NCBI GenBank assembly: GCA_963920765.1
Contig: OY987243.1
Location: forward strand, 13,330,001-13,394,000
DNA length: 64,000 nucleotides
Direction of reading: 5' to 3'
DNA from: Ulota crispa
Lineage: Eukaryota > Streptophyta > Bryopsida > Orthotrichales > Orthotrichaceae
Numbering within the stretch: the first letter of the stretch is position 1; each line of letters starts with the position of its first letter. Shown here one piece after another: positions 1-64,000 of the stretch. A program made the position numbers and the translations under genes. The notes under the pieces were generated by a model. The model had not been told where the DNA came from. It made no database searches and saw nothing but the letters and a program-made list of their open reading frames with translations.

Positions 1-38
1 CAAGCAGCATGAGCAGAAAGATATGTTGAATTTTGCAG

Positions 39-2392
39 GTTCGGCAGACACTAGAAGCGTTTCTGATGGGATCTTTCGCCGTGTTTCAAGGTACCAATTG
101 TGAAGCACGTCCTATACGGACTCGAGTAGTCGTTCATGTATTTTTCTTCTCATGAATATTGTGTTGAAATTGATGCTGGCTCCTTCTTGTTTGCAGACTT
201 AGACTTCACTCTGCTGGAGATGAACCCGTTCACACTGGTGAACAACGTTCCGTGCCCATTGGACATGCGTGGGGAGCTTGACGACACTGCTCTTTTCAAG
301 AACTTCCAGAAGTAGGTGTTTGACTTTCTGAGGGAAATATCGTGCGCAGGGGATGGTTTTCAATGAGAAGTAAATGATTAACGTCTGGGGTTGCTTTTTT
401 GCAGGTGGGGCAATGTGGAGTTCCCTTTGCCTTTTGGAAGAACCATGACCCCTGCGGAGGACAGTATTCATAGGATGGACGAAAAGGTACATTAGTAACC
501 ACTATCTTGTTGATTACGAGGCATCTCTGTGTACTCCAATTCTTAGCTTTCGTGCACAATTCTCGTCGTATTGGTACTAGATGAACGCCTATGTGACTGC
601 AGACTGGAGCTTCGCTGAAATTGGCGATATTGAATCCGAAGGGCCGCATTTGGACCATGGTCGCTGGAGGTGGTGCCAGCGTCATCTACGCTGATACCGT
701 AAGTTGAACAGCATCGTTTCTCTTGATCCTAATGTAGATATGCAATTTCTCTTCGAAGTCGATGGTGAGGGGCCAATCATCTCAATTACTAAAGCATATA
801 TAGATCACTTTTCTGGCAACCCTTTCGCCTGAGGGCCAAGGAAAGTCGGCCTCAAAGAACTTGATTGAAAGCGGAAGTGTCCATCAAGTACTAGAGTCTA
901 GGAATTGAGCGCTGATTGAAGAATATTTCACGATATGCTTGTCCACTGCAGTGAAACTCTGGTCATTTTGTTCTCTCATTGTAGGTTGGGGATCTGGGAT
1001 ATGCAAACGAACTTGGCAATTATGCTGAGTACAGCGGAGCTCCAAATGAGGAGGAGACTTTGCAGTACGCACGTGCTTTGATTGACGTAAGTATTTTCTT
1101 GTTGCCAGTTATGAGGAGCATTTTGAATTTCTCTCCGTAGTACTGCTTTGAAGTAGAGGCGGATTAGTTTCAACCGACTCTTCTTTCACAATGAACAGCT
1201 GCTCATTTTGTCTGATTGCATCCTTTCTAGTCTTTTCTTATCCTTGTAGTAATTCTACCTTACAGGACCACTTTTCCATGCAAAATCACTATCGTTCAGT
1301 GGTGCATAGTTGCGTATGCAGAAGGGTAGTGAATCGCTATTTCGATTGTTCAAGTGGGAGAATGGATGTAGATTTTAACACATCTCTTGACCATGTCAGT
1401 GTGCCACTGCAAGCCCCGATGGACGCAAGAGGGCATTGGTGGTTGGAGGAGGCATTGCGAACTTCACTGACGTGGCAGCCACTTTCAATGGAATCATTCG
1501 AGCCATGCGTGAGAAGGTAAGGTCCCCTAGTGATTGGAGACACTCCTTAGTGTACCATTTTTGTAATAACAAAAACAGAATTTGCAATAAACGGGGACCA
1601 CATCCACAGATTGGGATAGTTGGCAATCCAGTTCAAGTTCGGTGCAAGTCATCGTGTAATTCTAGAGGGGTAGCATTGTGCATTGTTTCTTGTGAATAGC
1701 GGTAGATTAAATTCTCATTTTATTGTTTTGTAGTATGCAAACAGCGATGGTAGAGGAACCTGATTGGAGCTGAATTTTGATATTTGGGACTTGCAAGTTT
1801 CCCAATTTATCGAATATGGTGATAAAAGCTTCCATGACATTCTGTGGTGTGTTCTTTGTTGACGAGTCATTTGGTGTGTGATTGCAGCAATCAAATCTGA
1901 AAGCAGCAAGGGTGAACATTTATGTGCGAAGAGGGGGTCCCAACTACTTGAAAGGCCTTGCAAACATGCGCGCTCTAAGTGAAGAGACCGGAGTTTCAAT
2001 CGAGGTACTTTGAGTAAATACACTATCTTGTAGAGCAGGAATTTGAGAGCTGTTTGCAAACACTCTAAATTACCATGCAAAACGAGGTATCCTGCCAATT
2101 ACATGCCTAGCGCCGTTGTGCATTACGCTTCATTTCTCAAACTTTGTGCAGCCGATAATGCGTTGTAAGATCTGATTGTTGGATCAGTGCTGTGTTTTGT
2201 ATTTCGAGGATGATTAGGTTTGTTATTTCTTAATTCTGTTGTATATGGGTTTATTGCGAGTTCATTCTCTCAAGATTCAGCCAGATGTCTAAATATGGTG
2301 GATGGAATGAAAAATTTCAGGTGTATGGGCCGGAGGCAAGTATGACTGGGATTTGCAAGCAAGCTATTGATTACATTAGTGCAAGGGATTGA
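39..2392 (+). CDS. ACLA: ATP-citrate lyase subunit alpha, C-terminal part (5' end outside window)
   Basis: Cytosolic ATP-citrate lyase makes acetyl-CoA and oxaloacetate from citrate, CoA and ATP; in plants it is built of separate A and B subunits, and this is A. Exons read in one continuous frame: 39-90, 197-311, 405-486, 603-698, 985-1086, 1400-1516, 1888-2004, 2321-2392 (753 nt, 250 residues plus TGA), against about 420 residues for the family. All introns are GT-AG. The first exon ends in MGSFAVFQ; the next carries LEMNPFTLV (end of the ATP-grasp region) and [10 protein letters not shown]. Later exons carry [77 protein letters not shown] and [16 protein letters not shown], the citrate-binding/CoA-ligase-like half. 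No frameshift or lost motif is seen. The gene starts upstream of the window. Confidence 0.97.
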
Positions 2393-2669
2393 GAGTGTGT
2401 TTCTTAGGTGGTAGTAGTAGTAGACTACGATTCTTGTACTAGATTTTTTTTAGTTCAGAAAGAGACATGGTATTTGATTCGGAGGTGTTTTGGACTAGTA
2501 ATAAGAGCGTTATCAAATATCTTTCGTTAGCTGACCAAATAGTACCAGAAGTATTTCAGGAAAAAAATTACATTTTGGCATGAAGATTTGAGCCTTCAGG
2601 ATGTATATCAAAATTTGAGCAACTCTAGTTTGATACTTGTATTCCAACAAAAATTGAAAAAGTAATGTT

Positions 2670-2987
2670 TCATGTGGAAATTAATCTATAGGAGTCGTAG
2701 ATGGTTGTATCTACGCTGCAATTGCTTGCCTCATCTTCAGTATAGTCATTGTTGCTTGCCTTATCATCAAACTCATTATTGCTCGCCTCATCATCAATAT
2801 ATTCATTGTTGCTTGCCTCATTTTCATTATACTCATTGTTCCGCACCTCATTAGATGCCCTTGGGGTGTTTGGGTCTTGTCCTAAATATTTCATAAAATA
2901 CAATACAAGGTGTGTCAAGTTAGCCATACTCATGAGAATCATCCAAGATAATGAATTCCTCCTAAGGCCTAAACCAAATATCCCCAA
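2670..2987 (-). other. Open frame with acidic, Asn-rich 9-10 residue repeats (unresolved)
   Basis: A 105-codon frame whose second half repeats a unit like ASNNEYIDDE four to five times (27-30 bp at DNA level, about 2705-2855). The first half, with LVLYFMKYLGQDPNTP, is not repeated. I do not recognise a family. Acidic Asn/Glu tails of this kind occur at the ends of decayed transposase genes, but no transposase motif is visible. It could equally be a short in-frame minisatellite with no product. The opposite strand is also open, as expected for a tandem repeat. Confidence 0.2.
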
Positions 2988-3666
2988 AATCTAGTTTAGT
3001 TTTCATATTAAATATTGTTATATTAGCAACGAGTTCTGAGGTTTAACTTTACAACTACTGTAGATTTCAGTAAAGATTTGTTGAGAGTCTCAAGAAAAAA
3101 GCTGTAGTTATCAAACTAGCCAAAATGCGAAAGAAAAATTTGCCACAACTAGCATCTTGGAGCTATTGCATTTCTAAAAATTTAAAAGGAAGACTATTGC
3201 TAAGGCTTGATATTTTAGAGTTGCACACAATGCTAGATCTGGTGTTTAAGGTAACCATGTCACTATCTCATTGGTTGGTAAAAAGACAAAGAAATACCTA
3301 CTATCCATTAATTCCTTCATTTTATATACTTTAATCACTAAATAAATAATAAATTGGATGTCTTCAAATAAGCAAAATAACAATGTTCTTGAGCCTCCCA
3401 ACTCTCAACCATATTTATGAATTTGATACATCTTAGTTCAGTTTTGTTATGGCGACATATACTCAATGCAATATGCCATTTTTGGAGGCGTATATAAAAA
3501 TACTCATGTATTGTAATTCTACTGCTTAGAATGTCACAATGTTGGCCCTTTAGTTTGCATCGTTGTAATAAAAGTGACATTCACCAATGATTTGCATAAG
3601 AAACCCACAAAATTGATGGTAACCAGTTCATTGCAATTAACACCATTATTTGGACAAAATGCGTAC

Positions 3667-3867
3667 CTCCTTGCACAATAATGTTTGTTGTAGTAGATTC
3701 AGTATCCACTAAATCAATCACTTCATCAGTCACCGGATCAATCAAACTATCTACCGCTTGCTATAAGTCATCAATTTGCCCCTCCATGTCAGGCACTTTT
3801 TTGACAAGGAAATTTGTGTTTAGCAGTAACTCATCAAGCTTCCTTAGAATGTCACTTGCAAACAACA
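3667..3867 (-). pseudogene. Exon-like coding remnant with one in-frame stop
   Basis: On the minus strand a 67-codon stretch reads like real protein: LFASDILRKLDELL, then VKKVPDMEGQIDDL, a TAG, then a stretch containing VDSLIDPVTDEVIDLVDTES. It is amphipathic and acidic, unlike chance AT-rich frames. It is bounded by a plausible acceptor (TTTGGTAG before 3867) and a donor (GTACGC after 3667). The internal TAG argues for a broken gene or gene fragment. No family is recognised and no partner exon is certain; the next minus-strand open stretch, 3338-3580, may or may not belong with it. Confidence 0.3.
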
Positions 3868-3935
3868 CTACCAAATAAGCCAAGAAAATCAAAGTCACAC
3901 AAAAAGGAAAAAATGGACATCTCTAACATTGAAAA

Positions 3936-3955
3936 ATAATAATAATAATAATAAT
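3936..3955. repeat. (AAT)n microsatellite
   Basis: About six AAT triplets in a row in intergenic sequence. Confidence 0.9.
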
Positions 3956-4730
3956 GATTCACACCAAGATCTTTGTTGAAGGCATGTAATAAATTTACCT
4001 AAAAAAAGGCTGATCTTGCCCCTTCTATCCATGCAATTCCTATGTAATTTAACATGCATGTATCCAAAAAGCCCTACTTACACAATTATTGATCAAAGAT
4101 AATATTGTTTATCTAACCTAATATATGAGCAAATACATACTTAAAATTAAAAACTTCTAAGGTATTAGCAATGATCCTAAATTTTATATTCATGATTAGT
4201 TCAATTAGTTGATCATATGGCTAAAAGTGCTAGATTTCCAAATCTAAGAATCTAATATTAACAATTTTTGTAGTTGTGATTTTCTTATTTTTATACATGT
4301 TTATATAGGTTTTGTTATATGAAGTCACATTTGTGGACACCATGCCTTCAAAGTCAAATTAAATGACCAAAAAAACACCTCCCCAAGAAGGACAAATAGT
4401 TGCCCCATAAAGAGGGGCAAATGCCAAAGGACGAGGGGCCATTGCCATGGGAGTAGGGGCCATTATAACGGGAGGAGGGCCATCAACCCAAGCTGCATGC
4501 ATAAACAATGAGATTAAGGTATTTAAGTCACACTACTCTTGGTTAATTGAAAAAAAGTTGAAATTTTCAAATATTGAAATTCAAGAACAAGACTAGGTAT
4601 GAGTTTAAGTTGTCACAGAGCTCTTTGATCCTCTAAGTTAGTTAAAAGTTGTTTAAGCTAATATTCTCCAAGGATTGACAATTCAAGACTCAAGAGGCAA
4701 GACAAGGTCAAGCACAACAACAATCTCTTC

Positions 4731-5190
4731 TGGCTAAGGGCCAATTCAAATTGGGAAGTGGTCATGATTTGGGAATGTAGGAATGTCTTATTGGGTGATG
4801 GGAGGGTTTTGTCTAGTGGAACTTTCACAATAAAGCGAACATTTGGTAGATGTTAACGCCATGTCATCACCCACTCTTGCCAAAAATGAAGAGGAGTTCA
4901 CTTGTAATGCACAAGATTTGAGGTCACCTCCCAAGGTGACCCCAAATCTTATCCACTATAAAAAATTCTCCCTCTCACTTCATATGAGGTAAAGACAAAA
5001 TCATGTTAAGTGGGAACAAAACTATAACTCCAACGGACATCTGGTTCCTAGTGTGAAACCTTCCATTGGACAAACAAAATCAATGATGACATGACAATTT
5101 CCCACCAAATAAAAGTGAACAAAGCACTAGTCAAAACACTTTGTCTCCTAGGGTGTCCACTTTAGGTTTGAACTGGCCCTAAGTGCTAAT
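4731..5190. mobile_element. Inverted-repeat element (MITE-like), about 460 bp
   Basis: The left end (TAAGGGCCAATTCAAAT) pairs imperfectly with the right end (GTTTGAACTGGCCCTAAG). A strong hairpin lies near the centre at about 4908-4957, where AAGATTTGAGGTCACCTC meets its complement. There is no coding capacity. The rest of 3956-5497 is AT-rich and holds nothing I can name, apart from a short G-rich stretch with repeated GGGGCCATT motifs at about 4425-4475. Confidence 0.45.
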
Positions 5191-5497
5191 TATCTCATAT
5201 TTTAGTCGTTAATTTTTTATTGTTTAGAAAATTTATGTTTTTAGATAAAATTATTTAAAAGAAATTCAATAATTTTTTTGAAGATTTTATTTATTTTTTG
5301 TTATTTTCACTAATTAGAATAAATTTATTAAAATTATAATAAATATATTTATTTTTTTATACTATAGAAATAAAATCTTCCCTTTTTTTCCCAACTCGAT
5401 AAATTTTAATCAATAATAATTTTTGATTTTGATCAATTATAATTTTTTTTATTTTTGTGACAAAGAGTTGGGAGTTGGAACACTATGAAAAGTGTCG

Positions 5498-5785
5498 CTA
5501 ACCATGAATAAGTTTATTCCATTCACAAAGATTGTTGACGACAAAATCCGTCATAACTGTCACTGAAGTATATTTTCGTGTCATTTCACGGCACGCTTTG
5601 TCCAAATCAGCGTTGCTGGTGATGAGCTTTTCCTTGTTTTTCTTGTTGGTATAGAAGAGAGCGAGTTTATGATTTGTAGGGATTCCATACTCCCGACGCA
5701 TCATGTCTGCAAACTTTTGAAACGTCATCCAACCGGAAAATGCTCCAACAATAACATGACGGCGCTCGCGATCGCCACACATGAC
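5498..5785 (-). CDS. Terminal exon encoding a PB1-like domain (orphan exon)
   Basis: An acceptor (TTCTTACAG) is followed at 5785 by 95 codons and a TAG. The frame starts VMCGDRERRHVIVGAFSG, continues with TFQKFADMMRREYGIP, then LALFYTNKKNKEKLITSNAD and LDKACREM. The order (basic start, a helix with spaced hydrophobics, an F-Y turn, then I-T-S-N-x-D-L) resembles a PB1 protein-interaction domain. The acidic OPCA residues are replaced by Asn/Lys, so if PB1 it would be a basic type or degenerate. The codons are more GC-rich than the surroundings, as in the real genes here. It looks like a distant paralogue of the exon at 27377-27595. No upstream exon is identified: the sequence to its right is dispersed repeat. 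It may be the end of a gene with a very long intron, or a gene relic. Confidence 0.45.
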   Translation of the reverse strand, partial: VMCGDRERRHVIVGAFSGWMTFQKFADMMRREYGIPTNHKLALFYTNKKNKEKLITSNADLDKACREMTRKYTSVTVMTDFVVNNLCEWNKLIHG

Positions 5786-5798
5786 CTGTAAGAACAAA

Positions 5799-5960
5799 AC
5801 ATTCGTAGGCTTAGCCTTTCAACAAGCTAGTACTTTTGTGGAAAAAAGTATTGTAGATTATTTTATATTAAAGGGTAAAGTTGCAGCTCATAAGGCCTCT
5901 ATTAGTAACTCTAAACTATCCTTGAAACTATTTGGATGTGTTCCTATACATGTATTAATT
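5799..5960 (+). repeat. Dispersed repeat F, partial copy 1
   Basis: Begins at CTTTCAACAAGCTA and includes TATTAAAGGGTAAAGTTGCA. The same sequence recurs at 6074-6240 in direct orientation and on the minus strand at about 41050-41215. Non-coding. Confidence 0.7.
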
Positions 5961-6000
5961 CACGTAAAAAATTGCAAAAGTCAAAAATCTTAAGGTAACC

Positions 6001-6400
6001 TTATCCATACCCAAGCGTTTAAGGGTTTAGGGTCCTTCAATGTCTTCAAAAATTTAGGATTCTTTTTGTAGGGTTAACCTTTCAACAAGCTATCATGGGA
6101 CATAATTTTTTGTGGAAAAAAAGTGTTGTAAATTATTTTATATTAAAGGGCAAAGTTGCAACTCATAAGGTCCCTATCAGCAACTCTAAACTGCCCTTGA
6201 AACTACTTGGATGTCTTCCTATACATGTACTTGATAGTCCCAATCCTGACCCTCCCAAGCTAACTCCTAAGCTGACATGTGGCAAGATTGGCTTGTGGAA
6301 GTGGAATTCACTACTCCACTTTGGGTTCAAGAGTGCGTGAAGAACAACCCAAATGTAGAGTGCAGCATTATGGACCGCTCAGGTATGGGGTAGATTACTT
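6001..6400 (+). repeat. Dispersed repeat F, longer copy
   Basis: Runs from the GCGTTTAAGGGTTTAGG block through CCTTTCAACAAGCTATC, a TATTAAAGGGCAAAGTTGC block, ACATGTGGCAAGATT and CTCCACTTTGGGTTCA. Every block recurs in the same order on the minus strand at about 40880-41300. The short open frames inside it are incidental. Confidence 0.75.
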
Positions 6401-6654
6401 TACACCAAATAATGCATTTACGTTGCCCCATGGTAATTGCTTGACATTCTACACTATATAAATACTTACAAGTACTACAATAATTTTCACCAATAGCTAT
6501 TGCAATAAATAGTTTTTAAAGGGCTTGATAATAACAACAAAGTTGTGGAAAAAAAAACTAGCCCCATCTAGGTTGGAAATCATGCAAAATCCTCATATCA
6601 AAAGAGCTACTTGCTCCTCAAAATGGCCAAGTAGTGAGTCATGAGGTAATTCTA

Positions 6655-7440
6655 TAAGGTTAGGCAACCTAAATGCACTATTTAGTGTACATCAAATAGT
6701 GCATTTAGGTAGCCCCATACTAATTTCTTGACATTCTACACTATTTGAATATTTACCAAGACTATAGTAACTTCTATCAATAATTATTGTGATAAATAAT
6801 GGAGGAAGCAAGCAAAAGTTGGGCGCAGCAACAAGCGCCAAAGCCAAAGAGCAAGGAAGCTAGAACTCTAGACCACTACAAGGGAAATTGTCCAAAATGA
6901 CAAGAGCATGTCCAAATCAACATGGCTAAATCTATAGAAATTGTTCAATTTGACAATCATTTTGTCATTTTGGACACATTTAGTCACTTTGGACATGTCA
7001 ATTAGGACACATTTAATTTTGTCAACAAAATTGGGAATTATTAATGTAACATAAAGAGAGTTGCATGCCCCTCCAAGTGACTAAGAGTGAGTCATGAGGT
7101 AATTTTGCCAAAGTAAGGCAACATAATTGTTAAAGCAACCTAAATGCATTATTTGGTGTACACTAAATATTACAATTAGGTTGCCTTAACAATTAGGTTA
7201 TCTCTACCCTAAAAAGTTACCTCATGACTCATTGCTTGACCATTGGAAGCACATACAACTTTGGAAATATTAGGAATTTAGATAATTTACAACAAGGATG
7301 CCACTAGCTTGTTTTTTCCTTAACTTCATTGTTGTTGGCTCCTTTAAAATTATTTATTGCAGTAGCTATTGATGAAAATTACTGTAAAATCAATAAGTGT
7401 TTGGATAGTGTGGAATGTCAAGAAATTAGTGTGGGGGCAA
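6655..7440. mobile_element. Inverted-repeat element of dispersed family H, with a nested CACTA-like insertion
   Basis: The left terminus (GCCCCATACTAATTTCTTGA at about 6710) reappears inverted near 7415-7440 (TCAAGAAATTAGTGTGGG). Inner blocks such as GTGAGTCATGAGGTAA also occur in both orientations. Related sequence lies at 6400-6540, 56495-56660, 56745-56945 and 57040-57120. No protein is encoded. Confidence 0.6.
6874..7022. mobile_element. CACTA-type MITE nested in a family H element
   Basis: Starts CACTACAAGGGAAATTGTCC, the CACTA (En/Spm) terminal signature. The body, with GACAATCATTTTGTCATTTT, matches 55966-56102, which keeps the opposite terminus (TTCTTGTAGTG). Each copy has one good end and one eroded end. 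Confidence 0.6.
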
Positions 7441-7664
7441 AGGCTAACCGCGATATTGAGTGTAAGTGCGGTGGTTTTGCCAAACTCCGAGTACCAGAGA
7501 CTATTTTCGCAGTCTCTTCCTTCAGGTTTCGCTAAAAAGAGGTGAGAGGTTCAAGTTTCAAGGTTTTTATAAAATAATATAATTCATTTCAATAGGCTTT
7601 TCAAAGTATGGAAAAAGAACAATTATACAACTAGAGGATATCCCAAAAAATGAAACACAAAAAT

Positions 7665-8135
7665 TAATCTAAAACACCAGTTTTTATTAGAGGAAAAATG
7701 AGCTCAAGAGAAGGTCTCACAATCTTGACACACTATCATATATATTGAGGTAGGAGAAGCATAGGTAAGGTGCCTACACAAGGATCTCTACCTTGTGTGA
7801 AATACTCAGATGTATCATGCTACACGACAAAGGGATTTGATGATGCAAAGCGATATCATAACATGACAATCACTAATGCAAGGACCTCTAGTGAGACACA
7901 AGAATAAACTACAATTAAAATTCTCAATCAAACAAAAACATTCATCAAACAAAAAGAATATAATATTGTAAAAAGGAAGTATCCTCGTGTGAAGTACCAT
8001 GTCATAGGTTGCAAATTGGTGTAGGGCATTAGTCTCTTTTCATTTAAAAAAAAGATATTACATTTAAATGCTTTTGACCCCTCTAACGACCTCCCTTGAG
8101 GGCCTTCTCTTGAGCTCATTTTTAAAAAACAACAG
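7665..8135. mobile_element. Inverted-repeat element, about 470 bp
   Basis: AAAAATGAGCTCAAGAGAAGG near 7695 is repeated inverted near 8098-8126. A small hairpin around CACAAGG...CCTTGTG lies at about 7776-7800. There is no coding content. 7441-7664 holds nothing recognisable. Confidence 0.45.
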
Positions 8136-8299
8136 TGTATTTTGTTTGATGTACACAAGATTAGAAAGAGTGTTTTATACCACTTGTTTGCACTTAAATA
8201 TCACAATGCTGGCCTAAAGCCTTAAGAATTGCACCAATATAGCTCTTGATATATTTAGCATAACATTTATTACACATGTGCGAGTTTTTGGACTAGATT

Positions 8300-8700
8300 G
8301 AGACCTTTGTTAATTACATGCATATAGGTGAGATAATGTCAAGGCATAACATCAAAAGTAAGAAACTTGAAAAGTTTGGGAGTTCCTAGCAAAAGTTGGG
8401 AAGAGAGTAAGAACCTTAAAAGTAAGCAAATCCGTAGGTGAACTCATGGCTGTGCAAATCTTGTTTGCTTGCTCGGAAACTAAAGAAAGTGCAAAAAGCA
8501 CTTGAAAGTATATTTAACTTTCAATGGAAGGCACCAGAACTCAATCACTGATCAACAAAGTATATATCAAGGCGTTTGAAATATAGAAAAAATGATCTGT
8601 AAGTAACATTTGTAGCAAGGACAAGTGGACAACCGTCACTTATAACTTTAACTAGTAAACAACTATAATCACTTTATTCATTTCTATTGATGGAATAGTT
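8300..8700. repeat. Dispersed repeat G, copy 1
   Basis: Matches 28390-28800 in the same orientation: shared blocks are TTGTTAATTACATGCAT, a purine-rich AGAGAG tract, CTCATGGCTGTGCAA, then ATATTTAACTTTCAA and GGACAACC. Divergence is high and no long frame survives in this copy. Confidence 0.55.
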
Positions 8701-8911
8701 AACTTGTGGATGAACGGACATTATTCAAATAGATCTATCCTTCATGTACTTTTTTATGAATCTCTTTTCCTTTTTTGCTTCAAACATGTAGTTCATTTCT
8801 AAAATTAAAGACATTAATTGAAGTTAAAAAGTAAAAGATTTGTTTTATGGCGTGATTCACTTTTTCTTTAAAATCGAAAGTTACTCATCCAATCTTATGT
8901 GATTGGTCAAC

Positions 8912-9829
8912 TTAATCCCTAAAATTCTTTTGTGTTTAGAGGCCCAAAATTGCTTTCAAAATATTAGTCCTCAAACCAAGGTCAAAATCTTCATTGAGAC
9001 TTATTTTTTAACAAATCCAACTGTAGGATCCTTTGGTTGACTTGCACAAGTACATTGTCCCAAAATTTCAAAATGAATATCCTTGCCAATTGCAAGATCA
9101 ATGTGCCTAAACTTCAAAATGTAGGCTTTTCTAGTCCTTCTAAAAGGTGAAGTTTTGATTTTCAAACTTTTTAGAAAAAAACATGTTGTATTTCTTGTGC
9201 AATTTTTGCAATATGTTGGAAAATGGGTTGAAAGTATATATAAAAAAATTTAACCAAAAAAAAAATTGGATTCATTTTTACAAAAATTGTAAAGTGAAAG
9301 GTATTGATGAATGAAAGATATAACTAATATGCTAATAAGTTTTGGAAGAGTTTGAAAATTGTTAATCCCAATGGTGAGAATGCTCTAACAGACAATTAAT
9401 AACTTTAATTTTCATTTTCATTTGAAAATTTTCAAAATTGAGAGTAAAAGATAACTTTATATGTTTTTTCTACCCTCTTCCTACCTTCATTGCCCGCAAA
9501 AGAAAACTCCTTGTAACTCTTACCTCATTATTTGGAATTGAGTGCTTCAATTTTTTTTGAGTAGGTATCAATCTATAAAATTCTATAAAAAAATATTAAA
9601 AAAATTTAGAATATATTTTTTGCTGCCCGGTTTGACATTAACATTGAAAAAACCTTCTAACTTTTGCAATACTTATCCAAATGACATGAAATAAAGCTTC
9701 ACATGTAGATTATGATGAGTAGCATCCTTCCTAAAAATTTCATGAAAAATTTCCAAATTATGAAGTCAATAGAGCCTGCTTGAGTTCTCATAAAGCCCAA
9801 AGTGGGTTCCTTGGGCCTTTAGGGGTTAA
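8912..9829 (+). mobile_element. TTAA-flanked element, family E
   Basis: Bounded by TTAATCCCTAAAATTC on the left and GGCCTTTAGGGGTTAA on the right. The same termini, in reverse orientation, bound 53916-55631. It is AT-rich with no transposase. TTAA at both ends fits a piggyBac/Kolobok-type target duplication. Confidence 0.55.
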
Positions 9830-9833
9830 GTAC

Positions 9834-10465
9834 TTGACCCCTAAATGTCAAAACTGTGTCTTTTTTGGCAACATAGCAATTTTGGGCAAGCTAATACTTG
9901 TATAATAATAAACAAATTCCTACAAAGTTTTAGAGGATGTGTGCTTGAGTAGCTTTCTAATACAACAATTTTCAAATCATTTCAATTTGTAGAAAAAAAT
10001 TGTTATGAAGCAATATGTGGTTTTATTTGCTCAAGGAGCAGCACAAACATAATTTTTTTAGTGTAGCTGAAATTTTGGGATCTTGCCCAAAGGTAGAGGT
10101 GTAGAATTATTTCTTTGTCAGATTTGACGCAACCTCATTTTATGTAAGGCAATTGTTTTTACTTACTATCCTTTACTTCACCTTTGTTGAAAGTACTTTA
10201 TGTTGATCATGCTTGTCAGAGCTACAATTTTTGGCTATTTTTTTTTCTTTCACTTCCAAAGTTAGCTAAATTCTAAAACTCCATCATTCACATTTTAAAA
10301 TTAGTTTTTTAATGTTGAAGCCAAAAATTGTTGAAAAAATAGCTTTGTATGTTGAACTCCCCACTTTCAATAAAAATTTCAAAAAATTATACAAATTTGT
10401 ACAATTGTAGGTACATGCCCAAAATCCCATTTGTCCTTTCAAGGGACATTTCAATTAGGGGTTAA
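9834..10465 (-). mobile_element. TTAA-type element related to family A, abutting the previous one
   Basis: The right end, read on the minus strand, is TTAACCCCTAATTGAAATG followed by the family A blocks GGGATTTTGGGCATGTACC and TTTTTTGAAATTTTTATTG. The left end TTGACCCCTAAATG sits four bases after the TTAA of the preceding element. It is shorter than the other family A copies. Confidence 0.5.
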
Positions 10466-10874
10466 ACAAGTTTATTTGCCCATACAAGCAACACAAGGTT
10501 TGAAACACAATCCATGTAATCATCTAATTCTATTGTCTTGAAGTCTTATTTTTCAAAACATATCATATAGTGAGAGAAAGTTGAAAGGTTCTTCCAAGTT
10601 GCTACTTTGCTAACAATTGTCAAAAAACAATCAAATTAATTTCATCTAAGTTGCTATATTGTTCTTAATGACAACATTAGCATCATAAACACCATATTAG
10701 GTAATCTAGGCAAAAGGGAGGTACCATTTTGTATTCCACCTTAAACCCAAAAAGTTACCTTAAACCAGATTCGAAGGTATCAGATTTAGTGTGAGCCACT
10801 AAGATTTTTTCCCTCACAAATTCCTCCTCTCAGATGAGGGCACATGTACCAAAAAAACAAACCTTGAGCTAGGT
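10466..10874. repeat. Left flank with an inverted copy beyond the next element
   Basis: The block at about 10672-10720 (with CATATTAGGTAATCTAGGC) recurs inverted at about 11826-11875, on the other side of the family A element. This suggests that element inserted into an older palindromic one. Part of this stretch (10700-10860) also matches the minus strand of 29690-29830. Confidence 0.4.
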
Positions 10875-11794
10875 TTAACCCCTATAGGACTATTGTCCCT
10901 TTGGGGGACAGGTGGGAGTTTGGGCATGTACCTTTGGATAAGCTACTTTGTGTGATTTTCTGAAACTTTCCTTGAAGGTGGGGAATTCAAAGATCTATGT
11001 AGGCATCTAATTTTTTCCTCACTTTGACAATTATTGAAGAAGTTATGCATGAAAATATGAAAAGCAAGGGAGGACTGCCCACCCGAGCAGCCCAAAAACT
11101 TTTTTAAAAATTAAAATTTGAAATTGGCTCTTTAGATTTTTTTATAGGTGAGAAGCATTGAATCATTCAATTTCAACCCATGACATGAAAGTTATGAGGA
11201 GTTTTTGTTTGCGGGCAGTTATGGAATCTCTACTCTAAAATAAACTTTGAAGTCCTTAATTTTACTTAATTTTCATTATTTTGGAAAAAAACAAAACCAA
11301 AGGATGTAGATTGTTTATCACAACATTATGACTGTTGGGATTTGCACTTTTCATTTTAATAATTAAATTCTTAACAATTTAGTGATTTGACTCATTCTCC
11401 ACTTCTTTTTATTTGCTGATTTTTCCTATGTGTTGTGTAGTTCCAATTGATTTGAAAATTCTCCCATACATAGCTAACTTGATCTCCTACATGGGAAAAA
11501 TAAAGCGCAAAGTTGCATAGAGCAATTATTTTTATATAAGAATGGTCAAAGGCTTCTAAAATTTTGAGGCAGCATGAAAAAAAAAATTTCATTTTACTTT
11601 AGATGTAAATATCTCACTCATCTCCATATGGAATGACATGATTTTTTTTCCACGAGTACCTAATCCAATCTAAGGCAAGATCCTACGGTTGGATTTCCCA
11701 AATTTTCAAAAAAAAAACCTTCTTACTAACCCCCCAAAAATGATAGTTTTGAGTGATTTTCACTGAAAAAATGACTCAATCCTTTAAGGATTAA
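10875..11794 (+). mobile_element. TTAA-flanked element, family A, full copy
   Basis: Starts TTAACCCCTATAGGAC and ends CAATCCTTTAAGGATTAA. Blocks shared with 58479-59413 along its whole length include GGGGGACAGGTGG, TTTGGGCATGTACCTTTGG and TGCGGGCAGTTATGGA, plus a late block with TCCTACGGTTGGATTTCC. The longest open frame (66 codons, minus) belongs to the repeat and is not conserved in the other copies. Non-autonomous. Confidence 0.7.
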
Positions 11795-12368
11795 GGTGAT
11801 CACCTAGAACCTAAAAGTCCCAAAAAGTATCCTTTTGCCTAGATTACCTAATATGATGTTCATAACATTAATGCTATTTCAAGTAATATTTAGAACATGC
11901 TTCATTCATGTTGTTTTTTTGCTATCAATAATATTATCACCACACAATAATAACAAAAAGTGTTTTTTTTACAATAAGAACCACCGTAAGAAAATAATAT
12001 TCAAATTGACGAAATGTATCTAGATCAACAAAAAAAAATGTCCAAATTAAACATTAGCTTCTACTTTTTCACACTCATCCCTTGTAAGATCTCACTTCTC
12101 CACTTCCTCCACCAACCTTTTTCCATTTACCTTTTCCCACTCAACCTTTTCTCCCTAACCCCTTTCCCATTTACCTCTCATACTCACATCATTAGTAATC
12201 TGCTTCCACGATCATTTCTTCTCCAAAAAAAAAAAGACACCCAAGGATTTGTACGTAGAAATTCTATATACCAAAAATACTCAAGTACCTAAAGAAAGGC
12301 CAATTATCATTGCATTATGTGCGATAAATCAATAACTTGATTTTCAGCAGAATGCAAATAAGTTATCT
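11795..12368. other. Intergenic; right arm of the older palindrome, then CT-rich sequence
   Basis: 11826-11875 is the inverted copy of 10672-10720. 12055-12200 is a pyrimidine-rich tract with repeated CCTTTTCCC and CCCTTTCCC motifs. No gene is seen. Confidence 0.4.
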
Positions 12369-12690
12369 TTAACCCCTGGGCGCCCCAGGAGCAGAATCCT
12401 GTCGCTCCAGATTGGAAAACTAGGGCTCCTGATCGCAGATTCGGGTGTACTGGGGTTAGGTGGGAACTGTACCCGTGAGTAGGAGTTAGGGTTTTTTATG
12501 AGCCAGAGTGGGGTCACATGTGCAACGAGTTTACTTTTGGGAAATTTTGGGCCATGATCTTGGGGTGGTTTGAGTTTCAGGTGTCCCTATGGCCGGGACG
12601 ACTACACTAATTATGGTATTTAGTGTTGGCAACATTAATTATGAACCTCAACATTAAATCTCAACAATCTCCTTAATGTTGCCAACATTA
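12369..12690. mobile_element. One end of a TTAA element (family D) and a small hairpin
   Basis: TTAACCCCTGGGCGCCCC at 12369 resembles the terminus at 21440 (TTAACCCCTGAGCGCCC), and the GC-richer interior shares short blocks with it. No partner end is found. At about 12600-12690 ACTAATTATGGTATTTAGTG and an AATGTTGCCAACATTA hairpin follow; a relative lies inverted at about 20860-20910. Confidence 0.4.
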
Positions 12691-13717
12691 TATGTTAATC
12701 TAACATTATTTGTTAATTGTTGTAATTTTAGGGAGTAATTGTTTTTTACAAATTTACATTTAATGTTAGAAATTGATTTTTGGTAGAAGATTGGCCAACA
12801 GACGCAAACGCTTGTAAGGCGAGAGATTTCCACAACTCTACTAAAGAAAAAGGGGAGTCCATTCTCACACTCACTCTTTGCAATACATGTATGGAATGCA
12901 AGATGTATAACAAGCCTTGAAGAAATGTCTGCACATGTTAAATCTTTAAAAGTATACTCAATTTCAAAGAAATTTGCTTCATATCACAAGTACAATATTA
13001 CCACATACAAATACGCCATAAAAGTCAACATTTTATCTTTACAAAATAATGAGAAAAAACTCAACAAATAGTAATGAATATACCACATTTGACTAACTAA
13101 AAATAGTGTTAACATCTGTACAAAAACTTTTGCCAGAATTGAGTCATCACTAAATGGGCTTGCCAAGACAATACTTGGAGGCAACTTTGTGTCAAACATC
13201 ATAACAATTAAATGTCTTGAAGTTCTTGAGGTCACTTTTTGTAGAAATTGAGGTCTCAATACCAAGGTCCTTGACACAATAATCCACCAAACATAAGCAA
13301 AATAAAGCTTATTAATGTCTCCAAAAAATAGTAATGACCAAGACTTTTTTGAGATAAATATTTAAAAATTGAACTTGTTGGCCTAAAACTAAACAAAATA
13401 AAGTGCTCACAAAAGCAAAAAAATCATGAGTTCCAACTTGGACATCTTCATCTTTTGGGAATTAAGAGGGTCATAAAAGGTATTTGGCATAGATGACGCA
13501 TTGATTTGACCTTCAGGTTTAGGTAATCCAAACTCTAGAATATAGGTTTAGGCAACCTACCAAAACAACAAATCAATATCTCATACGTTGCTTGAGGCAA
13601 GTGTTATAATTAGTTGTGCAAAACCAAACTTGATGTTGTCATTGATCTCTTTCACTTGCTTGTAGTCTATAAGTGCTATCTGGCACAAAAAAATCAACCA
13701 TCTTAGGAAAACCCAAC
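12691..13717. other. Intergenic, nothing recognised
   Basis: AT-rich sequence. Short open frames on the minus strand (12746-12934, 12984-13277) have no recognisable motif and no convincing splice context. Confidence 0.4.
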
Positions 13718-13958
13718 TAAGGTAGGAGGCTTTAATTGCGTTTGGGTCCTCATTATGTTCACAGTCTAAGAATAAGGGATTTGTTCCTTCAAATATACTT
13801 TAATGTGATTGATGAGTTAGGTAGGCTTAGCAAATTAAGCAAGTTAACATAACTTGCTAAGCCTACCAAACTCATCAATAACATTAACAAATATTTAAAG
13901 AAATATGCCCCTTATTCCTAGACCGAGAACCTAATTAAAACCCAAACACAACCTTACC
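13718..13958. mobile_element. MITE family M1, copy 1
   Basis: Terminal block TAAGGTAGGAGGCTTTAAT, imperfect inverted terminal repeats extending to AATAAGGG, and a central hairpin (TTGATGAGTTAGGTAGGCTT against AAGCCTACC...CATCAA). A second copy with the same ends and the same central hairpin lies at 47603-47881. Confidence 0.7.
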
Positions 13959-16150
13959 AAAAACCAAAAAAAGAAAAATATCCAATAGTTAAAACTGGTT
14001 GCAGTCATATAACATTGCATCTGTTGGTGAAAAATATAAAGAATTGGACGAAAGAAACTTGCTATGTGACTTGAAAAAGACAAAGCCCTCCTTGGACCTC
14101 TTACCTTCAAAAATTGAATGTATGAAGAGTGGTAGCATAAAAAAAAAATGGATTAAACACATGCCACTGGAATTATTTGCTAAAACAATCAAGAAAGGGT
14201 GTGTTTGCCTTGCCTCTTTTGTTGATGCAAACATTTCTAGGGTGAGGATTAGCCTAAAAGAAGCCATTTATGAGAATCATCTTTCCACACAACATTGCCA
14301 AGTCTCTCAAGATGTTCTTGCAAACACAAGACAAGTCAATATTTGTTAATCATTCTCACATTACAAAAGTATGTTTTAATTGAAAGTTTTAATCCTTGTG
14401 TCATAGATGTTGAGCTACAGCAGTATTGTGCAATTATGGACATCACAAGCCTATCTACACTATAAAAATTGTCTAATGCATCATAGATTTTTTTGCTTTG
14501 CTGAACTAAGCTATGCCCAATATAATTTACATACATAACTGAGTTATTCTAGCCATGATCTTGACTTTTTAGCATATTTGGCAACATAGTCATTGAGGCT
14601 AATATCTCACTTTGCCATTTTAAGATTGGCCCATGACCAACACTTCCTGCATATAATCAATTCAAAAGCTTGAAATTTGTTGGAAAAAGCAAAAGATTTA
14701 AAAAACAACAACGATATTAAATGCAAACAATTGGATTTGAGCATCTCTATAGTTTATGAGGATCAAATATGATTGAAACAACAAACAAGTGATTCATTGT
14801 TTTCAAATAAATTTACTAAATGACCAAGTTTGGCACAAAATCAAGTATCACAATGAAAGATTTCCCTTTGTAAGGTAGGTAGCTTAAATTGAGACTATTT
14901 TCTTCTAAAGCATTCTAGGTGGTTCAAGAGTAGATATAAAGTGGTTCATAAAAAAATGTGTAATCTATTGCAAAAGCCAATCATACTCCTTGATTTCATC
15001 TCATCTCTTTTAAAATCATAAGGGAATGGTTTATAGGAGACCTAAAGTCACAAATAGGTGTCTACTACATAAAATTGCATCAACAATTCAAGGATACTTT
15101 AGAAACTTGAAAATAACTATGTTACATTGGATATCTATTTCTCTTTGTATGAAAAGTAGACAAATACTCTTCATGTCTCAAAAAGCACTTGAAACCCTAA
15201 ACTAGCTTTTATTGTGGCAATTTTCAAGCTACCTACCTTAAGCCAAAGTTGAGGATTTAGAGATGCTGTCCAATTGTCAAGCCTCTTTTATAAAATCAAA
15301 CCCAAATTCAACCTGCAAGAGAGAAACAAACATGTCAGCCAATTTTGAAGATAATCTTTGTTAAAAAAATTCCCAAAGTTCAAGGTATAGGAGATTGTAA
15401 AATCAATGAAAAGGGGGAAGAAAAAAAGGTAAATAAAAATACTTGCTCTTCAAATTCATGTAGTATTGACATCATATCAAATTTTCTGTCAAATCAATGT
15501 AAGAAGCAGAAGGCAAACATTTTTTGCCCTCCAAGGTATTGGACATAGTCACTAAATATGGACATAAAATAAAAAGGTTTAGCAACCAAAAAACAAAAAA
15601 CAAAACAGAAACATAACTAAGATTCAAAAAAGAAAAAAAATACCATGACTAACTAAAGTCATCTTGACTAAGTTTAGAAATTCTAAAACTTTAGCATTTT
15701 CTCTAGGAATCAAAGATTACCTCACGGCAGCGTGCTTTATCATGACACAATGAACGTACATAGCAAAAGGCTATAAATTTGAGATACTTGCAAACTTGCT
15801 ATATCACAAAGTTCATGAGTTAATATCAAAATGCTCAAATAGCCATTTCCATTGTTACACAAGTGTTCAAGTAATTAAACCCAAAAGAGGCTTCAAATGC
15901 AAAGCACAAAATTAAACATACCCACAGGAGCTTTCAATCAATAAACTGGTTTCAATAAAAACATATAAATTAAATGTATGAGGTATTATTCAACTAAAAA
16001 GCAAAAACAAGTCTATTATTCTATAAAATAAAAGAATAGAGTTCAATGCAAATTAACATTGCATTCAATAAAAATAAGAAGCAAAAAGTGCTCAAAAATG
16101 ATAGCAAAATAACAAAAATAATATAAAAATCTTCATATTTATATATAGTG

Positions 16151-16189
<39 letters not shown>

Positions 16190-16204
16190 ATAGCATATTC
16201 AGCT
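13959..16204. other. Intergenic with a (TA)n tract; no supported gene
   Basis: A 116-codon plus-strand frame at 13999-14349 has an almost equally long antisense frame and no family signature, so I do not call it a gene. AAGGTAGGTAGCTT near 14875 recurs inverted near 15220, which may mark an old inverted-repeat element. (TA)n runs from 16154 to 16185. Confidence 0.4.
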
Positions 16205-17680
16205 ACATCTTGTCCCTCAAAGTATGGTCTATGCTTTGCAACTATTTCTTGAAGATGTGGAAATAGTTGGTTTATACTCCAAGAACCATCAAGACCTAAT
16301 GCCATACCACAATAGATCATGGCTTTTCTTGCTAACATTGATAAGCTTACCAAACCATTGGCCAGCACCACGAGCTATGTTTTGCCAAGCATTAGCTTGA
16401 ATGAGCTCTAACTTCTTTGCTTCCCACCGTTTGCTCTAAGCGTCTTTTATCTTTGATATGATAAACGTATCAGCAGGTTGACATATGTGAGTGGAACAAA
16501 GAGGCAAATACTTCAGAACAGTTAGCTTTTTGGCTAGCACAGTCCTCAATCTTGGAGTAAGATTGTGACTACCATAGTTATTAGCCTAGACGATCTTGAT
16601 TTGTTGTTGCACATCAACTTGAAATGCTTGAGGTTCTTCAAAATACTGAAAAAAGAGAGTTTGGTCCATCCAACCCTCTGATCTTGTCTTGTAGGTTATT
16701 CCAGGAATATCATCATTAAAGCCTCTAATAGGATAATTACTATTTGAATTAGTAAATATTAGCATTGGAGCTTCTATCGTAGCCCAACGTCCCTCAAAGA
16801 TTCTCACAACCATAGTCATGGAATCTCCACCTGAAACAACTTCAGCATATGTAGCAGAAGTATCTCCTTAAAATTCTAACGTACGACCGTTATCAACATT
16901 GACAACAAAATGGGTTTCATCAATGTTTTCCATTAGATTTTCATCTAATAACCTAGATTGAAACCCCCTATGCAACAAACTTAAATGGTATGCTGTTTGC
17001 ATTTCAATCATTTGTTCTTTTTCCACACTAATTGTTAATCTACCACGTTGAGATAACAAAACAATATTATGAACATCCATAAATTGTTGTACCCAACTAT
17101 GACTTATTTTTTCTATGAGCAATACATTATCTTTCGGATCTCTAGAATGGTTAGTGTATATAGAGTCAAGAGCTAACAATATGTTAAGTGCTAATTCAAT
17201 TAGTAAAGTTGCAGAAAATTTAACCCCAGATTTTTCAAACCCTTCAAATGCTTCAAGTAGTTTAGGGTAAAGCCATTGCACCCAATCAAACCGTTTGTGG
17301 CCACGTCTAGAAGCAGCTTTCATACGCATTCGCTTCTGCATTCTAAGACGGCTTCTACTACAAGAAAATGCCAAATTGGAATCTTCACCAATATCATTGA
17401 AGAATTGGTCACGCAATTTCCACCACCTTGATGCCTTCATGAGGTTGGCGCTCTTTTGTCCTCAAAATTGCTTTGGGAAAACTCCAATTGTGTGTGTGCA
17501 AAGGCCTCTTACACCGTGCAATGCTTCATCCTCAATCATCCAAGCAATGACATTTTTGCGTGTTGCAATGGTTGAAACTTGTTGCAAAACACGCGAAACG
17601 CCAATGTTGGGATTCATATTGTGAAGAGGATGATCTTGACAAGCAACATCATCATCTATAGTACTAGAAGATGGAGAACC
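16205..17680 (-). pseudogene. Decayed DDE transposase gene (pogo/CENP-B-like superfamily endonuclease)
   Basis: One reading frame on the minus strand, entered by an acceptor at about 17680, runs MNPNIGVSRVLQQVSTIATR, then KASRWWKLRDQF, a basic RMQKRMRMKAASRRGHKRFD segment, LMENIDETHFVVNVDNGRTL (first catalytic Asp), then VVRIFEGRWATIEAPMLIFT, YPIRGFNDDIPGITYKT and EGWMDQTLFFQYFEE. After that come ANNYGSHN (where D-N-x-x-G-H is expected), LPLCSTHICQPADTFIISKI and KDA-stop-SKRWEAKK. Stops interrupt it at 17462-17464, 16868-16870, 16586-16588 and 16436-16438, and the frame shifts near 16340-16375 before ending in GQDV at about 16205. The third catalytic Asp codon now reads Asn. The order and motifs fit DDE endonucleases of the pogo/Tigger type. 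No terminal repeats of the element were found. It is dead and unrelated to the TTAA elements. Confidence 0.8.
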
Positions 17681-17942
17681 CTAAAAAATGAAATGTTAAA
17701 TAAGGTCAAACTTTGTAAATCATATTTTTATAGATACAAATACAATAGCACATGGTTTTTTGAAACAAGACTCAATAGTTGAAAAAGAAAACTTAGAACA
17801 AAATTTGAACATAATAAATTAAAAAATTGTCTATCATTTGACACAAATCAGAAACAATTAATGAGATTTTCTAAAATTTCAGTGAAGTTTTATTTGTGAA
17901 TCTTACTAGGATATTAAAAGCTAGTAAGAGAATCGAGAAAAA

Positions 17943-18440
17943 AATGGAACCAAAATTAAAGAAGGAACAAAGTCAGTTTATTTTTGTGGAGTCTTACAAT
18001 CTCTTCCATATCAAATCATGTTCCACATCAAATCACTTCCCACATCAAATCACGGTAACAATACAAACAAAGAAAGCCGTGAAGAAGGCTCATGCCCTCG
18101 AGATAAAAAATGGAACAAGAATTAAAGAGGGAACAAAGTCAACTTATTTTTGTGGAGTCTTACAATCTCTTCCATATCAAATCATGTTCCACATCAAATC
18201 ACTTCCCACATCAAATCACGGTAACAATACAAACAAAGAAAGCCGTGAAGAAGGCTCATGCCCTCGAGATAAAAAATGGAACAAGAATTAAAGAGGGAAC
18301 AAAGTCAACTTATTTTTGTGGAGTCTTACAATCTCTTCCACATCAAACCATGTCCCACATCAAATCACTTCCCACATCAAGTCACATCCCACATCAAATC
18401 ACGGTAACAATACAAACAAAGAAAGCTCATGCCCTCTCCA
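17943..18440 (+). repeat. 166-bp tandem repeat, three copies
   Basis: The block TACAATCTCTTCCA recurs at 17995, 18161 and 18327, giving a 166-bp period. Each unit contains CACATCAAATCAC sub-repeats of about 16 bp and ends in CATGCCCTCGAGAT. 166 is not a multiple of three, so the long frames here (131 and 120 codons) slip frame at each copy and are unlikely to be coding. Confidence 0.9.
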
Positions 18441-19251
18441 AACTTTTATTGATTTCTAAATTCAAAATTTAGTTGATGCCCTCTTTATACTTGTATTGAT
18501 TTGTATATTTGTAAAAAAAAATTGGACACCTAATTCTGCAGGTTTTAGCTAGCAGAGGACCTTCAAATGCTTTAGTTTTTTTTATAGGTATTTTGAAGTT
18601 TGTGATTATTTGATGTGCCACTCAAAAGCTTAGTTGGTGGAATTGATACTCTGCAATAATTTCTTTGATTGAAGCTCTGTTCTGACCTTGGAGCAACTTG
18701 CAATGTGGATGAGATCACTTTGGTAATTGATTGAAAAAAAAAAATCAGCTTTCATCCGGAACCTCCATTCATGATTCTTTTCATATTGTTAACTTGGAGG
18801 ACCAATTTCACAGCAAGGTAGTCAAACATTCTTTTGATGTTGAGATTGGCTTTCAATTCCGTAAGAGTTTCAATTTTCTGGTTTCAAATAATGAGGCATA
18901 CTTATATTTGATATACTTGGGCTAATTTCTTGTGAAATTTAGAAAATCCAACCGTGTTGTATTGGGGGCAACTGTGGGGTGGAGCAAGTGATACCCATGA
19001 GGATTGAGGGCCCATAGAAGGATAGGTTGAGTACTAGCCATTGTCACATTTTTTTTGTTTATATGTGCAGGTAGTTTAGTCTATTAACACTTCTACCCTA
19101 TTATCATTTTTACTTTTCAAATATCCATATCTTTTTGGTATTTGTTTTATTTTTGGGTTGATTGGTATTTCAAGAAAGGTATGAGTTCTTTACTTTAATG
19201 GTACAACTGTTTTTCCTTTTGAACAAAATTTACTAAAGATATAGAGTATTA
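18441..19251. other. Intergenic, nothing recognised
   Basis: AT-rich sequence without a supported frame or repeat partner in this window. Confidence 0.4.
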
Positions 19252-19838
19252 CTCCCTGTGTCCCATTATGAAGCTCTAAAAAACTTCTCCATGAGGAATT
19301 AAGTTTATTTTTAGTCATTATGCCAGTGACAAATGCAATCTAGAATCAATATACCACCTACCAAACATCTACAAAATCTCAAGTTTTGATGTTGATGTTT
19401 AGACACCCAAATTCCATGCAAAAAGTATCAAATTTGTGCATAGTTTGTGAAGGCTGCCGCCTCCTCATTATTTTAGTCTTTGTACTAATGACACATGCAT
19501 TCTAGAACTAATATACCATCTACCAAATGTGTGCAAAACTCTCTAGCTTTGATGTTGCCATTTGGGCACCCAAATTCCATGCAAAAAGTACCATATTTGT
19601 ACATGTTGCTAACTCCTCATTAATGATGATTTAGAGATTAGTAGCAACAATGGTATCTCATATGGGCAAGGCCAAGCTTGGTAGGAGAGGAATACTCTTT
19701 AATTGCTTAACTTGCCCCCATGAGATCATTGGACATGACAAATGCTTTCTCAGCAATGGAAATTAGCATAAGGGAGTTTTTTAGTGGGACAAGAACTATG
19801 CCTAATTTGGAGCTTTATATTGGGTTAGAAGGAGTAGT
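19252..19838. mobile_element. Stowaway-like element with an internal tandem duplication
   Basis: Left end TACTCCCTGTGTCCCATTAT and right end TTGGGTTAGAAGGAGTA form imperfect inverted termini of the CTCCCT type, typical of Tc1/mariner-related Stowaway MITEs (TA target). Inside, a segment is duplicated in tandem with a period of about 162 bp (from 19309 and from 19471, sharing CACCCAAATTCCATGCAAAA). Confidence 0.5.
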
Positions 19839-20468
19839 TATGAAGACTTCAATTAGACATACAATTTATTGCCCCAACACCTTAGCTAAAGCAATATAAT
19901 TTGTAAAGTACCAAAAATAATTTGAACTTGTCAACTTACCTAGCACTTGTGGATGACAACAAATGCCAAAGCAAGGAAGAAGAAGACCAAAGATGAAAAT
20001 GACAAAACATAATCATATATAACACAAAAATCTCTAAGTAAATGATAATAGGGCAATTTAAAATTGAGCTTATCCTTAACCTTACCTTATTGAAACCTTG
20101 ATAATTAACACAATCTTCACTCATTTCAGATTTTGAAACTTGATAGAACCTTGACTCAATTATCTTTTAAGTAATACCATAACCATGACACTTGTTGTGT
20201 TGCAGATTTTGTAATTAGTATTTGAATTAAAGCCCACTGATAGGGTAAACTACCTGTACCCCACAAATGAAACGTCTACAATAAATTAGTGGTTACTTCA
20301 CGTATATACATGAGTCCATGTTCATTTCAATTACAAAATTTGAAAGGGATACATTTGCAATTCATTGCCAGCTACAAGTCTCTATATCTTAGCATTTTAA
20401 TACCTCCAAGTCCAGAAGCAAAAACTCTGAAAGTCAATCAATGAACAACAACAAATTTGAAAAATTAC

Positions 20469-20575
20469 CTGGGAAGGTTGAGGCGGAGTGTGGGCCATTG
20501 GTCTGGTTGGGGTTGAGCAAGGGCAGGAGCTGACGTCATCATTAATTCAACTTCAACTTGGGTGGGAGCAGCCAT
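20469..20575 (-). CDS. Putative first coding exon of an unidentified gene
   Basis: Downstream of a GC-richer stretch (20580-20800), an ATG at 20575 opens a frame reading MAAPTQVEVELMMTSAPALA then QPQPDQWPTLRLNLP. It runs to a good donor (CCCAG|GTAATT at 20469). GC-rich leaders followed by such starts also mark the two secure gene starts in this window. A possible second exon with MSEDCVNYQGFNK and a GTAAGG donor lies at about 20086-20124. No family is recognised. It may be a gene whose later exons are lost among repeats, or a promoter fragment. Confidence 0.3.
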
Positions 20576-21126
20576 TAATTCGAAGCAGCAATAGGGGCGT
20601 TAGGTCAGCACAAGGTGGCAAGCAGTGGTCGAGGACTCACAAGGCGAGCAGCAATTAGAGCAATGTTCAAGCAAGGGTTTGAGTACAGGTCAGAGGAACG
20701 AGAGCGAAGTGACTAAGTTGAAGTACAGACGCAACAGGCTACAAGCAAATAAGGATAAGAGAAGAGAAAGAGGTGACGGGGTGTAATGAGCACAAAGAAG
20801 GCAACTCTAAATGTAAATTACTAGACATTTAGAGTGAGTGCAGTAAAAGTGCAAGTAACACTATTGGTAACATAACACTAAATATCATAGTTAGTGTAGT
20901 GGTGATTGGAAATTTGTAACTGGCCGTGTGTTTTTGCGCCATGCGGAGAGCGCATGTGGATGTTGATGAAGCAGGGCACAAGGTTTCAAGGGCACTGTGC
21001 TGGTGAAATCGCAGTACATCATCGGTTTACAGGGCATTGAAAGCTTTGAGGGATGTTCACTCCTTGACATTTTCTAAGATTTTCCATCAGCCGAAGCAAA
21101 CCAAAATTTTGCAGGCTAAACCTTAC

Positions 21127-21253
21127 CTTGTAGCCGGAGATCATGTGAATACATCCAGCCAGTAAACTGCCCAAGCCTATTGTATGGCCGCGTGCAAACC
21201 CAGAAGCACAGAAAATTACAACAATCCTCAAAGGGTCAACCGAACTTTGACCC
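21127..21253 (-). pseudogene. Exon-like fragment with a hydrophobic segment
   Basis: Between an acceptor (TTTATTATAG) and a strong donor (AAG|GTAAGG), the minus strand reads QSSVDPLRIVVIFCASGFA then RGHTIGLGSLLAGCIHMISG. This is well-formed, membrane-like protein sequence. No neighbouring exon is found. It lies next to a TTAA terminus at 21440, so it may be a host-gene fragment captured by an element. Confidence 0.3.
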
Positions 21254-21439
21254 CTATAATAAACCGCGCTGAAGGGTGAAATCAAATATCTCACAGACCC
21301 AGAGCTCCAGCACCGAACTCTCTACTAATTTCAAAGGTCAGCTAGCCTGGATCTCAACTTGGGGTGAAAGCCAAGACTTTGACGGCCCCACCCTCATCTA
21401 CCCTCTGTCACGTTTGATTTCATTGCGGGTGCTCAAGGG

Positions 21440-22229
21440 TTAACCCCTGAGCGCCCCCAACGCCTCAAATTGGGGAGCCCAAAATCATACTTTTGTAAAA
21501 AATCTTGTTTGCATCAGGGGTACTGGTCGGGAATTGTACTTGGGTTTAGGGTATTGTACTACTCTCATGCCACAAAGTGGATGATCGGATTTTGCCACTT
21601 GTACAAGCGCGGATTGTGCAAGTCAAGTATGACAATAATACGCCAAAATGTCATTTTGTGCGATTTAGGGTTTGGGCGCGAGGATAGAGACCACCAAATA
21701 TAGCCGGTTCCATACCGTAAGGGGTGTTTTGGCACAAATGTTTTAGAATGGAGAAGGGTTTTGCAGCTATACTGCCAAGAACCGTGCCCTTGTGGAGGAC
21801 AAGGCTGTGCCTATCCCTATCTATCGTTCACCATGCCATGTGAGCCTTGCAACTTTGGGCCTCTCAAAAAGCACCTTGTGGATATCAGAACATTACCAAA
21901 TCTGGCAGCAAGCAAGATTCTTATAAATTTCACCCTCTTCCTAAATTTCATCAAAAAGAGCCTCCTTTGAGGCATGAATTTTTGCATCCAAAGCCACAAA
22001 CCCCCCAAATTTGGATGGTTGCCACATAGTCAACTAACTATTATAATTTACAAAATGGTGCGGTCAAAAGTTTTGCAAATACCTGGTTGGATGCATCAAA
22101 CACCTTTTTTGCTATTTCAACAGTGAATTCTCCTTGATCTCAGTTCCCAACTCGGGGCGTATAATGTTTTTGAGCATGGTCACTCCTGGCCTCATTTTCT
22201 CATTTTCACTCCAGGCGCTCAGGGGTTAA
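21440..22229. mobile_element. TTAA-flanked element, family D
   Basis: Starts TTAACCCCTGAGCGCCC and ends GGCGCTCAGGGGTTAA, about 13-bp matching inverted termini sharing the CCCCT start with families A-E but with a GC-rich continuation. The left TTAA is shared with another, leftward-running terminus (GGGTGCTCAAGGGTTAA). Confidence 0.6.
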
Positions 22230-23225
22230 AAGTTGAATAAGAGAATATTAACTTTGAGCTTCACACTTATGATAAAAAGATATCTAATTTTAATTTCAAT
22301 CAAACAGTTATCAAGTTTGTCAACTTCTGTTATAATATTATGAAGAAAACAAAGATATGAAAATGCAACTTGCCATCTAATCGAATTTTAATAAACAAAT
22401 TGTTAAAAAATACTTCAGTTTTGATCATTAACATTCAAAAATAATAATAATCAAACATATAGAAGGAATACGTCAAGTAATAAAATGCTCAATTGTATTT
22501 ACTTCATTCACCAAGCTATACTATTCACTACCTCAGTTTTTTTCTACAGGTTAGAACATACGAGAGCTACTAGGTGGAGTAATTTTTTTTTGGGTCTTCT
22601 AGTTATCAATGTCTTTGTGATGCTCAAGCTACCTCAAAGATCATAACTTTAAGATAATTCTCTATGATAGGGCATAATGGCTTGAGATTGAAGTACAAGT
22701 AGTTTCCAACAAGTTTAAATTAAGGGCTAGTACACAATCCAACTAGGTGGTTGGGAAGGCAATTGGATCTCTCTATGTATATGAGTTCAAGCGCTTAAGA
22801 TTGTTTACACTATACGAAAAGATGAGCCTTGTAGAGGGCTTTCCGTGAGCTTTCCATTTACATAAATATATCCAAACATACTTGTTTTAGACACCACAAC
22901 TTCTCAAATAATCAAACTACCAAAAGCAACTTAATTCCAACAACATGAACGATAAATCCCAAAGTTTTGATAGTTTCGGTTTTGAAAAAAAGCTTGATGT
23001 ACACAACAACAAAAAGAATTGCTCGGCTAAGGGCTAGTTATATTGTAAACCAAATTTGTGATGTAGTGAAAGATGGGCAAGAACCAATGTTTGAGAAGAA
23101 TTTTAAGCATCATTGTCTCATATCCAACATTTCTCATTTTCAACCGAGATTTCAAAAACCTACACCCAATATTGCATGTATTTTTATTTTTAAATCTGTA
23201 TTTTAGTTTTAAATATAGCTTATTT
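22230..23225. other. Intergenic, nothing recognised
   Basis: AT-rich sequence with no convincing gene or paired repeat. Confidence 0.4.
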
Positions 23226-24295
23226 TTAACCCTAAAGGACCATGCCATTTTTTCTGTGAAAATCACTAAAACTTACTACTTCTAGGAGGTTTAGAAAAAA
23301 GGGATTTTATGTTTTGTTTTTGGGAAATCCAACGGTTGGATCTTGCCCCATACTAGAAGAGTTAAGTGTGGGAAAAAAACTAGTTCATTCCATACAAAGA
23401 AGAGTGAGATACTTACATCTAAAGTGAAAAAAAAAGTTTTTTTCCATGTTGCTCAAAAATTTCAGGAGCCTTTGACCACTCTTATAACAAAAAAGTTGCT
23501 CTACCCAAAATTGCGCTTTTTTTTCCATGTAGGAGATCAAGTATGTGTGGGAGAATTTTTAAATCAATTGGAACTATACAACATATGGGAAAAATCAGTA
23601 AGTAAAAAGAAGTAGAATATGAGTCAAAAATTTTAATTATTGAAATGAAAAATGCAAATCCCAATAGTTATAATGTTGTGATAAACAATCTACTTCCTTC
23701 AGTTTAATTTTTTTCCAAAATATTGAAAATTGAGTGAAATAAAGGACTTCATAGTTTATTCTAGAGTAGAGAATCCATAACTTCTTGCAAACAGAAACTC
23801 CTCATAACTTTTATGTCATTGATTGAAATTGAATGATTCAAAGCTTCTCACCTTAAAAAAAAATCAAAAGAACCAATTTCAAATGTAAATTTTTTAAAAA
23901 TGTAAACTTTTTAAAAACGTAAAGTTTTTAAAAACGTAAATTTTTTAAAAATGTAAATTTTTTAAAAATGTAAATTTCTTAAAAATGTAAATTTTTTAAA
24001 AATGTAAACTTTTTAAAAATGTAAACTTTTTAAAAATGTAAATTTTTTAAAAATGTAAATTTTAAAGAAATTATTGGGTTGCTTGAGTGGGCAGTCCTCC
24101 CCAAATTTTCATAAATTCATGCATAACTTCTTCATCAAATGTCGGAATGAAGAAAAAATTTGATGCCCACATAGATCTTTGAATTCCCCACCTTCCAAAA
24201 AAAGTTTCAAAATATCACACAAAGTAGTTTAGCCATAGGTACATGCCCAAAGTCCAAGTTGTCCCTTGAACGGACAATGATCCTTTAGGGGTTAA
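23226..24295 (-). mobile_element. TTAA-flanked element, family A, reverse orientation
   Basis: Starts TTAACCCTAAAGGACC and ends GATCCTTTAGGGGTTAA. Interior blocks are the reverse complement of 10875-11794 and 58479-59413 in the same order. It carries an extra 18-bp minisatellite expansion that the other copies lack. Confidence 0.7.
23880..24064 (+). repeat. 18-bp minisatellite inside a family A element
   Basis: About ten copies of a unit like AAAATGTAAATTTTTTAA, expanded from the single AAATTTGAAAT-like site of the other family A copies. Confidence 0.85.
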
Positions 24296-24331
24296 TTTGA
24301 CCAATTTTGTTATCAACTTTGTTTTGTAATT

Positions 24332-25061
24332 TTAACCCCTAAAGGACCACTTGTCCTACGGGGGACAAATGGGATTTTGGGCATGTACTTATGGCTAAAC
24401 TAATTTGTGTAATTTTTTGAAACTTTTATGGAAGATGGGGAATTCAAAGATCTGTGTGGGCATCTAATTTTTTTCCTAATTTTGACATTTATTGAACAAG
24501 TTAAAAAAGAATTTATGAGAACTTTTGTTTAGCGGGCAGCCCAAAAACTTCTTTAAAATTTTCGTTTTTTTAAAATAAAAATTTGAAGTTAGTTCTTTAG
24601 ATTTACATATATATTGGAAGCTTTGAATCATTTAGTTCTAATTGATGAGATAAAAGTTATGAGAAGTTTTAGTTTATGTATAGGCATAGTTTTGAGATTT
24701 TCCACACCTACTTGCAAACTAAAACTTCTCATAACTTTCATCTCATCAATTAGAATTGAATGATTCAAAGCTTCCCACATATACGTAAATCTAAAGAGCT
24801 AACCTCAAATTTTTGCTTTAAAAAAAGCTCGATTTTAAAAAAAGTTTTTGGGCTGCCCACCAAACTAAAATTCTCATAAGTTCTTTTTGAACTTCTTCAA
24901 TAAATGTCAAAATTAGGAAAAAAATTAGATGCCCACTCAGATCTTTGAATTCCCCATCTTCCATAAAAATTTCAAAAAATTACACAAAGTAGTTTAGCCA
25001 TAAGTACATGCCCGAAATCCCATTTGTCCCCCGTAGGGACAAGTGGTCCTTTAGGGGTTAA
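24332..25061. mobile_element. TTAA-flanked family A foldback: near-perfect 730-bp palindrome
   Basis: Both ends read inward as TTAACCCCTAAAGGACCACT. The arms stay matched over roughly 350 bp each, through GGGGGACAAATGGGATTT, CATGTACTTATGGCTAAAC and GGGGAATTCAAAGATCT to a centre near 24700. It consists of two family A left ends joined tail to tail and lies 36 bp from the previous copy. A transcript would form a long hairpin. Confidence 0.8.
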
Positions 25062-26498
25062 AATTCAATGCGTCTTTTTGCACTTTAACCCCTTAAAGAT
25101 GTTGCCAACCAAAATAGTTGGCATACTCATTTGAGGACTAATTAGCATTTGAAAGAAATAGCAAATTCTAGTTGATCAATAGTATGTGTATGCCTTGGAT
25201 TGAAACTCACACCTCCAATAGAATCCATGTGCTATTCAAGTGGACGACACTATTTTGTGAGTGTAAAGTGGTGAGCTATTAGCAATAAACCAAGATTCAG
25301 TGAACCAACTAAGGTCAAAGTTAATGAAAATATTAAAATCTAGCAATTTATTCAAGAGATGAAATTTTAAAATGCACAGTTATAGGGCCCTGTGTAAAAT
25401 GGTTACAAGTGAACTTTAGTATTGCGACAAAAAAATCCACTTTCACAATCACAAATCTTTGCCCACAATTTAGCATTCCCCCTATCCAAGTGCCATATTT
25501 GTATACAACACAAGAGAGTGTATAGAAAACAACATCCTCAACCCCTAAGCACCGGGGCTAGTCACCATGACTACCCCTCTTCAATTGCTCTATAGTGCTT
25601 TACAGTGGTGTGGCAAGGGCCCACCCATTAAACTACTATTTCCAAAAATTGCAAAAGTATTGAGTGCATGCTAACCTCATAAAAATTGCAAGATGAGCAA
25701 TATGAGACCTAACACCACGTCTTTAAATCTTCTCACAATTTGAGCTACCTAAATAATGCGTACATTAATTGAAAATATTTTTTATTTTCCATGATAGATC
25801 ATATCTTCATAATTACTTCTAAAATAAACCAAATAACAATTGGTTTCTTTCCATCCTACATATTGACTTCTCACTAGTGTGACATGCGCTTTGTTTTTTA
25901 TTAATTAAAAATTGTCAAATACAAACTTCTGTAAAATTATTTTTTATTAATTAAAAATTGTCAAATACAAACTTCTGTAAAATTATTTTTTATTAATTAA
26001 AAATTGTCAAATACAAACTTCTGTAAAATTTTCAAAAACAAGTAATGAAATTTGTGAAAATTGAGTAAGAGCTATGATGGAAAATTCACTAATAAAAAGC
26101 TACGGTTGGAAGGGTTTTGAAGTGGTGGCCAACATGACTATGTTAGTGTGTTGAAAAATAGAAGAATTTACTATAACACTTTAGCACTTACTCATTTTGT
26201 CAAAAGTCAATGCAACACGTGAATCACACTCCTTGGCATACTCATGTTGAAAATTATCAATTCTTTCAATAGATCCATTGTTCATATACATTGTCTATTC
26301 ATAATCAATATATGACAATTGGTGAAATAATTGCACACTTACAAAATCAAAATCATCATTCTTTATTCCACATAAATATAATTGGACCACTTTGGGTGAA
26401 AATATATTTTTTGTCATTGAAAAGACAAAATACAAGTCACACTATGATAGTGTTTTTTTGATAACAATTAAGCTGATGTTTCCAATCCATCTCGTTGT
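25062..26498. other. Intergenic; lone TTAA terminus and otherwise unremarkable
   Basis: TTAACCCCTTAAAGATG at 25085 looks like another terminus without a visible partner. The tandem repeat at 25895-26035 is listed separately. No gene is seen. Confidence 0.4.
25895..26035 (+). repeat. 46-bp tandem repeat, three copies
   Basis: The block TTAATTAAAAATTGTCAAAT recurs at 25901, 25947 and 25993, followed each time by ACTTCTGTAAAAT. The copies are nearly identical, so the expansion is recent. Confidence 0.95.
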
Positions 26499-27119
26499 TT
26501 AACTCTTGAATGCCCAAGGCCATGAAACTGAACAATCAACCAACCTCTTCATCAATTTCATCAAGTTTTTTAAAAATTGTAACCGTAAAAATTTAAATCA
26601 AACATGTTAGAGATTACATGGAAAATGAAGATACAACAATATCACTTATTGTTTGAAGTGTTATAATATTTGAACATGAGGGTGTTAAAACTACAAAAGT
26701 GAATTGAAGTTTTCCAATTCTCATTTTACATGTCAAATCTCGGAAGTTGGTCATTACAAGAATGTGAGGTCAAAGGTCATTACATGTTTAACTTTAGTCA
26801 ATTTACGGCTTTCAAAATCTACTCCTACATATTTTGTAAATAAATTTCTAATGTGGATTTTTCTCCAAGCTTTGACTCATTTTCATGATTTTTCAACACT
26901 AGAAAACTCAGGATTGCAGTAGAAACCCTTGTACAAAATATTGGGTAGGAAAATTATCAACATTCATTTTCAAAATCAGATTTTTGGTGTCAAAAACGAA
27001 CTTCAAAATAAACTTAAATTGAAAAGAAAAAATCTCAAAACAATAACTTCATAAGAATTTATTAATTTTCAAAGTTTTATAAACAACCAAATTGGGTGCC
27101 TTGGACATTTAAGGGTTAA
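26499..27119 (+). mobile_element. TTAA-flanked element, family B, copy 1
   Basis: Starts TTAACTCTTGAATGCCCAAG and ends GGACATTTAAGGGTTAA. The interior (TACATGTCAAATCT, then a GGTCAAAGGTCATTACATG block) matches 35273-37090 in the same orientation and 50919-51572 inverted. No coding sequence. Confidence 0.65.
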
Positions 27120-27144
27120 GGCTAGGGGTTTATTGCCTAATAAT

Positions 27145-27359
27145 TCACCAAATGCCATTTTTCCCCGCTCCGCCGCTTTTCAAGTCCCAGTAAGAATAGT
27201 CCCAATCAGCAATTAGGGGAGTATGAGGTATTGATCCAGTCGCATTAGTTGCATTCGTTGCATTAGTTGTATTAGTCGCATTAGTTGCATTACTCGCAGT
27301 AGATGCACGAAGTCGAGTAACTCGTGCAACAAGACTAGAGCCGGGAGCATCCGTGAGCA
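27145..27359 (-). CDS. Possible C-terminal exon with an Asn-Ala-Thr repeat
   Basis: An acceptor-like CACCTTACAG precedes 27359. The frame reads LTDAPGSSLVARVTRLRAST, then a run of about seven N-A-T/N-T-T triplets (from GTTGCATTA-type repeats), then GSIPHTPLIADWDYSYWDL and a short Gly-rich end with a stop at 27145. It follows the PB1-like exon on the same strand by only 17 bp and in another frame. It could be the next exon, a frameshifted continuation, or a chance frame in a trinucleotide-rich stretch. Confidence 0.3.
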
Positions 27360-27376
27360 CTGTAAGGTGAATAGGT

Positions 27377-27595
27377 TTATGTGTTGCTCCACAACATGCC
27401 TCTTTGTAAATCTCGGTTGTTTGTCATGATCACCTCATCCTTTTCCTCGTCCTTGTAAAAAATAAAAATTTCCGTTTCTGCACCAATTTCAAAATCACAA
27501 CGGATGATATGTTTAAGATTTTCAAACGTTGTATTGACAATGTTTGATGAAAAGCTGTTAAGAGTGACGCGGTGCAAGAGATCACCACATTTTAT
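27377..27595 (-). CDS. PB1-like domain exon, second copy
   Basis: After an acceptor (TGCTTTGACAG) the frame opens at 27595 with IKCGDLLHRVTLNSFSS and continues with TFENLKHIIRCDFEIG, then TEIFIFYKDEEKDEVIMTNN and RDLQRGMLW, to a TAA at 27377. The acidic Y-K-D-E-E-x-D-E-V-x-M-T-N-N-x-D-L stretch matches the OPCA motif expected of an acidic (type I) PB1 domain. This makes the PB1 assignment firmer here than at 5498-5785. The two exons share C-G-D, T-F, F-Y and N-x-D-L at equivalent places. Upstream exons are not found within the next kilobases. The gene may have giant introns or be a relic. Confidence 0.5.
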   Translation of the reverse strand: MKCGDLLHRVTLNSFSSNIVNTTFENLKHIIRCDFEIGAETEIFIFYKDEEKDEVIMTNNRDLQRGMLWSNT

Positions 27596-27902
27596 CTGTC
27601 AAAGCAAAAACAACAACACAATTGTTAGAATCCACTCAAACCTTAAGTTATTGAAAAAGACAAAACCCTAAACATTGTGATGCAAAGAGGAAACCCTAAA
27701 TGATGAATCAAGAGAAATTAATACTTGGTACTATGAACTTGCCAAGTTTCAATTATTGGATATTATTATATATAGATTTGAGAAGTACAAGAAGCAAGTT
27801 ATTTTGTCTAGTTTTTACTAAACACGATGATTGCGTGTCCAAGGTTTGAATGTTTGGAGATAGGGTTTCTTTTATTTGTCGCACAATTTGCTACCGTAAT
27901 TG

Positions 27903-28020
27903 TGTTCACACTTTGTATTAAGAGGGGTATTGGCAATATAAATGTAGTCTAAAGGTGTGTCCAAATGCATCTAATTTTCCTTTGTTACTACCACTCTTAA
28001 CACTAAGTGTGAAAGTACTC
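27903..28020. mobile_element. MITE family M2, copy 1
   Basis: Inverted termini TTCACACTTTGTATTAAGAG and CTCTTAACACTAAGTGTGAA. The inner block GTGTCCAAATGCATCTA and TTGTTACTACC match 36938-37074 in reverse orientation. Confidence 0.65.
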
Positions 28021-28389
28021 CTAAAATACAATTACAACCATAGATGAGGAAGGTTAGAGTACAATTTACAACCACATGTGGATGAGTTTTAAGTTTTGGG
28101 CTTTTTTTAATAAACGAGTATGACTAATTTAAATAGACTTATCAAAATATGAAAAAAATAATAGAAATAAAGCTAGAAAACGTCTCTCAACTAAAAATGG
28201 ATATGGATTTAGAACGTCAATTTTATTATATTTGCGGAAATTCACAAACCTGATTTTTTTAAGTTATTTGCATGAGTATTGTGATTTTGACCTTTGGCTC
28301 TTAGTATTGTGTCAACACAATGTTGAGTTTATTCTTAATCATTGACATGTTTTGTAAAATGCTTTGTTTTATACATCTTTTTAGGTTAC

Positions 28390-28800
28390 TAACCTTAAAT
28401 GAGATGTTTTGTTAATTGCATGCATGTAGTGGAGTTTGGGATCAAATTTAGTGCTAGACAACTTGAAAATTTTGAAAAATATTGGAGAGATAGAAAGAGA
28501 GAAGAGAGAATACAAACCTTAAAGGTAATTGACTCCATGGCTATGCAAGTCTTTTTTGATGAGTTGGAAATCAATCAAAGTCTTAAAGACACTTGCAACT
28601 ATATTTAATTTGAAAACAAACAAACAATAATCATCAAGAAAGCCTTCCAAATACAATCAGCCTTGGACAATGAGGAATACTTATTGCAAAGAACTTTATT
28701 ATTTATGACAAAGATGATTATTTATAAGGAGGACAACCATCATTTATTGCAAAAGTGAAATTTTATAGAAAGTTAATTATTAACTAGGACTTATATGAAT
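28390..28800. repeat. Dispersed repeat G, copy 2
   Basis: The counterpart of 8300-8700. A 69-codon plus-strand frame (28399-28608) survives here but not in the other copy and shows no domain, so it is not called as a gene. Confidence 0.5.
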
Positions 28801-28884
28801 AGAAAGGTGACAAAATAGTCCAATTGTTCACTTGCACTTAAACAATAGTAAATTCACAAAAGTGCATTTACGCAATACTCTATT

Positions 28885-30260
28885 TTCTAATTAACTAGTT
28901 GGTAAACCCATTTAGCTAAGCTAAATGAGTAGTGATGATTCCATTTAGCATAGGTTAAGATTTGTATAAAAACAAAATTCCATTTAGCATAGATTTAAAT
29001 TGAGATTTAAATTTGTGTAAAACAAATCCTTTTAGCATCCATTTAGCATCCATTTAGCATTCATTTAACAAAAAGTTCATTTTAGCATCCATTTAGCATA
29101 GTTAGGTAAATCCATTTAGCATCCATTTAGCATCCACTTAGCATAGGTTGATATTCATATTAAAAAAGTCCATTTCTTAATGTTTCACTTTTGCTTTTGT
29201 CCAAATTCTACTTTGGTTAAACTTGTATTCTAGTTTATTTTTAACATTTCTGCTTTGGTTAAACTTGTGCTCTACTCTATTTTTAGGTGAAAATTGAACT
29301 AAATATGAATTCATCAAATTGACACACACGCACTCACACACCCAATTCTTTTGTATAATAAGACTAGATGGTAAACCTATTTAGCTAAGCTAAATGAGTA
29401 GTGGTGACCCCGTTTAACATAGGTTAAGATTTATATAAAGAATTTTTAAAAAATCCATTTAGCATAGGTAAATCCATTTAGCATCCATTTAACATAGGTT
29501 GAGATTTATTTTTAAAAAATCATTAATAGCTTATTTAGCATAGGTTAATCCATTTAGCATCCGTCTTCTACCTTTTTCCAAATTTCACTTTGAACACCAT
29601 ATTTGTTAAATTGGGAAAAACAGTACGTTTTGGGTCTTTTGGAGGTTTTAGGTGGCCACCTAAAATTGAGCTAGCAGCATTTTTTTGGTACACGTGCCCG
29701 CACTTGAGAGGAGGAATTTGTAAGGAAAAAATCTTATTGGCTCACATTGAATCTGATACCTTTGAATATGGTTTAAGGTAACTTTTTGGGTTTAATGTGG
29801 AGTACAAAATGGTACCTTTGTTTTTCCCAATTTAATGAATATGGTATTTTTGGTTAAGCTTATACTCTACTTTATTTTTAACTTTTTTGCTTTGGTTAAA
29901 CTTGTGCTCTACTCTATTTTCATGTGGAAATTGAATTAAAAATGGATTCTTCAAACTGACACACACACACTCTCAGACACACTGTTATTTTCTATAATAT
30001 AGACGAGTTTGTAAACCCATTTAGCTTTAGCTAAATGAGTTTAAAAACTCGTATAAAACAAATTCCATTTAACATCCATTTAGCATAGATAAGTCCATTT
30101 GCACTTTTACTTTAGCTAAAATTGTACTCCATTCTATTTTTAAAATTTTCACTTTGTTTAACCTCTTGCTCTACTCTATTTCTAGGTGAAAAGCAAGCTA
30201 AAATGGATTCATCAAATCTGACACACACATATGCCATTCTTTTATATATAACTGGTTTAT
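28885..30260 (+). repeat. Direct-repeat array built on CATTTAGC motifs
   Basis: A unit starting GGTAAACCCATTTAGCTAAG recurs at about 28900, 29370 and 30010. Each unit ends in a block with CTCTACTCTATTTTTAGGTG and a GACACACACAC tract. Between them CCATTTAGCATC is reiterated many times (densest at 29030-29160). 29690-29830 additionally matches the minus strand of 10700-10860. No coding frame is supported. Confidence 0.7.
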
Positions 30261-31374
30261 GTACCCGTTGTACCAATGGAGGCAACCAAAATAACTTTGC
30301 AATAAACAAATATTGCAATAGCAATCTTTAAAATGAGCCAATTTAAAATTTAAATATTTTTCACTCACAAACGCTAGCAATCTAATTTAAAGTAAAGCCT
30401 CACTATAAACCTCATTACGCATGTACTCCTCTCTTCCATGTTGGTCTTGTAGATTCAAATTAGGCAAATATAGAAAGAAAATAAACATACCTTCTTCATC
30501 CATGTCAAATTTTTCAAGAACACCAACATCAACAACAAACACCGACCTTCATCCTTCTCTTCATTACCTTGCAAAGCCACAAAAACACAACAAACTTTTA
30601 AGTTAATTCTAGCCCCATGGTGACTCATCAAACTCACAACAAAAAATAGGTTGTGTGTCATAAACCTCACAACACCTCAAGACTTGTATGTGGAGTACAG
30701 AAGGTCCAAAACCAAAAAAAAACTAGTCACCAAATTTTTGGTGCTAACATGCAGCATGTTATATGATTTTTTGTGCATGCAAGCACAACCGCTCAATTTC
30801 AAGCAATTGATAGACATGAGCCTAACTCCTATGCATGGAAGAGTTCATACCTTGCAAAAGCAAAATCTAATCTATACAAAAGAGAATACAACCTTTTGAG
30901 CCACTCATTTTAATTGGGTGAGAGAGTGTTGTAGAACCTCCACTGACTTGTTGTTAACTTTCAGTGAAACGGCTCAATTTAATTGGTTGAGAGAAAGTGT
31001 GGTGGTGTAACTTCCAATGATTAGTTGTACTTTATTGTTAACCACCACATGAATCATTGAGCTACTTGCTTTTATAGGCTAAAGAGAATGTAAAAGGTGT
31101 AACTTGTTAAACTACTATTTACTGCTACATGCATGGAACGCGACTCATAGTTGCATTCAAACTCTCTCCTTTTCATCCATCAAAATGGAGCTTGAAATTC
31201 TTTTACATAAATAGATAGAAAACTAAGACTCAAATATGTTCAACCCTAAAAAAAAAAGGGTCACATATAAACTTCTACAACTATAGATAGTTTTTAAGTA
31301 TGAAAATTGCTATGAATTTGTACGAAACACCCTCATATTTGGAATTGTTTCGTTTATACATTTGATCATATGGT
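30261..31374. other. Intergenic, nothing recognised
   Basis: Short frames on both strands without motifs. Two related stretches (about 30890-31000) share TTTAATTGG and GAGAGAGTG-type blocks, possibly a small old duplication. Confidence 0.35.
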
Positions 31375-32330
31375 CTCATTATCAACTTGATTCTATATTG
31401 TGTTAAGGAAAATCTAAACTTTAGATCTTTACCATGAAAAGTTCAAACTTTCATCTTTAAGCACTTCCAAATAGGTGTTAAGGGCTTGTAATCTTCAATC
31501 ATGAGCTTGGGTGCCTTGTGACTTTTAGAATTGTCTTCCACAAATGTGTTAAGGGTATGCATGAAAATTTTCAAAAAGAATTGGTCTTATCCATTAGGAT
31601 GAAAACAAGATGTTTGTACAAGATGGTTACATAACTTCACTAAACAGAAGGTAGATTTTGGAGGGCGCAATTTTTTTTGTAAGTTTTATTTTTAAAGATT
31701 ATAATTGTGAGTACATAGATTGCTCTTTGGATTTTATAAATCAACAATTTTTTTACCAAAAACCAATACCTCACAATATCAACTACTACCAAGTATCAAA
31801 ATCCTAAACCGTATTTTGAATGCTTTGAAGTTTGACTTTTTGAGGTGTTGAATATGGTTTTAGAATTCTGCACTTTGGAACAAGAAATTGTGAGGTACTA
31901 ATTTTGTTATTTCTTTTCCTGATTCACAAGGAGAGCAATCTATGTGTTAACAATTCCAATCCTTTGTAACAAAAATAAAATTGCGCCTTCCAAAGTCTAC
32001 CATTTTTTTAAATGAAATTTTAGAACTACCTTGTACAAAAAATCCTTTTTCACTATGATTTGTTTTACCACAATAAGTAAGTCCAATTGGTTTGAAATGT
32101 TTCTCACATACTCTCAACACACATGTGCAACATAATTCCACAAATCAATAGTCATACAAGCACACAATTAAGAGTTATGAGCTCTTGAAATTAATTTTTT
32201 CCTTTTGGCAGTGCTTAAAATTGAAAAGAGTCCATCTTTGAATGTCATGGTTTTGTGAGTTTTATTTAATAATCTAGGATCTAAACTCTTTTAACACAAC
32301 ACAAAATCAAGTTACTTTTGAGACAGTATG
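31375..32330. mobile_element. Imperfect palindrome of about 950 bp (foldback element)
   Basis: Paired blocks in mirror order include TATCAACTTGATTCTATATT against AAAATCAAGTTACTTTTGA, GGGCGCAATTTTTTTTGTA against AATAAAATTGCGCCTTCC, TTTGTACAAGATGG against ACCTTGTACAAAAAATCC, and AATACCTCACAAT against ATTGTGAGGTAC. They close on a centre near 31835. Short frames inside (for example 31947-32141) are incidental. Confidence 0.7.
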
Positions 32331-32823
32331 CCAAGATATACAAAAAAATCACCCCCAACAACTCATTACAATGTTTTTCCTAGAAGATCACAATTTTGCA
32401 GTTTTTGGTTTTAAAACCACCTCAAGGTTCTAGAAGTTGAGGTCCAATCCTCATAATTTTAGTTGCTCCATATTTAATTTGTGCTTTTGAAATAAATTTG
32501 AGCTTTTGAGATAAAATTTCTTTATTTTATTGTCAGTCAAACATGTTCGTATTTAGTCTGAATATTGCAACTCATATAAAAAAGTCGGTCTTTAGCTACA
32601 TTTATACATTTGCATGTGCAATAATCTTATCTACAAAAATTGCAGTAGATGTCATCTGTTAATCTGTTTACGATTTAACAAATAAAATTCATGTAAGTTT
32701 ACCTTTCGTCCAAACTTGTCAAATTAAAGTCAGTCTCTTTTCCCTTTGCTTTGAATGTGATGTTTTTGTTTAGTTTAAAATTGATCGATCAAGTTGAAAA
32801 TTTATGGAATAGTTGACTTTTCC
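32331..32823. other. Intergenic, nothing recognised
   Basis: AT-rich, no supported frame or repeat partner. Confidence 0.35.
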
Positions 32824-33056
32824 TTACCCTTAAACGACCAAAAGGTCCTTTGCAACCAATACAATATGGGGTATTTTTCTTGTATTTGGAATGGATCCAC
32901 ACTTTTACTACATTTGAGACCAATAAAAGAGTTGGAGAATAGATCAATGTGGTTCTAGTGAGTTACTAGAGATTTCAAATTAAAATTTCTTATTGGTAAC
33001 AAATAACAATTATACGTCAACGTATATACTATGCCCTATGGTCGTTTAAGGGTTAA
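32824..33056 (-). mobile_element. Short TTAA element, family C, copy 1
   Basis: 233 bp with termini TTACCCTTAAACGACC (left) and GGTCGTTTAAGGGTTAA (right). It matches 40061-40287 in opposite orientation over its full length (CTACATTTGAGA, TGGAATGGATCCACAC, GAGTTACTAGAG). A typical small non-autonomous element. Confidence 0.75.
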
Positions 33057-33149
33057 ACCTTATAATGTAGCTATTGGCGCCTGCTATGCTAGGCGTTCAC
33101 CATTAGAATTTTATTTGGATTTTCATATGGATTTTCATATGCTAGATAC

Positions 33150-33292
33150 ACAGGTAAAAAAACGGGTCCACAATGACTAAGTGACAATAATTGCAATGAC
33201 TAAACAACAACTACAAAATGACTGTAAAACAACTGTACAGTCATGGTTTAGTCATTGTCACTTAGTCATTGTGGACCTGTTTTTTTACCTGT
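33150..33292. mobile_element. Hairpin MITE, 143 bp
   Basis: Both ends read inward as ACAGGTAAAAAAAC, followed by GGTCCACAATGACTAAGTGA. The arms match for about 45 bp with few differences. No target duplication is obvious. Confidence 0.8.
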
Positions 33293-34312
33293 GACAAAAT
33301 GCAAAGATTTTTTTTAGTAAATCTCCAAAATTTTATGATGTTATATTACAGAGGTTGGTATCTGATATTGTAAAGGTCATTATGTTTTTTGTTGTATGAT
33401 AGGTTGCTATAAACCATGAATCATTATTCTCCAAAGAAAATATGTCAAATTTAAGTGCAACACATCTGATTATACATAACTCCGCATATAGTGATGCTTG
33501 GATAAGGTAAATGTCTTGAGATATACATTTTTTCAATTGTACCCAAGCATTGACAATAAACAAACACTCCATTTAACCAATCCAGAACCTAAAAAAAGAA
33601 GAAGTGGTCTTCACTAGAGTCTAGGAAATATTTGAGTTTATTTGGTTGATTTCCTTCAATTCCCATATTGAACCGGTTTATCAATGAATATTTCCAGTTG
33701 TTTTCTCTATTTCATATTATAAATAAATATTTCAAAGATTTTCAACCAGTTTCTCAGCCCATAATTATAAATTGCAAGCGATTTTCCTAAATTCAATTGG
33801 CTAGCTTTGAAAGAAGCCACCAATTCTTCTTGGACATTGATCTTGACAATATCCAAATGTTTCTCTTACAAAGGTTGACTTTATCCAAGCATCACCTTAA
33901 ATGCCATCTTTGTTAATTTGGGAATAAAACGCAAATTTGGGACTCAAGATTTTATGTTTTTTAAGAAATTTTTGATGATTTAGAGTAACTTTTAAGATGA
34001 TTTTTTCAAGACCTTACATCAGTGATGAAATATCTTGAAGGAGTTATCAAAAACTCACTTTAAATCATCAAAATACTCTCAATGTAAAATTTAGTATCCC
34101 AAAATCAATGTTGGGAAAGTGTCTCTTTCCCAATTAATGAATATTATGTTCTTAGTAATTTGCATGGCAGTGATCCCAAATATGAATTTTACTTTAAGCA
34201 CAAGTGGCTAAAAGCATTGCTAAAAGCTAAAGTTTTCTAATCTAACATTGGAAAGTTTACATTTTTTTAGCTCATGAAAATTTTGTTAGCAATTCTACAA
34301 AATTTAGCTAGT
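33293..34312. other. Intergenic, nothing recognised
   Basis: AT-rich. A minus-strand frame at 33333-33572 has no motif or splice support. Confidence 0.35.
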
Positions 34313-35276
34313 TTAACCCCAAATTATCCAAGGCATCAGATTTTGGTGGTCCAATTTTTTTAGGAAACTTCTAAACCCTGTTGAAGGCACAAATTTGATT
34401 GCTTTGAGGTTTGTTTTTTTTGGAAAAACTGCGTGCTAAAGTTAGCTTCACTATTCAAGTTTAATTTCCTCCATATCTTATTCCAATTGTTTTTGGTGGA
34501 AAGTTAATGGCAAGCATACATTTGGTGTCATGAATAGTGTTGTGAATAGTGACACAAAGCCTATGGCAAGTTGCCACATTGAATAGATGGGCATCAAGTT
34601 GGGAAAATGATGAAGATTTCCCTTGGGCACTCCCATGGGCGGTAAGGGCCATTTTACTAAAATTTTGACATCTAACAAAATCTAAAAGTGCTTTTGGACT
34701 AATTCCACTTGGAGTGTCTTTGTTATACAAATTAGAATTCATTTGCCGTTGAATTTTCTTTAATTCATAAAGATTTTTGGTCAATAACTAAAGCTAAAAA
34801 TATTCTTTGTATGAGGCAGTTATGCTTTGACAATTGCATAACCAAAGCTAAAAATATTCTTTGTATGAGGCAATTATGCTTTGACAGTTGCATTGCAAGT
34901 TCATTTGTGAAATTGTGGTCATGGATTAGAAAGCAGGGACATTAGTTCTCAAGTACCAACAATAAACACTAAAGCATCCTAAGTGGTTGTTTTCTAGTTT
35001 TCTATCCATAAGTTGCCAATTTGCATTAGAATTTTGGGCAGCTCCAAAAAATGCAAAAAAATCCATATTCACCATCATTCAGTCACAAGTATCTTAAAAT
35101 TTGTGTGGCCATTTTGGATTATTTTTGGGTAGCACCATCTAGAAGCCTTGAAGTTCAAGATTCAAAGGTTACAATTTTATTTTGATGTTTGATATTGATC
35201 TTGCAAGAACAATTCAAAAATTTCAAAACAGCCCTCTGAAAACAAGAAAAACACCCTTGGGCATTTAGGGGGTTCA
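34313..35276. mobile_element. TTAA-type element abutting family B
   Basis: Starts TTAACCCCAAATTATCCAAG, related to the family B terminus at 50919, and ends GGGCATTTAGGGGGTTCA. The last four bases are shared with the next element. It contains the 54-bp tandem duplication at 34790 and incidental minus-strand frames (34461-34784). Confidence 0.45.
34790..34897 (+). repeat. 54-bp tandem duplication
   Basis: AAAGCTAAAAATATTCTTTG followed by TATGAGGCAGTTATGCTTTG occurs twice, at 34790 and 34844, with only single-base differences. Confidence 0.9.
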
Positions 35277-37090
35277 CTCCTAAATGCTCAAGGCCTTATT
35301 GAGCTTCTAGGAATTTTTTCTAAATTGAACAAAAAGCCAACAGTTTAACAAGTTGTACCAGTTTATTTATTTTAAATGTAAATGTACAAATTCAAACTAG
35401 ATATGTTAGAGATCACATAGGAAAAGAAAACACAACAATCTCATTTATAAATAGAAAGATTATAATGCTTGAGATTAAAATTGCAGAAATGACTTGGAGT
35501 CTTTTAATCCTCTTTTCACATATTGAATCTAAAAAATTGGGCACCAAAAAAATACAAGGTTAAAAGACATAACATGCATAACTCCAATTACTTTATAGCT
35601 TTTCAAAATGTCTTCTACAATTTTTTTAAATTAGTTTTTAGTGCAAATTTTTCTTCAAGATCTAGTGTATTTAACTCTTAAAATTTTCAGCCATTTTGAA
35701 GGTGTTTTGGATCTCAATTTTGTAAGTTATGAAAGGGTGAAGCTTGAAGTACAATGAGTCATTTTTAGGCCAAAGTAACTGTAAGATCTTGTAGAAAGCC
35801 AAGTCCTTATCATCTCTACAAATTTTGGCTTCAATCCAAGGATTAGATTAGAAGATTATAACAAAAATGTAAAGGGTACTATAAGGAAATAAATATCTTG
35901 GAATAGTTGAAATTGTGCTTTGATTGGCTATTTTGGACACATAACATTTTAAAAAGTTGGCATCTTATGCTCATTCTCAAGGCAACCAAGTTCCACATGC
36001 ATAGAAACAAGGCTTGTATTTTTAGGGTAAAAAATGAGTGAGAAAATGGTATTGCAATAGTGACCACTTCATTGTTAAATTTCAAAAATTGTGAGTAAAA
36101 CATAAGATTTTCACAAATCTAGGGCTAGAATTTAATACTACAACTCCTAGACCACCCATGGTTTGATTTTTTTTGTAGATTCAATAAATACTCTTCTTTT
36201 AAATTTGAAAACACCACTACATAGCTAACTTGTTTCTCTTTCAAATGAGCCAAAGTTCAAGTGACTCTTTACATTCCTAAGTTCATAAATGGCCATCTTA
36301 AAAAACAATCATCCCATTTTGGGTTGCTAAATTTTTTAAGGGTTAATACTTATTTCCAAGAGCTCTCTCAACACTACAAAAAGTTGGAACCCTTGCACAA
36401 AATCTCTCAATAGAAAAATCATAATCAATTATTTTAAAAATCAAAGTTTTGATGCTAAAACTAGTGGACCCTTGTACTCGCCGTTCTGGCGGAGGGCCAT
36501 CACGGGAGGGGGTCCTTGCAAAAATATTAACATGACCTCCTCATAATCACCTTCTTCAGGCTTCTTCTCCTTTCTGTTACAATGAGCTTACTTGTACTAT
36601 GCCTACCTATGCGCTTTGCCTCCTTCTCTAAGTGTCCACCCCTATTCCCGTGTATACCCCATCCCCAAGGACAACCATAACTGCCACATAACCATAGAAA
36701 TAAGAATAACCGCCACATAATCGCCATTTAATCTTCTTGGAGCAACACCCAACTACCTAACTAATAGAGATTTTATTCTATTACAAACACCCAACTACCC
36801 AACTAATGAAACCAAGCCTATTATTAGTATAAACTAGACTTCAAAAAGAATATGTCAAAAAAATAAACTACTAAAAAATAACAACTTAGTTAGGTTTTAT
36901 TGAACTTCAAAGTATTGTCAACACCCAAATTGGGTGCCTCAAGATATGTCCAAACTTGGTGTTAAATATGGTAGTAGCAAAGGGAAAACTAGATGCATTT
37001 GGACTTATGTTTAAACTGCATTCATGTTCAGTGTTAATACCCTTTCTAACACCAAGTGTGAACATACCTTGAGGTATTTAGGGGGGTTAA
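35273..37090 (+). mobile_element. Family B element, long copy with nested insertions
   Basis: Starts TTCACTCCTAAATGCTCAAG (TTAA mutated to TTCA) and ends GGTATTTAGGGGGGTTAA. The interior matches the other family B copies up to about 36450 and again at 36870-36937. 36470-36850 is a foreign GC-richer insertion, and a family M2 MITE sits at 36938-37074 within the right terminus. Confidence 0.6.
36938..37074. mobile_element. MITE family M2, copy 2, nested in family B
   Basis: Inverted termini CCTCAAGATATGTCCAAACT and AGTGTGAACATACCTTGAGG. The body matches 27903-28020 inverted. It splits the family B terminus between ACCCAAATTGGGTG and TATTTAGGG. Confidence 0.7.
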
Positions 37091-37136
37091 CTTGAACGCT
37101 AAGGCCCACTTTAAAGTGGCCAAAAAACCGCATTGG

Positions 37137-37288
37137 AACCCACCTTTTTATATAAGGTAGTTCTTGTTGAGTTCCTTGTTTCTAATGCAGAATTTTGCTG
37201 AACAATACAAAATTTTGCATTGTTCAACAAAATTCTCCATTGGAAACAAGGAACTCAACATGAACTACCTTATATAAAAAGGTGGGTT
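37137..37288. mobile_element. Hairpin MITE, 152 bp
   Basis: Near-perfect inverted repeat: AACCCACCTTTTTATATAAG at the left and its complement ending at 37288. The arms run on through GGAACTCAACA-type sequence to a loop near 37205-37215. It could fold into a single stem of about 70 bp. Confidence 0.85.
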
Positions 37289-38380
37289 CTACACAATTTT
37301 CTACTAGTGTTTATACTTGGGGCCAAATTGAGGACTGACCCAAAGTCTTCAAATTTCAACCAGTAGGATTGCTCGGTTCTCTCAAATCCGACCCAAGGGC
37401 TTTATACTAAGGCCGGGCCGGAACTAATACTATCCTACGTGGCGTCCTACATGGCATTATTTTGAGCACCAATACTTTAGGCCCAAGTGATGAAGTGGGG
37501 ATGAGGTTTTCAAAGGCCCACTAAACTCCAAACTTGGGCCGGATTGAGCTTGTCCATTGGATCAAAATCATTGTCACCATTCAATGATGGATGTTTCCAA
37601 TGGTTATTCCCTAAACGTTCCCAATGGATGTTCCCCAAATGTTTTCAACGTTCCCAATGGTTGTTCCCGGATGTTCTCAATGGTTGTTCCAGGTTCTCTT
37701 CTTGTACAAATGAGTTCCCAGATTTGAGCTTTGAGATCCCAGCTCCGAGTTTTGAGTTGTCAGGTTTGAGTTCCCAATGTCCAGCCCAGATTTTGGCTTT
37801 ATAGCCTGGGGCTTAATTGTCCGAGTTGGAGCTGGATTGAAAGCCGTGAATTGGGACGGCCTTCATCCAGCCCCAATTTGTGTATAAAGTGGGCCTAAGG
37901 TGGAAGCACCCATAATCGGTAACTTAAGCGATTCAGCAGAAATTACGAAGAGTGTGAGGCAAAAAAATATTTTTCAGTACGAAGACAAGAAATATAGGGA
38001 CTGCAAATTTTTCATAATTTTATTTGCAAAACTGAAATTATTGTGAATTTTGGGAGTTAAAAAATGTTCCACACCCATTGCCAATGTCTAAATGTATGCA
38101 ATTCCGATACTAGTCAAACTAATTACAGCTCATTACTTTCTACCTCACTTTGGGACATGTGGCATGACTTAAGTGGTCCCAACCTTGAAAAAGTTAGAAA
38201 AATGTATTCCAAAACATCTATCCTTGCTCGTGATGGAAATAGCACCCCCTACTAGCTGGGAATGGGGCGTTATCAGCTATGGGTGCTTCCTCCTTAGTTG
38301 CATCCATTGCGCCACGTACGGCTGTGACATTAGAGACATTAGAGAGGTCAGTGTGAAACGGTGCTTTTAAAACCTTACTC
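37289..38380. other. Intergenic, GC-richer, with degenerate TTCCCAATGG repeats
   Basis: 37590-37690 reiterates GTTCCCAATGG-like units of about 18 bp, and 37710-37790 reiterates GAGTTCCCAG/TTTGAG units. The resulting 86-codon frame is a repeat product. 37990-38380 is ordinary upstream sequence of the next gene. Confidence 0.45.
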
Positions 38381-38614
38381 CATAAAATCGTCGAAGTGCG
38401 AAAGCATTCACGACTTTTCTCCGAATCGAGTTCATCGCGCTTGTCTGCGTCGCTTTTTTCCAATCGCTGGAAAGCTCGGAGGATCCGTCGTCGCTGGATT
38501 TTTGCTTAAGGATTTTGTAGAGCGTTTCTCGCCTTTGTTTGCACATTCTAGCTCGCTCAGCCTCGCTCTTTCAGATCCCATCAAGATTTTGCGATCTTCG
38601 CAACCAAAACAACC
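38381..38614 (+). promoter_or_regulatory. GC-rich proximal promoter / 5' leader of the complex I subunit gene
   Basis: CpG-bearing sequence (TCGTCGAAGTGCG, CGAATCGAGTTCATCGCG) in an otherwise AT-rich region, ending in AACAACCATGG, a good plant start context (A at -3, G at +4). No TATA box is assigned; the transcription start is not known. Confidence 0.4.
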
Positions 38615-39068
38615 ATGGGCATCTTTCTGGATGAGCCCAAGTTTCCCGTCATCGAGCGCAATCCCAATGCGTCGTCCACCATTTCCAACTTCAACTTCAG
38701 CGATTACGTGCGCATCACAGCCATGACCGGCGCGTCTCTGCCCATCGGCTACCTCGCCGGTAAGTCTTCTATCACTGAAGTTTTCCAACAAAATCCTAAT
38801 TTTCTCAACGAAACCCTAATTTTCTGTAACCCTAGTTTTCTTTGCAGCTCTACTCTTTTGCATTTCTATTTTTCGGTTGAGATACTTTTGCGCTCAGCAA
38901 TGAAGTGTCGGTGCAATAGGTGGGAGTGTGAACATCAGGGGGCCGTCAATGTACACGGCTGGCATTATTGGATTGATGGGCGGGTTCATGTACGCGTACC
39001 AGTGCTCGGCTGGGAGGCTGATGGGCATGTTCCCCAATGAAGATGAAGTTGCTCGCTACAAGCGTTAA
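38615..39068 (+). CDS. Mitochondrial complex I small subunit (20.9/21 kDa-type)
   Basis: Exons 38615-38759 and 38920-39068 joined by a GT-AG intron give 97 residues plus TAA. The sequence starts MGIFLDEPKFPVIERNPNAS, with NFSDYVRITAMTGASLPIGY (about 27-46), then LAGGSVNIRGPSMYTAG and IIGLMGGFMYAYQCSAGRLM (about 64-83), ending GMFPNEDEVARYKR. This is the pattern of the plant NADH:ubiquinone oxidoreductase 20.9 kDa subunit (N-terminal domain of the fungal 21 kDa subunit): a conserved PxxPVxxRNP start, two short membrane-associated segments and FPNxxEV near the end. It is a few residues shorter than the roughly 105-residue angiosperm proteins. It is expected in the inner mitochondrial membrane as an accessory subunit. 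No targeting peptide is evident. The second exon is in frame only if the acceptor is the CAATAG at 38914-38919. Confidence 0.92.
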
Positions 39069-40060
39069 GCCTATTTTGCTTATTGCCCCTTTCTGTTCAA
39101 GCTTTTTGGTGACTTTTTCATTCCTTCTAAGCTTTGTTCTGTTCCCATTGTAGAGAAGTTAGCTGAAAAGGTCTTTTGGCTGTTGCTGTCTTCGTCTTAT
39201 ACTGATGACTTTAAGAGTGCTTCATATCCATCTCCGAGATGCTCTTGCTCTTCTTATGTACCAATTGCAGGCAGTTGTATTTGCCATTACCAACTGGCTT
39301 TGGAAATGCACCTGCATTTTCTCCAAGAAGTGATTTTCTTGCTGGGACGGGCATAGTGTTGCAATAAGATTTTATTGTTCTTTGATTTCAACAGGTTCAT
39401 TAGGAACTTGAGAAGCTTTGAGCTGTGAACGGTGTATATCAGCAAAGCTTTAATTGGTGTCCTTAGGCCTCGGAGTTTGTAGCTTCACATTGGTCCCAAG
39501 TCCCAGCTTTACCTACAAGTCAAGTGCTATGCTTTTGCAGCAATTTTTGTGCAACAAAAATGGAGACCCGGTTTGGAAAACAAAATCCTAACAGTTTCTT
39601 TGGCTAAAATATTGAAATCTTTTTTAGTATTTTATTTTGCCATTTTTAATTCAATAAAGATGGGATAATCCGGGACATAATGTGAAATGGCTCTGTAGTC
39701 TTTTGAAGATAGCCATGAATGGTCACTAGCATGGTATTGAATTGGAGTTCTCGGTTGGTGATGATGAAATTGCCCTTGCTTGATATACTGCAAGGGCAAT
39801 GGGTTGCACTTTTTTAATGTAAAGTAGTGTGACGATAAGATGTTAACAATGCTCAAGCACGTTTACGCGCTTGAAAATTACCAATTTGATTGAGAATTTT
39901 TTATGTCATTGAGATCATTTGAAAAGTAAACAACATTCAATATGCTTTTGAAAATGCTAACACATGTTATATTTGGCCCAACCTTTGCCCTTGAATGGTT
40001 GAGGAAAGGGAATTTACAGATTAGGGTGCAAAATTGAAAATGATTACAAATAGGATTAGT
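39069..40060. other. 3' flank and intergenic
   Basis: 39069 to about 39550 is pyrimidine-rich, transcribed-looking 3' sequence of the preceding gene. Beyond it nothing is recognised. Confidence 0.35.
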
Positions 40061-40287
40061 TTAACCCTTAAATGACCATAAGGTATAGTACATACGTTGC
40101 CATAAAATTGGCAATTGCTACCAATGAGAAGTTTTAATTTGAGATATGAAGTAACTCACTAGAACCGCTTTGATCTATTTTCCAACCTTTTTGTTGATCT
40201 CAAATGTAGTAAAGGTGTGAATCTATTCCAAATACAAGAAAAAAGCTACGTATTGTACTAGTTGCTGCTCAAACATTTGGGGGTTAA
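40061..40287 (+). mobile_element. Short TTAA element, family C, copy 2
   Basis: 227 bp, TTAACCCTTAAATGACCATA at the left, TTTGGGGGTTAA at the right. It is the reverse complement of 32824-33056 throughout and keeps perfect TTAA at both ends. Confidence 0.8.
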
Positions 40288-40879
40288 AAGTGAATATATA
40301 TAGGGGCATAATGCACATCTTTGACAAGGCCCGTATCTTTGTTCACTCACTATTCATTGTGAATCATTGGACACCAATTGCTTACCACTCATTACCCAAG
40401 CTTGGTGCTCCCAAAAACCCCTCATCATCAAAAACATCACTCATATGTGAGATTGTTGTGTCCTTTTCCTCTGCACTTTCCATAGCACACTTAATAGTGC
40501 ATTTCAAGGTTTATTATATTTGCTCTATGGCTTTGGAACCTTTCTTTAGTGTATGGGCTACAATGATTATGCCCTAGTAGGGCAACAAGGATACTATGAT
40601 TAAGCCTATGCCTACCTACAATTCCTTTTGCACTATGCTCTTATTTGTAGTTATTTTGTGAAATTGTGCACTTATTTTGAACCTCCCCTTGATTCAAGCC
40701 CAAGTACAATCGTCAAAGTTTTGATTATTGGCTAACAAAAGTCATGGAATCATTGAAAATATAGAGTTCAATGTTTGGTTGAAAAAGACGTGTACAAAAT
40801 AGATTTGATAAAACAGAATATACCAAACTCCAATGTTTACTACCCCAAAATCTCCATCATTCAATTTACAGATTTCTAT
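40288..40879. other. Intergenic, nothing recognised
   Basis: No supported gene; a 95-codon frame at 40290-40577 lacks motifs. Confidence 0.35.
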
Positions 40880-41300
40880 AAGGTAACAGCACCCATACAT
40901 GAGCAGTCCCCAAAGTGGAGCCCTACTTTTGAGGTGTTCAACACTCATTGTGAACCCAAAGTGGAGTAACAAATGTCCCTTGCACAAGAAAATCTTGCCA
41001 CATGTCAATTGCTAAGTTGCTGTGAGATGGTTGGGATTGGGACCATTAAGCACATATATAGGAACACATCAAAGTAGCTTCAAGGATAGTCTAGAGCTGT
41101 TAATACGGACCTATGAGCTGCAACTTTGCCCTTTAATATAAAATAATCTACAATACTTTTTTTCCTTCCACAAAAATTACGTTCCATGATAGCTTGTTGA
41201 AAAGCTAACCTACAAAAAAAAAATGCTGAATTTTCCGAGACTCTGCCGAGACTCTGAAGTACCCTAGACCCTTAAACGCCCAGGTATGGGTGCGGTTACC
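40880..41300 (-). repeat. Dispersed repeat F, reverse copy
   Basis: The reverse complement shares with 6001-6400, in order, the GTTACC...CCTTAAACG block, AGCTTTTCAACAAGCTATC, CTTTAATATAAAAT, a GGGATTGGGACC block, ACATGTCAATTGC and CTCCACTTTGGGTTCAC. Confidence 0.75.
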
Positions 41301-41655
41301 TTAGCACTAATAACAGCACCAATAGAAAAGAAATAGAACTCTAGCCTCTTCAGAAAGTCCGTTCTTTCTAAAACGTCTAAGCTGCCTCTCTAGTAGGTGG
41401 TGATGGACATAATAACTTACATGAGCTGATGACCAAAGCTCCAATGTCACCATTGCAACCATCACTGGCACATTGATACTACAATCTTCTAATATGCCAC
41501 GTCGTTTCCTAACCAAATAATATCTAAGCTAGGTAGCTGTTGCATAGTCCCATAAGCAAATTACAAACAGAGCAGTGCCATTCATGGGGGGCCACAGATC
41601 CAAAAAAATAGAAGGTAGAAAATATTTACTCTGCCAACACTTGGTTCAACTCGAC

Positions 41656-44600
41656 CTACAAGCCCGACAGACCTGCGAAGTGCTTTTTCATTGACTGATC
41701 CTTTCTTCGGTGATTATCGTTAGACTTGGATGCATAGCGTCCTCGGCCTGGCGGACCTCCTCTACCTCGCATGCTCGTCCCACCTCTTCCACCTGGCACT
41801 TGTGCACCCACGTTTCCTGGGCTCTCCCTTTCCTCTGCAATTGCACCAGGGACATTTCCTCCAGCTCCTAACCCAAAAATGGTCTCTTGCTCCTCAGCCT
41901 GCGAGGATTCGTAGTCTTCAACCGAAGCAAAGCTACCTTCTGCACCAGCTACCTGAAAACCACAAAAAAAAAGCATGGGTTAAAATACTACTGAAAAGCT
42001 CATTCTTTTGTGGCCATTCAAGGAACAAGTGTATCATATAACCCTCACTCCTAACACCCAAGCACATGCACCTCACCAAAGTGCAAGCTATTCCATGAAA
42101 ACGTGAAGGAACAACGAAAAAGAAAAGGTCGCAACACAGAGACAGACGCCCCTTTTCCTGTATCACAAAATACTACGTGTAAACCACTTGCAATTTTTCT
42201 CTAGTGAGTTTTTAATTGACCTTGTTTTTGTGAATTGCACACTGGTGGGTGCAAACTTGTAAGCACACAGCATGCAAAGTTATTTTTCTAAGTGAAAACT
42301 ACTCAATGGCATACAGTGGGGTAAGCCACTTGCATCAGTAACTTACCCTACTTAAATTGTGTGTTAAATTTAATATATGTGCAAATCGGACCAAGTAGAA
42401 GCACTTCCATTGGAAGTGGTGAGGTAGAGTTTACCTTGTAGCTGTAAAGCTTTCCATCCTTGAGATAAAAATTTGCGGTTGGGTCAACCTTTCCTTTCCC
42501 TTTTCCTTTTCCTCTTTGTGACTTGCCTCCACGTGTAGCTGCAGAATCTCCTTGAGATTGCGGAGCCTTACCCCGATCCAAGGAGGCACCTGCTGATGTA
42601 GACAAGGTCTCCTCAGATGGGGCATAGGGAGAAGGGCCAACCCGAGCTGAGCTGTTGGCGTCAGGAGCTCCAGAACTGGCTTTATGAGATTGCATAAACG
42701 GCCGAGTAGCTTGATGGCCACCCCTACCGGAAGGTTGACCTGACCTACTGCCGTAGCCATAGGGAGTCAACTCTTGAGGATTCAAACCTGCTGGAGCACT
42801 TGCCCTAGGGGCGTCATGCTGTCTGTTATGCCTCGGTTGATCCGCTCCTCCAGGTACAAATTGGTGCAGCCCACCTTTCGTGAGGCTCGCATTTCCACCG
42901 GACCTCCTATCTACAGCTTCGTCAACAGTGTTCCTAGGAGCAGACTGACGTCTGGTCTTGTCTGCCAGGTTTTCTGTTTCTTCTTCTTTATCGACATCTG
43001 CCAAATAAGTTCCTGCTAGATCATCAAATGAATCATCATACTCGTCTTCGTACTCATACTGCTTCCCAGCCCTAACAGTTGCATCGTAGGCCGTATTTTC
43101 TCTCCTGTCTATGAGCTGGCTGAAGGTTGAACTATCTTCTTTATCACGCCTGACATAACGCCCTTGGTTCACATTTGCAGCTTGAGATTTTGAAACGTCT
43201 TCAATAGTTGATGCAGATGGTTGCCTTCCATTTGAAGTTCCCTCCCTTTCAACAATAGTTGCGCTCACCTCAGTTGTAAATCTAGCGGATGAGCCACCGG
43301 AATCATACCCAACGATGCCCTTCCCTTTAGGTTCCACTCTCGGTTCCTCAATAGCCTTGCCTTTTCCTTTATTTTTTGAAGGTTCAACTTTTGTGCTAGG
43401 TTTGGTAGCCAGGTTACGATCCAATGAATCCAGGTCTGGGTGCAATTTATCCTCCAATATACGGGATATAACTTTCTCAGGATCATTGTCATATGCTTCC
43501 AGGCACAGACCTACAAAACCATCTCCAAGTTCAGGAAACAAATCCTTGACTTGACTAATCTTGCTCTGTAACAAAACGGCCTCTTCATCCTGCACCTTTT
43601 CCTTATCTTTAGACGGCTGACTCGGTTTGGGTAAATGCGGAGTTGGACGTCGACTAACTAAAGAAAGGAAGTAGTCATATTGAGCATCGTCCATGATTAA
43701 GGAACCTGGAATAATGCACCAAAAAATTAGATTCCCAAACGTCAGTTTCATTCGAGATGGTCGTTTATAATTAGCATTGGTAATTTATGCTTCCAGAGGT
43801 CCACCAGCTTATAAAACCACAACAGAGCAGCAACGAACACACTGACTTTCGTAAAATTGACTAACACATGGGAGCTGTAATGATTATGCCCTCTTGAATA
43901 CCCGTTGAATTATACTTACAAACAAAACCGAGGAATTCTATAAGAAGAATACTCACCACTTTGGCAACGCTCATGGATAACTTCACAAAGTCCCTGCCGT
44001 TTCTCAATTACCCTCAAAAGAGTTCCCATGTGCTTTTCTGGGTTACTGGCAACAAAAGATGACAGAATTCCTTCCACATCTACGTCTCCTAAAAATTGAG
44101 TCATGGCAATAGCAGCTTGCAGAAGCAAGATCCCTTTCGACTCTGGATCCTGAACCGTTTTTATCACTTCACCAGTTCCACCCAAGCTAGGAAAATCACC
44201 AAATTGAACAATTCCCTCCTCTTCCTTCCGCAGGAAACATGCGTGTAGAATATTCCAGGCAAACTTTACGATTCTTGATTTAAGTCGCTTCACCTGATTA
44301 GAGTCAACCAACTCTATTGTTGAAAAGGGCTGAGGTGGGTCACTAAGAGCAGCAGAACCCGTGCTCAATCCAGGTAACATGTATTCGTAGATTGCACACA
44401 GGGCAGGAAGGAACATGCCGACGCCATCTCTGCCACGGAAAATACAAAATGCTAATGAGAACTTAACAGGATATGAAGGTCATTAAATTAAAGTTCATAA
44501 GAGCATTAGCTAAGCAAATCCGATTGCCTGAAAACTGTCGTTCTTCTTGTTCCACAAGGTCAGAAAGCCCAGAGGAAAACAGAAACGAGTACCTTGTGGC

Positions 44601-46818
44601 TCCAGCAGAGATGAGAATAAAAGCCGCTGGTGGATACGAACCAACAAAAGCATCCAGTGTGATGATTACATCATTCAAATACTCCAAAATCTGCACCAGA
44701 TACCTGAGTATTAAAAGCTAGTCCAAGGCTCAGTGACTGCACTCTGATAACCAAAACAAAACCTTACTCACTGAGCATAAGAAAATCGAAATTTCAATCC
44801 GCTCTATGATGCATCGCTCACCTCCGTGAGTTCTTGTTTCACTGCGTCCACTTCACTCTCTTGTAAAGACTGCATAGAGCACATACAAGAGACTGAGAAG
44901 ATTATGCAAATAGGGGCGACTCACGAAATCAATTTAGGTACGGCAACTTCAGATACAGCATTTCAGGTAATAAAAAATAAATAAAAAAGAGCAGCCAGGG
45001 GAGAGAAAAAATTATGAAAAATCAGTGAGCACTGACATTTATCATTGTGCGGCAGCGCTGATGCATTGTATCAATCTCTCTCAGAATCGGAGGTACCATT
45101 GCATCCAAGTCGCTGCCAAAACTGGGCTGGGCTTTGAATACATTACTAACCTTGAACCACACCCACAAATCCCCGAATGTAGCTCCAAAATCAGCTCCAA
45201 AATCAACTCCAAAATCGAGAATACAAATCGAAAATTCAAAAACACGAATACTTTGAATTGGCCAAAAGGGGAGAGCGTTACCAGACAACTGGTCAACTCA
45301 TGATTATCATGGTCATACACAGCGCAAATATCTAGAAGTTTCGGTAAATCCAGGAGCTTCCAATCCTTCAAAAGCGCTGCAACTCAGGTCACCACCATAA
45401 TCATTAGAAGATAGACAAAGTAAGATTCTACAACACGACATCGATAGAGAAGTACTAGACTATAATCGGCACAAATAATCAGTCACAAAAACTAATTCTC
45501 AATTCTAAATATAGAACGAACGAACACCATACAACAATCAGCATAGAACCAGGAGCCCGTGGAACTTTTTTGCAACATAAAAAAACCTTTCAAAGTGGAA
45601 ACGACACAGCGCAACACCAAATACTACCTAGAGAGCTGATTTTGTCTATAAAACAATCAAACATTACCAGCATGTTCTTTGGCAGATAAACTTTGTCTAG
45701 AAGTTACTCCAGGATCTTGATTAGAAGACCTGCATGTATATGATACATACCATGAAGCCATAGACATCAATCAATGGTATTTCGTCAAAATCGACACTTT
45801 TAAAAGTAAGTGCGTATCAAATGCCGTCAATTAAAACTCGGAAAATCTAAGAAGGGATGCGCTCACATTCTGTACAAAAGCATAAACACTCTTCGACTAA
45901 GGTCTCCATCACCAACAATAACCCCAGCAACTTGATTCCTGCTTGCTGTAAACGCCGTGTCATCGTACCATCTCCTTCGAAAATGAAGGTAGCTGTCGAC
46001 AAACGTGTCCAGCGTTTCATCCATAGCAACTGCGAGTTGTAAAGCTTATTTAGGTGCAAAACTGTTCAACAATACCTGACTATGTACTGGACGTTTCATA
46101 TAAACTGGCAGTATTCTATCCATTTTACAAGTTGAGAATCCACATGATGTATCTCATTGAAATCCACCTGGCATTTCTTAGAAAACTCATCTGTTGTGAC
46201 AAGCATGCGACCAAGTTCAACCCCAAGGGAAGTAGCAGTACGCATACCTTTCTTCCAAAACTCCGGAGGGCTACAACGCAAGAGAGAAGCAAGCTGCTGA
46301 TTCAAATGATCAACAACCTCTTGTGCTTCAGTTGCATCAATTCCTCCGTCCTTGGCTCCCAGCCCAGCAGCTACAGCATCATCTTGTGGCAAGTACGGCA
46401 GAAACAAACCTTCCGTTTTGGCAACGGCCGGTGCTGCGCGCTTGACCTCATTGCGGCCTGTTACATCAACACCAGTGCTGCTGCTGCTACTACTACTAGG
46501 TGCTGCAATGTCGGAAACAGACTCATCTAAAAAACTATCAAAATCATCCTTCATGGAATTTGAGTTGCTGGACTTGAAAAAGGAGCCTACGTCCGGGACA
46601 GTACTGGTAAAGGCGCTGGAGCTAGCAGGATACGAAGTGGAGGTGCCACCGTTCCGAGCATTTGGAGCTCCGTAAGAATCCGACGGCTTGTTGGTAAACC
46701 CCGGTGGCGTTCCCATTTTCAGCACATCATCTTTCCCTTTCCCTTTAAACTCATCTCTCCCTTTCACTTTAAACTCCTGTGAAACATGATGTTTCGAACG
46801 CCCTGGCTGAAACGCCAT
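41656..46818 (-). CDS. ASCC2: ASCC2-like protein with CUE domain
   Basis: Ten exons on the minus strand: 46818-46248, 46029-45867, 45729-45668, 45376-45282, 45150-45037, 44869-44822, 44690-44593, 44429-43957, 43705-42435, 41952-41656. The phases close to 3192 nt (1063 residues). The start MAFQPGRSKHHVSQ has G at -3 and +4. Recognition: LFLPYLPQDDAVAAGLGAKD (about 120-140), FVDSYLHFRRRWYDD, DWKLLDLPKLLDICAVYDHD and EYLNDVIITLDAFVGSYPPA form the conserved ASCC2 helical region. SKISQVKDLFPELGDGFVGL to ISRILEDKLHPDL (about 588-632) is a CUE ubiquitin-binding domain. About 640-965 is a Ser/Gly-rich disordered stretch. The last exon has RGG motifs and ends RRKDQSMKKHFAGLS, the family's tail. ASCC2/Cue3 proteins work with the ASCC3 helicase in ribosome quality control and, in animals, alkylation repair, binding K63-linked ubiquitin. 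That role is inferred here. All donors are GT; the acceptor of exon 5 is AAG. Confidence 0.93.
45151..45281 (-). other. Intron 4 of the ASCC2-like gene with tandem CCAAAATC units
   Basis: The 131-bp intron contains three to four tandem units of GATTTTGGAGCT type (minus strand). Exon 5 joins in frame only with a splice after TTCAAG; the nearby TTAG would give an immediate TAA. Confidence 0.6.
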
Positions 46819-47284
46819 AACCTGAACACAAATCCTCCAAGCAGAACTCAGGGCACGCAATAAACTTTGACAGAAACCGCACAAAAGGTAAGCATTACGC
46901 GTAAGCAATCGTTCCTCGGAACAACACAACCATCCAATCGATAAAACTTTCTTAACCTAAATAGCAATTCAGCTGCTCTCAACTAAAAACTACAGGATCC
47001 CGCAAATCCAACCTCCATGTATATCAATTTGACTCTATCGTGCACTTGTTACGATCATCTACCTCCTTCGATTGTACCAAAGCAACTCATCCACCAGTAA
47101 CTCAACAATCCACACTGAAAAATGAAACCCTAAGTGACACAAAAACAGAGTAAATCAAATTGCTTCTCGCTGGAAACTAAGTGAACCTTGAACACTAAAT
47201 CTGCCATTTTGAAACACTAGAGAATACGATTGTTGTCTAAATCTCGGCTCGAGGTTTCACGCACAAGCAATCAACGAAAAAATC

Positions 47285-47602
47285 CTAATTTGCAGCTGCT
47301 GACCTCGGGGAAGAGCTCCAGCTGACACGCCTCACTTCGGCCAGGTCCTGTCGACGCAACTCGCCACCAATTTGAACGATACTTGGCTCCAGAGATGCAG
47401 AATTGAGACGAGGCGGTGATGGAGAGGCGTTGCGCGACGAGCGATGCGATGCCCGCGGGGGAATCGAGCGCGACGGAGAGATGGTTGCTTGGGCAGAACG
47501 CTGCTGGCTCGTCGGCCTATTTTGTGGAAATGCGACTTTGCGGGGACTGTTGCTCTCATGGCTACTGTAAATTAGAATGGACGACAAATAGTGAGGTGAA
47601 GG
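47285..47602 (-). promoter_or_regulatory. GC-rich 5' leader / promoter region of the ASCC2-like gene
   Basis: CpG-rich sequence on the minus strand upstream of the coding start, separated from it by an apparent 5' UTR intron (acceptor TTTGTGTTCAG just before the ATG). A 100-codon frame here (47285-47587) is Ser/Arg/Pro-rich. It cannot be joined in frame through the GAG|GTCAGC donor, so I read it as leader. It could also be a separate small upstream frame. Confidence 0.4.
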
Positions 47603-47881
47603 TAAGGTAGGAGGCTCTAATTTGGATCAGGGTTCTAATTTGGATCAGGGTTCTAATTTGGTGCAGTTTTAGGAAAGGTTGACATTTTACATCAAACATT
47701 TATTACTGTCATTGATGAGCTAGGTGAGCTTAGCAAGTTAACCTAATGTGCTAAGCCCACCTAACTCATCAATGGCAATAATTGATATTTGATGTAAAAT
47801 GTCAACCCTTCCTAAAGCTCAATTGAATTAGAGCCTTGGTCCAAATTAGAGCCTAAATCCAAATTAGAGCCTCCTACCTTA
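47603..47881. mobile_element. MITE family M1, copy 2, next to the ASCC2 promoter
   Basis: 279 bp. Ends TAAGGTAGGAGGCTCTAATT and its complement, then a long stem (TTGACATTTTACATCAAA against TTTGATGTAAAATGTCAA) and the same central hairpin as 13718-13958 (GATGAGCTAGGTGAGCTTAG). The CTAATTTGGATCAGGGTT unit is locally duplicated. Confidence 0.85.
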
Positions 47882-48370
47882 CATGTTGTTTTTTCTAACC
47901 CTTCAACAATGTCCAGGACATGTACATTTGAGGAGGTGCTCCATTTTAGAGCCCTATGGTCTTTCCACTTCAAAATTTCACAACTAATTCCACAAAGTTT
48001 CAAAAAATATGCATGAGACAACTTGGATTAGATGTCAATTCTTCTTATCTTTCAAGGAAAATTCACTAAAAAAACATTTCAAGAATTTTCACCTACCCAT
48101 AATTCAATTTCAGCCCTTAGAAGCTCTCGGAGAGGGAACTTACCACATTTTAGAAACAATGTGCGATAGAACATAGATAGCCTTTTGCTTTTTGGGTAAA
48201 TTTTATAAAAAGCTTAAATATAAGATAGAGGCCATTAAATACCAAAAATCACTTTTAAGTAATTTAGGTAGCCTTCAAATGTGGGTCATTAGTATTTTGT
48301 ACATGTAATTTAATTTGTCATATATTGGATCCTCTAAACTAAATTTACTATAGCATGTGTTTACAATTAG
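47882..48370. other. Intergenic, nothing recognised
   Basis: AT-rich sequence with no supported feature. Confidence 0.35.
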
Positions 48371-48428
48371 CACTACAAGAAAACCGTGGTTGAATCTACA
48401 AAAAGTTAACCATGGTTTTCTTGTAGTG
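48371..48428. mobile_element. Minimal CACTA element, 58 bp, with TAG target duplication
   Basis: Starts CACTACAAGAAAACCGTGGT and ends ACCATGGTTTTCTTGTAGTG. The termini are 21-bp inverted repeats with one mismatch and leave only about 16 bp between them. It is flanked on both sides by TAG (48368-48370 and 48429-48431), the 3-bp duplication expected for CACTA (En/Spm) elements. Confidence 0.9.
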
Positions 48429-48589
48429 TAGGTGCACAATTGGGTTAAACATTTTTTTTGGCAATTAAATGCCTAGTTTCTTCAAATCAAAATGGATAGC
48501 TTCAAGACTTTAGGAAGAAAAAAGGGTTGTGTACTAGAAGTTTCTACAACAATAGTGGATTTTCAATCAACTTGGGTTTGTTGTTTTGT

Positions 48590-49460
48590 ATTTACAGTGG
48601 CCTCATAAAAACATTATTGCCCCCTCTTGTGGCATTCAAAGAAGTTTGTATAATACAAAACGTAGCTGACATTTCATTCTCATATTGATGGTATCTCATG
48701 CAATCCCAAACAAGCATACCAAATTTTAGTTTCTAAAAACCAAAATCCTATTTTTGGTAAACCATTTTGTGTCAAAATCATGGTTTAACAAGAAAGTTGA
48801 TTAAAAAAAGTTGGTGATGAATTTTTGAGATTTGATTGCATGAATGAGTAGGAGACATCCATATGCACATCTTTCTTTGATACAAACATTTCCAAAAAAT
48901 TTCAAAATTCCTTTTATAGAGATTTTAATGTTAGGGTGATCATGACCAAATTTAGTGAAATACATATTTCATCCTAGAAACTAGTTTTTGGCAAAACAAA
49001 CATATCATCATGTTTAAAGGTACAAACTTAATCACAATGTATGAGTCAAATAACAAAACTAATTTCCATGTAGAAATATGTACTTTACTAAATTTGGTCA
49101 TGATCACCCAAACATTAAAATCTCTATAGAAGGAATTTTGACACTTTTTGGAAATGTTTGTTTCAAAGAAAGATGTGCATATGGATGTCTCCTATTTATC
49201 CATGCAATCAAGTCTCAAATGTTTAGCACCAATTTTTTTAATCAACTTTCTTGTTGAACCATGATGTTGATACAAAATAATTTATCAAAAATAGAATTTT
49301 GGTTTTTAGAAACTAAAATTTGGTATGCTTGTTTGGGATTGCATGAGGATTAGATACTGTCAATATGAGAATGAAATGTCAATTAGGTTTTGTATTATGC
49401 AAACTTCTTTGAGTGCCACAAGAAGGGGTGACAATGTTTTTGTGAGGCCACTATACAATA
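48590..49460. mobile_element. Foldback element: 870-bp palindrome
   Basis: Arms about 48590-48985 and 49065-49460. Mirror-paired blocks include AGTGGCCTCATAAAAACATT, CCCAAACAAGCATACCAAAT, GACATCCATATGCACATCTT and TGATCATGACCAAATTTAGT. Divergence between the arms is low. No coding content. Confidence 0.85.
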
Positions 49461-49487
49461 TAACCTTTGAATTCTTGGGAAAATTTC

Positions 49488-49715
49488 TTGGATGCCCTTG
49501 AAGTTTGCCATATTTTCATAGATACCCCTGCTTTTTCAGAAATTTCATAAATACCCTTGGACCAAAATTTTCAAGCAGTGCACACAAAGGGAGAAGGAAG
49601 TGACATGCATAACAAAACACATGCCTAAATTTTTTTGTCCAAGGGTATTTATGAAATTTTTGAAAAAGCAGGGGTATTTATGAAAATATGGCAAACTTCA
49701 AGGATATCCATGAAA
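49488..49715. mobile_element. Inverted-repeat MITE, about 228 bp
   Basis: GCCATATTTTCATAGATACC and CATAAATACCCTTGGAC are repeated inverted at 49630-49700. Outer blocks TTGAAGTTTGCC and GGCAAACTTCAA mark the stem. It directly follows the preceding palindrome. Confidence 0.8.
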
Positions 49716-49819
49716 TTTTCCCTAAATTCTTTTAATACTATGTTTGTAATTCTTGAAATGGCATGTTTTTGTTAAATTTTGAAGGAAAAATAAGAACTAA
49801 AAAGACCATAAGGTTTATT

Positions 49820-50232
49820 TAGGGAATTGGTATATGCACACTGGGGGTTGATATTTGCACACCCCTAGGGTAAGTTTCAAATTTCTACCACCATAAAGCT
49901 GAATTTGAGAATGTTGAATTCAAGTAATTTGGACTCAAAGACCATGATTTAGTCTAGAACCATAAAAAAAGTTGCAACTCAAGAACACCCAATGAAAGAG
50001 CTTATCTTTTTTAACAAACAAAGCTAAAAGTAACATTTTCCCCTTGCTAAACTTTTTTATTGGATGTTATTGAATTGCAACTTTTTTTATGGTTCTAAAC
50101 TAAGTCATGGTCTTTAAGTCCAACTCTAAATTCAAAATTCTCAAATTCAACTTCATGATGGTAGAAATCTAAAACTTCCTCTAGGGAATTGTGCAAATAT
50201 CAAACCCTTGGTGTGCATGTATCAATTCCCTT
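49820..50232. mobile_element. Inverted-repeat MITE, about 410 bp
   Basis: Ends GGGAATTGGTATATGCACAC and its relative at 50212-50232. Inner pairs include GAACCATAAAAAAAGTTGCA and AAAGACCATGATTTAGT. No coding content. Confidence 0.8.
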
Positions 50233-50918
50233 TTTTTATTGTTTGAATCATTTAAAGGATTTCTTTTTGTTATTTTGAATGTATGTCAAATTCTTTTTTG
50301 TTAGTTGTTTTCAAACTTACAATCCCATGTAGTAAATCAATCAAATATTGGAGCAATAATGGCAATGCATCTTTATTTATTTTTTTGCAAAATGATTGAA
50401 CATTTTACTTGTTACTTGCAAGATTTGCATACAAAGACTTTGTTTATGCTTTGTCCCAACAAATAAAAATCTAGATCAACAATGGTTAATCTTCAAATTT
50501 TCATCTATTAAATTTTTTCAAGCATCAACTTTGAAACAATCTTGCAATCTAGTCACCACAATTATAAGCCATGGCAAAACTTCAATTATACAAAACTCAA
50601 GATTGATATACGACATTACAAGGCATTCAATAAGAGCATACCATTATTGAAAATAAAAAATATGAGAGTGTAGTTTACCATCCAACTACAAAAGTGAGTA
50701 ATAGATTAATCAACTATATTTACCTCAAGCCACTTAACCATGTTACATACTACGTAGATGTCACTTTATACATTATGTATATAAGGATTTAAAAAATATT
50801 TTGCACCTACTATTGGTGTAGCTTTTTGGTTTTTAGCTAACAGCTATTAGTAAAGTTAGTTTTTTGGTTGCCAATGTCCTACGGTGCTATAGCTAACTCA
50901 AGGGCCATATAATTTAGA
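50233..50918. other. Intergenic, nothing recognised
   Basis: An 84-codon frame at 50396-50650 has no motif; not supported. Confidence 0.35.
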
Positions 50919-51572
50919 TTAATCCCTAAATACCAAAGGCATCATATTTTGGTGCCAACAATATTTTGAAGTTTAATAAAACTCAACTAAGTTGCTATTT
51001 TTAATATTTGGTATTTTAAAATTATTCTTTTTGAAGTCTAGTTGTAGCATCAAAAATCTAATCTTGAAAATTATTAATTCTGAATTTTCTATTCAAGATT
51101 TTGTGCAAAGGTGTCTATTGCAATCTTGACTTTTTTAGTATTGAAAGCTCATGAAAATGAGCCTCAAATACACTAGATATTGGAGAAGATTCCACGCTAG
51201 AAATTCATTTAAAAAATTTGTAAAAGAAATTTTGAAAATCCATAAATGGATTGAAATTATGTATGTAATGTCCTTTAACCTCATATTTTTTTGGTGACCA
51301 ACATTTTAGATTTGACATGTGAAAAGAGGATTGAAAGACTTGAAGTTGTTTTTACAGTTTTAACACCCTCTTGATCAAACGTTATAATCTTTAAATCCAT
51401 AAGTGGTATTCTTGTATTTTCTTTTCTTGTATAATGTTTAGCATATTTAGTTTGAATTTGTACAGTTACAATTTAAAAATATATAATACAATGTATCAAA
51501 ATACTAGCTTTTTGTTCAATTTAGAACAAATTCCCAGAAGCTCAAAAAAGGCCTTGGGCATTTAGGAGTTAA
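50919..51572 (-). mobile_element. TTAA-flanked element, family B, copy 3
   Basis: 654 bp, TTAATCCCTAAATACCAAAG at the left and GGGCATTTAGGAGTTAA at the right, with the family B body inverted relative to 26499 and 35273. The cleanest family B copy. Confidence 0.7.
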
Positions 51573-52224
51573 TCAATAAAATACTCAGTATATACAATTT
51601 TGAAAATGGAAACACATGGATTTTGGCACAATATGAAAATTTTTTAGTGAACAACTAATTGAAACATTTAAGACTATGACTCTTTTTGTGTCCAAAAAAA
51701 CCATCTTGTTTCAACTAGGCTAGATTCACAATATCCATAAACGTAAATTTAGAATTGTATATTTTTCTTAAAAACCATAGAAAACATCAAATGTTACTAA
51801 AAGAATTTAATGGGTATCACTTTGAGTTTATACTGATAACTACAACGAATACATAGTAGAATAAAAAACTTGATTCACAACAAAAATGAAACAATTTGAA
51901 GAAATTGGCAGGGCTATGCATATGAAAATTTACAAATTGAATCAGTACACGTCAAAAGACTCAAAAGTTCCAAAAAAAAGTTCGTCAATTCAAAATTGAT
52001 GAAATTTTTATGTTAATTTGTTAAAAAATGCTCAAATTTGGTACCACGGCTAACATACAAGGCAACTAGGCAAGAGTCACTGTCAAATAACAAAGAAATT
52101 TGTGTGCTCCTCTTGGAACTTATCACATAAAAAACAATCTTGCAAAAAAGTTTTTATGTCAAAAGTTAGATATTTTTAGCAAATTTACATGCCCATGATT
52201 AGAAGCTATGAAATAGAATTTTAT
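51573..52224. other. Intergenic, nothing recognised
   Basis: AT-rich, no supported feature. Confidence 0.35.
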
Positions 52225-52585
52225 TACTCCCTTTGTCCCAAAATGATCTTCCTCTTGACCTTTCTTTAGTGTCCCAAAATGATCTTCTTATTGTAGGAGG
52301 AAGGGAGCTAGGGACACTTGCACATAGTTCAAAAGTATGGGCATGCTAACCACTCCCATGCCATGGTCAAGTGAGTGGTCACTAGTGCTCTTCAAAAATG
52401 CCTCAAAAATCCAATTTTCAAGTACTTTGAAACCATACTTTGAAAACTAATTTGAAACTCAAAATTTCAAAACAATAAGAGGACATCAAACTCTATTCAT
52501 AGGTCATTTTTTTTAAATGGTCCTTTTTTAGCTTAATCTATAGCATTTCATGTCACAAGAAGATCATTTTGGGATTGAGGGAGTA
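52225..52585. mobile_element. Stowaway-like MITE, 361 bp
   Basis: Left end TACTCCCTTTGTCCCAAAAT and right end ATTTTGGGATTGAGGGAGTA, 27-bp inverted termini of the classic CTCCCTCCGT type with a TA dinucleotide at each border. The left subterminal TCCCAAAATGATCTTC is locally repeated. Confidence 0.8.
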
Positions 52586-53210
52586 CTAAACAATATGTGT
52601 TTTCTATGTTGAATAGAAACATGTAAGAGAACATAATACATTAGAGTGAAGGAGGGTTCTTGAGTTATGACCAAACAATTATTAATGAATAATTATTAAT
52701 GAATATTTTGTGTGTCAATCCACCTTATTGTAGAGTACACTTTATCTTCCTTTTTTTTAATAATCATTATTTCTATTGATATACAATGAGCTCAATTTGT
52801 AATTCTTTGAGGTTTGATTTAGTTTATATAAATTATTAGTTTGTCCAATTTTTACAAAAAGAAATGTTCATATATACATGTTACAGATCTTGTAGCATTG
52901 ATATTTGAAACTAGTAAACTAAAGAGTTAAAAGAAAATAAAAAATCAAAAGTTTTGTAAAATTTACAATTGCTACATTTATTGTTAATTTAGTATTGGTT
53001 TTAATAATAGAATGCATGTGCAAATATTGTTGTACTCCTTTGTGTTTAAACAAAAAAATCTAAATTTCTTGATCCAATTCAACTGAAAATTCAACCACTT
53101 GATTATTTATATCTAGTTGTTTTTTTAAATTATATGTTTAGGTGAATGCTCAGATAAAATGTAACCAAATTCATCACTGTCACGCAAAATACATACAAGT
53201 ATGTGCACAT
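52586..53210. other. Intergenic, nothing recognised
   Basis: AT-rich, with a small ATTATTAATGAAT duplication at about 52679-52703. Confidence 0.35.
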
Positions 53211-53224
53211 GTATATGTATATGT

Positions 53225-53257
<33 letters not shown>

Positions 53258-53320
53258 TATATGTATATGTGTATGTGTATATGTATATGTATATGTACAT
53301 GTTTATATATACATATACAA
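53211..53320. repeat. (TATATG)n microsatellite
   Basis: About 110 bp of GTATAT/ATGTAT hexamers, open in several frames on both strands only because of its sequence. Confidence 0.95.
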
Positions 53321-53915
53321 ACATATCCACATGTGTAGATTTATGCATACATACATGTATATATACATAAAATCAAATAGAAACTCTAACATTCAAATGT
53401 AGTCGCATGTGAAGTTTACAATATGCATTTTCAACTTATTGTTGTTTTCTATAATTCTTTTGTTTAACTTAGTTTATTATTAATTTTCTTAAGGAGGACA
53501 TATAAATTTAAAAAGTTAGAAAATTGAGAATTTCATTATTCTATTTATGTGTCTAATTGCAATATAATTAAATAAGCATAATTCTCATCATCATTTATTT
53601 GAATTTTTATTTTAGATTTTCAACGTTCCTTTTTATACGTATGTTTATTTCAGTACAATTATTATTTTGTACAAATAACGTTTTTTTTGTTTTTACAAAA
53701 CGAATAAAAATACACGGGTTGATTTAAGTTAAGATAAACGTCTCCTATAGATTATACCACCCCAAAAAAACTCCTTTTTTGCATACATACACTGCCTTTG
53801 GACATTAAAACAAAGCAGGTAAGAACTAAAATACGTAGAATGTTTAGATATGGTGTCAGAATAAAGTTGGTGCAATTTTACAAAGTAAAGGGTTGAATTT
53901 GTAGACAAAACGATG
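53321..53915. other. Intergenic, nothing recognised
   Basis: AT-rich, no supported feature. Confidence 0.35.
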
Positions 53916-55631
53916 TTAACCCCTAAAAGACCAAGGAGCCCTCTTTTGGTTTTTGGGATATTAGGGCAAGCATTTCTCAAGTAAATGCATAAGATAAAGT
54001 AAGGGTGTATGTGCTCATATTGAAAATCTTGCATTCCTACCCAAAAAAAGTGAAATTGAATCATGTTTTAGTGAGATATGGTATCATATGTGATTTAGAT
54101 GTCAACATAGGCATCCTTAGAAAAATTCAAAAACAAAGCGATTGAGGAAGGGTGTTGCCCAAATAGTGTTCAAAAGCGCTTTACAATGGCTTGGTCAATG
54201 GGCAAAATTTTCAGTCAACTCACCTTGACTACGTAATAACTTCTAATTTGCTTTTTATTTTTGGAAATAATTCCTTTGCCAAGTACTCCACATGGTGTTC
54301 TAGGTTTACATTGCACAAATTTTGTAATTGAGATTTATTACTATAACAATCTCTTTAGGAAGTTCTCTTAGAGTAATGACAATTTCAACAAAGTAGTTCT
54401 TGCTTCTAATTTTTTCCTCTATGTTTTAAGCATTGGATGATCATGAAATTTGTGAGGCTCATAGCCAACTTCATGCTCTACAAGAAAGTTAAATTGCACA
54501 AGAAATTCATAAAGCTTGGGTGGATCACTCTTTGTATGTTGGGTACCCCACGTGCGGCGAGGGGGTAATTTATAGGGGGCTATTTAGTTCCTTGGGCCAA
54601 ATAAAAGGGTCCCTATAATTATATAATTGGGTCAAATGGCCAATTTTAGGGCACTTTTTAATTACTTATAAGCGCTATGCAATTTTTTTTCTTAGGCTAT
54701 CTTCTTTATAATTGAAAATTTAGAATTGTTAAGTAATTTGACAAATTAAGCTTTAGGGGTTAGGATGCAAATGCATGATGCTGTCATAAGTAATTTCATG
54801 ACAAATATCAAATCCTTCATGGAAATATTCAATGCAAATAGAAAAGCCTCTTCACTCCAAAAATTCAAGTGTAAATCAACTAAGAGTCAAAGCATGTGAA
54901 TGAACTCCGTTTACATGTATGTGTTAAAAAAACCCTATTGCGCACAAGCCAAATGAAACAAGTTGAAACCTAGAAGGCCAAATGTGCACCAACACCAAGC
55001 AACAAAACCTTGACCCAAAAGTGAAGTAGACCCTAACCATCCATCCACATTTGTTGCCCTCATTTTTCATCACCCAACACTTGGCACCCTCATTGGAATA
55101 TCAGATACCCTATACCCACCATAATTACAGTAGGATCATAAGATACCCCACAATATTGGCCCCTTAATTATTTGTAAAAAAAAGTAATGAGGCATGTTTA
55201 AACCCTACCTATATTACTTATACTCAATTTTGCCATTTGAATGAACCCTTTCTTAATTGTAAATTTTTTATAATTATTACCTCAAAAGAATAAACCCCTC
55301 TCTATATTATGCCGCACGTCAAATTTAAAATGCGTTAAGTTATCCACCCGGGTCATAAAGTGGAAGATATCATTTTGAACAGCCAAAAAAAGATTGACAC
55401 CTTAGAAAAGCTTCAAAAAAAATTTGATCCTACTTTGAGTGTTATTATCTAATGAAATATGCCCTTACAAAGTCTAAAATTTTGAAAGGGTGTACATAAG
55501 TAAGCAAAAAATAGATCTTACGGTTGAATTATTGAAAAAAAATCAAAAAATTGACCCAGTAATCATTTTATTGAGAGAGGTTCATTTTGAGCCATTTGAC
55601 CATGTAAACGCGGAAGAATTTTAGGGGTTAA
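53916..55631 (-). mobile_element. TTAA-flanked element, family E, long copy
   Basis: Starts TTAACCCCTAAAAGACCAAG and ends GAATTTTAGGGGTTAA, the reverse of 8912-9829. At 1716 bp it is nearly twice that copy; an internal CTTTAGGGGTTAG at 54751 may mark a further element within it. A 111-codon minus frame (53729-54064) runs over its border and is incidental. Confidence 0.5.
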
Positions 55632-55965
55632 ATGCATCCATTATTTACCAAAACACATAGATTATCCTGATTAGGGTAATACATTTTTTTTTTCATTGTT
55701 GTGTTAATCCCATATATTATTGTAGTGATTAGAATTTTGAAACGAAAATCACTTACGGGATTAATTCTTTTGATCAAATTCATGTAATAATGAAAATGAA
55801 GGTGTAATGATGTACAATCAAAATTGTATAACATTGGTTTCAAAGCTACACAATATTTTTAATATTTTTTTAAGCTCTAAACTAGTCCTCTATACCCGTA
55901 GTACTAACGGGGCAATGCATAAGTTTAAAAAAATGAACCTCCACACAAATTGTCCTTTTGAAAAA

Positions 55966-56102
55966 AGGGAAATTGTCCAAAATGACAATAACTTGTTCAA
56001 ATCAACATGGCTAAAAATTGTTCAATTTGACAATCTTTTTGTCATTTTGGACACATTTAGTCAATTTGGACATGTCAATTAGGACACAATTTCTTGTAGT
56101 GT
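55966..56102. mobile_element. CACTA-type MITE, copy with intact right end
   Basis: Body GGGAAATTGTCCAAAATGAC to TTGTCATTTTGGACACATTT matches 6874-7022. It ends TTCTTGTAGTG, the inverted CACTA signature; the left end has decayed. Confidence 0.65.
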
Positions 56103-56189
56103 TCCCTACCTTTTCCTATCCCTCCCTAGTGAGATGTGTTTCAATTTCAAAATTTGAGAAACATAAAAACAACTAATGTTACAAAAAAC

Positions 56190-56420
56190 ATGAAATGCCC
56201 CTATGCCCCATCCATGTCCCCATGCCCCCCATCCATGCCCCAAAGCCATGCCCCCCATCCATGCCCCAAAGCCATGCCCCCCATCCATGCCCCAAAGCCA
56301 TGCCCCCCATCCATGCCCCAAAGCCATGCCCCCCATCCATGCCTCGGAGCCACGCCCTCCATCTGTGTCCCCATGCCCCCCATCCATGCCCGAGCCATGC
56401 CCCCATGCTAGCCTAGCCAA
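56190..56420 (+). repeat. C-rich 26-bp minisatellite
   Basis: The unit CATGCCCCCCATCCATGCCC plus CAAAGC repeats with a 26-bp period (for example CAAAGCC at 56241, then 56267). It is far more GC-rich than its surroundings. Frames of 65-104 codons are open in all six phases because the unit lacks stops in any frame; this is no evidence of a protein. Confidence 0.95.
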
Positions 56421-56494
56421 GCCCTCGATCCTAGTGCCCAGATCTCAGGGTCAGCCATATCCAATCCTAGGCCTAGCCTAACCATACCCTATCC

Positions 56495-57120
56495 CAGCTA
56501 CACCAAATAGTGCATTTAGGTTGCCCCAAACAAATTTCTTGACATTCTACACTATTTAAATACTTATAATTGTTACAGTAATTTTCAGCAATAATTATTG
56601 TAATAAATCATTTTTAAAAGACTTGATAAGTACTACAAAGTTGTAGAAAGATAAACAAGCAATATCCAAGTTGTTCATTAAGTGAAATCTAAATATGTAA
56701 AGAGTTGCATGCACTTCCAAGTGGGCAAGTGGTGGGTCATGAGGTAACTTTCCAAAGTAAGGCAACCCAATTGTTGAGGCAGCCTAAATACATTATTTGG
56801 TGTACACCAAATATTGCATTTAGATTGCCCCATACTAATTCTTTGACATTTCACACTAATCAAATAATTACTAAGACTACAGTAACTATTGTCATTAATT
56901 ACTGTGATAAACATTGGAGGAAGTAAGCAAAGGTTGGGCATAGCAACAAGCATCAAAGTCATGAAGTTAGAAAGCTAGAACTTTAGACAAAATGAGGATT
57001 TATTGTAGCATAAAGAGAGTTGCATGCCCCTCTAGGTGGTCAAACGTGAGTTACGAGGTAACTTTGCCAAGGTAAGGCAACCTAATTGTTAAGGCAACCT
57101 AAATACACTATTTGGTGTAG
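56495..57120. repeat. Dispersed family H cluster, second locus
   Basis: Blocks such as TTCTTGACATTCTACACTAT, GCATTTAGGTTGCCCC and TGGAGGAAGTAAGCAAAGGT match 6400-6830 and 7040-7180 in order. The CACTA MITE that interrupts family H at 6874 lies beside rather than inside this cluster. Confidence 0.65.
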
Positions 57121-57927
57121 TTTTAATTATGTTATAAAACTGAACAACTGATCACCACAAACATAATTGTCATAATATTAAATTGTAGATATAGATAATT
57201 GAGCAAAAATACTAAGAATACTTCTATTAATTAAGCCAAAAGAACAAAAATCCCTTTAAAACATCTATATTATTCATAATGCATGATTTTATTTTGCAAA
57301 GTCATACAACATAGTTTTCTTTAAGTTCTTTAGATAGCTTTCTTTTAGATCTAATAGACTTTTCAAAAGGTTCATCATCCACTGTCTTGATGATTGAGCT
57401 TTTAGAGGTTTCAGGGATGTTACCAATCCAAAGTAATGTTAATATTGGAATTTTGACTTTACATGTATCTCAAAATTACATCACAAACTTCTTAATAAAA
57501 AGTCTATGCTAGTTTTCTTAATAAAATGTGTATCACATAATTTTATATAATAAGTATATGTCTTGCACAAGCTTTTGATGAACGTCTCTTAATTTCTTGT
57601 GTGACTTTTTGACCTTGCCATTTCCTCTCCCTCTCCTATTCAAAATTTTAATGACTTTTCACCCTCTCTTGCCCTACCTTTTCTTCTCCCTTCCCTCCTC
57701 AAATCTTGTATGACTTTTCACCCTCCATTTTCCTCTCCCTTTTCTTTTCCCTCCTCCCTTGAATTTCATATTTTGGGTGACTAAAAAACACTCAATGCTT
57801 GACACACAAAACTTACAATAGAGGATTTCAAACTTACACAAAAGAATTCAGAAAAAACCCCAATGACTTTTCACCATCAACTTAGGTGCCTTTTCCTCTC
57901 CCTTCACCCCTCTTTAATAGAACTTAT
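57121..57927. other. Intergenic with a CT-rich tract
   Basis: 57610-57760 is pyrimidine-rich with repeated GACTTTTCACCCTC and TTCCTCTCCCT blocks. No gene is seen. Confidence 0.4.
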
Positions 57928-58273
57928 AATCATTACAAGGGATTTGGACCTCCAAAGGGGTTGTGAGTTTTTCTGTTCCTGATGTTGGGAACCAGCCCCT
58001 CATGGTCATCAGAAAAATTAATTAAAAACATATAAAAATATAAAAATATAAAAAATATAAAAAAGTCTTAGAAAAACATATGAAAATTTTAGATTTGAAA
58101 AAAATTATTTATTTTCTCAAAAAATAAAAAATAAAAAAATAATATAAGCTGATGTGGTCGACGTAATGCCAGCCTGGCTTGCAGCACACTGCCCATGTGG
58201 AAGGTGTTCCCAAAACTCTCATGGATTTGGGGGAAGGGGCCTCTTTGGGGGTCCAAATCCCTTGTAATGATTA
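57928..58273. mobile_element. MITE with 35-bp inverted termini, TA borders
   Basis: TAATCATTACAAGGGATTTG at the left and CAAATCCCTTGTAATGATTA at the right. The termini continue matching into GGACC(T/C)CCAAAG. The interior is A-rich. A TA at each border fits a Tc1/mariner-like target. Confidence 0.8.
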
Positions 58274-58478
58274 ATGTAAAATTATATCATGAGATGGACA
58301 ACCCATGTTGTTAATGAGACAAACGTACAACTTGCTTCTCTATAGTATAGATTATCTAAACAAAAGTCTAAAAATAGTCATTTAAAAATCTACCAACATG
58401 AATTTTGTAAAAAAGGTTAAATTTATATCTATTACCCATCGCTATAGGTTTGATCATATTGACAAGCACAATTTTGTT

Positions 58479-59413
58479 TTAACCCCTAAAGGACTGCTAT
58501 CCCTTTGGGGGACAGGTGGAAGTTTGGGCATGTACCTTTGGATAAGCTACTTTGTGTGATTTTTTGAAACTTTTATTGAAGGTGGAGAATTTAAAGATCT
58601 ATGCGGGCATCTAAATTTTTCCTCATTTTGACAATTATTGAAGAAGTTATGCAAGAATTTTTGAAAATTTGGAGAGGACTGCCCTTCCAGGCAGCCCAAA
58701 AACTTCTTTAAAATTTAATTCTTTTTAAAATTAAAATTTGAAATTGGTTCTTTAGATTTTTTTATAAGTGAGAAGCATTGAATCATTCAATTTCAACCAA
58801 TGACATGAAAGTTATGAGGAGTTTTTGTTTGCGGGCAGTTATGGATTCTCTACTCTAAAATAAACTTTGAAGTCCTTTATTTGACTCAATTTTCATTATT
58901 TGGAAAAAAAATTAAACTAGAGGAAGTAGATTGTTTATCACAACATTTTGACCATTGGGATTTGCAATTTTCATTTCCATAATTAAATTCTTAACAATTT
59001 AGTGATTTGATTCATTCTCTACTTCTTTTTACTTACTGATTTTTCCCATGTGTTGTGTAGTTCCAATTGATTTGAAAATTCTCCCACACATAGCTAACTT
59101 GATCTCCTACATGGGAAAAATAAAGCGTAAAGTTGCATAGAGCAATTATTTTCATGCAAGAATGGTCAAAGGCTTTTGAAATTTTGGAGCAACATGAGAA
59201 AAAACTTTTCATTTCACTTTAGATGTAAATATCTCACTCATGTCCATCTTGAATGACATGATTTCTTTTCCACGAGTACCTAATGTAGTCTAGAACAAGA
59301 TCCTACGGTTGGATTTCCCAAATTTTCAAAAAAAAACCTTCATACTAACCCCAAAAATGGCAGTTTTGAGTGATTTTCACTACAAAAAAATGGCTCAGTC
59401 CTTTAGGCGTTAA
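58479..59413 (+). mobile_element. TTAA-flanked element, family A, best-preserved full copy
   Basis: Starts TTAACCCCTAAAGGACTGC and ends TCAGTCCTTTAGGCGTTAA, so the termini are inverted repeats of about 16 bp inside TTAA. Collinear with 10875-11794 over about 920 bp. No transposase frame. Confidence 0.8.
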
Positions 59414-61194
59414 TTGAAGCATTATATGGCACCTTAGTATGTTTGCAAGAACGTCTTGTAAACAATGATATGTTTCCGTTGTCAAATATTGCTAGACAAT
59501 CCATTCAAAAATAATGAATCTGAATTTCATTCATACTCCAAAAATAAAAAAACAATACACGGATGAAGTTGAAGTTAACATAATTGTTTATTTTACATTT
59601 CAAGGAATTTTATTCAATCTTGGAAAACCGTTTCTTTTGTTAAAATCAACAACCGGTAATTTATGATAAAATGCAACATTGGGTACTTTTCATTTTTAAT
59701 TACAAAATCTTTATTAAATTTATTTGCAACCTCCGCAAAATATTTGTTACTTCGTAATTGATTATCAATACACTGAAATATAAATTCCTTGTTTAATTTT
59801 TAAATTTTAATTAAAACTATTTTACATTTTTATTACATAAAATTTCCCAAATAAAATTTCATTCTTTGTAATAGAGTTATTATTAGATATTGCAAAGTTA
59901 ATGCTTTCTAACGGCCAACACATTTAATATAAATAAAGATGTAATTTTATAATTATATCATATTATTTAATTAAATATATAAACAGGTTATTATTATATT
60001 ATGAAAGGTTTTAAAATTTTGGGTGCGCTCTAGCCACCTTCAAATGTACTGTTCAGCATGAAGAGGCATTAAAGAATTAAACTGAAAATCTTTGAAAGTA
60101 TACAAAAAAGATGATTCAAGGGATGTTGAACTTGATAAGTAAGTTGCTTGCAAGAACATATAGATTTTCTTGAATGTCCATCCAAGAAAAATTGTTTCCA
60201 AAAAGAAATACAAAAGTTTGAAGAGAATCAGCATCACATAAAATTTAGTTTCGAAATACAATTTTTTTCTTACAAAAAATGACTTTTGAAGAATGAATAC
60301 AAGCACAAAATATGTATGAATCTGTTGGAATAGTTTGCAGAATGAGGGAGTAATACCTCAAAGATGCTTGCAATGTTTGTTTAAAAAAACTTATTTAAAA
60401 CATGAAACCCTAGAAATGATTAATTGAGAATTTGAAGAAACACGTGTAAATTTTGTTAATTTGAACAAGTTTTTTTCAATTTAGGTTTACGTCTTGAATA
60501 CTTTTGCAAATAGGTACTTGATAAAGAACTTTTGGTCAATAACTCACTTAAATCTCTCATGCAATTAAAAACTATACGTTTGTTTGTTTATAGTGGAAGA
60601 TAAAGGCCAAATAAAAAATCGTTTGCATTCGATACTAAAATGTTTTTTAAAGTGCAAAAGTAGGAAAGAAATGAAGAAATATATTATCAATCTTCAAATA
60701 AGATTTCATAATTAACTATAAAAAATGAAGGATTTTGTCAATTATTATAAAAAAAAACAAAATGGCAAGTATTTCATTCATGCTAAGCATTTTTAGATAA
60801 TAAGTTTTAGGCAACACTTTATAAAGACATTATTTACTATGTTGACACATTTTTTTTGATTATATGATAAACATAGATAGCTCTACTTTTAAATGGTTCT
60901 TTCTCAATTTCAAAGAATTTCAAAAAAAACTTTATACAGATTATTTGATTCTATAAAAATCATGTATAATTGTATATTTTGAATAATTGAAAATTATCCT
61001 TTATAATAATAGGCTTATCCTATTCATATCTATGAAGGCTAGTCATTGCTAAAAGTAACCTATTCAAATAATGTGTAATTATTAAAATTGCAAATGTCAT
61101 GATCATTCTTTGATGATTATATGTGGTTTGATATTATTTTCTACAGCAAAAAATAACCTTACACAAAAAAGATTAGCTCAAGTTCATGTGTATA
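59414..61194. other. AT-rich region upstream of the repeat-protein gene
   Basis: Contains a lone Stowaway-type end at about 60345 (GAGGGAGTAATACC). Upstream exons of the next gene may lie here, but none can be assigned with confidence. Confidence 0.35.
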
Positions 61195-64000
61195 ATGTTG
61201 AAACTAGATGACAAAAGCAATAATATTGAAGTTGCAATAAGATTACTTCAAATCTTCACAAATCCAAGTGTTCAACAAAAGGTAATGAGGCTTTTCTAAA
61301 AATCAAAGCTATTATATGTATATTATAGATATAGAAACCAATGGAGTAAAATTGGAAATTCAAAGTTTTGAATTATTGTATATAGAGTTGTATATCAATT
61401 TTTTCCCTCAAAAATATGTTAAAGGTTAGTTTTTCTTCAAATGCTTATATGTTGTTGATTACTTTGAATGCAGAATGAATTTATAATTTTCAAAGATGTG
61501 TTAATAAAAGCAAAGAAGATGGAACGGAAATCTTACCATCCTAGCTCTCAAAGTCAAGAGCAATCCAATGCAGTTGATAAAAGACGAACCACGTGGCATC
61601 CATCTCAAGCCATTGCCTCAAAAGGACAACCTCAAAATAGAAGGCCTAATGTATCGCCAATAAGAGAATCTTTAAATGCACAACAATCACAAGAATCAAA
61701 TCCTTTGTTTAATGAATCAGTGCGCCAATCTATAGCTAATACATGAGCTCGACAATCCATGGAAAGTGGTTCAGAATTTGAAGTTGGAGATGACAATGCA
61801 AATTATAGTTCTTCTCACATTACTATAGTAGAAGGTCCAATAGAATCACCTACTTCATCAACAAATGCAAGCCAATGTGAATTACCAATTCACTTAAGAA
61901 GAGAATCTACAATTGATGGATCTACTATGAATGATGAATTAAATTCTTTTCCATATAGATCATCACATCAATCTATGGCAAGTCCATCAAATCGACAGTC
62001 AATGGCAAATTCATCAAATAGACAATCTGTAGCTACTCGATCTGCTCGCCAATCTAATGCAGTACTAAATCAAGAAGATTCTTCTCCTAATCGATCAACA
62101 CATCAATCGGTACAAATTCCATCAATACGGCATTCTACAACAACTCAATCAACCAGACCATCTATAGCTAGTGATTTGGTAAATCTTAAAACTGAAACAT
62201 GGGAAGATGAAAATACATCCATACAACCTCCATATGCTCCAGCTCGACAATCAATGACTAATAGATCTACTCGACAATCTGCAACCAATCAATCAACAAG
62301 ACCATTTGTAGCAAACGATTTTGAAAATACAAATCCACCTTATGAATTTAGATCAAACCATCGATCTGTAAGTGAAAAAAATGTTTATGAAGATGATGGC
62401 CAAAATTCACAAAGTGATGTACCATATAGATCATTAAGACAATCAAGAGTTGAACGTTCATCACAACAATCTCCAAATAGTCCATCGGCTCAACAATCAA
62501 TGGCCAAAAAATCAGCTCAACAGTCTGCAGTTCCCATTATTGATAATGACCCTCAAGAATTTAACATGGATGAATTATTGCCGTATCAATCTGCACATCA
62601 ATCAATGGTTGAACATTCTACTCACCAATCTACAAGACCATCTTTAGCTAATCCATCAGTACGACAATCAACGTCTTATAGATCAAATCAACCACCAATG
62701 ACCATGAATGAAGATAGAAATACCTGGCCTGCTGAAGAAGTTCATAAACAACAATCTCCTTATGCGTCAACTCGACAATCTACGGTCAATCAATCAACTA
62801 GGCAATCATTAGCCAATCGATCGGCTCGACAATCTGCATTAAACAAATCTACCCGTCCCTCAACAGTCCATGGTTATAATATGGAGAATCAAGAATGGAA
62901 TGACGTCAATCAATCAACATCTATACCACTAAGATCTACAAGGCAATCTATAGCAACTAGGTCAATTCGGCCATCCACTGCAAATGCCCGCATTTCATAT
63001 GCTAAAATTGTAGAAGGTGAAGGTGAAATTGGACAATCTAGATCTGTTCGACAATCAAGGGCAAGCAAATCTGCTCGCCAATCTAGGTCAAATAGTCCTA
63101 GTATTGATACAGAGATATTTGAAGGTGAGGATGCATCACCTTCATCAAATTTGTATCCATCAAATCGACAATTGATGGCTACTAGGTCAACTCATCAATC
63201 TGTAGTAAATCCATCAATGCGGCAATCTATGGCTTCTCGATCTAATCGTCAATCTATGGCTAATAAATCAAGACAACAATCATCTAGACCATCGATGGTT
63301 GCAAGGTCAAGTCATCAACCCAATGTAGAAGAATATGAATTATCAAGGCAACAGGAAAATTCATTCAATGTATCCCCATACCAGTCAAATCGTCAATCCA
63401 TGGCAAATAGATCAACAAGACAATCTACAACAAGCCAAAATGTCCAACCATCAGACATAGAAGAATTTACTTATGGGGGAAATGACTTTGAAGATGAATT
63501 TTCTTCAAGTCAACCTTCATTGAAATCAAATCGACAGTCAATGGCAAATCGATCTGCTAGACAATCACAAGCAAACAAATCTACACGGCAATCTATGGGC
63601 ATGAAATCAATGCGTCCTTCTACAATTGATCATCAAAATGTAGACATTCAAATGTATGAGGATGAATTCCCACAAAATCAACAATCGATGGAAAATCAAT
63701 CAATGCGACAATACACTTTAGAAAATTTAGAAGATGAAATTTATCCAAGTCAATTTTCAATAGGTGAAAGGTCAAATCGACAATCTCAAGGAAATAGAAG
63801 TATCAGACAATCTATGGCAAAAAAATCTATTCATCACTCTATTGTTGAAGATCCAAATATAGATTCTCAAATTATGGAACATGAACCACAATTAATGCAA
63901 CAGTCTATATCAAATCATTCTGCACGACAGTCACAAGCTAGTAAATCAGCTCGGCAATCAATGGGAAATAGGTCAACAAGGCCATCCGTTGTAAATCATC
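61195..64000 (+). CDS. Long low-complexity protein of 9-residue R-Q-S repeats (3' end outside window; in-frame TGA)
   Basis: Two exons read in phase: 61195-61281 (MLKLDDKSNNIEVAIRLLQI, then FTNPSVQQK) to a GTAATG donor, and from 61474 (NEFIIFKDVLIKAKKMERKS) onward. The second continues into a Gln/Ser/Arg/Asn-rich region. A TGA lies at 61744-61746, after which the same frame is open for 751 codons to the window end; the next in-frame ATG is at 61759. The body repeats a nine-residue unit close to R-Q-S-M-A-N-R-S-T (third Ser nearly invariant, R-P-S often closing a block), two to four units at a time. Between blocks are acidic spacers such as YEDEFPQNQ, EDEFSSSQ and NMDELLPYQ. Codons are A/T-ending, unlike the conserved genes here. 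It is likely disordered and rich in basic-directed phosphorylation-type serines. I recognise no family and assign no function. Confidence 0.55.
61744..61746 (+). other. In-frame TGA inside the R-Q-S repeat frame
   Basis: The stop sits where the repeat would read A-N-R-S-A-R-Q-S; the DNA has ACATGA where sister units have AGATCA. It may be a real nonsense change, a sequencing error, or a sign that translation starts at 61759. Confidence 0.7.

Follow-up and report, generated by a model that had tools for sequence, protein, structure and literature searches.

TTAA-bounded elements in a window of a streptophyte genome, very probably non-autonomous members of the piggyBac superfamily

piggyBac has been described chiefly in animals. 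Isolations from insects, fungi and plants are recorded in PMC10813416, and the DDD triad of the piggyBac transposase is given in PMC7351741 as aspartates 268, 346 and 447. Published figures for piggyBac in other photosynthetic hosts are low, with a share of 0.48% in the brown alga Ectocarpus and 1,230 copies or 0.00% in the fern Ceratopteris. A MITE survey of 207 plant genomes contains neither "piggyBac" nor "TTAA" in its main text (PMC12550479). Literature searches for piggyBac returned no title about streptophyte transposons when combined with streptophytes, and nothing when combined with Zygnematophyceae.

We analyzed a window of 64,000 nucleotides (64 kb) from Ulota crispa. A sequence-only reading of this window had claimed a streptophyte host, at least 14 TTAA-bounded elements and a coverage of about 12 kb. 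The host was supported, all 14 elements were found with starts and ends agreeing in 14/14, and the union of the elements was 12,224 bp, or 19.1% of the window. A 15th TTAA element was found inside the tenth. The elements are:

8912..9829, minus strand: family A, non-autonomous, 918 bp; both asymmetric ends match 53916-55631; superfamily assigned by termini only
9834..10465, unoriented: TTAA-bounded; right end of family B type, its 114 bp matching B-1 ends; TTGA at the left site
10875..11794, plus strand: family B, 920 bp; 88.6% to 58479-59413
21440..22229, unoriented: family E, 790 bp; inverted ends of 16 bp, TTAA included, are identical
23226..24295, minus strand: family B with an internal 17-bp minisatellite
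24332..25061, unoriented: family B fold-back; two like B-1 ends with arms of ~345 bp
26499..27119, minus strand: family C, 621 bp; 72% to 50919-51572; related copy in L013
32824..33056, minus strand: family D, 233 bp; left site TTAC (one base lost); 83% to 40061-40287 over 205 bp; copy in L032
34313..35276, plus strand: family C-type, 964 bp; derived from a piggyBac transposon by internal deletion
35273..37090, plus strand: family C, core of ~650 bp with nested insertions; left TTCA common with the preceding element
35671..36346, unoriented: family F, TTAA-bounded, 676 bp; lies inside the family C copy 35273-37090
40061..40287, plus strand: family D, 227 bp
50919..51572, minus strand: family C, 654 bp; 86% to a copy in L013 that aligns from end to end
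53916..55631, plus strand: family A with a nested insertion at 54515-55352
58479..59413, plus strand: family B, 935 bp

The TTAA site was intact at 24/28 element ends in the window, the exceptions being 9834, 32824 and the single site shared by 35273 and 35276. Next to the site, 24/28 ends had at most two mismatches to the 12-mer TTAACCCCTAAA (23226 was scored one base out of register), while ends 26499, 35276 and 37090 had three and 32824 had an indel. The 12-mer itself occurred seven times on both strands of the window, against ~0.1 expected. Its chance count in simulated windows was 0 for first-order and 0.125 for third-order simulations (8 runs each), and 60 anagrams of it held behind TTAA had a mean of 0.05 occurrences. 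With at most one mismatch, 21 matches formed nine convergent pairs, seven of them within 2 kb (p 0.0009 and 0.003 against shuffles). With at most two mismatches behind an intact TTAA, 31 matches formed 11 convergent pairs, 10 of them within 2 kb (p 0.023 and 0.001). No partner was found for four candidate solo ends (12369+, 21443-, 25085+ and 38060-), which were left out of the count.

The left and right ends of an element resembled each other as inverted repeats above their 40 shuffles in just 5/14 elements, so most elements have ends that are alike at the short tip only. By a criterion of 12-19 bp, inverted repeats were clear in 21440, 24332 and 32824. Elements 26499 and 58479 had a near inverted match of 17-22 bp, yet not above shuffles; in element 40061 the best inverted match was found away from the tip, and the remaining elements had a short inverted tip only. 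The tip consensus CCCCT fits the CC[C/T]T type (PMC2872659), with individual ends varying (TCCC, CTCC, CGCC), and the first base after the TTAA site was C or T in 28/28 ends. The earlier proposal that the terminal 10-14 bases are shared across unrelated interiors holds for a tip of 8-12 bp common to several families; its upper limit does not, as the ends of families A and C were alike over about 20 bp (by eye). An origin of CCCTAAA from telomere repeats was considered less likely, since the paired TTAA ends and the homology with ends of transposons account for the motif better.

Empty sites with a single TTAA had been proposed as a check. For four insertions, eight comparisons with related empty sites were all gapless across a single 4-bp site, as predicted by TTAA duplication; the site was exactly TTAA in 2/8, and one or two bases off in the other 6/8. 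The empty sites related to 10875..11794 and 35671..36346 were located in the window, L013 and L026, and the L026 copy for the latter had a single TTAA. In the genome, TTAA directly preceded 8,154/9,597 copies of the 13-mer CCCCTAAAGGACC. Against a piggyBac reading, a 4-bp TTAA duplication is from sequence indistinguishable from a 2-bp TA duplication within TTAA.

Two of the longer elements were enlarged by insertions. Element 35273-37090 is the family C copy carrying the 15th element among its nested inserts, and in 53916-55631 a nested element of 838 bp, which has a direct repeat of 8 bp, leaves ~870 bp for the TTAA element proper. No transposase was apparent by eye among stop-free pieces of at least 45 aa from 12/15 elements. 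The elements are short and, on this reading, non-coding, as MITEs are, and loci that bear a transposase have ends in common with families B and C.

Several families had copies of defined length elsewhere in the genome. For family E, 18/39 other scored copies aligned exactly from 1 to 790 (40 of 308 candidates scored). Among close convergent end pairs, hand-picked from the first genome-wide places listed, 17/19 of the 50919-51572 type of family C measured 637-664 bp and 13/17 of the 58479-59413 type of family B measured 903-963 bp. For family A, the 53916-55631 query returned only its nested insert (40 of 1,021 candidates scored).

The piggyBac transposase domain PF13843 had at least 120 matches in the host genome (275 Mb), the best at 1.3e-73, and no match in 14 control genomes, those named being prokaryotes. 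A piggyBac transposase flanked by like termini, which the sequence-only reading had suggested looking for, was found in 12/20 fetched loci, where paired TTAA ends lay 5.0-6.3 kb apart; the pairs were chosen by similarity, partly by eye, and TTAA was intact at 21/24 of their ends. The other 8/20 had one end, unmatched ends or none found within 9.9 kb. A stop-free piece of 389 aa from L023, a locus without identified ends, matched the structures of piggyBat (2.6e-24) and piggyBac (7.6e-20), and its aspartates aligned at piggyBac 268, 346 and 447 (own count). The DDD transposase between such ends was seen in full-length relatives and not in the window elements.

Two window families were homologous to the ends of these loci. 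Positions 1-271 of 34313-35276 matched the left end of L026 (66%; end-60 identities compared with a shuffled control), while 357-959 matched the right end of L016 (77%) and 533-959 that of L026 (76%). Family B was homologous to one end only of another piggyBac lineage, positions 568-920 of 10875..11794 matching the right end of L029 at 77%. The 20 loci yielded no donor of the left end of family B, nor a full-length donor of family A, D, E or F.

Altogether, these observations make it very probable that the window elements are non-autonomous, MITE-like members of piggyBac, which would have been moved in trans by the transposases of piggyBac transposons of 5-6 kb lying at other places in the genome. 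The assignment to piggyBac-type TTAA transposons put forward earlier is thereby supported; families A, D, E and F are putative members, placed by termini alone, and mobilisation in trans is inferred. By analogy with insect piggyBac as described in PMC7351741, the DDD transposase would bind the CC-rich ends and cut with hairpins on TTAA, and insertion at TTAA would leave one TTAA per side. Several divergent piggyBac lineages exist side by side, each with its own ends and presumably its own passenger families, and several of them have the TTAA-CCCCTAAA tip in common.

A single piggyBac lineage moving all families, as first proposed, agrees with the common first 8-12 bp, and cross-mobilisation between similar ends is plausible. 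We nevertheless consider it unlikely: the 20 fetched transposases fell into about nine groups (50% identity cut) that were 24-55% identical to each other (partial pieces), the transposon ends diverged by group beyond the first bases, and two groups carried the ends of different window families, B fitting the L029/L030 group and C the L016/L026 group. The shared 8-12 bp look like a trait of several piggyBac lineages of the host and not the mark of one enzyme.

Sola3 is another superfamily that targets TTAA. Such a superfamily, or TA duplication within TTAA, could account for some families, with piggyBac incidental there, and families A, D, E and F do lack a full-length donor among the 20 loci; this is very improbable, as B and C were homologous to piggyBac-locus ends over about 350-600 bp and the remaining families carry the same tips. 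Kolobok, also named as a candidate class, has TTAA duplication as a hallmark too and is reported in a chlorophyte and red algae (PMC9587614), but we give it next to no credence and dropped it on termini, since its described 5'-RR...YY-3' ends (PMC9587614, PMC6004289) were seen in 0/28 cases, all window ends starting with C or T, and loci with homologous ends encode piggyBac transposase.

The heavy load of TTAA elements claimed for the window appears to extend to the genome, where the 12-mer had 30,972 copies against 77 for the reversed control. The genome mean of 7.2 per 64 kb makes the window, with its seven, a typical one. By extrapolation, the piggyBac-derived share of the genome may be about one fifth. 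We lean towards a streptophyte genome in which piggyBac is a leading repeat class: its non-autonomous copies would number in the tens of thousands, take up about one fifth of the sequence and be sustained by numerous transposase lineages of ancient divergence with one end motif in common. piggyBac is a known superfamily, and the surprise is its load: given at least 120 matches to the transposase and ~31,000 exact copies of the terminal motif, a trace class would become a major one in this lineage. The genome would supply natural transposase/end pairs for the study of end recognition, and it warns that TTAA elements can be missed (compare the main text of PMC12550479).

Like Trichoplusia ni piggyBac and Myotis piggyBat, the system described here has a TTAA target, short CC-rich ends and a DDD transposase with three aligned aspartates; unlike them, it resides in a streptophyte. 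Its 12 copies bounded by ends measure 5.0-6.3 kb, compared to 2.2-3.7 kb for those four piggyBac-like elements of corals whose lengths are given in PMC2872659. The coral CMITEs described there are likewise MITEs related to piggyBac, with CCC-rich ends and a TTAA duplication, and coral family III begins with CCCCT, the same as our consensus; they measure 96-108 bp, whereas the uninterrupted elements here measure 227-1070 bp and belong to several families. MITEs of the piggyBac class also appear in a plant-lineage listing for angiosperms (PMC10004981), in a sentence that gives neither transposase evidence nor load, whereas here transposases and ends were found in one genome.

Rechecking every coordinate confirmed the starts and ends of all 14 TTAA-bounded elements in the window. 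Their union covers 12,224 bp, or 19.1% of the window, in agreement with the roughly 12 kb estimated in the sequence-only reading. The tip said to be shared behind the TTAA was found at most of the 28 ends: TTAA was intact at 24 and TTAACCCCTAAA was present with at most two mismatches at 24 (the 23226 end was scored one base out of register in this count), while TTAA was altered at four ends, and the tip had three mismatches at three ends and an indel at one. The exact TTAACCCCTAAA 12-mer occurred seven times in the window, compared to 0 to 0.125 in simulated windows and a mean of 0.05 for 60 anagram controls. Window hits with at most one mismatch (n = 21) formed nine adjacent plus/minus pairs (shuffled p 0.0009), seven of them within 2 kb (shuffled p 0.003), and hits with at most two mismatches behind an intact TTAA (n = 31) formed eleven pairs (shuffled p 0.023), 10 of them within 2 kb (p 0.001). 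Comparison of left and right ends exceeded 40 shuffles in only five of 14 elements, in one of these five away from the tip, and long inverted repeats are therefore the exception among the window elements. BLAST within the window and end alignments assigned the elements to the following families:

Family A: 8912-9829 (reversed) and 53916-55631; both ends common to the two, interiors largely different
Family B: elements starting at 10875, 23226 and 58479; also the fold-back element 24332-25061 and, at its right end, 9834-10465
Family C: elements starting at 26499, 50919 and 35273, joined through its ends by 34313-35276
Family D: elements starting at 32824 and 40061
Family E: element starting at 21440
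Family F: the nested element 35671-36346

In families A, B, and C the left end is unlike the right end and each is conserved from copy to copy, which supports the element boundaries. End similarity extends over about 20 bp between A and C, and over less between the remaining family pairs. Opposite-facing ends of the TTAA type have one common four-base site at 35273-35276 and at 21440-21443, as if elements had inserted into the TTAA of earlier ones.

Element 53916-55631 contains a high-copy, hAT-like element of 838 bp (54515-55352) with an 8-bp direct repeat (TCATAAAG); its full-length genomic copies are 87-92% identical, and the 41 other rows listed by a genome search with 53916-55631 all lay inside this insert or along its margins. 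The family C copy at 35273 carries an insert of about 370 bp (36458-36837) flanked by the 7-bp direct repeat AAACTAG, with copies of 93-94% in the transposase locus L013. A palindromic repeat of about 110 bp has two window copies (36951-37064 and 27903-28011), the former inserted close to the end of that family C copy. A 17-bp minisatellite of about 11 copies (23881-24063) lies within a family B element.

No direct repeat longer than TTAA was seen in the flanks of the 15 listed elements. Flanks were joined through one TTAA and compared with the window and fetched sequence, the input being 91 ends combined into 55 candidate pairs, many of which are not true elements. Matches across the junction were found for four insertions with eight comparators in all: three each for 10875-11794 and 35671-36346, and one each for 1501-2455 of L010 and 514-1452 of L021, two fetched loci. 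The remaining 51 of 55 pairs gave no junction-spanning match at the limits used. The predicted empty sites with a single TTAA were found in so far as all eight comparators (overall identity 74-81%) were gapless at the 4-bp site, but only two had exact TTAA, five being one base off and one two off.

A search for a piggyBac transposase in the assembly from which the window comes (274.8 Mb in 157 contigs) gave at least 120 matches to PF13843 (best E 1.3e-73), a lower bound with 116 of 528 candidates scored. Ten of 120 rows had a match without internal stop. We fetched 20 of these at least 120 places. The longest stop-free piece among them, 389 aa at L023, matched two solved transposases, piggyBat (2.6e-24) and piggyBac (7.6e-20). 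By a hand count on the printed alignment, the aspartates of this piece aligned with piggyBac residues 268, 346, and 447, which PMC7351741 gives as the active site. Twelve of the 20 loci had the transposase flanked by paired TTAA ends 5,026-6,343 bp apart, chosen by similarity and by eye without chance control, whereas the other eight (L019, L023, L024, L025, and L027-L030) had a single end, unmatched ends or none found. Of the 24 paired ends, 21 had an intact TTAA and 23 started with CC, the sole exception being the left end of L014 (CT). Among close relatives the positions are concordant: L013, L018, and L022 all have their left end 2,524 bp ahead of the domain.

Two window families resemble ends of these loci. 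Positions 1-271 of 34313-35276 were 66% identical to the left end of L026, positions 357-959 were 77% identical to the right end of L016, and positions 533-959 were 76% identical to the right end of L026. Its first 60 bases were identical to L016 in 43 of 60 aligned columns (shuffled maximum 35) and to L026 in 42 of 64 (shuffled maximum 36). Homology to both ends marks 34313-35276 as a deletion derivative of the L016/L026 piggyBac lineage. Family B matched the final approximately 350 bp ahead of the right end of L029 (77%) and L030 (72%), these right ends being 1,706 and 1,757 bp 3' of the domain. Since its left half had no match in L029 or L030, the matched part is an end of the transposon itself, not part of an adjacent passenger copy. 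No end-matching donor for families A, D, E, and F was found among the 20 fetched transposase loci.

When the 20 transposases were compared pairwise (stop-free pieces against each DNA domain), a cut at 50% identity gave nine groups and one at 42% gave seven, with 24 to 55% identity between the nine. Family C-like ends are carried by L016/L026 and family B-like ends by L015/L029/L030, which belong to different groups. This speaks against the earlier proposal that a single transposase mobilises all families. Cross-mobilisation of families between piggyBac lineages is possible; the simplest reading of the sequences is that several piggyBac lineages coexist and that each has passengers of its own.

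The heavy load proposed from the window was borne out by the number of transposase matches and by TTAACCCCTAAA, which occurs 30,972 times (15,477 + 15,495) genome-wide compared to 77 for the reversed pattern. The density is 7.2 per 64 kb, and with seven the window is thus typical of the genome. Genome-wide counts were 8,154 for TTAACCCCTAAAGGACC (control 0), 2,742 for TTAACCCCTAAATGCCCAAG (control 0), 1,568 for TTAACCCCTGAGCGCC (control 0), and 9,597 for CCCCTAAAGGACC (control 3), so that 85% of CCCCTAAAGGACC is preceded by TTAA. Among convergent pairs hand-picked from the first places listed, 13 of 17 for the 17-mer (within about 1.2 kb) were 903-963 bp long, the window family B length, and 17 of 19 for the family C 20-mer (within 1 kb) were 637-664 bp, the window family C length. 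With 40 of 308 candidates scored, 18 of 39 other copies of 21440-22229 aligned exactly end to end (78-87% identity). Extrapolated from one window, about a fifth of the genome may consist of TTAA elements of such kind.

The host is taken as a streptophyte with flagellate cells. A window exon matches complex I subunit At4g16450 and relatives, and a large contig carries radial-spoke genes, which speaks against flowering plants, conifers, and Zygnematophyceae. Contig C157 carries a rubisco large subunit gene, best matched by solved enzymes that we take to be mostly plant ones, and an adjoining frame, presumably accD-like. At L034, on contig C97, rubisco and accD-like frames are fused to a bacterial-looking reading frame; this contig is possibly chimeric or contaminant. 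In the window, Pfam searches with E values up to 0.1 found nothing for a 197-aa frame (16868-17461, minus strand) resembling a pogo/Fot-type DDE transposase fragment, nor for an open frame of 751 aa composed of RQS-type repeats (61747-63999).

Kolobok termini are described as 5'-RR (PMC9587614; PMC6004289) and piggyBac termini as CC[C/T]T (PMC2872659). Insects, fungi, and plants are named as hosts from which piggyBac was isolated (PMC10813416), an angiosperm listing includes piggyBac MITEs (PMC10004981), and piggyBac is tabulated at 0.00% in Ceratopteris (PMC6890710) and 0.48% in Ectocarpus (PMC12477816). No report of piggyBac in streptophyte algae or bryophytes was found among the open-licence papers listed, judged by title and passages. 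The elements are of a known kind for which plant reports exist; the surprise would be their load and the diversity of their lineages.
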